A DNA stretch of 64,000 bases, taken from assembly GCA_015179045.1 (NCBI GenBank), contig WHUZ01000021.1:434001-498000 (forward strand). Direction: 5' to 3'. This DNA is from Kalaharituber pfeilii (lineage: Eukaryota > Ascomycota > Pezizomycetes > Pezizales > Pezizaceae). A program made the translations under genes and the position numbers. Under the pieces are notes generated by a model, which did no database searches, was not told the DNA's origin, and saw only the letters and a list, made by a program, of their open reading frames with translations. Positions within the stretch are counted from its first letter, which is position 1. Every line of letters begins with the position of its first letter. Of the stretch, positions 1-64,000 are shown piece by piece.

Positions 1-1891
1 GGAGCAGCCGAAACTTGCGGTATTCACGGTCGTCCCGCAGCACCCTGTGCCGCCCGGGGACGAGTTGAAGAAGCGGAGGCTGAAGACGAAGAATAAGAAG
101 GGCATCAGGGTCTCCGCGAGGGTCGCATACGTGCTGCACGAGCTGGGGCTGATTGATCTGGATGACCCGAAGGCGGTGAGGTTGACGAGGTGGGTGGAGT
201 ACCATGATCATATTCGGAGGTATACGGAGACGGACCCGGCGACGGGCGGGGCGAGCGCGCTGCTGGGGACGATTGTGGCGATGGGGATGGCGGGCGGAGT
301 GGATTTTGATAGGAATTTGTTTTTTGGAGTGGGTGAGAGGAACGAGGAGGAGAAGGAGAGAAGTAGAGGCGCGGTGGTGGAGGCGGGGGAGAAGGAGGTT
401 TCGAACGTCGAGCTGGCAGATGTGCCGAGCGAGGGTGGCGAGGCTGCGGCTGAGCAAGGGAAGAAAACTTCACTCTCTGATATTGCGTCTCAGAATCACA
501 CTCTTGCGAGTGCACGCTCAGCTGTGAAGCCCATCTCAACAATCATCTCCGCGGGTCTAAAGTCCCCGATCGACTTCTCGCTGTCCCTGTCCCGCGGGTT
601 CCACAACCTCCCCACCATGTTCCACGACGACACCGTGCGTCCGCTCCCGCCCGTGCACTCCTCCATCAAAGGCATCGGCTCGGGCGTCTCCGTCGCAACA
701 AAGCAGCTCGTGGAGGGCATCTACGATGGGGTCACGGGGCTGTATTCGCAGCCTGTGAAAGGGATGAAGGAGGAAGGAGTTGCGGGTCTTGTCAAGGGGT
801 TCGGAAAGGGGATTGGTGGTGTGGTGGCAAAGCCAGCTGCGGGGGGGTTCGGGGTCATGGGGTATCTTGGGCTCGGGGTGGTGAGGGAGATGGAGAGGTT
901 GACGGGGGTGGTGGAGAAGGGCAGGAGATGGGAGGTGGAGGTGAGGGTGGGGAGAGTGGCGGAGGGGCGGAAGGAGGCGGGGTTGTGGGGGCCGGAGGAG
1001 AGGAGGGAGGTGGAAAGAGTGTGGAAGGAGATGGCGGGAGAGTATTTGAGGAACGACATGGAAGGGAGAGAGGAGAAGGTGAAGGAGCAGGCCACTTGGA
1101 GTACAAGTACTACGACTACGGGGGAGAGACCGGGGCTCAAGACACACTGTACGGGTTCCCAGTCCAGCTCATCGCGGGCAGCGTCCTTGCTCGAACACTT
1201 TAGGAAACGGAAGGCCAAGTCCTCCGCCTCACCAGCAACAGCAGAGCGCTCGTTGCATCATTCTCGCTACGAGACCCCGTCCGGACTTGATATTGCCGAG
1301 TTGTCGGCCCACCGGCTGTCATCGGACCATCCGCAGTCGAGTAAATTCGAAACCGACCTCGGCGCCGCTGCTGCATTTGCTAGTTCTAGTTCCTCACAGC
1401 GCCATCCGCAGGAGCATAAGTTCAGAGTGCCTCCTCCGCCGGGCGCCGTGCCGATGCCCACCCACACACTGTCGTCAATCGGGAAGGAAGGCTACGATGA
1501 CGATGACGCGCTAGCGCGGGCGATCCGGGAGTCCCTGGCGGACGCGGACGAGGACGAGGAGCAGCTACGGAGGGCGATCGAGGCGTCGCTGCGGGAGCAG
1601 GAGCAGGGGGCGCAGCATGAGGGGCAGGATATGGGGTACGTACCGTATGACGTGGATGTGGGTGGAGGAGGGGGAGGAGGAGAGAGAGGGAGTGAGAGTA
1701 TCCATACGAGGGAGGGTTATCATACGGGGGAGAGCGAGTTGGAGGAGATGGAGGACGAGGAGGATGAGGTGTTTAGGAGGGTGTTGGAGGCGAGTAGGGT
1801 GTTGGCAGAGGAGGAGGAGGAGAGGAGGAGGAAGAGGGAGATGGAGGAGTGGGAGGAGTGGGAGGGGAGGGTGGGGGATGGGGGGAAGTAG
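1..1891 (+). CDS. Sterol-glucosyltransferase-like protein, C-terminal part with UIM motifs (5' end outside window)
   Basis: The reading frame is open from the left edge (frame starting at base 2) to a TAG at 1889-1891, so this is the 3' part of a larger gene; the GTG at 47 is not a real start. Fungal UDP-glucose:sterol glucosyltransferase-like proteins carry, after the catalytic domain, a block with 'DPATGGASALLGT' and then 'SRGFHNLPTMFHDDTVRP' and 'GLVKGFGKGIGGVVAKP'; all three are seen here (about 235-275, 585-640 and 780-840). The tail has ubiquitin-interacting-type motifs: 'ALARAIRESL' near 1505-1537, 'QLRRAIEASL' near 1561-1590, and a weaker 'EVFRRVLEAS' near 1763-1794, followed by an acidic/arginine-rich coiled stretch. 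The catalytic GT-B domain would lie upstream, so enzyme activity is inferred from the family and not seen. Degenerate copies of this 3' end recur in units 2-5, which makes this the likely parent copy. Confidence 0.8.
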   Translation, partial: EQPKLAVFTVVPQHPVPPGDELKKRRLKTKNKKGIRVSARVAYVLHELGLIDLDDPKAVRLTRWVEYHDHIRRYTETDPATGGASALLGTIVAMGMAGGVDFDRNLFFGVGERNEEEKERSRGAVVEAGEKEVSNVELADVPSEGGEAAAEQGKKTSLSDIASQNHTLASARSAVKPISTIISAGLKSPIDFSLSLSRGFHNLPTMFHDDTVRPLPPVHSSIKGIGSGVSVATKQLVEGIYDGVTGLYSQPVKGMKEEGVAGLVKGFGKGIGGVVAKPAAGGFGVMGYLGLGVVREMERLTGVVEKGRRWEVEVRVGRVAEGRKEAGLWGPEERREVERVWKEMAGEYLRNDMEGREEKVKEQATWSTSTTTTGERPGLKTHCTGSQSSSSRAASLLEHFRKRKAKSSASPATAERSLHHSRYETPSGLDIAELSAHRLSSDHPQSSKFETDLGAAAAFASSSSSQRHPQEHKFRVPPPPGAVPMPTHTLSSIGKEGYDDDDALARAIRESLADADEDEEQLRRAIEASLREQEQGAQHEGQDMGYVPYDVDVGGGGGGGERGSESIHTREGYHTGESELEEMEDEEDEVFRRVLEASRVLAEEEEERRRKREMEEWEEWEGRVGDGGK

Positions 1892-2039
1892 GGGAGGGGT
1901 AGATGGGTGACATAGCGTGCATGGGTAGGTGGGGGATTATGGTTATGGTTTAAGTTACCCTGAATTTTTAAAATTTGGTGGAGGAGGGGGGAGGGGGTTT
2001 TTTGTTATGTATATTCGTAATAAGGAAATGGAATGTATT

Positions 2040-2040
<1 letters not shown>

Positions 2041-2103
<63 letters not shown>
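2041..2103 (+). repeat. (TCA)21 microsatellite
   Basis: 21 perfect TCA units. The same locus has a long CAT array in unit 4 (about 37680-37734) but only a few units in unit 2 (about 14803) and unit 5 (about 58115), so array length differs strongly between paralogous copies. Confidence 0.95.
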
Positions 2104-2104
<1 letters not shown>

Positions 2105-5100
2105 TCATTTCATTTCATTTCATTCCACATCTTTCTTTCTTTCTCTCTTTAAAGAAAATTAAACCTACGCATTTTTCAAAGTATATATATATATATATTT
2201 TTTTTCGTTTTTTTTTTTGGTTTTATTCCTCCGCATTCCTGTTTCGCATGGTATGGTACTTTTATGTTATGTAACATTTTGGGACCTTGGGGTGGTTGAG
2301 TGTAGCTTTGTGGTTCATGAGGGGATGAGGGGATGGGTGACGGTGTGGTTGATGTCTGCTGGGGAGGGTGGGGGGGGAAGGATAGATAGTGTGTATGTTG
2401 AGTGATCCTCGAGCCATGCTGCTGCATGGAGCGTTGATGTTTCTCCCTGAAGGTTTGGAGACGGAGGGGATGGATGCCAACAGGTTTTATGATGGCAAAA
2501 AAACTCGGAATCCGTTTTCTATGAAAAAGATATACTTGATACGAAAAAAAAAATAAAGGGAAGGGTTTTTTTGGGTCTAAGTGTTGTGTGAGGATATGGA
2601 GTTTTTGTGGAGACTACGTATAGGGAAAAAGAAAAGAGAAGAGGTTTTTTTTTTGGGGGAGGGGGTCTGGGATTGGATGATGTTTAGATGTGAGTTAGGC
2701 GAGTGAGTTGCTAGTGTGTGAAGTGGGTGGGGAGGTGAAGAAATATATTTTTTTTTTTTTTTTTTTGAGATGTATGGATGGGATTTTGTGGGGTGAGTTG
2801 GGTTGGTGTTGTTTGGGGGTGTTGGAGGTGGTGGGGTTAGAGTGGGATGGCTTTTTAGAAGAAAAATATAGAGTTTTTCTTGTTGTGGGTGTGTAGATGT
2901 AAGGTTTGATAAAGATTATGTAATATGTATGTATAGGAGAAGAAAGAGAAAGGAAGGTTGGAGGGTTTAGATAGTGTGGAAATGTATGTGAGTACTGGTA
3001 TATATAGGTAGTAGACGTTACGGGCGTGAGGGGGCTAGGCTCCGGTGGGTACGGGATGTTACGGCTGCGGAGGTGGATGTGCTGCGGGTACGGAGGTGTA
3101 TGTACGGCGGACCCGGGCGTAATAAGGAAACGATAGGTTTCAGAGTTATAGAGAAACTTAGAACACCGCTTGTGTCTTGATTGTGCTATCGCCTGTGCTG
3201 AAATAGACTGAGTGCAATCATATATGACTAGTCAGGCAAATAAAGAAATGACGATCCCTTATCAATGCCAATAAACGTAACGCAAAAGTAGTACAGACGC
3301 AAGATAGTAACATGTACTAATACGGAGTACATGTGCGCATATTAGCTTCGTTAACCGAGTGCCAGGTATAAAGGCCTTGCAACATACACATCCTTAGCAC
3401 TACCCTATTCGGAAGACAACGAATCCTCTGCCAAGCCTAACGGGTGATCAAGCAGCATTGGGGGTTCAGGGTAAGTGTTCCCCTTACCGGTATCGGGTAA
3501 GTCTCACCATAGCCGTAACAGTAGAGAGATAAAAAAAAAAGTTTTTTGATATATGTATGGGAACGAATGAATAGTATCTTTGAAGCTACTTGCTGATGTT
3601 TCTCTGAGGTCTTAGAGATAGTGATAATAGAGTTTTAGAGTGGTTTAAGTTGGGATGGTTTCTAGAAAAAGAGGGGAAAAAAAAAAAAAAAAAAAGATGT
3701 AGAGTTTTTTTGTTCTAAGTGTGTAGATTATGGGGTTTTAGAGAAAACTGTGTTATGTGTTACGGGCTCGCCGCAGGGATGTACGCGCGCATATGCAATA
3801 CGACAGCCGGAAAAGCGTCGCGGTCACATACTAGTAAAATGAGTGCTATATGAGCTACGCAGGGGGACTCGCTAGTCAAGTGTCTTTTTTTTTTTTTTTT
3901 TTTTTTTTTTTTGGCCTGGCGGATGGTAACTCTCTATGTTTAACCACCTCCGCTGCAGTATATGATAGGGGAAAGGAAAAGAAAACGGTGTTGGAGGAGG
4001 GGGGGGGGGGGTGGTAGCGGGATGGTATTTAGATATGAGTAAGTGCCAGTATGTACAAGGTAGTAGAGAGATAAAAGAAAATATTTTTTGAGATATATGG
4101 GAAAGAATGGTATCTTTTAGGTGACTTGCTAATAGTTCATTCCGGGGGGGGTCTTTGAGATTGATGATGATGATGATAGGATTTTAGAATGGTGTAAGTT
4201 GAGATGGTTTTTGCAGAAAAGGGAAAAGGAAAAGGGGAAAAAAAAAAAAAGAAACAAACAAACAAATAGAGTTTTTTTGGTTGTAATTTCGTGAATTATG
4301 ATAGTTATTTTTATGTAAAAAAAAAATACGTATGCGGGGAGGGAGGGGAGGGGGAGGGGGGGGGAATGAAGGATTTCGGGGGGGGTTCTAGATATTTATG
4401 CAATATATTGATTGATTTTTGTATATATAAGAAAGAGTTCATTTGATTTTTAAGGTTTCTGCTTTCTATGGAATCTTTAAGAAAAAACCTTTTGCTTCTT
4501 TGGATTTTCTGGTCAGGTAACGGAAAAATCAGTGGGTCAGGTGAGACATAAGCTGGCGGGAAAAAAAGAGAATCACGTTATGTATCTGCAAGTACATGCG
4601 AGATCGTTTGATGAGGATAAAGTGTAGAAACGATAGATGGCCCGCTCTTGTCGCTGCAAGCCCCCACCAAATAAACATCAGATACTGCACACCTCTGCAA
4701 CTGCCTCCGCTACCGTAGATTTCCCCGCACATTTTTTGGGACGGTGGGCATAAGCCTTAGGTGGGGGCGGATACTTGTTGGGGGGGTGTGGCGAGAATGG
4801 ATTAAGGGAATGGCGGGGAGGGGCAGGGGAGGGGTTGATTGTATGCTTTTGTTTTACATTTTATTTTCGTTTATTTGTTTTCCGCTTGGTTGCTGTACAT
4901 ATATATTCTTAAGTAAATCAGAATAAAGGCATCAAAAGTATCCTTGCCAGAATTTAGTTGCTAGTAACTACTTACATAGAGTTAATCTCATGAATTATCG
5001 AATCTTTAAATGCCCCATCCTTCCCTTAGCTCTTTTTGTGGCGCGTTTGGCCTTGACGCTCATTAGCCAACATGAATTAGCTTGCAAGTTCGTCCCAAGT

Positions 5101-6587
5101 TTGCAGAAGTGCAGGAAAGCATGCAGAGCGTTATTTTTCTCTCCATCGCATGATTGATTTTGTCACAAATCAGCGACGCATGACGGAAGAGGGAGGTTGA
5201 ATGGATCGATCGGGCTCTAGGAACACTGAACTGATTCTCGATCTGTTATAGGTTTCTATGATGTAGTAAAAATTTGATAATAGTCAATGATGATAGCGTT
5301 GAGAGTATGTGTTCCTGGGACGCCTTTCCTTATGTGGCATTGACCCCGCATGTAACATGACGCTCCATGGCTTTACTCATGTTGTAGGTTACGCATTTGA
5401 CGCCATGTGCATGTATGCCGATCTATCGTATGTAGTTCCGATCACTGACCAGCAATATCGAACTCTTGTAATATTTAGCTGTAACCAACTGTACTACCCA
5501 CATTGTTCACTGGCAGCCTCACGCATCTCTCCAGAAGCATCCCCATCTCTGTCTCGGAAGTCCTTGAAACTACTATGAGTTCTCTAATAGTTAGTAAACC
5601 ACAAATAAGTCTATCTATCACATGCCAGTCTACTATCTTGTATCAAATTAGCTACAATCTTACTTGCTAGCATGCTGCACAACACCATGTCTAGCCAGTA
5701 AAGGAAGACAAACAAATTGCAGCTAGAGAGTTTTTTTTCTGTTTTTTAAAAAAAGAAACTACCGTTATAAGTCATGGGTTCATGTGTTCTATTTCCTCTT
5801 GTTGGAAGCAACTGCCTTATGCAAATATCACTGTACTTCATGAATCCATGTACGTACAGTAGTTTCGGTTAATGATTTCTGTGGTTTTACGTGCATGTTG
5901 TAATAGCATGCAAGTGTCAATTCGTTGGTAGGTTTTACAGGCGACACAAGCAGGCTTCACCTAGACGGGGAGCTGAGTCCTCAGTTGAATGAGTTGAAGA
6001 TGTTGTCCAGCGTCTTTCTCGATAGGATGGATCTAAATCCTATTCCTATTTGTTTTTGTTTTTCATGCAAAATTCACTACTACCCGACGGCCTTGTTCGT
6101 GGTTAGCAAATGATCCGGCTCACGGTTAACTGGTTGCGACAGAGCTCTGCGAGCAGTAGTGGCAGGCCCTTTTATCAACTACTGTGGGCCGTATACCCAG
6201 TACTGTAGCTGAACTATGCGAACGTGACATCACTGTACAGCCTCCGCTAAGTATGAGTTTTGAACTGATAGAATAATCAACATCTCTACAGCCAGCTGCT
6301 GCAGCTCCAATTCGCATGCTGCTATCTGCCTGCTAGTCTCTTTGCAATTAATACTGCAACCTTCAGCCTTGTGATATTTTTAGTGCTGATGTAGCACTGG
6401 CAAAAACTGAAACAATAGGCTGACGAGCTACTCCATTGGACAAAGTAGTAGATTCGACGAGACAATAGACAGTAGTTGACTTGGTAATGGATAGTAGAGT
6501 TACCCAGCCGATCTGCAAAGCATACAATTTCACGAGAGCTCAGCTACTAGTCTGATGGGGTTATCTTTACCGGGTTGAGATTCACAA

Positions 6588-6597
6588 CAGATAAATA
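6588..6597 (+). promoter_or_regulatory. Possible TATA-like element of ANK gene 1
   Basis: 'CAGATAAATA' lies about 150 bp before the ATG. It aligns with a true TATAAAA at 30808-30814 before ANK gene 3, where the surrounding sequence is otherwise diverged. The same variant is present at 21265-21274 in unit 2. Position and alignment are the only evidence. Confidence 0.25.
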
Positions 6598-6738
6598 CTG
6601 TTGAGGAATTGCTTCACAATCGTCTAACCTCCCCATTTCTATCACTGAGTCTCATAAATTCATTCCTGAGTTGAGTTACATTTCTGCCATCAGAATCCAC
6701 TTAAGTATTCTCTGCATCCAACAACTATACCAAAAGCA

Positions 6739-9700
6739 ATGTCCGACCCACTATCCATAGCTGCATCAATCGCTGGCCTCGTTGCGATCTCAGGACAAAT
6801 TTTAAGTTTGCTGAAGGACCTCTATGATTTTCGGGCTCGAGCCAAGCAGGCGCCAGAATCCATCAAATGCCTAATGGATGAAATGAACGATATGAATGCC
6901 ATATTCTGTCAGGTTCAGCTGTTTATTGAGGGGAGAACCAAGATCCCAAACCAGAATGGATTGAAAATGTTGTCTATTCAGCACCTTCTTGCGACTTTGG
7001 CTGGATGTGTTTTGGTCACTACTAACCTGGACAAGTTTTTGAATGAAGTTCTGGGGGTTAGTGATCCTAGAAGTAGACAACCTCCAGAAAACAAAGTAGG
7101 CCTTTTCGAGAGGATTAAATGGGCACTGTGGAAGGAAGAAGAGGTTGTGGCCTTCATTGAGGACCTACAACGACATAAGCTAAGTTTGAACTTGATGTTA
7201 GGAATCATTCAATGGTAACTTGAAAGGCCTACTCTATTAACTTTGAGAGATTGAAAGAACTAATCTTTTGTACAGCCATACTGCAGCAGAGGCTTCTGAA
7301 AGCCTTGGGCAATTGCATGAAGCAGTTAGTCAGATTTTAGATTCCAACAATACGATTTCACATCAGTTGCGAGGCCTTGTCAGCCGGCACGAAGACCTTC
7401 TCAGTCGTCATGAAGAACTTGTCGGCCGTCATGAAGCTCCGAAAAGTGTAATCGAGTCTGCGACAGGTCATATCCATTCCCAGGCTGCAAAGATAGTACC
7501 CACAATAGATGATGTCAACACACCATTATCTACCATAAAAGAGGACCAGACCTCCAATGACAATGATGATGCTGCATCAATCAGAACTACAGCAACATCA
7601 CATAGCATATCCTTACGATCTATACGATCCATACGATTTAAACGACCATCATTTATAGATGAATTGAAAGGTTCAAGGCCCTACAAACGACTCCAGAAGC
7701 GGGGCGGCCTGTACAAGAATTCTGCCTCCACATTCTCTAGAAGTAGCTCTACAAGAGGGTGCAGCTGGTCGATGCTTTCGAGCATGAGCTTGGGTGATCT
7801 CTCAATTTCAGAAATCTCAGTACTTGAGCTACCTATTTGCCTTTCTGATATCTGGAACTCACAGCCCTATCAAGTTGAAGTTTCACTTCATTCAACTGCC
7901 GGTCAGCAGAGATTACGTCGACAACTGAAAGTGGAGTGGTCTTTATTGGGCCGCAAGTATATTGCTCGAACTTTACTCGCTCCAAGTTTAGGCACAGATA
8001 TAGAGAAGAGGGATTCCGAAGGCATGTCAAAACTAAATTCTGCAGCTGCAAATGGGCATGTTAGGATGGTAAAACTGCTGTTGGATGATGGCCGGATTGA
8101 CGTCAATATGGCCAACAACAATGGCTGGACACCACTGAACAATGCAGCTAACAATGGACACGACAAAGTTGTGGAGCTGCTACTGGCAGACAGCAGGGTT
8201 GATGTCAATATAGCTAACGAAAATGACTGGACACCACTGAACAGTGCAGCTCAAAATGGGCACGACAAGGTGGTGGAGCTGCTGCTGGCAGACACCAGGG
8301 TCGATGTCAATACGGCTAATGAAAATGGCTACACACCATTAAACAGCACAGCAGATGAAGGGCACGACAAGGTGGTGGAGCTGCTGCTGGCAGACAGCAG
8401 GGTTAATATTAATATGCCTGACAACGAAGGGTGGACACCACTAAACTGTGCAGCTAACAAAGGGCATGAGAAGGTGGTGGAGCTGCTGCTGGCAGACAGC
8501 AGGGTTGATGTTAATATGGCTAGCAAACAAGGTTCGACACCATTGAAAAGAGAAGCTATTAATTGGCGCAACAAGATGGTGGACCTGCTGCTGGCAGACA
8601 GCAGGCATGATGTCAATACGGCTAGCAAAGAAGGTTGGACACCATTGAGTGCTGCAGCTGGTAAGGGGCATGGGAAGGTGGTGGAGCTGCTCCTGGCAGA
8701 TAGCAGGGTTGATGTCAATACGGCTAGCAAAGAAGGTTGGACACCATTGAGTGCTGCAGCTGGTAACGGGCATGGGAAGGTGGTGGAGCTGCTGCTGGCA
8801 GACAACAGGGTTGACGTTAATATGGCTAGTGAAGGTTGGACACCATTGGGAAGTGCAGCTAGCAATGGGCATGACAAGGTGGTGGAGCTGCTACTGGCAG
8901 ACAGCAGGGTTGACGTTAATATGGCTAGCAAAGAAGGTTGGACACCATTGAGTGTTGCAGCTAACAACGGGTATGAAAAGGTGGTGGAGCTGCTGCTGGC
9001 AGACAGCAGGGTTGATATCAATACGGCTGGAAAAGAAGGTTGGACACCATTGAGTGCTGCAGCTGGTAACGGGCATGGGAAGGTGGTGGAGCTGCTGCTG
9101 GCAGACAGCAGGGTTGACGTTAATATGGCTAGTGAAGGTTGGACACCATTGGAAAGTGCAGCTAGCAATGGGCATGACAAGGTGGTGGAGCTGCTACTGG
9201 CAGACAGCAGGGTTGACGTTAATATGGCTAGCAAAGAAGGTTGGACACCATTGAGTGTTGCAGCTAACGACGGGTATGAAAATGTGGTGGAGCTGCTGCT
9301 GGCAGACAGCAGGGTTGATATCAATACGGCTGGCAAAGAAGGTTGGACACCATTGAGTGCTGCAGCTGGTTACGGGCATGGGAAGGTGGTGGAGCTGCTG
9401 CTGGCAGACAGCAGGGTTGATGTCAATACGGCTAGCAAAGAAGGTTGGACACCATTGAGTGCTGCAGCTGGTAACGGGCATGGGAAGGTGGTGGAGCTGC
9501 TGCTGGCAGACAACAGGGTTGACGTTAATATGGCTAGTGAAGGTTGGACATCATTGGGAAGTGCAGCTAGCAATGGGCATGACAAGGTGGTGGAGCTGCT
9601 GCTGGCAGACAGCAGGGTTGATGTCAATACGGCTGGCAAAGAAGGTTGGACACCATTGAGTGCTGCAGCTGGTAACGGGCATGGGAAGGTGGTGGGGCTG

Positions 9701-10642
9701 CTGCTGGCAGACAGCAGGGTTGACGTTAATATGGCTAGTGAAGGGTGGACACCACTAAACTGTGCAGCTAACAAAGGGCATGAGAAGGTGGTGGAGCTGC
9801 TGCTGGCAGACAGCAGGGTTGACGTTAATATGGCTAGCAAAGAAGGTTGGACACCATTGAGTGTTGCAGCTAACAACGGGTATGAAAATGTGGTGGAGCT
9901 GCTACTGGCAGACAGCAGGGTTGACGTTAATATGGCTAGCAAAGAAGGTTGGGCACCATTGAGTGTTGCAGCTAACAACGGGTATGAAAAGGTGGTGGAG
10001 CTGCTGCTGGCAGACAGCAGGGTTGATGTCAATACGGCTAGCAAAGAAGGTTGGACACCATTGAGTGCTGCAGCTGGTAACGGGCATGGGAAGGTGGTGG
10101 AGCTGCTGCTGGCAGACAACAGGGTTGACGTTAATATGACTAGTGAAGGTTGGACATCATTGGGAAGTGCAGCTAGCAATGGGCATGAAAAGGTGGTGGA
10201 GCTGCTGCTGGCAGACAGCAGAGTTGATGTCAATATGGCTAGTGAAGGTTGGACACCATTGAAAAGTGCAGCTAGCAATGGGCATGACAAGGTGGTGGAG
10301 CTGCTGCTGGCAGACAGCAGGGTTAATATTAATATGCCTGACAACGAAGGGTGGACACCACTAAACTGTGCAGCTAACAAAGGGCATGAGAAGGTGGTAG
10401 AGCTGCTGCTGGCAGACAGCAGGGTTGATGTCAATACGGCTAATAAAAATGGCTACACACCACTGAACAGCGCAGCTAACAATGGGCACGACAAGGTGGT
10501 AGAGCTGCTTCTCGCACACGACAAAATCGACGTAACCATTGCCAACGCTGATTCCAAGACTGCCCTGGATTTGGCCACTGACAATGGACATCACAAAATT
10601 GTGGCAATGTTACGCGCAAAGCTTGAAAATAACGAGTCTTAA
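6739..10642 (+). CDS. ANK gene 1: Helo-like N-terminal domain plus about 26 ankyrin repeats
   Basis: Two exons, 6739-7214 and 7276-10642, joined across a 61-bp GT..AG intron (7215-7275) in phase 2, give about 1280 residues; the splice makes 'IIQC' run into 'HTAAEASES'. Residues 1-158 match the fungal N-terminal domain found on STAND/NLR proteins (Helo-like; 'MSDPLSIAASIAGLVAISGQ' start, 'RIKWALWKEEE', 'HKLSLNLMLGIIQ'). A linker of about 250 residues follows, with an 'SRHEDL/SRHEEL/GRHEAP' repeat and an 'SIRSIRFKRPSF' basic motif. Ankyrin repeats run from about residue 407 to the end, mostly of the type 'GWTPLxxAAxxGHxKVVELL' in 33-34 residues. No NACHT or NB-ARC P-loop is visible. The last repeat ('SKTALDLATDNGHHKIVAML') is a conserved cap. 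Family knowledge suggests a receptor-like role in non-self recognition or programmed cell death; this is inference. It has the most repeats of the five paralogues. Confidence 0.85.
8719..10340 (+). repeat. Higher-order ankyrin repeat block in ANK gene 1
   Basis: Single ankyrin units are 99 or 102 bp. Here they are grouped: the 34+33+34-residue trio beginning near 8719 recurs at an offset of exactly 303 bp, and again at a further 405 bp (303+102), for example 'TATGGCTAGTGAAGG' at 8821, 9124 and 9529. This is the signature of repeated unequal exchange of multi-repeat blocks inside the exon. Confidence 0.85.
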
Positions 10643-13249
10643 CCGGGGCTTGTCTCTTATTTTTTCGCTTCATTTTCTATTGGCAAGAAAGTTGTGGAAC
10701 GGTGCCCTTTTTGTTGAGCTGATATATGTGCTTCGAGATAGGAGGGTTTGATTATTTTTTATTTTTTTATTTTATTTTATTTCATTTTATTTTATTTTTT
10801 ATTTTTATTTTTATTTTTTGTTGACATTTGATCTATGTCTTTCGTCTACGTATCAATTTTCTGTCACTGAAAGGTTGGTCTTCTTATATATATATCGATA
10901 GCATTGTTAGGTGGGGCTTTCATTTGAGTTGGTAGTTCGGGTAGCAGATTCCAACCTTGGCACTGCTTGACCTTCAAACCGGTAATAACATCATGTAAGT
11001 ACTCTATTTTACATCTTCTATTCATTCAGTTCCGAAACCACCCACATCCTTTTCTATACGCTTTTAAGAAACACAAATTTCACGCTCACCGTACTTATAT
11101 CGTGATTACATTTATCGGAGTTGTGTAGTAGTTCAAGTAGTTGAGTTCAAGGTAAGGAAAAGTTCAAAGCTGTTGCCGAACTATGGTACAGTCCGTAAAG
11201 CACATAATGGATATGGTGTTCTAGGGTACCTCGTAAGCAGGCAACTTAGGAAGCATACGTGGGAGAAGCCTCTATCTATAGCTGGTTCTTCATGCTGTGC
11301 AGACAATAGAAGTAAGTACTCAAACCTACATATTTTCATGCAGAATCCCCGGCGCTTTTTGAAATTGGAATTTTAGGTGAGTTCCGGGTAAAAATTACAA
11401 TCTCCAGAGAACAAGGTTTCGAATCGAACTTTTCATAAATAAACACAGATTATCGGGATTTTATGTACCGGAACTGGTGATGACTAGATAACTCCCACTA
11501 ACCTTGAAACAGCTGATACCATGCCAAATAGTTATTAGCTGGTACTCCCATTATATACTTAAAGTTGAGTTGCAAGACCCCCCACCTGTGACCAGATATT
11601 CGACCCCATTATCTCGGTCAAAATATCTGACCGGTACTCACACCTGGAGACCGAGTCGCGCTTAAAAATCCGGATAGGAAAAAAAGCCGAAATTGCTGCG
11701 TTTGAGTTCCCTAATGTTTTTGCAACCCCACATATATTCTGTGTCGAATAGATGTATATAGTCTGGTTGAGATGTAGGTATGGTGGCATGCCGGATACAT
11801 GGGACTGCTTGTACTTATATAACGTACCAAGAAGTTCGCCTGGCCTGTACTTTATTTGCATAGAAACTGCTGACAGGTAACACGCCACAAAGGTTGTCAA
11901 TTCTCTCAGGAGCCTTTGGTAAACTCAGCGGAGGCAATATTTAAAAAGGGGGTAGTTAGCACTTTCGCGAGGAAATTGTTAACATGAGGCTGTTTTTATC
12001 CATTTTTCAACTATTCACGCTGCTGATAAGACTATGTCTGTATTCAAGTACCCTCCCGAGCTAACGAAGTTAAGCGCGCCTTGCGGCCCCCTACCAATAC
12101 GCAAGCTAGAGGGTAAGCAAAATTAATTTACCTACCTGTTCATCCTGATACCCATCTGACCAATTTTATTCAATTAAAACAAAAAAAAAGGTATGGGATT
12201 ATAATTTTACTCGACCCACACAAGAATTTGTGTGTGAAACTAAGTATGCAGGAAAAGGAGTCTCGACACCAAGCCGGTACCGTGGGAGATCTTCTTCGTT
12301 GAAACGCTCTTTTTCACTGAGCTCAGGTTTGTCTTTTTTTATGCTATGCTCTGGGTTGCACCCATCATCTAATGTACAGGAATCTCCGCCCAATTCAACT
12401 CCTTCTGATTTTCGTAATCTGAATCCCCCCGGTCTTGCTTTCTTATTTCCGTACTCCTCAGTACTAAGCCAAGTTGCTCAAAGCCTGTGGATTATCCCAC
12501 CTAAGCTATTTACCTACATCAGTGGTAGTAGTCCTCCGGTGACTACCTCCCATCAGTCCGAGTCGAATTGAATTGATGAACGACATAGAGAGAAAAGACC
12601 TATATTCCTTTGATTCATAAAAATAACCCCCTGTGTGCCCGCTGCAGGAAACGAATCAACTGCATACCAGCAAAATCCCCGTGATATCTACCAGTTGCCT
12701 CTAAATGGGAATAGCACCCCATGCCAACTCATTGATAAAAGCTCAGTCAGACTTCCCTGTGCCAACTCTTGGTTCATCTGGATGCCCCATGCAAGAATCA
12801 ATCTCCCGTCTAGCATGGCTTGAGCGTGCTTCACACAAAAGATTAATCCTTCATACCCACAAGTCCACCCCTTGATATAACTGCTAGTCGCTTGTTTGTG
12901 ATAGGCAACACATCTCACTTTGGAATTGATGCCCAGCTCAGTCAGGCATTCCTCCGTCAACCTTATTATAGACCTGGTCTGTCAGAAGCCTCATGTACTC
13001 GCAAATTTAAGCCGTGCTCCAACATTTAAAGTTCACCAATCTCGCCTGGAATTGATGCTAGGCTTAGTCAGGTATTCCTCCGCTGACTATATTATTGATG
13101 TGATCCCTTCTGAAGTTCCAATGTACCCACTAATTGACTATAGGATAGCATCCATATGTAACATCTCGATGGGTATAAAGAGAGAGTGATATACTGCTAT
13201 AGTTTAAAAACAATGGATAAGAAAAGCATAAAGGAGTAGTCTGCGCACC
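10643..13249. other. 3' flank of ANK gene 1, no gene seen
   Basis: Conserved in order behind each ANK gene. It holds the TTTTA-rich tract and a 570-bp stretch (about 10970-11535) that looks almost identical to the unit 3 flank. It also holds two related sequences near 12930-12965 and 13050-13085 sharing 'TCAGTCAGG' and 'ATTCCTCCG'. Short ORFs on both strands are broken by indels or stops in at least one other unit, so none is called. Confidence 0.55.
10751..10819 (+). repeat. TTTTA-type pentanucleotide tract
   Basis: Imperfect TTTTA/TTTCA repeats about 110 bp after the stop codon. Equivalent tracts of different length follow ANK genes 2, 3 and 4, probably within or near the 3' UTR. Confidence 0.8.
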
Positions 13250-14636
13250 ATATGCCAGGAGGTGTTCAAATGCAAGGATGGCTGGACAAGATAGTTGGAC
13301 TGGGTGGTTACAGGAGCAGAGAAGCTACTGGAAGGGGTGTTGGAGTGGCCCCTAGAGAAGCTGCGTCTGGCACTACTTGAGTGATGGTTCGAGGAGCTGC
13401 TGGAGCAGTGGGTGCGAGATAACCCTACAGCTGCTGGAGGAAGGGTACAAATTTAAAGGCGGTTTCAGGGGGTGCAGTTCATAGGCGGTGGAGGGGTATA
13501 AGAACGTGCGGTTGAGGGTGCGAGAGGGATGCCGTTGCGGCTGCGGGAGGGCCGTTGAAGCCGGAGCGGTTGTCGGAAGGGTTGCGAAGCGCAATAGGAG
13601 ATAGGGGGGATATTGCGGTGCGACGCGGCGGTGGGATGCGACAGGGGGAAGGTGGGAGAAATTATGGGGAAGTAAAATAGACCGAGAGGGTGAGATCGTT
13701 TCAAAAGAAGGTGGGAGTTTTCTACTTCAAACTGGCCTATATCTTGGTGAAGTGGATGAGACATGCCACTGCTGCTGCTGGAGTGGGGTTATGAGGTTAT
13801 GCTGGAGCGGAGGGGGCTTGACGTGCGACGGGAGAGGGGGCGCGATTGCCGGTGGAGAAGATGGCGAGAGAGCATTTGAAGAGCGATATGGAGGGGAGAG
13901 AGGGCAAAAATGAAGAGGGCTGCAGTGAGAGACCGACACATGGTGCAGGTTTCCAGTCAAGCCCGTTACGTGTTGCATCCTCGCTCGAGCACTTCCAGAA
14001 ATGGAAAGCCCAAGTTTCCCACCTCACCAGCGTCAGCAGTGCACTTGTTACGGCTTTCTCACTACAACACCCCATCTGAACTTGATAGGACCAAGTGGTT
14101 GATCTGGCAGGTGTGATCAGAGGTTGCCATCCATGCGCAGTTGAGTAAATTCAAAACAGACCTCGCCACTGCTGCAGTCATTGCTAGTTCCGCACGGTAT
14201 AGGGACATAAAGCTGCTCCCACCCACACAATATCGCCGATTGGAAAGGCAAGCTATGATATAACATCGACCGGGACACCCTATTGCTAGTGTAGGCAATC
14301 CAAGAGTCCCTTGCATATGTAGACGATGATCAGGAAGCTAAGAAGGGTATTTGAGGCGTCACTGCAGTAACGGAAGCAGGGAGCGCAGTATGCGAGGCAG
14401 GAGAAGGGGGGTAGGGAATGAGTATTTGTACGTGGAAAACAAGGAGGGAGTGAGATTGTCGATACAAGGGACAGTCATCATATGGGGAGGAGCAGGTAGG
14501 AGACCATGAGGATGAGGTGTTGAGGAGGGTGTTGGAGGTAAGTAGGATGTCAGTAGAGGAGCAGGAGAGGAGGAGGAAGAGGGAGATGGAGGAGTGGGAG
14601 GAGTGGGAGGGGAGGATGGGGGATGGGGGGAAGTAG
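13250..14636 (+). pseudogene. Degenerate copy of the glycosyltransferase 3' end (unit 2)
   Basis: From about 13846 the DNA matches the parent gene from its 'EMAGEYLRNDMEGRE' region to the stop; the terminal TAG aligns at 14634-14636 within an almost unchanged purine-rich end. Frameshifts and stops (for example TGA after the 'LIWQV' frame near 14113) destroy the frame. The UIM-like 'QAIQESLAY' is still readable near 14295-14320. The 13250-13845 part is shared with the other pseudogene copies, but I could not align it to the parent; it includes a readable stretch of about 45 codons ('AEKLLEGVLEWPLEKL') broken by one TGA. Confidence 0.7.
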
Positions 14637-17600
14637 GGGAGGGGTAGATGGGTGACATAGCGTGCATGGGTAGGTGGGGGATTATGGTTATGGTTTAAGT
14701 TACCCTAAATTTTTTTTGTTATAAAATTGGTGGGGGAGGGGGAAGGGGGGAGGGGGTTTTGTTATGTATATTGGTAATAAGGAAATGGAATGCATTATTC
14801 ATTATCATCATCATCATCAATCATTCATTCATTTCACATCTTTCTTTCTTTTTTAAAAAATCAAACCTACGCATTTTTCAAAGTATATATATATATATAT
14901 ATTTTTCTTTTTTTTTGGTTTTATTCCTCCGCACTCCTGTTTCGCATGGTATGGTATGTTATGTAACGTTTTGGGAACTTGGGGTAGTTGAGTGTAGCTT
15001 TGTGATTCATGAAGAGATGGGTGACGGTGTGGTTGATGTCTGGGGAGGGTGGGGATGGAGAGGGGGGGCTTGGTGTGTATGTTGAGTGATCCTCGAGCTA
15101 TTCTGCTGCATAAAGCGTTGATGTTTCTCCCTGAAGGTTTGGAGACGAAGGGAATGGATACCAACAGGTTTTATGATGGCAAAAAAAACTTGGAATCCGT
15201 TTTTCTATGAAAAAAGATATACTTGATACGAAAAAAAAAAAAAAGAAAAAAAGAAAAAAAAAAGAAATAAAGGTTTTTTTTTTTGGTCTAAAGTGTGTGT
15301 GTGTGGATATGGAGTTTTTGTGAAGATTACGTATAGGGAAAAAGAAAAGAGAAGGGGTTTGGGGGGGGAAGTCTGGGATTGGATGGTGTTGAGATGTGAG
15401 TTAGGTGAGTGAGTTGCTAGTGTGTGAAGTGGTGGTGAGGTGAAGAAATATATTTTTTTTGAGATGTATGGATGGGATTGTTGAGGTGAGTTGGGTTGGT
15501 GTTGTTTGGGGGTGTTGGAGGTCGTAGGGATAGGGGGGTTAGGGCGGGATGGTTTTTCAGAAGAAAAAAATATAGAGTTTTCTTGTTGTGGGTGTGTAGA
15601 TATGGGGTTTGATAAAGATTATGTGTGTATAGGAAAAGAGAAAGAAAAAGAAGGTTAGAAGGTTTAGATAGTGTGGAAATGTAAGTGAGTATTTTGATAT
15701 CTGAGTAGTAGATGTTATGGGCGTGAGGGGGCTAGGCTGAGGTTGGCGCTGGAAGGTACGGGATGTTACGGCTGCGGAGGTGGACAATGCTGCGGGCCGG
15801 AAGGGGTACGGAGGTGTATGTACGGCGGACCCGGGCGTAATAAGGAAACGATAAGTTTCAGAGTTATAGAGAAACTTAGAACACCGCTTGTGTCTTGATT
15901 CTTTCAACTGTGCTATCGCCTGTGCTTAAATAGACTGAGTGCATCATATATGACTATGTAGTCAAGCAAATAAAGAAATGACGATCCCTTATCAATGCCA
16001 ATACGCGTAACACAAAAAGTAGTACAGACGCAAGATAATAACATGTATTATCATAATGCATGTGCGCATAATAGCTTCGTTAACCGAGTGCCAGGTATAA
16101 AGACCTTACAATCAACAATGACACAAACTTTCCTTATCATAGCACTACCCTATTCGGAAGACAGAGAATCCTCTGCCAAGCCTAACGGGTGATCAGTCCT
16201 GTCTAGCAGCATTGGGGGTTCAGGGTAAGTGTTCCCCTTAACGGGTGAGTCACCTTAGCCGTAACAGTAGAGAGATAAAAAAAAATGTTTTTTTGATATA
16301 TGGGAAAGAATGAATAGTATCTTTGAAGCTACTTGCTGATGATTCTCTGAGGTCTTAGACATAGTGATAATAGAGTTTAGAGTGGTTCAAGTTGGGATGG
16401 TTTCTAGAAAAAAGGGAAAAAAAAAAAAAAAAAAAAGATCTAGAGTTTTTTGTTCTAAGTGTGTAGATTATGGGGTTTTTATAGAAAACTGTGTTATGTG
16501 TTACGGGCTCACCGCAGGGATGTACGCGCGCATATGCAATGCAGGCGATATACGACAGCCGGAAAATCGTCGCGGTCACATACTAGTAAAATGAGTGCTA
16601 TATGAGCTACGCAGGGGGACTCGCTAGTCAAGTGTCTTTTTTTTTTTTTTTGGCCTGGAGGATGGTAACTCTCTATGTTTACCACCTCCGCTACAGTATA
16701 GGGGAAAGGAAAAGAAAAAGGGGATTGGAGGAGGAGGAGGAGGAGGGGGGGGGGGGGTGCTGGATGGTATTTAGATATCTGTAAGTGCCAGTATGTACAA
16801 GGTAGTAGAGAGATAAAAGAAAATAAAATTTGAGATATATGGGAAAGAATGGTATCTTTTTAGGTGGCTTGCTAATAGTTCTTCCGGGGGGGTCTTTGAG
16901 ATTGATGATGATGATGATAGGATTTTAGAATGGTGTAAGTTGGGGTGGTTTTTGCAGAAAAGGACAAGGACAAGAAAACAAAAAAAAACAAATAGAGTTT
17001 TTTTTGCTGTAATTTCGTGAATTATGATAGTTATTTTTATGTATATAAAATACGTATGCGGGGAGGGAGGGGAGGGGGGGGGGGGGGGTAATGAAGGATT
17101 TCGGGTGTTCTAGATATTTATGCAATATATTGATTTTTTGTATATATAAGAACAGAGTTCATTGATTTTTAAGGTTTCTGCTTTCTATGGAATCTTTTGC
17201 TTCTTTGGATTTTCTGGGTCAGGACCTTTTTTTTTTTTTTTTTTTTTTTTCATAATTTGTATAATTTGTATAATTTTTGCAAAAGCTGTTTTTTTTCATC
17301 GGGCGCGGTTTCTTGATACCGAGTCTCGGAAAATTTTCAGGTAACGGAAAATCAGTGGGTCAGGTGAGACATAAGCTGGCGGGAAAAAAAAGAGAATCGC
17401 GTTATCTGTAGGTACATGCGAGATCGTTTGATGAGGATAAAGTGTAGAAACGATAGATGGCCCGCTGTCGACTGCAATAAACATCAGATACTGCACACCT
17501 CTGCAACTGCCTCCGCTAGATTTCTCCGCACATTTTTTGGGACGGTGGGCATAAATCTTTGGTGGGGGTGGATACTTGTTGGGGCGGTGTGGCGAGAATG

Positions 17601-18080
17601 GATTAAGGGAATGGCGGGGAGGGGCAGGGGGAGGGGTTGATTGTATGCTTTTGTTTTTTGTTTTTTTTTGTTTTTTTTTCGTTTATTTGTTTTCCGCCTG
17701 GTTGCTGTACATATATATTCTTAAGTAAATCAGAATAAAGGCATCAAAAGTATCCTTGCCAGAATTTAGTTGCTAGTAACTACTTACATAGAGTTAATCT
17801 CATGAATTATCGAATCTTTAAATGCCACATCCTTTCCTTAGCTTTTGTTACGGCTCGACGGAGCGCGTTTGGCCTTGACGCTCATTAGCCAACATGCAAG
17901 TTCGTCCCAAGTTTGCAGAAGTGCAGGAAAGCATGCAGAGCGTTATTTTTCTCTCCATCGCATAATTGATTTTATCACAAATCAGCGACGCATGACGGAA
18001 AAGGGAGGTTGAATGGATCGATCGGGCTCTATGAACGCTGGACTGACTCTCGATCTGTTATAGATTTCTATGATGTAGTA
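14637..18080. other. Unit 2 spacer, first part, no gene seen
   Basis: Homologous to 1892-5260 of unit 1: short (ATC)n and (TA)n tracts, C-poor G/T-rich DNA, homopolymer runs, and a T-run at 17227-17250 inside a segment that unit 1 lacks. Confidence 0.55.
18076..18080. repeat. Target site duplication TAGTA (left)
   Basis: Repeated at 19936-19940. The paralogous site in unit 1 (near 5265) has a single TAGTA, so this is a true insertion footprint. Confidence 0.85.
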
Positions 18081-18322
18081 GCGGTGGTCATCAATTATCT
18101 ACAGTAAAGTAAATGGAACATTTGTACATTTCATATCCCTGTACGTGTAGCAATTTATGGCCGGCAATTGATGACCGGTCCAAAATGCAATAAGCTAAGG
18201 CTTGTACTCTGTATCCGTAATTGTAGTCCCATTCACCCCTACCCTGCATATCAACACAACTACCTCGTATAAGCCAAAAAGCGTCAATACATAAGAAAAT
18301 AGATGCTGAAATCGATGTTTTG

Positions 18323-18575
18323 ATGACAGCAATGGAGTATGATTTAGATTTGGAGTTTGACTCAGAGTACAGTTCAGAGGAAGAAGAGGAGGACTTAGAG
18401 GAGCTTCAGGAGCTAGTAGATAGGAGTGATCATATTGCAGCTAATCGATATCTCAACCATGGCAAAAACTCTGCTAGAAGGCAAGACTTAAATATTCTAT
18501 CAAAATTGATTCATTAATATCCAGATCCAGCATTTCTTGCTATTTTTCGGATGCAAAGAGCCTCCTTTTGGTGCG
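18323..18575 (+). pseudogene. Transposase N-terminal remnant
   Basis: An ATG opens an acidic N-terminus ('EYSSEEEEEDLEELQELV') followed by 'IAANRYL'; a TAA at 18515-18517 interrupts, and the same frame then continues as 'YPDPAFLAIFRMQRASFW'. Fungal DDE-type (Harbinger-like) transposases commonly have this arrangement of an acidic start, an 'RYL' motif and a 'F..xFRMxxxSF' motif. The frame then runs into a GGTGC/GGTGT simple repeat (about 18569-18598). No catalytic DDE region was found, so the element is non-autonomous. Confidence 0.5.
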
Positions 18576-18732
18576 GTGCGGTGTGGTGCGGTGTGGGGTC
18601 GCGTTGAGTGGGGGCAAATCTAAAGTAAAGTAAATGTTTTTCCAAAAGTAACGGGACTATTTCGTGCTGTAGATTTTTCAGAAATGTACTGTGATAGTGT
18701 ACCTTACCTTACATTTCAGGGCGGAACATAGC

Positions 18733-19784
18733 TGTTCTGGCCCACCGACGAACATTTTCCGGTTCACGAACCGGCCAGCCGATTCGTGAACTAGCCGGCC
18801 CCGTGAAAAACATATGGTGTTTTTCACGGGGCCAGCCCAGCCACGAACACCTGGCCGAGCGGCGAATATGAATGTACCTCGATGGACCTATATGTAATAT
18901 ATATACTCGCTTATGATTTAATGCAATAATGATCTACAGTCTCCTATCCCCCTATGCAGTCATCTATGTACAAACAATAGTACTATATACATCAATATGT
19001 TCACTCTCATTCTCCTGGTTAGTACATTGACCAGCATTGCTTTTATTACAAGAATAAGAACATTTAACCTTTTAATGTATGCATGTACAACGAAGAGAAG
19101 AACAGGTACCTAGACAAGAACATGAAATTTTGTCTTGATAAGTTTTATCATGATGAGCACTTGCAGGGCTCTTATTATCTACTGTTTCTGGTAATACAAC
19201 CACCAAAATTTTCATTCTTGGCATCAACGCAATCCCTGTTACTGCCACAATATAATACCAGAATGGCGGAGGATTCCGGAAATCTCTACCTATGAAGATA
19301 ACACTCCAAAATTTCGCTTAGAGTAAGAAGAATACTAGAAGCATATTTAGTAATTTTCTTCCAGTGTTTCGGTTAACAATAATTTAGTTATGATTACAAA
19401 TTGGTATTCTTAACTACAGTAGTCTAGAAGCGTAGTGAATTATTAATTAAACTGTCTGTATTATCTTCTAGTATATGGGTAAGAAGTAGCAACTTATCAC
19501 CGACAGCAACTTTCAAGTGGCAGCTTGTAGGTGGCAACTTGTCAGTGGCAATAGGGCTGTGCTAGCACACAGTAACTGGCTTATCAATTAACGCTGGTAG
19601 CAGAATGTTTCTCTATACTCAATCACTGGTAGTACGTAGAGGTACCTAGTGGTACTTGTACTAAACCAGTGTTTGTCGGTGGGCTGGCCCATTCGCGAAT
19701 CAGCCAGCCCACCGACGAATTGGCCGATTCGCGAATGGGCCTGGCCGGTTCGCGAACCGCAATGTTCGTCGGTAGGCCAGAACA
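18733..19784. mobile_element. Possible nested palindromic element
   Basis: The ends read TGTTCTGGCC... and ...GGCCAGAACA, with about 45 bp of subterminal inverted similarity, and ATAGC occurs on both sides (18728-18732 and 19786-19790). It contains two strong hairpins: 15-bp arms at 18797-18811/18819-18833 and 14-bp arms at 19675-19688/19703-19716. A 70-codon ORF inside (19083-19295) has no recognisable family. It could be a nested MITE or simply the subterminal structure of the outer transposon. Confidence 0.45.
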
Positions 19785-19940
19785 AATAGCCAATGGGCAT
19801 TGTTGCCAAGACGCGAAAAAATGTACAAATGTTCCGCGTATAGTCCCGGAAAAGGTGCAATAGCCAGGCACCGTCGGGGACGTAAAACAATAACAAACTC
19901 CATTTACTTTACTGTAGATAATTGATGACCACCGCTAGTA

Positions 19941-21416
19941 AAAATTTGATAATAGTCAATGATGATAGTGTTGAGGATTTGTCTTCCTGGGACGCCTTTC
20001 CTTATAGGCTGCTGCGAGTTTCTCGTATTCTCTATTTGTAGCATTGAGCCCGCATGTAACATGACGTTGGCTCGTGCAACATGGCTTTACTCATGTTGTA
20101 GGTTATGCATTTGACCCTTCAGCCCCATGTGCATGTATGCCGATCTATCGTATGTATCTCCGATCACTGACCAGCAATATCGAACTCCTGTAATATTTAG
20201 CTGTAAACAACTGTACTAGTACTACCCACGTTGTTCACTGTCAGCCTCACGCATCTCTCCAGAAGGATCCCCGTCTCAAGTCCTTAAACTACTCTGAACT
20301 CTATCTATCACATGCTAGTCTACTATCTTGTATCAACTACATCAATCACTAGCTACAAACTTACTTGCACAACACCATGTCTAGCTAGTAAAGGAAGACA
20401 AACAAATTGCAGCTAGAGAGTTTTTTTTCTTTTTTTAAAAAAAAGAAACTACCGTGATAAGTCATGGGTTCATGTGTTCTATTTCCTCTTGTTGGAAGCA
20501 ACTGCCTTATGCAAATATTACTGTACTTCATGAATCCATGTACGTAGTTTCGGTTAATCATTTCTGTAGTTATATGTGCATGTTGTAATAGCATGCAAGT
20601 GTCAATTCGCTGGTAGGTTTTACAGGCGACATAAGCGGGCTGCACCTAGACGGGGAGCTGAGTCCTCAGTTGAATGAGTTGAAGATGTTGTCCAGCGTCT
20701 TTCTCGATAGGATGGATCTAAATCCTACTCCTATTTGTTTTTTTTTTCATGCAAAATTCACTACTACCCGACGGCCTTGTTCGTGGTTAGCAAATGATCC
20801 GGCTCACGGTTAACTGGTTGCGACAGAGCTCTGCGAGCAGTAGTGGCAGGCCCTTTTATCAACTACTGTGGGCCGTATACCCAGTAGCTGAACTATGCGA
20901 ACGTGACATCACTGTACAGCCTCCGCTAAGTATGAGTTTTGAACTGATAAAATATTCAACATCTCCACAGCCAGCTGCTGCAGCTCCAATTCGCATGCTG
21001 CTATCTGCCTGCTCGTCTCTGCAATTAATACTGCAAACTTCAGCCTTGTGATATTTATAGTGCTGATGTAGCACTGGCAAAAACTGAAACAATAGGCTGA
21101 CCAGCTACTCCATTGGACAAAGTAGTAAATTCGATGAGACAATAGACAGTAGTTGACTTGGTAATGGATAGTAGAGTTACCTAGCCGATCTGCAGAGCAT
21201 ACAATTTCACGAGAGCTCAGCTACCAGTCTGATGGGGTTATCTTTAGCGGGTTGAGATTCACAACAGATAAATACTGTTGAGGAATTGCTTCACAATCGT
21301 CTAACCTCCCCATTTCTATCACTGGAGTCTCATAAATTCATTCCTGAGTTGAGTTACATTTCTGCCATCAGAATCCGCTTAAGTATTCTCTGCATCCAAC
21401 AACTATACCAAAAGCA
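19941..21416. other. Unit 2 spacer, second part, upstream of ANK gene 2
   Basis: Closely similar to 5270-6738 of unit 1. It includes the aligned TATA-like 'CAGATAAATA' at 21265-21274. No gene is supported. Confidence 0.55.
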
Positions 21417-24139
21417 ATGCCCGACCCACTATCCATAGCTGCATCAATCGCTGGCCTCGTTGCGATCTCAGGACAAATTTTAAGTTTGCTGAAGGACCTC
21501 TATGATTTTCGGGCTCGAGCCAAGCAGGCGCCAGAATCCATCAAATGCCTAATGGCCGAAATAGAAGATATGAATGCCATATTCTACCAGGTTCAGCTGT
21601 TTATTGAGGGGAGAACCAGGATCCCAAACCAGAATGGATTGAGAATGTTGTCTATTCAGCACCTTCTTGCAACTTTGACTGGATGTGTTTTAGTCACTTC
21701 TAGCCTGGATAAGTTTTTGAATGAAGTTCTGGGGGTTGGTGATCCCAGAAGCATACAACCTCCAGCAGACAAAGTAGGCCTTTTCGAGAGAATTAAATGG
21801 GCACTGTGGAAGGAAGAAGAGGTTGTGGTCTTTATTGAGGACCTGCAACGACATAAGCTAAGTTTGAACTTGATGTTAGGAATCATTCAATGGTAACTTG
21901 AAAGGCCTACTCTATCAACTTTCTTGAGAGATTGAAAGAACTAATCTTTTTGTACAGCCATACTGCAGCAGAGGCTTCTGAAAGCGTTGGGAAATTGCAT
22001 GAAGCAGTTAGTCAAATATTAGATTCCAATAATGCACTCTCAAATCAGTTACGAGGACTTATCAGCCGGCAAGAAGACCTTCTCAGTCGTCATGAAGAAC
22101 TTGTCGGCCATCATGAAGCTCCGAAAAGCGTAATCGAGTCTGCGACAGGTCATATCCATTCCCAGGCTGCAAAGATAGTACCCACAATAGATGATGTCAA
22201 CACACCATTATCCACAATACAAGATGACCAGACTTCCAATGACAATGATGATGCTGCATCAGTCAAAACTACAGCATCATCACATAGCATATCATCCTTA
22301 CGATCCATACGATCCATACGATTTAAACGACCATCATTCATAGATGAATTGAAAGATTCAAGGCCCTACAAGCGACTCCAGAAGCGGAGTGGCATGAGCG
22401 ATGATTCTGCATCCACATTCTCTAGAAATAGCTCGATAAGAGGGTGTAGCTGGTCGATGCTTTCAAGCATGAGCTTAGGTGATCTCTCGATTTCGGAAAT
22501 CTCAGTGCTTGAGCTGCCCATTTGCTTATCGGATCTCTGGGACGCACAGCCATATCAAGTTAAAGCACCGGTTCATTCAGCTGCTAGTTATCACAGATCA
22601 CGCCGGGCGCCAATGCCAAGGTTGCTTTCTTTTAGGTCCATACATCATGCTATTCGCAATGGGGATGAATATGCTGTACGAGCTCTACTCACTTTAGGAG
22701 CAAATGTGGAGAAGAGGAATTCAAATGGCTGGACACCACTAATTAGTGCAGCTTGCTATGGGCATGACAAGCTGGTAGAGCTGCTGCTGGCAGACAGCAG
22801 GGTTGATGTTAACATGGCTAGCAACGGTGGTTTGACACCATTGAATAGTGCAGCTGGCAAAGGGTATGAGAAGGTGGTGGAGCTGCTACTGGCAGACAGC
22901 AGAGTTGATGTCAATATGGCCACCGAAAATGGCAGGACACCACTGAACAGCGCAGCTAACAATGGGCATGACAAGGTGGTGGAGCTGCTGCTGGCAGACA
23001 GCAGAGTTGATGTCAATATGGCCACCAAAAATGGCTGGACACCACTGAATTGCGCAGCAGATGAAGGGCACAACAAGGTGGTGGAGCTGCTGCTGGCAGA
23101 CAGCAGAGTTGATGTCAATGCGGCTCAACAAGAGAACTGGACACCACTGAACAGAGCAGCTAACAATGGGCATGACAAGGTGGTGGAGCTGCTGCTGGCA
23201 GACAGCAGAGTTGATGTCAATGCGGCTCAACAAGAGAACTGGACACCACTGAACAGAGCAGCTAACAATGGGCACGACAAGGTGGTGGAGCTGCTGCTGG
23301 CAGACAGCAGAGTTGATGTCAATGCGGCTCAACAAGAGAACTGGACACCACTAAACAGAGCAGCTAACAGTGGGCATGACAAGGTGGTGGAGCTGCTGCT
23401 GGCAGACACCAGGGTCGATGTCAATACGGCTAGCAAAGAAGGTTGGACATCATTGATTGCTGCAGCTGGTAACGGGCATGGGAAGGTGGTGGAGCTGCTG
23501 CTGGCAGACAGCAGGGTTGATGTTAACATGGCTAGCAACGATGATTTGACACCATTGAATAGTGCAGCTGGCAAAGGGTATGCGAAGGTGGTGGAGCTGC
23601 TACTGGCAGACAGCAGGGTTGATGTCAATATGCCTGAGAACCGCGGGTGGACACCACTGAATGGTGCAGTTCGCAATGGACATAGTAAAGTGGTAGAGCT
23701 GCTGCTGGCAGATAGCAGGGTTGATGTCAATATGGCCGCAGAAGGTTGGAGACCATTGAATAGTGCAGCTTACTTTGGGCACAACAAGGTGGTGGAGCTG
23801 CTGCTGGCAGATGCTAGGATTGATGTTAATATGGTTAACAAAAATGGCTCGTCACCACTAAACAGTGCAGCTAACCAAGGGCACAACAAGGTGGTGGAGC
23901 TGCTGCTGGCAGATGGCAGAGTTGATGTTAATATGGCTAGCAACAGTGGTTATACACCGCTCGATAGTGCAGCTTTAAAAGGGCACGATAAGGTGGTAGA
24001 GCTGCTTCTCGCACACGACAAAATCGACGTAACCATTGCCAACGCTGCTTCCAAGACTGCCCTGGATTTGGCCACTGAGAAGGGACATCACAAAATTGTG
24101 GCAATGTTACGCGCAAAGCTTGAAAATAACGAGTCTTAA
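21417..24139 (+). CDS. ANK gene 2: Helo-like N-terminal domain plus about 15 ankyrin repeats
   Basis: Exons 21417-21892 and 21958-24139 are separated by a 65-bp GT..AG intron in phase 2 (about 885 residues). Exon 1 differs from gene 1 at only a few residues (start 'MPDPLSIAAS'). The linker ends differently from genes 1, 3 and 4: after 'CLSDLWDAQPYQV' comes a distinct segment with 'RSIHHAIRNGDEYAVRALL' and 'LGANVEKRNS', which reads as a different first ankyrin repeat starting near residue 385. Three adjacent repeats starting 'AAQQENWTPLNRAAN' (about 23119-23424) are near-identical 102-bp copies. The C-terminal cap 'SKTALDLATEKGHHKIVAML' is shared. No ATPase domain is visible. The role is inferred, as for gene 1. 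Confidence 0.85.
23119..23424 (+). repeat. Near-perfect 102-bp triplicate in ANK gene 2
   Basis: Copies start at about 23119, 23221 and 23323 and differ at only a few bases, pointing to very recent repeat expansion within the exon. Confidence 0.85.
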
Positions 24140-26314
24140 CTAGTGCTTGTCTCTTATTTTTCGCTTCATTTTCTATTGGCAAGAAAGTTGTGAAACAGTG
24201 CCCTTTTTGTTGAGCTTATGTACGTGCTTCAAGATAAGAGGGTTGATTTTTTATTTTTATTTTTATTTTATTTTATTTTATTTTATTTTATTTTATTTTT
24301 GTTGACATTTGATCTACGTTTTTTGTCTACGTATCAATTTCCCGTCACTGAAAGGTTGGTCTTCTTATATATATCGATAGTATTGTTAGGTGGGGCTTTC
24401 ATTTGAGTTGGCAGTTCGGGTAGCAGGCACTGCTTAACGTCGAAGCCGGTGAAAACATCATGTAAGTACTCTATTTTACATCTTCTTTCATTCAGTTCCG
24501 AAACCACCCACATCCTTTTTTATACGCTTTTAAGAAACACAAATTTCACGCTCACCGTACTTATATCGCAATTCCATTTGTCGGAGTTCTGTAGTAGTTC
24601 AAGTAGTTAAGTTCAAGTAAGGAAGCAAGACCCCCGACCAGATATTCGACCCCATTATCTCAGTCAAAATATCTGACTGTTACTCACACCTGGAGACCGA
24701 GTCGCGCTTAAAAATCCGGATAGGAAAAAAGCTGAAATTGCTGCGTTTGAGTTCCCCTAATGTGTTTGCAACCCCACATATATTCTGTGTCGAATAGATG
24801 TATGTAGTCTGGTTGAGATGTAGGTATGGTGGCATGCCGGATAACACATGGGACTGCTTGTACTTATGTAACGTACCAAGAAATTCGCCTGGCCTGTACT
24901 TTATTTGCATAGAAACTGCTGACAGGTAACACGCCACAAAGGTTGCCAATTCTCCCAGGAGCCTTTGGTAAACTTAGCGGAGGCAATATTTAAAAAGGGG
25001 GTAGTTAGCACTCTTCGCGAGGGAAATTGTTAACGTGAGGCTGTTTTTATCCATTTTTCAACTATTCACGCTGCTGATAAGACTATGTCTGTATTCAAGT
25101 ATGTAACTCACCTTCCCCAGCTAACGAAGTTAAGCGCTCCTCGCGGCCCCCCCACCAATACGCAAGCTAGAGGGTAAGCAAATCAATTTACCTACCTGTT
25201 CATCCTGATACCCATCTGACCAATTTTATTCAATTAAAACCAAAAAAACGTATGGGATTATAATTTTACTCGACCCACACAAGAATTTGTGTGTGAAACT
25301 AAGTATGCAGGAAAAGGAGTCTCGACACCAAGCCGGTACCGTGGGAGATCTTCTTCGTTGAAACGTTCTTTTTCACTGCGCTCAGGTTTGTCTTTTTCTA
25401 TGCTATGCTCTGGGTTGCACCCATCATCTAATGTACAGGAATCTCCGCCCAATCCAACTCCTTCTGGTCTGAATCCCTCCCGGTCTTGCTTTCTTATTTC
25501 CGTACTCCACGGTACTAAGCCAAGTTGCTCAAAGCATGTGGAGTATCCCACCTAACCTTTTTACCTACATCAGTGGTAGTAGTCCTCCGATGACTACCTA
25601 CCACCATCAGTCCGAGTCGAATTGAATTGACGGACGACATGGAGGGAAAAGACCTATATTCCTTTGATTCATAAAAATAACCCCCTGTGTGCCCGCTGCA
25701 GGAAACGAATCAACTGCATACCAGCAAAATCCCCGTGATATCTACCAGTTGCCTCTAAATAGGAATAGCACCCCATGCCAACTCATTGATAAAAGCTCAG
25801 TCAGACTTCTCTCTGCCAACTGTTGGTTCGTCTGGATTCCCCATGTAAGAATCAATCTCCCGCCTAGCATGGCTTGAGCGTGCTTCACACAAGAGATCAA
25901 TCCCTCATACCCACAAGTTCAACCCCTTGACATAATTGCTAGTCGCTTGTTTTTTATAGGCAACCCATCTCGCTTTGGAATTGATGCCCAGCTCAGTCAG
26001 GCATTCCTCCGTCAACCTTATTAGAGACCTGGTCTGTCAGAAGCCTCATGTACCCGCAAATTTAAGCCGTGCTCCAACATTTAAAGTTCACCAATCTCGC
26101 CTAGAATTGATGCTTGGCTCAGTCAGGTATTCCTTCGCTGACCATATTATTGATGTGATTCCTTCTGAAGTTCCAATGTACCCACTAATTGACTATAGGA
26201 TGGCATCCATATGTAACATTTTGATGGGTATAAAGAGAGTTGTAAACTGCAATATTCTTAGAAACAATAGGTAAGAAAAGCATGTGGGGAGTAGTTAGCC
26301 TACCATATGACAGG
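24140..26314. other. 3' flank of ANK gene 2, no gene seen
   Basis: Homologous to the unit 1 flank but lacking about 400 bp: the sequence jumps from 'GTTCAAGTAAGGAA' at about 24625 to the equivalent of 11570. It holds the TTTTA tract. ORFs on both strands (for example minus 25258-25551) are not conserved across units. Confidence 0.55.
24246..24301 (+). repeat. TTTTA-type pentanucleotide tract
   Basis: Mostly perfect TTTTA units about 105 bp after the ANK gene 2 stop. Confidence 0.8.
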
Positions 26315-27592
26315 AGCTGTAGAAGTGCCAGGATGGCTGGACAGGATAGTTGGACTGGATGGTGGTAGAGGAGCAGAGAAGCTACTGGAAGGGGTGTTGG
26401 AGTGGCCCCTGGAGAAGCTGCGTGTGGCACTACTTGATTGATGGTTCGAGGAGCTGCTGGAGCAGTGGGCGCGAGATAGCCCTGCAGCTGCTGGAGGAAG
26501 GGTACAAATTTAGAGGCGGTGGAGGGGGGTGCAGTTGATAGGCGGTGGAGGGGTATAAGAACGTGCGGTTGAGGGTGCGAGAGGATGCCGTTGCGGCTGC
26601 GGGAGGGGCCGTTGAAGTCGGAGCGGTTGTCGGAGGGGTTGCGGAGTGCAGTAGGGGATTGGAAGGATATTGCGGCGCAACGCGGCGGTGGGATGCGATG
26701 GGGGGAAGGTGGGAGAAATTATGGGCAGTAAAACTGCTGCTGCTGGAGTGGGGGTATGAGGTTATGCTGGAGGGGAGGGGGGCTTGACGTGCGACGGGAG
26801 AGGGGGCGCGATTGCCGGTGGAGGAGATGGCGAGAGAGCATTTGAAGAGCGATACGGAGGGGAGAGAGGGCAAAATGAAGAGGGCTGCAGTGAGAGACCG
26901 ACGCATGGTGCAGGTTTCCAGTCAAGCCCATCACGTGTTGCATCCTCGCTCGAGCACTTCCGGAAATGGAAAGCCCAAGTTTCCCACCTCACCAGCGTCA
27001 GCAGTGCGCTTGTTACGGCTTTCTCACTACAACACCCCATCTGAACTTGATAGGACCAAGTGGTTGATCTGGCAGGTGTGATCAGAGGTTGCCACCCATT
27101 CGCAGTTGAGTAAATTCAAAACAGACCTCGCCACTGCTGCAGTCATTGCTAGTTCCGCACGGTATACGGACATAAAGTTGCTCCCCACCCACACAATATC
27201 ATCGGAAACGCAAGCTATGACATCGGCGGGGACGCCCTATTGCTAGTGCAGGCGATCCAAGAGTCCCTTGCATATGTGGTCGATGATCAGGAAGCTAAGG
27301 AGGGTGATCGAGGCATCACTGCGGCAACAGGGGCACGGAGCGCAGTATGCAAGGCAGGAGATCGGGGTAGGGAATGAGTATTGGTAGGTGGAAACAAGGA
27401 GGGAGTGAGGTTGTCGATATGATGGACAGTCATCATATGGGGAGGGTGAGTTGGAGGAGATGTGAGACGAGGATGAGGTGTTGAAGAGGGTGTTGGAGGT
27501 AAGTAGGATGTCAGTAGAGGAGGAGGAGAGGAGAAGGAAGAAGGAGATGGAGGAATAGGAGTGGGAGGGAAAGGTGGGGGACGGAGGGAAGT
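26315..27592 (+). pseudogene. Degenerate copy of the glycosyltransferase 3' end (unit 3)
   Basis: It starts with a readable stretch ('VPGWLDRIVGLDGGRGAEK') ending in TGA at about 26440. Clear similarity to the parent tail runs from about 26820 ('EEMAREHLKSD') to the purine-rich end near 27592. It lacks an approximately 90-bp segment present in units 2, 4 and 5 (between about 36598 and 36690 in unit 4). The UIM-like 'QAIQESLAYV' is readable near 27247-27280. Stops and frameshifts rule out function. Confidence 0.65.
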
Positions 27593-30500
27593 GTCTCAGA
27601 TCGCGTACAAGGGTAGTAGTGTGGATTATGGTTATGGTTAAGGTCGCCCTGAGCTTTTTTTGTTTTTGGTGGAGGGTTGTGTTATGTATGTACATTCGAA
27701 CCTAGTTGCTTTTATCAGGAAATAGACGATGTTACACCTAAGGAGGGTAAGGACATGGGCTACGGTGCATCTGTTTGGGGTGCTTGATGGACTGGGTGCT
27801 GCCCAAACCACCACCTCAACACTGTGTGAATCGAGCGGATCGGGAGAGGAGGGTGTTTGTGTGTGAGGCGTTTAATTATGAGTGTCGTAAGGGATGTAAA
27901 GAGGGGAGATGAAAAAAAAAATTATTTGGGATGTATAGGGGAAATATCAGTATCCTCTAGGCGTTTGCATAAAGCGTTGACGTTCCCCCGGGATCTCAGA
28001 CGGAGTCTATATGGAAACCAACAGGTTCAGTATGGTGAACTTGGGATGCATCCATAAAAAAGAAATTTTAGAGTTCTTGCAAGTGTGTATGTGTGTATAT
28101 ATTATGCTATGAAAATACATATGAAGGTTGGAGTCTAGATATAATAACATGTTTATGTTTGAGATTTTGTTGGATTAAGGTTTAGTGAGGGTGACGAGGA
28201 CTTTGCTCGAGCCTGCACAATCTGGTTGCCAAGCTTCTCATAACCTGCGCTTTCAGATTTCACGCATAGAAATCGGTTGAAAACGCAAACATAGCTGCGG
28301 AAAAAAATTTACATTACTCATCCGCAAATGCAAGTCGACTGTAAAGTATGTAAAAGATAGCAGTCCGCGGTCGCCACCAAATAACTTCAGACACTGCATG
28401 GTCCAACCACCCCTGCAACTTCCTAGAGTTTCTCTTCTCGATTCCCGGCACATTTTGGTTCACTGGGCACAAACCTCTGGTAGGAGCGGTTACTTGTTAG
28501 GAGATGCTAAGTTTCACTAGCGAAATCTTTGGGGCTTGCGTGAAAAAAAAAAAAATAAAATGAAACATTTGAGGTAAAAAAGGCATATACTGAAATATCA
28601 GGATATGTGGCGGAAATGGATTAAGGGAAGGGGGGGGGAGGGGTTGATTGTTGGTTTGTTTGTATCTTCCTGCACTGTTTTGCGTAAGAAATCCATGAGA
28701 AGGAAAATACGATAAAGTTAAATATTATGCTGTAAGTTAGAGAGAAAATGTATTTCGACACGGAGTTCTGGTGTATGTGTCTCAGGTACTTCTACATACG
28801 GCGGACGGTAGAGCCACAGTGGTCTCGAGGAACCATAGTATCCTTGTCATGCTTGCCAGTATTATTTACTCTAATTAGCATAATCAACTATCTGCATCCA
28901 GAATATTGTATGTCATTACAGATTGCGTCTTTCGCGATAAGAGGCAGGACGTTGTTACTCCATGGACCCTGAGTCTCGTGAATCATTGAATTGAATGACC
29001 TATCCTTGCTCAACTTTTTGTCTGCTACTGGACATAGCGCCTTGACCTCGTCGCTCATTCGGCAATTTCGAATTAGTTACTACGTCTCTTGACGGATCCC
29101 CGCACGATTGAGATATCATCGTATGTAAGTTCGGTTCAAGTACGTGCAGCAGAGTACGCAAACCTTCTTGTCTTCATCGCATAACTGACCTGTCAAAATA
29201 TTTTTTCAGCACAGCAGCGACACACGACAGATGCATGAATCGATCAGACTCCACGAACGCCGAGCTGATTTTCGATCTGTTTCAGATTTCTATGATGTGG
29301 TATCATAAAAAGTTGAGACCAGTCAATGACGATGACCTTGACGATCCACCGCCCTTCCTACTCGAGTACAGAGTTCCTCGTATTCTCTACGTATGGCATT
29401 GACCCCTCAAGTAACATGACGTTGACTCCTGCAATATGCGCTTTGACCATCGACTCTCTTGCACCATGGCGTTGACGTGCGGACTTTGTCTCACCTGTCT
29501 CGCCCTCATGTGCATAGTGACCCTTGGTAAGTACATCTGATCCTCAAGACTTTTTACGGGGTAGATGCCGATCTATCATATGTAGATCCGATCACTGCCC
29601 ACCAATATCGATAGCTGTAACCAACTGTGCTGTTAGCATTGCAGAAACGTACTACATAGTACTAACCTATATTGTTTACTATCAGCCTCACACATCTTTC
29701 CAGCAGAATTCTCGCTTCTAGTTTTGCCTCCTGTTATTAGCTGGCACACCGCACAACACCATGCCTAACTAGCGAAAAAAAAAATAAGCAAATTGGCGCT
29801 AGAAAGCTTACTCTCAAAAAAAAAAAAAAAAAAAAACTACCATCATCAATCATGATGCGGAACAAATTGTCATAGAACTTCGGGGCTCATATTCTATTTG
29901 CTCCTGTTGAAGAAATGACATGATGCGAATATTACTGTGCGTCACGAATCCATGTATGTAGTTTCAGTCGCTCATTTCTGTGGTAATAGATGTGCATGTA
30001 ATAACAGCATGCAAGTGTCAGCGACTTTTACAGGATACATAACAAGCTGCCTGGAGGGCAGCTGAGTACAATAGGAGGGAAGGCAGTCTACTTTTCGAAC
30101 CAGTAGCATATCTCTTGGTGAAGTGGTTTGTCTATTGTCGTTAGTAGTTGAGGTTACAACAAAAAGTTATAGAATTGAGTGGGTTGAATTATGAGTTGAA
30201 GAAGAAGGTTGTCCAGCATCTTTCTAAAGGGTGGATTGCAATGTTCTGGTTTCATATGATTAACTTTCGGGTAGCTTATTTCTAATTTTCACTAAAAGTC
30301 ACTATTACTCCACGGTTCAGCCGGTGGTTAGCGAGTGATTTGGTCCGTGGTTAACTGGCTGTTTTACCAATAGTACTGTGCGCCGTACGACCTATTCTGA
30401 ATAAACTGCAGTACTACCGTAGCAGCTGGACCATGCGATCACTGCACTGGCTCTCTTTTATCAATTTTGAACTGGGCTGAGGTAGAATGTTCATATTTCC

Positions 30501-30943
30501 ACTGCCAGCTGCAGCCCCAATTCATATGCTGCAAATGCCTGTTCGTCTCTCCACAATTAAATGTAACACTGAGACCTTGAGCCTTGTGATATTTTTAGTA
30601 CTATTAGTGCTGGCTAAAACTGAGACAATAGGCTTACTAGCTACCCCATCACGCGCAAAGAGGTAAATCACAGGAGACAAGAGATAGAAATTGACTTGGT
30701 AACAAACAGTAGGTTTACTAGTTGGCCGATCTACAAAGCGTACTATTTCCGAGCTTGGCTACCAGTCTGATGAGTTATCCTCAGAGGCTTGAAATTCACA
30801 CCATACCTATAAAAACTACTTAGGAATTGCTTCATAACAGTCTAACCCTCCCGTTGCGATCGCATAAATTAATTTCCCGCTGGGCTACGTTCCATCAGAA
30901 TTCGCTTCAGTATTCCCTACATCCAACTACTATACCAAGAGCA
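27593..30943. other. Unit 3 spacer, diverged, no gene seen
   Basis: Recognisably related to the other spacers only in patches (for example near 28240-28500 and 29300-30000), with many indels. It lacks the long C-poor G/T-rich tract. A 21-bp A-run near 29817 aligns with an A/T run in the other units, so it is not a new insertion. Confidence 0.5.
30808..30814 (+). promoter_or_regulatory. TATA box candidate of ANK gene 3
   Basis: TATAAAA 136 bp upstream of the ATG, aligned with the TATA-like element of the other units. Confidence 0.35.
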
Positions 30944-33609
30944 ATGTCCGATCCGCTATCCATAGCCGCATCCATCACTGGTCTCATTGCAATCTCAGCA
31001 AAGATTATAAGTTTGCTGAAGGACCTCTATGATTATGGGGCTCGAGCCAAGCAGGCACCGGAATCCATCAACTTCCTGATGGATGAAATGCAAGATATGA
31101 ATGCCGTATTCTGTCAGGTTCAGCTGTTTGTTGATGGGACAACTAAAATTCCAAACAAAAGTGGATTGAAAATGTTGTCTATTCAGCACCTTGTTGCAAC
31201 TTTGAGTGGATGTGTTTTGGTTGCTTCCAATCTGGACAAGTATCTGAGTGCGGTCATCGGGATTAGTGATCCTAGGAGCATGCAACCTCCAACAAAAAAA
31301 ACAAGCATTTTATTCGAGAGGATTAAATGGGCACTGTGGAAGGAAGCAGAAGTTGCAGACTTTATTGAACACCTGCAAAAGCACAAACTGAGTTTGAACT
31401 TAATGTTAGGGATAATTCAATGGTAACATGAAAGGCCTACTCTATTAACTTTATTGGGGATGCAGAAAAACTGATCTCTTTACATAGCCATACTACAGCA
31501 GAAGCTTCTGAAAGCCTTGGGAAATTGCACGAAGCAGTTAGTCAGATATTAGATTCCAATCACACGATATCAAATCAGTTGCGAGGACTTTTCAGCCGCC
31601 ACGAACCTCCAATAAGCAATGTAGTTCAATCTGCGACAGTTCATACCCATTCCCAGGCTGCAAAGATAGTACCCACAATAGATGATGTCAACACACCATT
31701 ATCTGGCATAAAAGAGGACCAGACCTCCAACGACAATAATGATGCTGCATCAATCAGAACTACAGCAACATCATATAGTATATCCTTACGATCTATACGA
31801 TCCATACGATTTAAACGACCATCATTTATAAATGAATTGAAAGATTCAAGGCCCTACAAACAGCTCCAGAAGTGGGGCAGCCTGGACAACGATTCTGCCT
31901 CCGCATTCTCTAGAAGTAGCTCTACAAGAGGGTGCAGCTGGTCGATGCTTTCGAGCGTGAGCTTGGGTGATCTCTCGATTTCAGAAATTTCAGTACTTGA
32001 GCTACCTATTTGCCTTTCTGATATCTGGGACTCACAGCCCTATCAAGTTGAAGTTTCACTTCATTCAACTGCCGGTCAGCAGAGATTACATCGACAACCG
32101 AAAGTGAAGTGGTCTTTATTGGGCCGCAAGTATATTACTCGAACTTTACTAGCTGCAAGTTTAGGCACAGATAGAGAAAAGAGGGATTCCGAAGGCATGT
32201 CAAAACTAAATTCTGCAGCTGCAAATGGGCATTTTAGGATGGTTAAACTGCTGTTGGATGATGGCCGGATTGACGTCAACATGGCCAACAGCTATGGCTG
32301 GACACCACTGAACAATGCAGCTAACAATGGACACGACAAGGTTGTGGAGCTGCTACTAGCAGACAGCAGAGTTGATGTCAATATAGCTAACGAAAATGGC
32401 TGGACACCACTGAACAGCGCAGCTAACAATGGGCACGACAAGGTGGTGGAGCTGCTGCTGGCAGACAGCAGGGTTGATGTCAATGCGGCTCAACAAGAGA
32501 ACTGGACACCACTGAACAGTGCAGCTAACAAAGGGCATGACAAGGTGGTGGAGCTGCTGCTGGCGGACAGCAGGGTTGATGTCAATATGGCCGCCGAATA
32601 TGGCATAACACCACTGAATTTTGCAGCTTTATTTGGACATGACAAGGTGGTGGAGCTGCTGCTGGCGGACAGCAGGGTTGATGTCAATATGTCCGCCGAA
32701 CATGGCATAACACCACTGAATTGTGCAGCTTTCGAGGGGCATGACAAGGTGGTGGAGCTGCTGCTGGCGGACAGCAGGGTTGACATCAATGCAGCTCAAC
32801 AAGGGAACTGGACACCACTGAACCGTGCAGCAAATAAAGGGCACAACAAGGTGGTGAAGCTGCTGCTGGCGGACAGCAGGGTTGATGTCAATATGGCCGC
32901 CGAATATGGCATAACACCACTGAATTGTGCAGCTTTATTTGGACATGACAAGGTGGTGGAGCTGCTGCTGGCAGACAGCAGAGTTGATGTCAATGCGGCT
33001 CAACAAGAGAACTTGTCACCACTGAACAGTGCAGCTAAAAATGGGCACGACAAGGTGGTGGAGCTGCTGCTGGCGGACAGCAGGGTTGATGTCAATATGG
33101 CCGCCGAATATGGCATAACACCACTGAATTGTGCAGCTTTATGTGGACATGACAAGGTGGTGGAGCTGCTGCTGGCGGACAGCAGGGTTGATGTCAATAT
33201 GGCCGCCGAACATTGCATAACACCACTGAATTGTGCAGCTTGCAAGGGGCACGACAAGGTGGTGGAGCTGCTGCTGGCAGACAGCAGAGTTGATGTCAAT
33301 ATGGCTAGCAAAATTGGCTATACACCGCTCAATAGTGCAGCTTTAAGAGGGCATGACAAGGTGGTGGAGCTGCTGCTGGCAGACAACAGAGTTGATGTCA
33401 ATATAGCTAGCAAAGAAGGTTGGACACCATTGAATAGCGCAGCTAGCAAAGGGTACGACAAGGTGGTAGAGCTGCTTCTCGCACACGACAAAATCGACGT
33501 AACCATTGCCAACGCTGATTCCAAGACTGCCCTGGATTTGGCCACTGACAATGGACATCACAACATTGTGACGATGTTACGCGCAAAGCTTGAAAATAAC
33601 AACTCTTAA
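30944..33609 (+). CDS. ANK gene 3: Helo-like N-terminal domain plus about 14 ankyrin repeats
   Basis: Exons 30944-31422 and 31488-33609 with a 65-bp GT..AG intron (about 866 residues). The ATG at 30944 is chosen because it aligns with the other four genes; the frame is open upstream to 30827. Exon 1 is the most diverged of the set ('ITGLIAISAKIISLLKDLYD', 'FVDGTTKIPNKSG', one extra codon at 'PTKKTSILFE'), while exon 2 is close to gene 1. The linker lacks most of the 'RHEEL' repeat. Repeats begin near residue 395 with 'GMSKLNSAAANGH' and alternate between 'AAEYGITPLNCAALFGHDK' and 'AAQQENWTPLN' types. The cap is conserved ('SKTALDLATDNGHHNIV'). No ATPase domain is visible. Confidence 0.85.
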
Positions 33610-36165
33610 CTGGTGCTTGTCTTTTATTTTACGCTTCATTTTCTATTGGCAAGAAAGTTGTAAACAGTGCCGCTTTTGTTGAGCTTATGTACGTGCTTCG
33701 AGATAGGAGGGTTTGATTATTTTTTATTTTTTTTATTTTATTTTATTTCATTTTATTTTATTTTATTTTATTTTATTTTATTTTTTTTTCTGTTGACATT
33801 TGATCTACGTTTTTTGTCTACATATCAATTTTCTGTCACTGAAAGGTTGGTCTTCTTACATATATCGATAGTATTGTTAGGTGGGGCTTTCATTTGAGCT
33901 GGCAGTTCGGGTAGCAGATTCCAACTTTGGCACTACTTAACCTCCAAACCGGTAATAACATCATGTAAGTACTCTATTTTACATCTTCTATTCATTCAGT
34001 TCCGAAACCACCCACATCCTTTTCTATACGCTTTTAAGAAACACAAATTTCACGCTCACCGTACTTATATCGTGATTACATTTATCGGAGTTGTGTAGTA
34101 GTTCAAGTAGTTGAGTTCAAGGTAAGGAAAAGTTCAAAGCTGTTGCCGAACTATGGTACAGTCCGTAAAGCACATAATGGATATGGTGTTCTAGGGTACC
34201 TCGTAAGCAGGCAACTTAGGAAGCATACGTGGGAGAAGCCTCTATCTATAGCTGGTTCTTCATGCTGTGCAGACAATAGAAGTAAGTACTCAAACCTACA
34301 TATTTTCATGCAGAATCCCCGGCGCTTTTTGAAATTGGAATTTTAGGTGAGTTCCGGGTAAAAATTACAATCTCCAGAGAACAAGGTTTCGAATCGAACT
34401 TTTCATAAATAAACACAGATTATCGGGATTTTATGTACCGGAACTGGTGATGACTAGATAACTCCCACTAACCTTGAAACAGCTGATACCATGCCAAATA
34501 GTTACTAGCTGGTACTCGCATCATATGCTTAAAGTTGAGTTGCAAGACCCCCCACCTGTGACCAGACATTCGACCCCATTATCTCGGTCAAAATATCTGG
34601 CTGTTACTCACACCTCGAGACCGAGTCGCACTTAAAAATCCGGATACGAAAAAAGCCGAAATTGCTGCGTTTGAGTTCCCCTAATGTTTTTGCAACCCCA
34701 CATATATTCTGTGTCGAATAGATGTATGTAGTCTAGTTGAGATATAGGTATCGTGGCATGCCGGATAATACCTGGAACTGTTGACAGGTAACACGCCACA
34801 AAGATTGCCAATTCTCTCAGGAGCCTTTGGTAAACTCAGCGGAGGCAATATTTAAAAAGGGGGTAGTTAGCACTCTTCGCGAGGGAAATTGTTAACGTGA
34901 GGCTGTTTTTATCCATTTTTCAACTATTCATGCTGCTAATAAGACTTTGTCTATATTCAAGTATGTAACTCACCTTCCCCAGCTAACGAAGTGAAGCGCT
35001 CCTTACGGCCCCCCACCAATACGCAAGCTAGAGGGTAAGCAAAGCAATTTACCTACCTATTCATCCTGATACCCTTCAATTAAAAAGAAAAAATGCGTTA
35101 TGCACAAAAGGTATGGGATTATAATCTTACTAGACCGGCACAAGAATTTGTGCGTGAACTAAGTATGCAGGAAAAGGAGTCTCGACACCAAGCCGGTACC
35201 GTGGGAGATCTTCGTTGAAACGTTCTTTTTCACTGCGCTCAGGTTTGTCTTTTTCTATGCTATGCTCTGGGTTGCACCCATCATCTAATGTACAGGAATC
35301 TCCGCCCAATCCAACTCCTTCTGATTTTCGTAATCTGAATCCCCCCCGGTCTTGCTTTCTTATTTCCGTACTCCACAGTACTAAGCCAAGTTGCTCAAAG
35401 CCTGTGGATTATCCCACCTAAGCTTTTTACCTACATCAGTGGTAGTAGTTCTCCGGTGACTACCTACCATCAGTCCGAGTCGAATTGAATTGATGGACGA
35501 CATGGAGGGAAAAGGCCTATATTCCTTTGATTCATAAAAATAACCCCCTGTGTGCCCGCTGCAGGAAACGAATCAACTGCATACCAGCAAAATCCCCGTG
35601 ATATCTACCAGTTGCCTCTAAATAGGAATAGCACCCCATGCCAACTCATTGATAAAAGCTCAGTCAGACTTCCCTGTGCCAACTCTTGGCTCGTCTGGAT
35701 GCCCCATGCAAGAATCAATCTCCCGTCTAGCATGGCTTGAGCGTGCTTCACACAAAAGATTAATCCTTCATACCCACAAGTCCACCCCTTGACATAATTG
35801 CTAGTCGCTTGTTTTTGATAGGCAACACATCTCACTTTGGAATTGATGCCCAGCTCAGTCGGGCATTCCTCCGTCAACCTTATTATAGACCTGGTCTGTC
35901 AGAAGCCTCATGTACCCACAAATTTAAGCCGTGCTCCAACATTTAAAGTTCACCAATCTCGCCTGGAATTGACGCTTGGCTCAGTCAGGTATTCCTCCGC
36001 TGACTATATTATTGATGTGATTCCTTCTGAAGTTCCAATGTACCCACTAATTGACTATAGGATAGCATCCATATGTAACATCTCGATGGGTATAAAGAGA
36101 GTTGTAAACTACGATATTCTTAAAAACAATAGATAAGAAAAGCATGTGGGAGTAGTTAGCCCACC
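33610..36165. other. 3' flank of ANK gene 3, no gene seen
   Basis: By eye the stretch 33940-34505 is almost identical to 10970-11535 of unit 1, while sequence on either side differs by several percent. It holds the TTTTA tract. It lacks about 70 bp present in the other flanks near 34765. Confidence 0.55.
33717..33789 (+). repeat. TTTTA-type pentanucleotide tract
   Basis: TTTTA units with one TTTCA interruption, as in unit 1. Confidence 0.8.
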
Positions 36166-37529
36166 ATATGACAGGAGCTGTAGAAGTGCCAGGATTGCTG
36201 GAAAGGATAGTTGGACTGGATGGTGGTAGAGGAGCAGAGAAGCTACTGGAAGGGATGTTGGAGTGGCCCCTGGAGAAGCTGCGTCTGGCACTACTTGAGT
36301 GATGGTTCGAGGAGCTGCTGGAGCAGTGGGTGCGAGATAACCCTGCAGCTGCTGGAGGAAGGGTACAAATTTAAAGGCAGTTTCAGGGGGTGCAGTTCAT
36401 AAGTGGCAGAGGGGTATAAGAACGTGCGGTTGAGGGTGCGAGAGGGATGCCGTTGCGGCTGCGGGAGGGGCCGTTGAAGTTGGAGCGGTTGTCGGAAGGG
36501 TTGCGAAGCGCAGTAGGGGATAGGGGGGATATTGCGGTACGACGTGGCGGTGGGATGCGACAGGGGGAAGGTGGGAGAAATTATGGGGCAGTAAAACAGA
36601 CCAAGATGGTGAGATCGTTTCAAAAGAAGGTGGGAGTTTTCTACTTCAAACTGGCCTATATCTTGGTGAAGTGGATGAGACATGCCACTGCTGCTGCTGG
36701 AGTGGGGGTATGAGGTTATGCTGGAGCGGAGGGGCGCTTGACGTGCGACGGGAGAGGGGGCGCGATTGCCGGTGGAGGAGATGGCGAGAGAGCATTTGAA
36801 GAGCGATACGGAGGGGAGAGAGGGCAAAAATGAAGAGGGCTGCAGTGAGAGACCGACGCATGGTGCAGGTTTCCAGTCAAGCCCATCACGTGTTGCATCC
36901 TCGCTCGAGCACTAGTTTCCCACCTCACCAGCGTCAGCAGTGCGCTTGTTACGGCTTTCTCACTACAACACCCCATCGGAACTTGATAGGACCAAGTGGT
37001 TGATCTGGCAGGTGTGATCAGAGGTTGCCACCCATTCGCAGTTGAGTAAATTCAAAACAGACCTCGCCACTGTTGCAGTCATTGCTAGTTCCGCACGGTA
37101 TAGGGACATAAAGTTGCTCCCCACCCACACAATATCATCGGAAAGGCAAGCTATGACATCGGCGAGGACGCCCTATTGCTAGTGTAGGCAATCCAAGAGT
37201 CCCTTGCATATGTAGACGATGATCAGGAAGCTAAGAAGGGTATTTGAGGCATCACTGCAGCAACGGAAGCAGGGTGCGCAGTATGCGAGGCAGGAGAAGG
37301 GGGGTAGGGAATGAGTATTTGTACGTGGAAACCAAGGAGGGAGTGAGATTGTCGATACGAGGGACAGTCATCATATGGGGAGGAGCAGGTGGGAGACCAT
37401 GAGGATGAGGTGTTGAGGAGGGTGTTGGAGGTAAGTAGGATGTCAGTAGTGGAGGAGGAGAGGAGGAAGAAGAGGGAGATGGAGGAGTGGGAGGAGTGGG
37501 AGGGGAGGGTGGGGGATGGGGGGAAGTAG
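36166..37529 (+). pseudogene. Degenerate copy of the glycosyltransferase 3' end (unit 4)
   Basis: Nearly the same as the unit 5 copy over much of its length, including a shared deletion where 'TCGAGCACTAGTTTCCC' (near 36905) replaces a longer sequence kept in units 2 and 3. The aligned terminal TAG is at 37527-37529. Multiple stops and frame changes. Confidence 0.7.
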
Positions 37530-37677
37530 GGGAGGGGTAGATGGGTGACATAGCGTGCATGGTTGGTGGGGGATTATGGTTACGGTTTAAGTTACCCTGA
37601 ATTTCTTTTTTTTCAAAAAAATTGGTGGGGAGGGGGTTTTGTTATGTATATTTGTAATAAGGAAATGGAATGCATTA

Positions 37678-37733
<56 letters not shown>

Positions 37734-38998
37734 TATTCATTTCATTTTATTTCATTTCTTTCCTTCTCTCTCTCTTTAAAGAAAATTAAACCCATGCATT
37801 TTTCAAAGTATATATATATATTTTTTCTTCTTTTTTTTTTTTTGGTTTTATTCCTCCGTATTCCTGTTTCGCAGGGTATGGTACTTTTATGTTATGTAAC
37901 ATTTTGGGACCTTGGGGTAGTTGAGTGTAGCTTTGTGATTCATGAGGAGATGGGTGACGGTGTGGTTGATGTCTAGGGAGGGTGGAGGGGGATGGGGAGA
38001 GGGGGCTTAGTGTGTATATTGAGTGATTCTCGAGGTATTCTGCTGCATAAAGCGTTGATGTTTCTCCCTGAAGGTTTGGAGACGGAGAGAATGGATACCA
38101 ACAGGTTTTATGATGGCCAAAAAACTTGGAATCTGTTTTTCTATGAAAAAGATATACTTGATACGAAAAAAAAAAAAGAAAAAAAGAAAAAAAAGAAATA
38201 AAGGGAAGGGTTTTTTTTGGTCTAAAGTGTGTGTGTGTGGATATGGAGTTTTTGTGGAGATTACGTATAGGGAAAAAGAAAAGAGAAGGGGTTTGGGGGG
38301 GAGTCTGGGATTGGATGGTGTTTAGATGTGAGTTAGGTGAGTGAGTTGCTAGTGTGTAAAGTGGTGGGGAGGTGAAGAAATATATATATTTTTTTTTTTG
38401 AGATGTATGGATGGGATTTTTTGGGGTGAGTTGGGTTGATGTTGTTTTGGGGTGTTGGAGGTGGTGGGGATAGGGGGGTTTAGAGTGGGTTAAGTTGGGA
38501 TGGCTTTTTAGAAGAAAAATATAGAGTTTTTCTTGTTGTAAGTGTGTAGGTATGGGGTTTGATAAAGATTATGTGTGTATAGGAAAAAGAAAGAAAAGGA
38601 AGGTTGGAGGGTTTAGATGGTATGGAAATGTATGTGAGTACTGGTATATATAGGTAGTAGATGTTATGGGCGGGAGGGGGCTAGGCTGAGGTGGGCGCTG
38701 GAAGGTACGGGATGTTATGATACGGCTGCGGAGGTGTGTATGCTGTGGGCCGGAAGGGGTACGGAGGTGTTATGTACGGCGGACTCGGGCGTAATAAGGA
38801 AACGATAGGTTTCGGAGTTATAGAGAAACTTAGAACACCGCTTGTGTCTTGATTCTTTCAACTGTGCTATCGCCTGTGCTTAGATAGACTGAGTGCAATC
38901 ATATATGACTAGTCAAGGAAATAAAGAAATGACGATCCCTTATTAATGCCAATACGCGTAATAAAGAGACATGCAAAAGTAGTACAGACGCAGGATAA
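37530..38998. other. Unit 4 spacer, left of the Helitrons, no gene seen
   Basis: Homologous to 1892-3310 of unit 1: a CAT array at 37680-37734, a TA tract near 37808-37820 and C-poor G/T-rich DNA. It ends at the A of the Helitron target site. Confidence 0.55.
37680..37734 (+). repeat. (CAT)18 microsatellite
   Basis: About 18 CAT/ATC units at the locus matching 2041-2103. Confidence 0.9.
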
Positions 38999-39248
38999 TC
39001 TATTATAGTACTGAGTTACTAGAAAATGCCCGCTCGCTACGCTCGCAATGGGGGCAGAGTGTGCGGTGGGAGCTGACTCAACACTCGCGACCGGGATTAG
39101 TGCTGTCACAGAGTTAGTAAATTGTACGCTTCCGACCGCGAGGACTTTTTCTGATGAGTTTGAACATATGTTTTCAGCCGCTTGCACACATGCTTACCGA
39201 GAGACCCCACTCGCTTCGCTCGGGGGTCTATACAACTGCTGGGGAGGG

Positions 39249-39320
39249 TGACGCACCTAGGGAAGTGACGCGCCTAGGGGGTGACGCGCCTAGAGGGGTG
39301 ATGCGCCTGGGGGGTGACTT
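39249..39320 (+). repeat. GTGACGCGCCTAGGG minisatellite
   Basis: Four to five imperfect 16-18 bp units within Helitron 1, directly after the short motif pair 'CACTCGCTTCGCTCGGGGG'. Confidence 0.75.
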
Positions 39321-39665
39321 CAAGAGAAAACTGATAGAGGTGTACGAGTACATTTAACACCGAAGGATAGCACTGTATTATCAAGACCCGCACCTTTAAA
39401 ATTGGTCTCTACCCTTAGATGTCACATTCATATCTGGAAACTCACATCCCTCCGCTGCAGTCATATTTACAACAACTATATCTGTCAAGTTTATCTAATC
39501 AACTTCTCTAACTAAAATCTCACCACTACGCTCACTATCTCTTCTAAACTTCCACTTTCCAGTTGCCCACCCATTAACTACAACTTGCTGAATCACTTGC
39601 TGAATTTCCCGCTGAATGGCCTGCTGATTTCGCTTGTTAAATTGGCTGCTGAATCTCCTGAATCC

Positions 39666-39745
39666 CCTGCTGAATCCCCCGCTAAAGTGCCTGCTGAATC
39701 CTCCGCTAAAGTGCCTGCTGAATCCCCCGCTAAAATGCTTGCTGA
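39666..39745 (+). repeat. 24-bp minisatellite in Helitron 1
   Basis: Units start at 39666, 39690 and 39714 (CCTGCTGAATCC...), with degenerate CTGAATC-type units on either side (about 39580-39800). It translates as 'AESPAKVP' repeats, but there is no sign that it is expressed. Confidence 0.75.
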
Positions 39746-40281
39746 ATCCCCTACCGAATCACTTGCCGAATCGCTTGTAGAACTACATGCTGAACTTGTT
39801 TGTTGAACTTTCTAACTCATCTGCTAAGCTGCTAGTTAGCTCACGTAATGAATTGCTTGCTGAACCCTTCACTGAATCGTATAGTGCATTCTCAATCAAG
39901 TTCCTCAAGTAGCAAGTTTTGTAGAGTACAACCCGATAACCTATATTTTTTTCAGTATTAATATAGTAGCGCCAATGGAATAAAAGTGACTCTTACCTTC
40001 GCATTGTCAAGTTGCGGAGTTGTAAAGGGGTGAAGGTGAGGAGGTAGTTTTAAGATAGAATTATTCTTAATTCAGGAGAATATCATAGAAGTCAAGCTAT
40101 CTTTATTTTGATTAGTTTGATGGGACGACTTTCTCAAGTTGACAGAGATTTGCACAGTTTTATTAAAAGTGCTGATCAGAAGCCACTTGTAGAGGTCATA
40201 GCTACAAAGTATAGAAATCTATTGGCCCGATAAGAGAGGAGGCCCAAGTTATTCTCGAAAATTTTTATCTCAGTACTATAT

Positions 40282-40430
40282 AGACATCCCTCTTGGCGTA
40301 CACCAAACCCCTGTCAGAAAATCTAAAAGAAATGTTCACACCCCTGTCGGAAAATACCTTTGGTGACAACCATATCAACATACCGAATGAAATGTTCACG
40401 TTCTCCTGAATCTCAACATACAACTACGAA
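40282..40430 (+). other. Internal stretch similar to the Helitron 2 5' region
   Basis: 'ACATCCCTCTTGGCGTACAC' and 'ACCCCTGTCAGAAAA' recur from the first 90 bp of Helitron 2, in diverged form and with internal duplication of the 'CCCCTGTC.GAAAA' motif. Helitron 1 may therefore be built partly from an older, related Helitron. Confidence 0.6.
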
Positions 40431-40479
40431 AGCCATATCAATATACCGAATAAAAAGTTCATATCCTCCTGAAACTCAA

Positions 40480-42290
40480 TATACCGGTACTCGGCATAAG
40501 ATACAGAAGAATGAGGCAAAATTTATAGGTATGGTATATCTCTCTTACCAGCGGGAGATGAAGCAGAACGAGTTCAATTTAATAGGTACAGCAGCAGCTT
40601 TCTATAGCACAAGAATACAGAGTGAGCTGAATTTGAAAGAGTACAATTTGACTGGTATTCGATGGCACGAGATGCAGCTGAACGAGTCAAATTTGACAGG
40701 TATGGTAGGTCTATTTCATCTCGCGAGATATAGCAACATGAGCCGAATTTGATAGGTACTTTGACAGGCACAACAGCTCCTCAATGGTGTGAGATGTAGC
40801 AGAACGAGTCAGATTTGACAGGTATGGTAGGTCCATTTCACCCCGTGAGATGCAGCAAAATGAGCCGAATATGACAGGCACTTTGACAGGCACGACAGCT
40901 CCTCAATGGTGCGAGGTGCAGCAGAACGAGTCAAATTTGACAGGTATGGTAGGTCCATTTCACCTTGCAAGATGTAGCAAAATGAGCCGAATTTGACAGA
41001 CACTTTGATAGGTATGATAGCTTCTCAATGGTGTGAGATGCAGTAGAATGAGCTGAATTTAATAGGTATAACAGTCACCCTCAATGGCGCAAGATGAGGA
41101 TGGATGTGGTCAAGTTGACAGATATGACCTTGACAGGCAAAAATGAGGCAGAATAAGCTCAATTTAACAGGTATGACAGCTTTCTCTCAATGGCGCGAGA
41201 TGTGACCGAATGAGCTCAAGTTGACAAGTTTTACAGGACTCTTTCCATAGCGTAAGAGTAGTAGAATGAGCTGAATTTGACAGATATAGTAGGTCTCTCT
41301 TGCCCTGCCATGGCGAACAGCTGCAAGCGGAGTTACGTGAAAAAAAAAAAAAAAAAAAAAAAAAGAGTAGGTCTCTCTTGATAGCACGAGATGCAGCAAA
41401 ATGAACTCAATTGGACCGGTATGTACGTCTCCCTTGACAATACAAGATATAGTAGAATAAACTAACTTTAACAAGTATATAGGTATGGCAAGAGGCACGA
41501 GATACAAAAGAATGAGCCAAATTTCATAAGTATGGCACACCTCTCTTACCAGCATGAGATGTAGTAAAACGAGCTCAATTTGATAGGTATAGTAGCACCT
41601 TTCCACAGGAGAGTAGCAGAGTGAGCCAAATTTAACAGGTATAATAGGACTCTTTTCGCATTATGAGATATAGCAGAATGAGCGCAATTTGATAGTTATT
41701 CGATAGCACAAGATGCAGCAGAACGAGAGTCAAATTTGACAGGTATGGCAGGTCTATTTCAGCCTGGGAGATGTAGCAGAACAAGCCGAATTTGACAGGG
41801 ATTGGTAGATCTCTCTTGCCAACATGAGATACAGCAGGGCGAGCAGAATTTGACAGGCATGATAGCTCCTTATGAGATGCAGCAGAATGAGCCGAATTCA
41901 ATAGGAATGGCAGTCTCTCTTGATGGTATGAGATGAGGCAGAATGAGCTCAATTTAACAGAATATGACAGCTTCCTTTTGATGGCGTGAGATGAGGCAGA
42001 ATGAGCTCAAGTTGACAAGTATCACCGGACTCTTTCCACAATGTGAGAACAGCAGAATGAGCCAAATTTGACAGGTACGGCAGGACCCACCTAGCAGCGT
42101 GGAACATGGTAAAATGAGCTCAATTCACAGTTAAGGCTGGTCCCTTTCTATGGTGCAAAGTGAGGCAGTATGGCTCAATTTGACAGATACAACAAGACCT
42201 GCTTTGATGGTGTGAGATATGCCAAAATGCGCTCAATTTACAATTTTACAGGTATGGCAGATTACTTTCGATGGTGTGAGATGGGGCAAA
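40480..42290 (+). repeat. Degenerate ~60-bp satellite array in Helitron 1
   Basis: Roughly 30 occurrences of 'TTTGACAGGTAT'-like sequence alternate with 'GAGATGCAGCAGAA'-like sequence at an average spacing near 60 bp. Units are strongly diverged and of variable length. Antisense ORFs across it are by-products. Confidence 0.75.
41303..41365 (+). mobile_element. Mini-retroposon copy A (37 nt body + poly(A))
   Basis: A 37-nt body (41303-41339, containing GCCATGGCGAAC) and about 25 A residues interrupt the satellite array, flanked by a perfect 15-bp duplication AGTAGGTCTCTCTTG (41288-41302 and 41366-41380). The body is related to copies B and C. Confidence 0.75.
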
Positions 42291-42996
42291 ATAAGAATGC
42301 GCTGGACTGGTACAGCATGGCGGGGTGACAAAGGGGCACCTGCTAAAGGTTACAATCATCAGCTACTACAGTACCTACTGACTTAGGCTCATTCCCCACC
42401 CTTTATTGTTTCTTAAATCGCAAGCACTCTATAGATAGCGATAGCTATGTCTACTCTTCATCTCACCCTCAGCCTTCAATTCTTCCACTTTCTTATATAC
42501 TCTTGCCATCATTTCAGCTGTATTAATTATATCCTTTTGTAACTTCTTAATCACCTTACACCTGTTAATATCCTCACTTGCATAGCATTTATACGTGGGT
42601 CTAGAGGGTGGATAAGGAAGCTGGGTACACCTAAAAGGGCATATGCTGGACATCTGAGCAATATCATTGTGGGTAGATATTAACCGGAATTTAGGTAAAG
42701 TTTATGGGCTGTAATGAGAGTTTCGCTATCCATAAGTTCTACAACTACAATTATTAGCATTATACTCCACAAAATGTATAAAATTAACCTTCTGAAGCTA
42801 CATTTGGTACTAGAGCTCCCTGGATGCAGGAGTAGGATTGCGTGATATTATAAATAACAATGATAATACACTGATATGAATAAATGCAGAGAAACGAGAT
42901 TGTACGGTCATGGAACTGGTAAAGAGTGTACAGTCACTTGACGCCGACTTTACGGGGCTACAATGGTCCCTTATCCACTACCGCTACACCTACACT

Positions 42997-43018
42997 CACC
43001 CTCGCGGTCGCGAGGTGG
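42997..43018 (+). other. Helitron 1 3' terminal hairpin
   Basis: Stem CTCGCG/CGCGAG, extended outward with one bulged base, 7 nt before CTAG. It is the same sequence as the hairpin ending Helitron 2. Confidence 0.8.
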
Positions 43019-43029
43019 CCACATGCTAG

Positions 43030-43207
43030 TCTTATATAGTACTGAGTTACATCCCTCTTGGCGTACACCGAACCCCTGTCAGAAAAGACCTTGGCAGCAA
43101 CCGGAATGCCATCTTACATCTTATATAGTACTGAGTTACATCCCTCTTGGCGTACACCGAACCCCTGTCAGAAAAGACCTTGGCAGCAACCGGAATGCCA
43201 TCTTACA
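43030..43207 (+). repeat. 89-bp tandem duplication at the Helitron 2 5' terminus
   Basis: Copies 43030-43118 and 43119-43207 both start with the Helitron terminus TCTTATATAGTACTGAG and are identical as read, so the element has two consecutive 5' ends. Confidence 0.9.
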
Positions 43208-43343
43208 TATCAACGTACTGATTGAAATGTACATAAATAATCCTTGGTTTTTTGTTTGTGTACATATTCCTTACCCCTGAAATTTACATATTTCGCATCC
43301 CTACAATCTACATATTTCTACCATATAAAATATCGATTTTATC

Positions 43344-43463
43344 ATGGAAACATCACGTTGTACCCGTTGCAGGCAAATAAAACCAGTTCAGGATTTCGCA
43401 CGAGCTCGAAATGGAACTTTACGAAAGACTAGCGAGTCATGCTTAGTACGTTTTGAATACTAA
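43344..43463 (+). pseudogene. Helitron protein, N-terminal cysteine motif fragment
   Basis: From ATG at 43344 the frame reads 'SRCTRCRQIKPVQDFARA' with a further cysteine in 'TSESC', the putative zinc-binding start seen in many fungal Helitron proteins. The frame stops at TAA 43461-43463. The next 36 bp in the same frame show further TAA/TAG codons (43467-43469, 43488-43490, 43497-43499), each one C-to-T change from glutamine. The fragment does not join the next ORF in frame through a simple intron. Confidence 0.55.
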
Positions 43464-43506
43464 AACTAATGCAATATAGACGCGGCATAGAAGAACTAGA
43501 TTAAAT

Positions 43507-44364
43507 ATGAGAGTTGAGTCAACAATAGCAAATAATCAACCAATATTACCTCTTGCCTTTATATCCTCTATACGACGGTGGTGTGATCTAGATTTAGGGC
43601 AAATGAATCAAGAATGTTCATTTTGCAAAGCATTGCACTGGAAGGATGAGCGTATACATGGATCAAGTGTAGTTACACCTCGATTTATGGGATGTTGCAA
43701 GCAAGGAGATATACGTTTAGAGCCATTGCAACCTTTACCACCCTACCTTCATACCTTATTTCACGGAACGGACCAAAGAGCTAAAGATTTCCGTAATAAT
43801 ATCCGCAAATATAATACTGCACTTGCTTTTACTTCTATTAAATGTACACCTGATACCCGTTTACCTGTTACATTACGTGGATTTCAATGCTTTCAGATTC
43901 ATGGCGAGTTATTTCATATGCAAGGCCCTTTATACCCTACAGAAGATTCAGCTGCACAATATGCACAATTATATTTCTATGATCCTGAATATGCAGTACA
44001 AATTCAAGAGCAACGTCATGTTATGTTGCAAGCGGAAGTGTTACGGCAGTTGCTGGAGATAATTCGCAATGTAAATCCATTTTTTGATATGTATTTGACT
44101 GCAAAAGAGCGTTTGGATCTTATGCAAGATCAAAATGAGGAAGCAAGGATTATTTTAAATCCACGAATGCAGTTAATCATAGAACATGGGTCAGCAGAGA
44201 AATTGCGGTCATTATTCCAGATGAGTATGAAGCTGCAGGATGCCGTGATATAGTGTTAGCGCACCGTGACACACTTGGTGCACCTGGATTTACTACAATT
44301 AATCCAAACCATGCTGCTTATATGCCATTACATTATGTTTTATTATTTCCACATGGAGAATCAG
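43507..44364 (+). pseudogene. Helitron-like N-terminal domain, frameshifted
   Basis: The ORF 43507-44253 reads 'NQECSFCKALHWKDER', 'GCCKQGDI' and 'FRNNIRKYNTALAFTS', typical of the region preceding Rep in fungal Helitrons. Near 44188-44190 a one-base loss moves the coding sense into another frame, where it continues 'REIAVIIPDEYEAAGC' and 'PLHYVLLFPHGESG' to 44364. A 50-bp GT..AG intron (44365-44414, with TACTAAA as likely branch site at 44401) then leads into 'WHWALQL'. Confidence 0.8.
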
Positions 44365-44414
44365 GTTAGTACTCCTCTTAAAATAATATTTTGTAGTTAA
44401 TACTAAAGATTTAG

Positions 44415-45280
44415 GTTGGCATTGGGCATTACAGCTTGAGAATAGAGCAGGAAATCGAAGTCGCCTCCGTTTACCACAAAGAGCCTATTATCGCTATCGT
44501 TTACACTTTCGAAATACTGAGCCTGAGACTTTATTTCGAGCGCAACGATTATTTCAGCAATATATTGTTGATGCATGGGCAGTATGCGATCAAAATAAAC
44601 TATTATGGCTCCGTAATAATCAGAGAGCAATTCGAGCAGATGTGTATAATGGCTTAACGGATGCTTTAGGAAGGCAAGATATGGATACAAGGATGTTAGG
44701 GCATCGTATTATTCTACCAAGTAGTTTTACTGGTGGGGATCGTTATATGCAACAGTTGTTCCAAGATTCGATGGCTATTGTTCGTCATTTCGGTCGTCCT
44801 ACGCTTTTTATTACCTTTACAGCTAATCCGAAGTGGAAAGAGATTACACAAGAGCTATTACCTACACAAACTGCTATAGACCGTCCAGACTTGGTTGCAA
44901 GAGTTTTTCATCTAAAGCAACAACAGTTACTGTCTGAAATCAAGCATCAACATATTTTTGGACGTTGTATTGGTTGGGTATGGACAATTGAATATCAAAA
45001 ACGGGGATTACCACATATGCATCTCTTAGTTTTCCTACATAAGGAAGATCATTTCATATCTGCAGATCAGATTAATGAAATAATTTCGGCAGAGATTCCC
45101 ACAAAAGATACACCTACCAATACGGAACTTTGGAATATAGTTACATCAACTATGATCCATGGACCATGTGGAATACATAATCCTAATGCTCCTTGCATGA
45201 CTGCAAAGTATGAAAACGGTCCGAAAACATGCTCCAAAAAAATATCCACATTCATTTCAGGAGGAAACAGTTATTCGTGA
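44415..45280 (+). pseudogene. Helitron Rep (HUH nuclease) region, frameshifted at the end
   Basis: Open from the intron acceptor through 'RPTLFITFTANPKWKEI' and the HUH metal-binding motif 'GLPHMHLLVFL' (near 45006-45038). One extra A in a run of seven (45236-45242) throws the frame off: the intended continuation 'CSKKYPHSFQEETVIREDG' lies in the frame of the following ORF, and the ORF itself ends out of frame at 45280. The ORF starting at ATG 44642 is an internal start and not the gene start. Confidence 0.8.
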
Positions 45281-47795
45281 AGATGGATACCCTTTATATA
45301 GGCGACAAAATAATGGCACAACTTTTTCAGTACCATTATCAGGTGAACAACGGGTTACAATTGATAATCAGTGGATTGTACCATATAATCCATATTTATC
45401 TTGGCGTTATAAGGCACATATTAATGTGGAGGTATGTGCTACAGTCAAAGCAGTTAAGTACATCCATAAGTATATCTATAAAGGGTCAGACCGAACAACA
45501 TTACAGCTCGATACGGAAGATGACGAAATTAAACGATACCTGCAAGGACGTTATATTGGCCCAACGGAAGCGATATGGCGCCTTTTCGAGTACGATATGC
45601 ACGAAGAATCCCCACCGGTCATACATTTAGCAATACACCTCCCTGGTGAGCAACCAGTATACTTTACGGAGAATGCAACAGCAGAAACCTTGGCAAACCA
45701 ATTAAGTACTAGCTGTACAACATTAATGGGCTATTTTCAAGCTAATCAAGATATGCCAAATGCCCGACAATACCTTTATCAGGAGTTTCCATCACATTTT
45801 GTATGGAATCAACCTTTACGGAAATGGACACCACGACAACGAGGCATTGCAATTGGCCGTATCTATCACTGCAATCCTTTTATGGGTGAAAAGTACTATT
45901 TACGCCTATTATTAACTGTTGTGCGAGGTGCAAAAAGCTTCGAGGAATTACGCACTGTCCGTAATATTCAATATCCAACCTTTCGAGAGGCCTGTCAGGC
46001 ATTAGGACTTCTGGAGGATGATAATGAATGGGTGGAATGTTTTACAGAGGCATCTCTATTTGGAAACGGAGGATCGTTACGTACATTATTTGCAACAGCT
46101 CTTCTTTATGGGAATGTTACAGATCCAAAAGCTCTATGGGACCGTTTTTGCAACCATATCTGTGATGATTTGATGTTTTTTCTAAGTGAAAACTCGCATC
46201 TACTTCCACCAGATCTACAAGACTCTTTTCACTTAGATTATGGTCTATATCTGATCAATCAGATGTTGCTACAGCAAGGACGCTGTTTAACAAATTTCCA
46301 AATACCACTTCCGGTTCTGCAATGGAATACATTCAGTGAAAATTCCATACTTGCAGACGAATTACAGTATAATACAGAGCAAGAGGCAACATTATATGAG
46401 CAACGGTATGAAATGCTAAATTCGGACCAGAAACATGCATTTGATACAATTATATATGCAATAGAGAATGGTTTTCCTGCCCATTTTTTCTTACAGGGAC
46501 CTGCAGGGACCGGAAAAACATTTCTCTATAATGTACTATGCAACTACCTCCGTTCTAAGGGTAAAATAGTACTTTGCGTGGCTTCATCTGGAATTGCAGC
46601 TCAATTACTTCCTGGCGGACGTACTTCACATTCCCGTTTCAAAATTCCGTTAGTGTTAAACGAGTTTTCAACATGCTCCATCAAGCGCGATTCTCCTTTA
46701 GCAGCATTATTGAGAGAAACAAGCCTTATTATTTGGGATGAGGTACCTATGCAGAATAAACGCTGCTTTGAAGCAGTTTCTCGAACACTTAATGATATTT
46801 GTGGTACTTCTGATAATGCTTTATTCGGAAATATTCCAATTATTACTGGTGGGGATTTTGCGCAAATTTTACCAGTGGTTCCGAAGGGTAATAGGGCTGC
46901 AATTGTTAATGCATGTCTTCAACGTTCCGTTTTATGGCCGCATTTTCAACAACTCTTCTTAACTAAGAATATGCGAGTCCGTGAAGGTACAAATAATGCA
47001 GAATTCAGTTCTTGGTTAGGTCAACTATCCTATAATCCTGAATTGCGAGGTCACATTTCATTACCTTCATATATTGAGGCTGAACGGTCAATTTCGGAGT
47101 TCTGCAACCATGTATTTCCGAAAAACCTTTTGGACAGTGCACCTTTAGACCTTAACACCTTCAATGGACGAGCAATCTTGACTTTACGGAATGATACAGT
47201 CACCGAATTTAATGAACTTCTTATTCAACATATACCAGGTGATATGCGGACCTACTTTGCAGTTGACAACATTGATCAAAGTGAAACGGACATCGATACA
47301 TATCCTGCAGAATATTTACAGACGTTAAATCTAGCTGGATTACCTCCATCCCAACTAAATCTCAAAGTTGGTGCACCAATAATTCTATTACGGAATCTAG
47401 ATCCTAAGCAGGGCCTATGTAACGGAACTCGCATGACTATTACTCAACTCGGACATCGTTGTATCGAAGCGCAAATCCTTAATGGTGACTTTACAGGTCA
47501 ACGTCGCCTATTACCTCGCATCAAACTCTCAACAACAGAAGGAGAACTTCCATTTATACTGATGCGAAAGCAATTTCCTATCCGTTTATGTTTTGCAATG
47601 ACAGTTAATAAGGCGCAAGGGCAGTCATTAGATGTTGTTGGAGTAGATTTACGTATGCCTGCATTTACACATGGCCAGTTTTATGTTGCAATGTCTCGCA
47701 TTACAGATGTAAATAATTTGATGGTTTTATGGTCTGAAAACGGACCCATGGTTACAGAAAATATTGTATATCCTGAAGTATTACTACAACCATAG
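45210..47795 (+). CDS. Helitron Rep tyrosine region and PIF1-like helicase (3' part of a broken gene)
   Basis: A long uninterrupted frame, but its ATG lies inside the Rep domain, so it is the 3' portion of the original protein. It starts with 'KKYPHSFQEETVIREDGYPL', then the catalytic tyrosine region 'KAVKYIHKYIYKGSD' (near 45450-45490). The SF1 helicase of the PIF1/RecD type follows: Walker A 'GPAGTGKTFLYN' (near 46498-46533), 'IIWDEVPM' (near 46728), 'GGDFAQILPVV' (near 46851) and C-terminal motifs 'VNKAQGQSLDVVGVD' and 'HGQFYVAMSR' (near 47604-47700). In rolling-circle transposition Rep nicks and joins the ends and the helicase unwinds the strand. The helicase part looks intact; the full-length protein is not encoded without correcting upstream breaks. 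Confidence 0.85.
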   Translation: MKTVRKHAPKKYPHSFQEETVIREDGYPLYRRQNNGTTFSVPLSGEQRVTIDNQWIVPYNPYLSWRYKAHINVEVCATVKAVKYIHKYIYKGSDRTTLQLDTEDDEIKRYLQGRYIGPTEAIWRLFEYDMHEESPPVIHLAIHLPGEQPVYFTENATAETLANQLSTSCTTLMGYFQANQDMPNARQYLYQEFPSHFVWNQPLRKWTPRQRGIAIGRIYHCNPFMGEKYYLRLLLTVVRGAKSFEELRTVRNIQYPTFREACQALGLLEDDNEWVECFTEASLFGNGGSLRTLFATALLYGNVTDPKALWDRFCNHICDDLMFFLSENSHLLPPDLQDSFHLDYGLYLINQMLLQQGRCLTNFQIPLPVLQWNTFSENSILADELQYNTEQEATLYEQRYEMLNSDQKHAFDTIIYAIENGFPAHFFLQGPAGTGKTFLYNVLCNYLRSKGKIVLCVASSGIAAQLLPGGRTSHSRFKIPLVLNEFSTCSIKRDSPLAALLRETSLIIWDEVPMQNKRCFEAVSRTLNDICGTSDNALFGNIPIITGGDFAQILPVVPKGNRAAIVNACLQRSVLWPHFQQLFLTKNMRVREGTNNAEFSSWLGQLSYNPELRGHISLPSYIEAERSISEFCNHVFPKNLLDSAPLDLNTFNGRAILTLRNDTVTEFNELLIQHIPGDMRTYFAVDNIDQSETDIDTYPAEYLQTLNLAGLPPSQLNLKVGAPIILLRNLDPKQGLCNGTRMTITQLGHRCIEAQILNGDFTGQRRLLPRIKLSTTEGELPFILMRKQFPIRLCFAMTVNKAQGQSLDVVGVDLRMPAFTHGQFYVAMSRITDVNNLMVLWSENGPMVTENIVYPEVLLQP

Positions 47796-47885
47796 CTAAA
47801 TAAATAATGTAATACCCCTTTAACAGCAACCTTACAGCATAGCGCGTCACTGCAACGGCTCGCTCAAGCCTCGCAGAACCCACAC

Positions 47886-47907
47886 CACCCTCGCGGTCGC
47901 GAGGTGG
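47886..47907 (+). other. Helitron 2 3' terminal hairpin
   Basis: CTCGCG-GT-CGCGAG core with outer C/G and CCA/TGG pairing and one bulged C, 7 nt before CTAG at 47915-47918. Confidence 0.85.
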
Positions 47908-47953
47908 CTACATGCTAGTAACATGTACTAATGCATGTGCGCATATTAGCTTC

Positions 47954-48016
47954 TTCTTTTTTTTTTTTTTTTTTTTTATATCATTAATCGCTTGCCGCCC
48001 TATGGGCTATGGCGAT
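47954..48016 (-). mobile_element. Mini-retroposon copy B (minus strand)
   Basis: Flanked by a perfect 13-bp duplication GCATATTAGCTTC (47941-47953 and 48017-48029) that is single in the other units. Read on the minus strand it is a 39-nt body containing CGCCATAGCCCATAGGGCGG, followed by about 21 A residues. Confidence 0.8.
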
Positions 48017-48042
48017 GCATATTAGCTTCGTTAACCGAGTGC

Positions 48043-48339
48043 TGTCGAGGAGGAAAGTGGACTAGAGGGAAGAAGGAGTAAATCACTTGAATTGAACGAG
48101 GTCTGTGGATCTGACTTTCCTCAACCTTGCAACGATGATTGTGTTGTGTGCTATATTCTATGATCTGCTACAGAGAAGGCCTCCTCCCCGCCCTCTTGAT
48201 ATACCCGTAATTCTCAAGTGCCCCCTTCCCCTTTTGGTAGTTTCCCAGTTCGTCAACCCGCCGAACCTTCTAGTACCCTCTCCCCTAGCCTTCCTTCCAT
48301 GTCACGTGCAATGCCAAGGTCCTCCCCAGGTTTGCGACA
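48043..48339. mobile_element. Solo LTR (297 bp)
   Basis: Starts TGTCG and ends CGACA (5'-TG...CA-3' with short inverted ends), flanked by the 4-bp duplication GTGC (48039-48042 and 48340-48343). Units 1, 2 and 5 show the uninterrupted site 'CCGAGTGCCAGG'. No internal retrotransposon region is present, so it is most simply a solo LTR left after recombination. Its 112-codon ORF (48105-48443) crosses the element border and is not a gene. Confidence 0.7.
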
Positions 48340-48343
48340 GTGC

Positions 48344-51300
48344 CAGGTATAAAGACCTTACAATCAACAATGACACACACTTCCTTATCATAGCACTACC
48401 CTATTCTGAAGACAGAGAATCCTCTGCCAGGCCTAACGGGTGATCAGTCCGGTCTATGATAGTCTTACTAAGGGTTCAGGGTAAGTGTTCCCCTTATCGG
48501 GTTAAGTCTCAACTTAGCCGTAACAGTAGAGAGATAAAAAATGTTTATATTATCTTTGAAGCTACTTGCTGATGTTTCTCTGAGGTCTTAGAGATGGTAA
48601 TAATAGAGTTTAGTGTGGTTTAAGTTGGGATGGTTTCTAGAAAAGGGAAAAAGATGTAGAGTTTTTTGTTCTAAGTGTGTAGATTATGGGATTTTATAGA
48701 AAACTGTGTATGTGTTACGGGCTCACCGCAGGGATATACGCGCGCATATGCAATGCAGGTGATATACGACAGCCGGAAAAGCGTCGCGGTCACATACTAG
48801 TAAAATGAGTGCTATATGAGCTACGCAGGGGGACTCGCTAGTCAAGTGTCTTTTTTTTTTTTTTTTTTGGCCTGGCGGATGGTAACTCTCTATGTTTAAC
48901 CACCTCCGCTACAGTATGGGGGAAGGAAAAGAAAAGCGGCTTGGGAGGGGTCTGGATGGTATTTAGATATGAGTAAGTGCCAGTATGTACAAGGTAGTAG
49001 AGAGATAAAAGAAAATATTTTTGAGATATGGGAAAGAATGGTATCTTTTAGGTGACTTGCTAATGTTCATTCCGGGGGGGTCTTTGAGATTGATGATGAT
49101 GATTAGGATTTTAGAATGGTGTAAGTTGGGATGGTTTTGCAGCAAAGGGAAAAGGGAAAAAAAAAAAAAAAAAAATAGAGTTTTTTTTGTTGTAAGTTCG
49201 TGAATTATGATAGTTATTTTTATGTAAAATAAATACGTATGCGGGGAGGGAGGGGAGGGGGAGGGGGGGGAATGAAGGATTTCGGGGGGTTCTAGATATT
49301 TATGCAATATAATGATTGATTTTGTATATATAAGAAAAGAGTTCATTTGATTTTTAAGGTTTCTGCTTTCTATGGAATCTACAAAAACCTTTTTTTTGCT
49401 TCTTTGGATTTTCTGCGTCAGGACCTTTTTTTTTTTTTTTCATAATTGTATAATTTGTTAGATTTTTGCAAAAAGCTGTTTTTTTTTTCATCGGGCACGG
49501 TTTCTTGATACCGAGTCTCAGAAATTTTTCAGGTAACGGAAAAATCAGTGGGTGAGGTGAGACATAGCTGCGGGAAAAAAAAGAGAATCGCGTTATCTGT
49601 AAGGACATGCGAGATCGTTTGATGAGGATAAAGTGTAGATGGCCCGCTGTCGCTGCATGCACCACCAAATAAACATCAGATACTGCACACCTTCTGCAAC
49701 TGCCTCCGCTAGATTTCCCCCGCACATTTTTTGGGACGGTGGGCATAAGCCTTAGGTGGGGGTGGATACTTGTTGGGGGGGTGTGGCGAGAATGGATTAA
49801 GGGAATGGCGGGGAGGGGCAGGGGAGGGGTTGATTGTATGCTTTTGTTTTAAATATTATTTTCTTCATTTATTCGTTCTCCGCTTGGTTTGCTGTGTCGT
49901 ATTCTTTTGTGTAAATCCCATACAAAAAGTTCTGAGAATACTTTTTGACAAAAAAGTCATACCTTCTCTCACTTTCAACACCCTGTCCCGTGGCGTGCAT
50001 TAATGCATGCATACGCTTCTGGGTATTTTCCCCTACCCCCGGGTACATATATTTCCATAAGTAAATCAGAATAAAGGCAGTAAAAGTATCCTTGCCAGAA
50101 TTTAGTTGCTAGTAACTACTTACATAGAGTTTATCTCAAGAATTATTGAATCTTTGAATGCCCGATCCTTTTTTTGTGGCTCGAACGGAGCGCGTTGGCC
50201 CCAGTCGCGCATTAGTCAATATGAATTAGCTGTAAGTTGGTCCCAAGGTGCAGGAAAGCATGCAGAGCGTTATTTTTCTCTCCATCGCATAATTGATTTT
50301 TGTCAGAATAATCTTCTCATTGCGGCAGCGAGGCATGAGGGATGAGAGAGGTTGAATGGATCGATCGGGCTCTAGGAACGCTGAATTGATTCTTGATCTG
50401 TTATAGATTTCTATGATGTAGTAAAAATTTGATAATAGTCAATGACGATAGTGTTGAGGATTTGTCTTCCTGGGACGCCTTTCCTTATAGGCTGCTGCGA
50501 GTTTCTCGTATTCTCTATATGTGGCATTGACCCCGCATGTAACATGACGCTGGCTCGCGCTCCATGGCTTTACTCATGTTGTAGGTTATGCATTTGACGC
50601 TTCAGCCCTCATGTGCATGTATGCCGATCTATCGTATGTAGATCCGATCACAGACCAGCAATATCGAACTCTTGTAATATTTAGCTGTAACCAACTGTAC
50701 TACCCACATTGTTCACTGGCAGCCTCACGCATCTCTCCAGAAGCATCCCCGTCTCTGTCTCGGAAGTCCTTGAAACTACTATGAGATCTCTAATAGTTAG
50801 TAAACCACAGATAAGTCTATCTATCACATTCCAGTCTACTATCTTGTATCAAATTAGCTATCATACAAACTTACTTGCTAGCACGCTGCACAACACCATG
50901 TCTAGCTAGTGAAGGAAGACAAACAAATTGCAGCTAGAGTTTTTTTTTTCTGTTTTTAAAAAAAAGAAACTACCGTGATAAGTCATGGGTTCATGTGTTC
51001 TATTTCCTCTTGTTGGAAGCAACTGCCTTATGGAAATATTACTGTACTTCATGAATCTATGTACGTAGTTTCGGTTAATCATTTCTGTGGTTTTATGCGC
51101 ATGTAATAATAGCATGCAAGTGTCAATTCGTTGGTAGGTTTTACAGGCGACATAAGCGGGCTGCACCTGGAAGGGGAGCTGAGTCCTCAGTTGAATGAGT
51201 TCAAGATGTTGTCCAGCGTCGTTCTCGAAAGGATGGATCTAAATCTTACTCCTATTTGTTTTTTTTTTTCATGCAAAATTCACTACTATCCGACAGCCTT

Positions 51301-51938
51301 GTTCGTGGTTAGCAAATGAACCGGCTCACGGTTAACTGGTTGCGACAGAGCTCTGCGAGCAGTAGTGGCAGGCCCTTTTATCAACTACTGTGGGCCGTAT
51401 ACCCAGTAGCTGGACTATGCGACCGTGACATCACTGTACAGCCTCCGCTAAGTATGAGTTTTGAACTGATAGAATATTCAACATCTCTACAGCCAGTTGC
51501 TGCAGCTCCAATTCGCATGCTGCTATCTGCCTGCTCGTCTCTGCAATTAATACTGCAACCTTCAGCCTTGTGATATTTTTAGTGCTGATGTAGCACTGGC
51601 AAAAACTGAAACAATAGGCTGACCAGCTACTCCATTGGACAAAGTAGTAGATTCGACGAGACAATAGACAGTAGTTGACTTGGTAATGGATAGTAGAGTT
51701 ACCTAGCCGATCTGCAAAGCATACAATTTCACGAGAGCTCAGCTACCAGTCTGATGGGGTTATCTTTACCGGGTTGAGATTCACAACAGATAAATACTGT
51801 TGAGGAATTGCTTCACAATCATCTAACCTCCCCATTTCTATCACTGGAGTCTCATAAATTCATTCCTGAGTTGAGTTACATTTCTGCCATCAGAATCCGC
51901 TTAAGTATTCTCTGCATCCAACAACTATACCACAAGCA
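48344..51938. other. Unit 4 spacer, right part, upstream of ANK gene 4
   Basis: Homologous to 3360-6738 of unit 1. It includes a roughly 130-bp segment (about 49894-50045, with 'TCCCATACAAAAAGTTCTG') shared only with unit 5, and the poly(T)-containing segment near 49424-49532 that unit 1 lacks. No gene is supported. Confidence 0.55.
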
Positions 51939-53923
51939 ATGTCCGACCCACTATCTATAGCTGCATCAATCGCTGGCCTTGTTGCGATCTCAGGGCAAAT
52001 TTTAAGTTTGCTGAAGGACCTCTATGATTTTCGGGCTCGAGCCAAGCAGGCGCCAGAATCCATCAAATGCCTAATGGATGAAATGAATGATATGAATGCC
52101 ATATTCTGTCAGGTTCAGCTGTTTATTCAGGGGAGAACCAAGATCCCAAACCAGAATGGATTGAGAATGTTGTCTATTCAGCACCTTCTTGCGACTTTGA
52201 CTGGATGTGTTTTAGTCACTTCTAACCTGGATAAGTTTTTGAATGAAGTTCTGGGGGTTAGTGATCCTAGAAGCATACAACCTCCAGAAAACAAAGTAGG
52301 CCTTTTCGAGAGGATTAAATGGGCACTGTGGAAGGAAGAAGAGGTTGTGGTCTTCATTGAGGACCTGCAACGACATAAGCTAAGTTTGAACTTGATGTTA
52401 GGAATCATTCAATGGTAATTTGAAAGGCCTACTCTGTCAACTCTGCGAGATTGAAAGAACTAATCCTTTTGTACAGCCATACTGCAGCAGAGGCTTCTGA
52501 AAGCCTTGGGCAATTGCATGAAGCAGTTAGTCAGATTTTAGATTCCAACAATATGATTTCACATCAGTTGCGAGGCCTTATCAGCCGGCACGAAGACCTT
52601 CTCAGTCGTCATGAAGAACTTGTCGGCCGTCATGAAGCTCCGAAAAGCGTAATCGAGTCTGCGATAGGTCATATCCATTCCCAGGCTGCAAAGATAGTAC
52701 CCACAATAGATGATGTCAACACACCATTATCCACAATACAAGATGACCAGACCTCCAACGACAATGATGATGCTGCACCAATCAGAACTACAGCAACATC
52801 ACATAGTATATCCTTACAATCTATACGATCCATACGATTTAAACGACCATCATTTATAAATGAATTGAAAGATTCAAGGCCCTACAAACGACTTCAGAAG
52901 CGGGGCGGCCTGGACAACGATTCTGCATCCACATTCTCTAGAAATAGCTCGATAAGAGGGTGTAGCTGGTCGATGTTTTCAAGCATGAGCTTGGGTGAAC
53001 TCTCGATTTCAGAAATCTCAGTGGTTGAGCTACCTATTTGCCTTTCTGATCTCTGGAACTCACTGCCCTATCAAGTTGAAGTTTCACTTCATTCAACTGC
53101 CAGTCAGCAGAGATTACATCAACAACCGACAGTGAAGTGGTCTTTATTGGGCAGCAAGTATATTCCTCAAACTTTACTCACACCAAGTTTAGGCACAGAT
53201 ATAGAGAAGAAGGATTCCGGAGGCTTCTCAAAATTAAATGCTGCAGCTGCAAATGGGCACGTTAGGATGGTAAAACTGCTGTTGAATGATGGCCGGATTG
53301 ACATCAATATGGCCAACAACAATGGCTGGACACCACTGAACAGTGCAGCTAAAAGTGGGCACGACAAGGTTGTGGAGCTGCTACTAGCAGACAGTAGAGT
53401 TGATGTCAATATAGCTAACAAAAATGGCTGGACACCACTGAACAGCGCAGCAGATGAAGGGCACGACAAGGTGGTGGAGCTGCTACTGGCAGACAGCAGA
53501 GTTGATGTCAATATGGCCATCGAAAATGGCTGGACAGCACTGAACAGCGCAGTTAGCAATGGGCACGACAAGGTGGTGAAGCTGCTGCTGGCAGACACCA
53601 GGGTCGATGTCAATACGGCTAGAAAAACTGGTTGGACACCATTGAAAATTGCAGCTTTCAAAGGGCATAACAAGGTGGTGGAGCTGTTGCTGGCAGACAC
53701 CAGGGTCGATGTTAATACGGCTGGCAACCTTGGCTATACACCGCTCATTAGTGCAGCTTTAAGTGGGTATGACAAGGTGGTAGAGCTGCTTCTCGCACAC
53801 GACAAAATCGACGTAACCATTGCCAACGCTGCTTCCGAAACTGCCCTGGATTTGGCCACTGTGAGAGGACATCCCAAAATTGTCGCAATGTTACGCGCAA
53901 AGCTTGAGAATACCAAGTCTTAA
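51939..53923 (+). CDS. ANK gene 4: Helo-like N-terminal domain plus about 7 ankyrin repeats
   Basis: Exons 51939-52414 and 52477-53923 with a 62-bp GT..AG intron in phase 2 (about 640 residues, half the size of gene 1). The N-terminal domain and linker are nearly the same as in gene 1, including the full 'SRHEDL/SRHEEL/GRHEAP' repeat. Ankyrin repeats start near residue 407 ('GFSKLNAAAANGHVRMVKLL') and are more varied than in gene 1. The cap reads 'SETALDLATVRGHPKIVAML'. The shortest complete repeat array of the family, either contracted or ancestral. No ATPase domain is visible. Confidence 0.85.
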
Positions 53924-54029
53924 CCGGTGCTCGTCTCTTATTTTTCGCTTCATTTTCTATTGGCAAGAAAGTTGTGAAACAGTGCCCTTTTTGTTGAGCT
54001 TATATATGTGCTTCGAGATGAGAGGTTTG

Positions 54030-54057
54030 ATTTTATTTTATTTTTATTTTTTTTTTT
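54030..54057 (+). repeat. Short TTTTA-type tract
   Basis: The shortest of the four tracts following the ANK genes. Confidence 0.7.
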
Positions 54058-56221
54058 CTTGACATTTGATCTACATTTTTTGTCTACATATCAATTTTCT
54101 GTCACTGAAAGGTTGGTCTTCTTATATATATGTCGATAGCATTGTTAGGTGGGGCTTTCATTTGAGTTGGCAGTTCGGGTAGCAGGAACTGCTTAACGTC
54201 GAAACCAGTGATAACATCATGTAAGTACTCTATTTTACATCTTCTTTCATTCAGTTCCGAAACCACCCACATCCTTTTCTATACGCTTTTAAGAAACACA
54301 AATTTCACGCTCACAGTACTTACATCGCAATTACATTTGTCGGAGTTCTGTAGTAGTTCAAGTAGTTGAGTTCAAGGTAAGGAAAAGTTCAAAGCTGTTG
54401 CCGAACTATGGTGCAGTCCGTAAAGCACATAATGGATATGGTGTACTAGGGTACCTCGTAAGCAGGCAACTTAGGAGGCAAACGTGGGAGAAGCCTCTAT
54501 CCATAGCTAGTTCTTCATGATGTACAGACAATAGTAGTAAGTACTCAGACCTTCATGTTTTGGTGCAGAATTCCCGGAGGTTTTTGAAATTGGAATTTAG
54601 GTGAGTTCCGGGTAAAAATTACAATCTCCACAGAACAAGGTTTCGAATCGAACTTTTCATAAATTAACACAGGTTATCTGGATTTTGTGTACCGGAACTG
54701 GTGATGACTAGATAACTCCCACTGACCTTGAAACAGCTGATACCATGCCAAATAGTTATAAGCTGGTACTCGCATCATATACTTAAAGTTGAGTTGCAAG
54801 CCCCCCGACCAGATATTCGACCCCATTATCTTGGTCAAAATATCTGGCTGTTACTCACACCTGGAGACCGAGTAGCGCTTAAAAAGCCAGATAGAAAAAA
54901 GCCGAAATTGCTGAGTTTGAGTTCCCCTAATGTTTTCGCAACCCCACATATATTCTGTGTCGAATAGATGTATGTAGTCTGGTTGAGATGTAGGTATGGT
55001 GGCATGCCAGAAAATACATGGGACTGCTTGTACTTAAATAACGTACCAAAAAATTCGCCTGACCTGTACTTTATTTGCATAGAAACTGCTGACAGGTAAC
55101 ACGCCACAGAGGTTGCCAATTCTGCCAGGAGCCTTTGGGAAACTCAGCGGAGGCAATATTTAAAAAGGGGGTAGTTAGCACTCTTCGCGAGGGAAATTGT
55201 TAACGTGAGGCTGTTTTTATCCATTTTTCAACTATTCACGCTGCTGATAAGACTATGTCTGTATTCAAGTATGTAACTCACCTTCCCCAGCTAACGAAGT
55301 TAAGCGCTCCTTGCGGCCCCCCACCAATACGCAAGCTAGAGGGTAAGCAAAATCAATTTACCTACCTGTTCATCCTGATACCCGTCTTACCAATTTTATT
55401 CAATTAAAAAGAAAAAAGGGTTATGCACAAAAGGTATGGGATTATAATCGTACTAGACCGGCACAGGAATTTGTGTGTGAAACTAAGTATGCAGGAAAAG
55501 GAGTCTCGCCACCGAGCAGGTACCGTGGGAGATCTTCTTCGTTGAAACGTTCTTTTCACTGAGCTTAAGTTTGTCTTTTTCTATGCTATGCTCTGGGTTG
55601 CACCCATCTAATGTACAGGGATCTCCGCCCAATCCAACTCCTTCTGATTTTCGTAGTCTGAATCCCTCCCAGTCTTGCTTTCTTATTTCCGTATTCCACG
55701 GTACTAAGCCAAGTTGCTCAAAGCATGTGGAGTATCCCACCTAACCTTTTTACCTACATCAGTGGTAGTAGTCCTCCGGTGACTACCTACCACCATCAGT
55801 CCGAGTCGAATTGTATTGATGGACGACATGGAGGGAAAAGACCTATATTCCTTGGATTCACAAAAATAAACCCTGTTTGCCCACTGCAGGAAGCGAATCA
55901 GCTGCATACCAGCGAAATCCCCGTGATATCCACCAGTTGCCTCTAAATAAGAATAGCATTCCATGCCAACTCATTAATAAAAACTCAGTCAGACTTCTCT
56001 CTGCCAACTGTTGGTTCGTCTAGATTCCCCATGTAAGAATCAATCTCTCGCCTAGCATGGCTTGAGCGTGCTTCACACAAGAGATCAATCCCTCATACCC
56101 ACAAGTTCAACCCCTTGACATAATTGCTAATTGCTTGTTTTTTATAGGCAACCCATCTCGCTTGGGAATTGATGTCCAGCTCAGTCAGGCATTCCTCCGT
56201 CAACCTTATTATAGACCTGGT

Positions 56222-56258
56222 TCCTCGCCATAGCCTGTTAGGCGGCATGCGAGTAATG

Positions 56259-56286
<28 letters not shown>
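56222..56286 (+). mobile_element. Mini-retroposon copy C (37 nt body + poly(A))
   Basis: A 37-nt body (56222-56258, containing CGCCATAGCCTGTTAGGCGG) and about 28 A residues, flanked by a 12-bp duplication TATAGACCTGGT (56210-56221 and 56287-56298). The sequence is uninterrupted in units 1, 2 and 3. Confidence 0.8.
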
Positions 56287-56290
<4 letters not shown>

Positions 56291-56570
56291 GACCTGGTCT
56301 GTCAGAAGCCTCATGTACCCGCAAATTTAAGCCATGCTCCAACATTTAAAGTTCGCCCATCTCGCTTGGAATTGATGCCTGACTCAGTCAGGTATTCCTC
56401 CGCTAACCATATTATTGATGTGATCCCTTCTTGAAGTTCCAATGTACCCACTACTTGACTATAGGATGGCATCCATATGTAACATTTTGATGGGTATAAA
56501 GAGAGTTGTAAACTGCGATATTCTTAGAAACAATAGATAAGAAAAGCATGTGGGGAGTAGTTAGCCTACC

Positions 56571-57945
56571 ATATGACAGGAGCTGTTGAAGTGCCAGGAT
56601 GGCTGGAAAGGATAGTTGGACTGGATGGTGGTAGAGGAGCAGAGAAGCTACTGGAAGGGATGTTGGAGTAGCCCCTGGAGAAGCTGCATCTGGCACTACT
56701 TGAGTGATGGTTCGGGGAGCTGCTGGAGCAGTGGGTGCGAGATAACTCTGCAGCTGCTGGAGGAAGGGTACAAATTTAAAGGCGGTTTCAGGGGGTGCAG
56801 TTCATAGGCGGTGGAGGGGTATAAGAACGTGCGGTTGAGGGTGCGAGAGGGATGCCGTTGCGGCTGCGGGAGGGGCCATTGAAGTCGGAGCAGTTGTCGG
56901 AAGGGTTGCGAAGCGCATTAGGAGATAGGGGGGATATTGCGGTGCGACGCGGCGGTGGGATGCGACAGGGGGAAGGTGGGAGAAATTATGGGGCAGTAAA
57001 ATAGACCAAGATGGTGAGATCGTTTCAAAAGAAGGTGGGAGTTTTCTACTTCAAACTGGCCTATATCTTGGTGAAGTGGATGAGACATGCCACTGCTGCT
57101 GCTGGAGTGGGGGTATGAGGTTATGCTGGAGCGGAGGGGCGCTTGACGTGCGACGGGAGAGGGGGCGCGATTGCCGGTGGAGGAGATGGCGAGAGAGCAT
57201 TTGAAGAGCGATACGGAGGGGAGAGAGGGCAAAAATGAAGAGGGCTGCAGTGAGAGACCGACGCATGGTGCAGGTTTCCAGTCAAGCCCATCACGTGTTG
57301 CATCCTCGCTCGAGCACTAGTTTCCCACCTCACCAGCGTCAGCAGTGCGCTTGTTACGGCTTTCTCACTACAACACCCCATCGGAACTTGATAGGACCAA
57401 GTGGTTGATCTGGCAGGTGTGATCAGAGGTTGCCACCCATTCGCAGTTGAGCAAATTCAAAACAGACCTCGCCACTGCTGTAGTCATTGCTAGTTCCGCA
57501 CGGTATAGGGACATAAAGCTGCTCCCACCCACACAATATCACCGATCGGAAAGGCAAGCTATGATATGACATCGACCGGGACGGCCTATTGCTAGTGCAG
57601 GCAATCCAAGAGTCCCTTGCATATGTAGACGATGATCAGGAAGCTAAGAAGGGTATTTGAGGCGTCACTGCAGCAACGGAAGCAGGGAGCGCAGTATGCG
57701 AGGCAGGAGAAGGGGGGTAGGGAATGAGTATTTGTACGTGGAAAACAAGGAGGGAGTGAGATTGTCGATACGAGGGACAGTCATCATATGGGGAGGAGCA
57801 GGTGGGAGACCATGAGGATGAGGTGTTGAGGAGGGTGTTGGAGGCGAGCAGGGTGTTGGCGGAGGAGGAGGAGGAGAGGAGGAGGAAGAGGGAGATGGAG
57901 GAGTGGGAGCAGTGGGAGGGGAGGGTGGGGGATGGGGGGAAGTAG
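56571..57945 (+). pseudogene. Degenerate copy of the glycosyltransferase 3' end (unit 5)
   Basis: Very close to the unit 4 copy, with the shared deletion near 57318. The aligned TAG is at 57943-57945. Near 57840 it keeps 'GGAGGCGAGCAGGGTGTTGG', closer to the parent gene (about 1786) than units 2-4 are, which suggests exchange with the parent or better retention. Confidence 0.7.
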
Positions 57946-60495
57946 GGGAGGGGTAGATGGGTGACATAGCGTGCATGGGTAGGTGGGCGATTATGGTTGT
58001 GGTTTAAGTTACCCTAAATTTTTTTTTGTTATAAAATTGGTGGGGGGGAGGGAAGGGGGGAGGGGGGTTTTGTTATGTATATTGGTAATAAGGAAATGGA
58101 ATGCGTTATTCATTATCATCATCATCATCAATCATTCATTCATTTCACATCTTTCTTTCTTTTTTAAAAAATCAAACCTACGCATTTTTCAAAGTATATA
58201 TATATATATATATTTTTCTTTTTTTTGGTTTTATTCCTCCGCATTCCTGTTTCGCATGGTATGGTATGTTATGTAACATTTTGGGACCTTGGGGTAGTTG
58301 AGTGTAGCTTTGTGATTCATGAGGAGATGGGTGACGGTGTAGTTGATGTCTGGGGAGGGTGGGGGGGGATGGGGAGGGGGGGCTTGGTGTGTATATTGAG
58401 TGATCCTCGAGGTATTTCTGCTGCATAAAGCGTTGATGTTTCTCCCTGAAGGTTTGGAGACGGAGAGAATGGATACCAACAGGTTTTATGATGGCAAAAA
58501 AACTTGGAATCCGTTTTTCTATGAAAAAGATATACTTGATACGAAAAAAAAAAAGAAATAAAAAAAAAAAAAAAAAGAAATAAAGGGAAGGGTTTTTTTG
58601 GGTCTAAGTGTGTGTGTGTGGATATGGAGTTTTTGTGGAGATTACGTATAGGGAAAAAGAAAAGAGAAGGGGTTTTGGGGGGGGGGAAGTCTGGGATTGG
58701 ATGGTGTTTAGATGTGAGTTAGGTGAGTGAGTTGCTAGTGTGTAAAGTGGTGGGGAGGTGAAGAAATATATATATTTTTTTTTTGTGAGATGTATGGATG
58801 GATGGGATTTTTTGGGGGTGAGTTGGGTTGGTGTTGTTTGGAGGTGGTGGGGGTAGGGGGTTTAGAGTGGGGATGGTTTTTCGGAAGAAAAATATGGAGT
58901 TTTTCTTGCTATGGGTGTGTAGATATGAGGGTTTATAAAGATTATGTATGTATAGGAAAAGAAAGAGAAAGGAAGGTTGGAAGGTTTAGATAGTGTGGAA
59001 ATGTATGTGAGTATTTGGATATATAGGTAGGGAGATGTTATGGGCGTGAGGGGGCTAGGCTCCGGTGGGTACGGGATGTTACGGCTGCGGAGGGGTATAT
59101 GCTGCGGGTACGGAGGTGTATGTACGGCGGACCCGGGCGTAATAAGGAAACAATAGGTTTTCGGAGTTATAGAGAAACTTAGAACACCGCTTGTGTCTTG
59201 ATTCTTTCAACTGTGCTATCGCCTGTGCTTAAATAGAATGAGTGCATCATAGATGACTAGTCAAGCAAATAAAGAAATGAGAATCCCTTATCAATGCCAA
59301 TAAACGTAACAAAGAGACATGCAATAGTACAGACGCAAGATAATAACATGTACTAATACATGTGCGCATATTAGCTTCGTTAACCGAGTGCCAGGTATAA
59401 AGACCTTAGCTTACAATCAACAATGACACACACTTCCTTATCATAGCACTACCCTATTCGGAAGACAGAGAATCCTCTGCCAAGCCTAACGGGTGATCAG
59501 TCCGGTCTTGCAGCATTGGGGGTTCAGGGTAAGTGTTCCCCTTATCGGGTTAAGTCTCACGGTAGCCGTAACAGTAGAGAGATAAAAAAAAATGTTTTCT
59601 GATATATGGGAACGAATGAATAGTATCTTTGAAGCTACTTACTGATTGATGTTTCTCTGAGGTCTTCTTAGAGATAGTGATGATAGAGTTTTAGAGTGGT
59701 TCAAGTTGGGATGGTTTCTGGGAAAAGGGAAAAAAGATGTAGAGTTTTTGTTCTAAGTGTGTAGATTATGGGGTTTTATAGAAAACTGTGTATGTGTTAC
59801 GGGCTCACCGCAGGGATGTAATGCAGGTGATATACGACAGCCGGAAAAGCGTCGCGGTCACATACTAGTAAAAATGAGTGCTATATGAGCTACGCAGGGG
59901 GGACTCGCTAGTCAAGTATCTTTTTTTTTGGCCTGGCGGATGGTAACTCTCTATATTTACCACCTCCGCTACAGTAATAGGGGAAAGGAAAAGAAAACGG
60001 GGTTGGAGGAGTGTGGGGGGGGGGGCTGGATGGTATTTATCTATGAGTAAGTGCCAGTATGTAGAGAGATAAAAGAAAATATTTTGTGAGATATGGGAAA
60101 GAATGAATAATATCTTTGAAGCTACTTGCTGATTGATGTTTCTCTGAGGTCTTCTTAGAGATAATGATAATAGAGTTTTAGAGTGGTTTAAGTTGGGATA
60201 GTTTTTGCAGAAAAGGGAAAAGGAAAAAAAAAAAAAAAAAAAAAAAAATAGAGTTTTTTTTGCTGTAATTTCGTGAATTATGATAGTTATTTTTATGTAT
60301 AAAAAATACGTATGCGGGGGAGGGAGGAGAGGGGGGGGGACGGGGGAATGAAGGATTTCGGGGGGTTCTGGATATTTATGCAATATAATGATTGATTTTT
60401 GTATATATAAGAAAGAGTTCATTTGATTGTGAAGGTTTCTGCTTTCTATGGAATCTTTAAAAAAATCCTTTTGCTTCTTTGGATTTTCTGGGTCA

Positions 60496-60542
<47 letters not shown>

Positions 60543-62824
60543 CCATAATTTGTATAATTTGTTAGATTTTGCAAAAAGCTGTTTTTTTTTTCATCGGGCA
60601 CGGTTTCTTGATACCGAGTCTCAGAAAGTTTTCAGGTATGATACGGAAAATCAGTGGGTCTGGTGAGACATGGCTGCGGGAAAAAAAGGGAATCGCGTTA
60701 TCTGTAAGGACATGCGAGATCGTCTGATGAGGATAATGTCTATAAATGATAGATGGGCCCGCTGTTGCTGCAAGCCCCCACCAAATAAACATCAGATACT
60801 GCACACCTCTGCAACTGCCTCCACTAGATTTCCCCGCACATTTTTTTGGGACGGTGGGCATAATATCTTTGGTGGGGGTGGATACTTGTTGGGGGGTGTG
60901 GCGAGAGTGGATTAAGGGAATGGCGGGGAGGGCAGGGGAGGGGTTTGTTGTGTGCTTTTGTTTTACATATTATTTTCTTCGTTTATTTGTTTTCCGCTTG
61001 GTTGCTGTGTCGTATTCTTTTTTGTAAATCCCATACAAAAAGTTCTGAGAATACTTTTTGACAAAAAGTCATACCTTCTCTCACTTTCGACACCCTGTCC
61101 AGTGGCGTGCATTAATGCATGCATAGCGCTTCTGAGTATTTCCCCTACCTATTCCCGAGCATATATATTTGCGTAAGTAAATCAGGATAAAGGCATCAAA
61201 AGTATCCTTGCCAGAATTTAGTTGCTAGTAACTAATATTACATAGAGTTAATCTCATGAACTATCGAATCTTTAAATGCCCGATCCTTTTTTTTTGTGGC
61301 TCGAACGGAGCGCGTTGGCCCCAGTCGCTCATTAGTCAATATGAATTAACTGTAAGTTCGTCCCAAGTGCAGGAAAGCATGCAGAGCGTTATTTTTTCTC
61401 TCCATCGCATAATTGATTTTGTCAAAAATCATCTGATGATAGTGTTGAGGATTTGTCTTCCTGGGACGCCTTTTCTTATAGGCTGCTGCGAGTTTCTCGT
61501 ATTCTCTCCATATGTGGCATTGACCCCGCATGTAACATGACGCTGGCTCGCGCTCCATGGCTTTACTCATGTTGTAGGTTATGCATTTGACGCTTCAGCC
61601 CTCATGTGCATGTATGCCGATCTATCGTATGTAGTTCCGATCGCTGACCAGCAATATCGAACTCCTGTAATATTTAGCTGTAAACAACAAAACTACTCTG
61701 AACTCTATCTATCACATGCTAGTCTACTATCTTGTATCAACTACATCAATCACTAGCTACAAACTTACTTGCACAACACCATGTCTAGCTAGTAAAGGAA
61801 GACAAACAAATTGCAGCTAGAGAGTTGTTTTTCTTTTTTTAAAAAAAAGAAACTACCGTGATAAGTCACGGGTTCATGTGTTCTATTTCCTCTTGTTGGA
61901 AGCAACTGTCTGATGCAAATATTACTGTACTTCATGAATCCATGTACGTAGTTTCGGTTAATCATTTCTGTGGTTTTATGTGCATGTTGTAATAGCATGC
62001 AAGTGTCAATTCGCTGGTAGGTTTTACAGGCGACATAAGCGGGCTGCTCCTGGAAGGGGAGCTAAGTCCTCAGTTGAATGAGTTGAAGATGTTGTCCAGC
62101 GTCGTTCTCGATAGGATGGATCTAAATCCTACTCCTATTTGTTTTGTTTTTTTCATGCAAAATTCACTACTACCCGACGGCCTTGTTCGTGGTTAGCAAA
62201 TGATCCGGCTCACGGTTAACTGGTTGCGACAGAGCTCTGCGAGCAGTAGTGGCAGGCCCTTTTATCAACTACTGTGGGCCGTACACCCAGTAGCTGAACT
62301 ATGCGAACGTGACATCACTGTACAGCCTCCGCTAAGTATGAGTTTTGAACTGATAGAATATTCAACATCTCTACAGCCAACTGCTGCAGCTCCAACTCGC
62401 ATGCTGCTATCTGCCTGCTCGTCTCTTTGCAATTAATACTGCAGCCTTCAGCCTTGTGATATTTATAGTGCTGATGTAGCACTGGCAAAAACTGAAACAA
62501 TAGGCTGACCAGCTACTCCATTGGACAAAGTAGTAGATTCGACGAGACAATAGACAGTAGTTGACTTGGTAATGGATAGTAGAGTTACCTAGCCGATCTG
62601 CAAAGCATACAATTTCACGAGAGCTCAGCTACTAGTCTGATGGGGTTATCTTTACCGGGTTGAGATTCACAACAGATAAATACTGTTGAGGAATTGCTTC
62701 ACAATCATCTAACCTCCCCATTTCTATCACTGGAGTCTCATAAATTCATTCCTGAGTTGAGTTACATTTCTGCCATCAGAATCCACTTAAGTATTCTCTG
62801 CATCCAACAACTATACCACAAGCA
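57946..62824. other. Unit 5 spacer, upstream of ANK gene 5
   Basis: Homologous to the unit 1 spacer. It has short (ATC)n as in unit 2, a very long T-run of about 43 at 60500-60542, and the segment near 61010-61165 shared with unit 4. About 110 bp present in unit 4 is missing near 61432. No gene is supported. Confidence 0.55.
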
Positions 62825-64000
62825 ATGTCCGACCCACTATCCATAGCTGCATCAATCGCTGGTCTCGTTGCGATCTCAGGACAAATTTTAAGTTTGCTGA
62901 AGGACCTCTATGATTTTCGGGCTCGAGCCAAGCAGGCGCCAGAATCCATCAAATGCCTAATGGATGAAATGAACGATATGAATGCCATATTCTATCAGGT
63001 TCAGCTGTTTATTGAGGGGAGAACCAGGATCCCAAACCAGAATGGATTGAAAATGTTGTCTATTCAGCACCTTCTTGCGACTTTGACTGGATGTGTTTTG
63101 GTCACTTCTAACCTGGATAAGTTTTTGAATGAAGTTCTGGGGGTTAGTGATCCTAGAAGCAGACAACCTCCAGAAAACAAAGTAGGCCTTTTCGAGAGGA
63201 TTAAATGGGCACTATGGAAGGAAGAAGAGGTTGTGGTCTTCATTGAGGACCTGCAACGACATAAGCTAAGTTTGAACTTGATGTTAGGAATCATTCAATG
63301 GTAATTTGAAAGGCCTACTCTATCGACTTTGAGAGATTGAAAGAACTAATCTTTTTGTACAGCCATACTGCAGCAGAGGCTTCTGAAAGCCTTGGGCAAT
63401 TGCATGAAGCAGTTAATCAGATTTTAGATTCCAATAATACGATTTCACATCAGTTGCGAGGCCTTATCAGCCGGCACGAAGACCTTCTCAGTCGTCATGA
63501 AGAAATTGTTGGCCATCATGAAGCTCCGAAAAGCGTAATCGAGTCTGCGATAGGTTATATCCATTCCCAGGCTACAAAGATAGTACCTACAATAGATGAT
63601 GTCAACACACCATTATCCACAATACAAGATGACCAGACTTCCAATGACAATGATGATGCTGCATCAATCAAAACTACAGCATCATCATACAGCATATTAT
63701 CCTTACGATCTATACGATCCATAGGATTCAAACGACCATCATTTATAAATGAATTGAAAAATTCAAGGCCCTACAAACGACTCCAGAAGTGGGGCGGCCT
63801 GGACAACGATTCTGCCTCCACATTCTCTAGAAGTAGCTCGATAAGAGGGTGTAGCTGGTCGATGTTTTCAAGCATGAGCTTGGGTGAGCTCTCGATTTCG
63901 GAAATGTCAGTGCTTGAGCTACCTATTTGCCTATCCGATCTCTGGGACTCACAGCCCTATCAAGTTGAAGTTTCACTTCATTCAACTACCAGTCAGCAGA
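62825..64000 (+). CDS. ANK gene 5, 5' part: Helo-like N-terminal domain and linker (runs off window)
   Basis: Exon 1 is 62825-63300; a 62-bp GT..AG intron (63301-63362) precedes exon 2, which I read by eye as open to the window end. The N-terminal domain is nearly that of gene 1. The linker keeps 'SRHEDL/SRHEEI/GHHEAP' and the serine-rich 'GCSWSMFSSMSLGELSIS' segment, and ends within 'SQPYQVEVSLHSTTSQQ'. Ankyrin repeats are expected just beyond the window, so their number is unknown. Confidence 0.8.

Follow-up and report, generated by a model that had tools for sequence, protein, structure and literature searches.

HeLo, MLKL and RPW8-type bundles act on membranes or recruit effectors. HET-S and HELLP type effectors, in which a HeLo or HeLo-like domain is combined with an amyloid motif, are activated by a separate NLR. 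In architecture, which is all that we compared, the gene family described here resembles these effectors in having a linker and a short motif after a HeLo-class N-domain, but differs from them in carrying an ankyrin domain in the same chain. The available text of Dyrka et al. (2014, PMC4986451) describes HeLo-like/NACHT/ANK fungal NLRs (STANDs), which share with the family a homologous N-domain, C-terminal ankyrin repeats that vary at contact positions and differ in number, and an occurrence in clusters; in contrast to these NLRs, the family has no NACHT or NB-ARC and carries a conserved WS motif. The nank (NACHT-ANK) genes of Tuber melanosporum, as cited in the same text, likewise form an expanded ankyrin receptor-like family in a Pezizales truffle, but they have a NACHT domain and alternatively spliced microexons. 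As far as the available texts go, PMC4986451 annotates NACHT and NB-ARC STANDs and PMC12258605 gathers NLR candidates via the nucleotide-binding domain; because such surveys start from that domain, NOD-less genes of this family would go uncounted in them. PLP-1 and NWD2 are reported to be P-loop dependent in the available text of PMC12881547. The present locus raises the question of whether fungal receptors of such kind can be functional without an ATPase switch.

A five-gene array is part of a larger family

The analysed window, 64,000 nucleotides of contig WHUZ01000021.1 from the desert truffle Kalaharituber pfeilii, contained five co-directional genes on the + strand with a common layout: a first exon of ~159 codons, one intron, a linker of ~240 residues and 34-residue ankyrin repeats. 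Open reading frame and splice models at the five loci agreed with the five co-directional paralogues proposed in the initial annotation and placed in each gene one intron of 61–65 bp, which falls within codon 159 (codon 160 in gene 3). Gene 1 (6739..10642, +; 1280 aa) was modelled with exon 1 at 6739–7214, an intron at 7215–7275 and exon 2 at 7276–10642. Its exon 1 (6739..7214, +) encodes a predicted HeLo-like helical-bundle N-domain (residues 1–158 and part of 159; sequence profiles and AF2), and the linker (7277..8044, +) comprises a helix, a Ser-rich stretch and the conserved WS motif, and also takes in the beginning of the first repeat. The conserved linker element, at 7649..7870 (+; residues 284–357, SRPYKR ... 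CSWSMLSSMSLGDLSISEISVLELPICLSDIWN), is supported by conservation, dN/dS and a motif profile. The ankyrin region (8096..10639, +) consists of 33–34-residue units, identified by a TRF period of 102, repeat anchors and position-wise variation; gene 1 has ~25 such units (25 repeat anchors; TRF), and a less regular first unit starts at ~8000. Genes 2 (21417..24139, +; 885 aa) and 3 (30944..33609, +; 866 aa) each have 13 repeat anchors, gene 3 being the most divergent of the five, with an exon 1 that is 78% identical to that of gene 1. Gene 4 (51939..53923, +; 640 aa) has six anchors. The first part of gene 5 (62825..64000, +) lies in the window; the gene encodes 777 aa in all, and its remaining 1220 bases run into the adjoining contig sequence, with the stop at 65220 in window numbering.

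The five genes are a slice of a larger family: near-complete first exons number 65 across 16 contigs, and the contig of the window carries 14 of these exons. These 65 are the exon-1 matches with E up to 6.4e-55 out of 101, the 36 dropped being fragments, stop-bearing copies and a distant class; 76 of 106 linker rows and all 98 NACHT rows were taken. A linker followed on the same strand after all 65 near-complete first exons (median gap 87 bp, range 58–590), and 64 of the 65 had no stop in the matched stretch. Partial and stop-bearing copies are also present in the genome, which holds in addition at least 98 NACHT and at least 178 NPHP3_N matches, the two sets overlapping.

The family combines an NLR-type N-domain with no visible ATPase

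Profile comparison indicated that the N-domain of the family is homologous to that of HeLo-like NLRs and thus represents, at the sequence level, an NLR-type N-terminal effector domain. The N-domain profile of the family matched the N-domain of an in-genome NACHT-type NLR (hhalign E 7.6e-15, 27% identity). The Pfam HeLo-class matches of exon 1 of genes 1 and 3 and of the whole of gene 4 were sub-threshold, with 17.9–19.6 bits for PF17111 (PigL_N; cut-off 27.2) and 15.5–18.1 bits for PF14479 (HeLo; cut-off 23.2), gene 1 exon 1 scoring 17.9 and 18.1 bits, respectively. PF17111 reached 48.8 bits in a homologous domain elsewhere in the same genome and was present as a precomputed annotation on 8 of 77 relatives. 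AF2 predicted a helical bundle for the exon 1 product of gene 1 (mean pLDDT 80), and the first-intron donor, TG|GTAA, occupies the same codon and phase in the family and in the in-genome NACHT-type gene.

Walker A was absent from the six array genes (the five of the slice and the next one) and from the 1.5 kb after exon 1 in 30 family loci, and none of the Pfam NTPase families, NACHT and NB-ARC included, reached its cut-off in gene 4 or the linkers of genes 1 and 2. In the 5 kb downstream of the 65 near-complete first exons, no NPHP3_N (NACHT-type) match was listed in any case, and the closest listed NACHT match on either strand was 8.3 kb away. Weaker N-domain matches of the K. pfeilii genome served as an internal positive control: at least 20 of the 51 had NPHP3_N 630–855 bp downstream, both underlying match lists being capped. 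These downstream counts are lower bounds because positions were listed for 150 of the 178 NPHP3_N matches, which themselves came from 150 scored of 578 candidates. The 51 control matches were hand-picked among rows with E up to 0.01 that belonged to neither the family nor the linker set, and some may be chance; they include the three distant loci read (L059–L061), which fall outside the 20, although L059 nonetheless has an NPHP3_N domain. The architecture read in the initial annotation, a HeLo-like N-domain, a linker and ankyrin repeats with no visible ATPase, was therefore borne out by hhalign, Pfam, the Walker A search, the downstream NPHP3_N count and the repeat anchors. Judged by these searches, the family appears to lack the central nucleotide-binding domain of a fungal NLR/STAND.

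We favour, with about even confidence, the reading that this is a lineage-specific expanded receptor-like family without a nucleotide-binding domain, in which a ligand drives clustering of the HeLo-like bundle. We infer non-self recognition and N-domain clustering as follows. The ankyrin surface would bind a variable protein ligand that belongs to a non-self hypha or to some other organism; the N-domains would be gathered through ligand binding or through multivalency; and the clustered HeLo-like bundle might, by analogy, act on membranes or recruit an effector. The WS motif would serve as a fixed docking or auto-inhibitory element, and an ATP-driven NOD would be unnecessary inside the protein. 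If this is true, receptor logic would be achievable without an in-protein ATPase, given a homologous N-domain, like repeat variation and no NOD; with NOD-bearing and NOD-less genes, the K. pfeilii genome provides a natural comparator.

The linker carries a conserved motif shared with non-ankyrin relatives

The view that a plain Ser-rich linker stands in the place of the ATPase found no support. The linker carries the most conserved part of the whole protein, SRxY...WSxLS..SLxxLSxxxVxxLPI, which is common to non-ankyrin relatives. Residues 311–357 were 85% identical to gene 1 over 30 loci, and this motif core was the slowest-evolving segment, with a dN/dS of 0.15 versus 0.59 in the mid-linker and 0.20 in exon 1 (28–30 loci; pairs with 0.05 < dS < 1). 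AF2 of the paralogue P0001 gave a low-confidence, mostly disordered linker with no NTPase found; the bundle is predicted, likewise with little confidence, to be followed by a long helix. The Pfam matches of the linkers of genes 1 and 2 were all sub-threshold; P5-ATPase, a cation transporter family, scored 13.1 bits against a cut-off of 22.7, and the gene 1 linker gave a noise match alone (E 0.31).

Scoring in two protein searches for relatives was limited to 7998 and 7997 candidates. We trained a motif HMM solely on the six array genes plus 15 relatives with ankyrin (P0008 and P0012 of the 17 were omitted for pattern misfit). It gave 19.0–79.8 bits for 19 of the 20 relatives that lack ankyrin, a rate that is biased because the 20 came from searches with the linker in the query. 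Its background was at most 6.2 bits over 2000 shuffled pieces, which were 230-residue stretches, real proteins being scored whole. By C-terminus, the HMM was positive in 7/8 Ras/Rho-like, 1/1 RhoGAP and 5/5 G-alpha fusions and in 6/6 relatives with no assigned C-terminus, one of the latter matching over the first half of the motif only. In such proteins of other ascomycetes, an N-domain, following stretch and WS motif as in the family were joined to a Ras family C-terminus in P0013 of Fusarium lateritium and P0020 of Apodospora peruviana and, without ankyrin, to RhoGAP in P0054 of Fusarium austroafricanum and to G-alpha in P0057. Pfam Ras, RhoGAP and G-alpha were above cut-off in the 7 of 14 fusions scanned; the other seven carried precomputed annotations.

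These fusions bring in a tentative, less likely alternative, namely that the HeLo-like domain and WS motif form a G-protein signalling module and that, in Pezizomycetes, the version with ankyrin repeats would perceive a ligand and use the motif to dock a G protein in trans. The presence of the motif in Ras/Rho-like, RhoGAP and G-alpha fusions and its slow evolution would fit such docking. Against it stand the query bias in the motif rate and the canonical P-loop (GxxxxGK[ST]), which was kept in 4/5 G-alpha but 0/8 Ras/Rho-like fusions, so that part of the domains fused to the module may have no switching activity; moreover, two module queries found no such fusion in K. pfeilii among matches with an assigned downstream domain. 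Rather unlikely, in our estimate, is the broad proposal of a second, NOD-independent fungal receptor class, in which a HeLo-like plus WS-motif module would be wired to G-protein signalling, the ankyrin form would have expanded in desert truffles to tens of genes that act as a repertoire for recognition alongside the canonical NLRs, and the nucleotide switch, if any, would be the G protein in trans. The WS motif hints at a connection of HeLo-like domains with G proteins that can be put to the test, and offers a handle for finding the class in other fungi.

That the genes are NLR helpers, decoys or decayed NLRs, NOD-less copies acting with or left over from full NLRs, is improbable. The abundance of NACHT and NPHP3_N matches in the genome, the N-domain homology and common intron donor with a NACHT-type gene and the stop-bearing and partial copies are what such an origin would leave, but purifying selection and the nearly stop-free first exons speak against it. 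The single NACHT-type row attaches to the N-domain tree through a very long branch, so that its place is unsure. The motif profile reached 88–126 bits in 30/30 family loci, and none of the three NACHT-type loci read exceeded 4.7 bits; because the motif also occurs in the non-ankyrin, non-NLR fusions, the genes look more like a distinct lineage independent of NACHT than like NLRs stripped of NOD. Their sequence pattern resembles that of an old module, likewise NACHT-independent, to which ankyrin repeats were added in Pezizomycetes.

Quite improbable is amyloid or other higher-order assembly, in which a beta-prone WS motif would be an internal signalling motif that templates clustering, in a role like that of the HET-s, PP/RHIM and sigma motifs. 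The motif, judged beta-prone by eye, is short, hydrophobic and conserved and lies in a low-confidence linker after a HeLo-like domain, and known fungal amyloid motifs accompany HeLo-like domains in the available text of PMC9815663. However, the WS motif is internal rather than terminal and is common to GTPase-type fusions, and the Pfam scan of two linkers gave no amyloid-motif family at E up to 5, a scan in which short motifs are poorly detected.

Ankyrin repeats vary at ligand-contact positions

The family has, by its sequence, the C-terminal superstructure-forming repeats of a fungal NLR/STAND: anchors were located in six genes, and Ank_2 matched gene 4 with an E of 4e-59. In 60 units of exactly 34 residues from the six genes (the five of the slice and the next one; 33-residue units excluded), 11 of 34 positions were hypervariable, with pN of 0.405 there versus 0.053 at the others and an overall pS of 0.318, and the variation was concentrated at canonical ligand-contact positions. 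Least probable of all are non-immune scaffolds, that is, ankyrin adaptors in development or symbiosis with no non-self recognition, since recognition families that evolve by birth and death are a better match for the hypervariable contact positions, the differences in repeat number, the clustering and the broken copies.

The repeats had been called near-identical, which overstated their likeness: mean nucleotide identity was 81% within a gene and 78% between genes, and TRF gave 80–83% at period 102. Repeats within a gene were more alike than those between genes, a value that none of 1000 shuffles reached, and repeat number differed among the paralogues.

An ankyrin-repeat family without an in-chain ATPase

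Contig C124 of the 78-Mb Kalaharituber pfeilii (Pezizaceae) genome contains the window, which carries five + strand gene models, each predicted from the DNA to have a single 61–65 bp intron. In the modelled genes exon 1 is open for about 159 codons and exon 2 is stop-free across the linker and ankyrin repeats; gene 5 ends 1220 bases past the window end. The exon 1 sequence of gene 1 had 101 genome matches, of which 65 were near-complete copies spread across 16 contigs (22 on C318, 14 on C124, 8 on C82, 4 on C360 and the rest on others). All 65 were followed by the linker on the same strand, at a median gap of 87 bp. Lower-ranked matches included stop-bearing and partial copies, indicating that family copies are also being lost. 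One K. pfeilii protein, P0015, was identical to locus L031 on C318 by four 40-residue probes; paralogue P0001 had no counterpart among the loci compared.

Among the NPHP3_N (NACHT-type ATPase domain) matches listed, none fell within 5 kb downstream of the 65 near-complete copies, whereas 51 weaker N-domain matches in this genome included at least 20 with one 630–855 bp downstream, both counts being lower bounds from the matches listed. This contrast shows that the search can detect an ATPase where one is present. The array of N-domain, linker and ankyrin genes without an ATPase, described in the initial annotation from the window, is confirmed and enlarged to a family spread over 16 contigs. 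The NACHT-type repertoire of K. pfeilii is itself large, with at least 98 NACHT and at least 178 NPHP3_N matches (E up to 0.001; overlapping sets).

Homology of the N-domain

Window sequences matched PF17111 (PigL_N) and HeLo, both under the Pfam cut-offs. Three loci with a distant N-domain were read, one of which, L059, runs from N-domain (PF17111, 48.8 bits) through NPHP3_N (52.9 bits) to ankyrin repeats. Profile comparison of the family and L059 N-domains gave 27% identity (E 7.6e-15), by which the two are clearly homologous at the sequence level; the first-intron donor predicted from DNA, TG|GTAA, has the same codon and phase in both. AlphaFold placed N-domain helices at 4–33, 40–63, 72–77, 80–105, 117–129 and 133–158 (mean pLDDT 80), and structure searches did not separate NLR bundles from other helical bundles. 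In a 23-row N-domain tree of modest support, midpoint-rooted for drawing only, a branch (86/77) set apart the eight ankyrin-linked rows together with a Tricharina first exon. Ras/Rho-like, G-alpha and RhoGAP rows lay beyond another branch (82/81), and the single NLR row had a very long branch.

A conserved linker motif shared with G-protein fusions

The linker had been proposed as a plain substitute for the ATPase, which our data do not support. In 30 family loci compared with gene 1, identity was 79% in exon 1 and 57% at residues 191–283, rose to 85% at residues 311–357 and 96% at 331–340, and was 64% for the first ankyrin unit. With dN/dS of 0.15 in the motif core, against 0.20 in exon 1 and 0.59 in the mid-linker, the motif is the slowest-evolving part. 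The AlphaFold model of a paralogue, P0001 (47-row alignment, mean pLDDT 66.6), has a helix at 165–212, a stretch of about 213–318 mostly under pLDDT 50, short helices at 319–343 and ankyrin helices from 427 on; the motif is low-confidence, and no NTPase fold was seen in the modelled linker.

An HMM of the motif, built from six array genes and 15 ankyrin relatives, scored 88–126 bits in 30/30 family loci (some being training rows), no more than 4.7 bits in any of the three NACHT-type loci and no more than 6.2 bits in 2000 shuffled pieces. Of 20 relatives lacking ankyrin repeats, 19 also scored, at 19.0–79.8 bits; this is not an unbiased frequency because the relatives were found by queries including the linker. 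The C-termini of these 20 were Ras-family (8), G-alpha (5), RhoGAP (1) or unassigned sequence (6). The name of P0050 (Cdc42) and inspection of the sequences by eye suggest that the Ras-family domains are of Rho type. The canonical P-loop GxxxxGK[ST] is present in four of five G-alpha fusions (P0083, P0084, P0085 and P0086; absent from P0057) and in none of the eight Ras-family fusions (P0013, P0016, P0017, P0019, P0020, P0027, P0050 and P0055), which may accordingly be pseudo-GTPases, judging from sequence. The ankyrin form occurs in sampled Pezizomycetes including Kalaharituber, Tirmania and Terfezia, and Wilcoxina P0004 has the module and motif with no ankyrin match. Most simply read, the module is old and has exchanged its C-terminus few times, the ankyrin form being that of the Pezizomycetes sampled. 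K. pfeilii P0014, in which a family N-domain precedes repeated SRPY half-motifs with neither WS core nor ankyrin repeats, may be a member that has decayed or undergone internal duplication.

Ankyrin variation and possible mode of action

We compared 60 ankyrin units of 34 residues from six genes (54 distinct DNA sequences). Entropy was at least 1.2 bits at eleven unit positions (5, 7, 8, 9, 11, 15, 16, 19, 20, 23 and 33). With Gly at unit position 10 numbered as canonical position 4, these include canonical positions 2, 3, 5, 13 and 14, which belong to the positions diversified in designed ankyrin proteins. pN was 0.405 at the eleven positions versus 0.053 elsewhere (overall pS 0.318, pN/pS 0.57). 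Units were 81.1% identical within genes versus 78.4% between genes, and gene 3 shares four identical units with the sixth gene, the next in the array. The pattern resembles that of a Podospora ankyrin NLR, in which inner helices and hairpin loops are reported to be under positive selection (Dyrka et al., PMC4986451).

This anatomy points to an ankyrin surface that binds a ligand and to a HeLo-class domain at the N-terminus; according to a review, membranes are the targets of HeLo and HeLo-like domains, and PLP-1 and NWD2 activity is P-loop dependent (PMC12881547). The proposal of receptors with no in-protein nucleotide switch has support as anatomy, and the family proteins may, we infer, cluster and cause cell death. 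Since the switch is not in the chain, either ligand-driven clustering would suffice or a partner would act in trans. The recurring fusion of the module to G-protein parts makes a trans partner worth testing, although some of the fused domains look degenerate. As the defining NOD was not found, the proteins are not NLRs by membership; they may work like NLRs.

Growth of the array

Genes 1, 2, 4 and 5 share 2.3–3.2 kb stretches, spanning the upstream region and first part of the gene, at 91–95% identity, from which we conclude on sequence grounds that segmental tandem duplication enlarged the array. Gene 3 is more distant (about 79%). The stretch separating genes 3 and 4 in the array contains a Helitron-type element on the + strand (window 44642–47795), with ORFs that match Helitron_like_N (E 2.4e-50) and PIF1 helicase (E 3e-73). 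A companion repeated sequence has four array copies, 89–93% identical, at 12946–14634, 26001–27592, 35863–37527 and 56287–57943. Its minus-strand ORFs, of up to 178 aa, had no Pfam match; all 22 of its genome matches lie on C124, several of them stop-bearing. At the start of the window, a 614-codon + strand ORF (47–1891) in a GC-rich stretch (0.61) matched a ubiquitin-interaction motif (26.3 bits), and bases 1510–1889 within it resemble the companion sequence at 76%.
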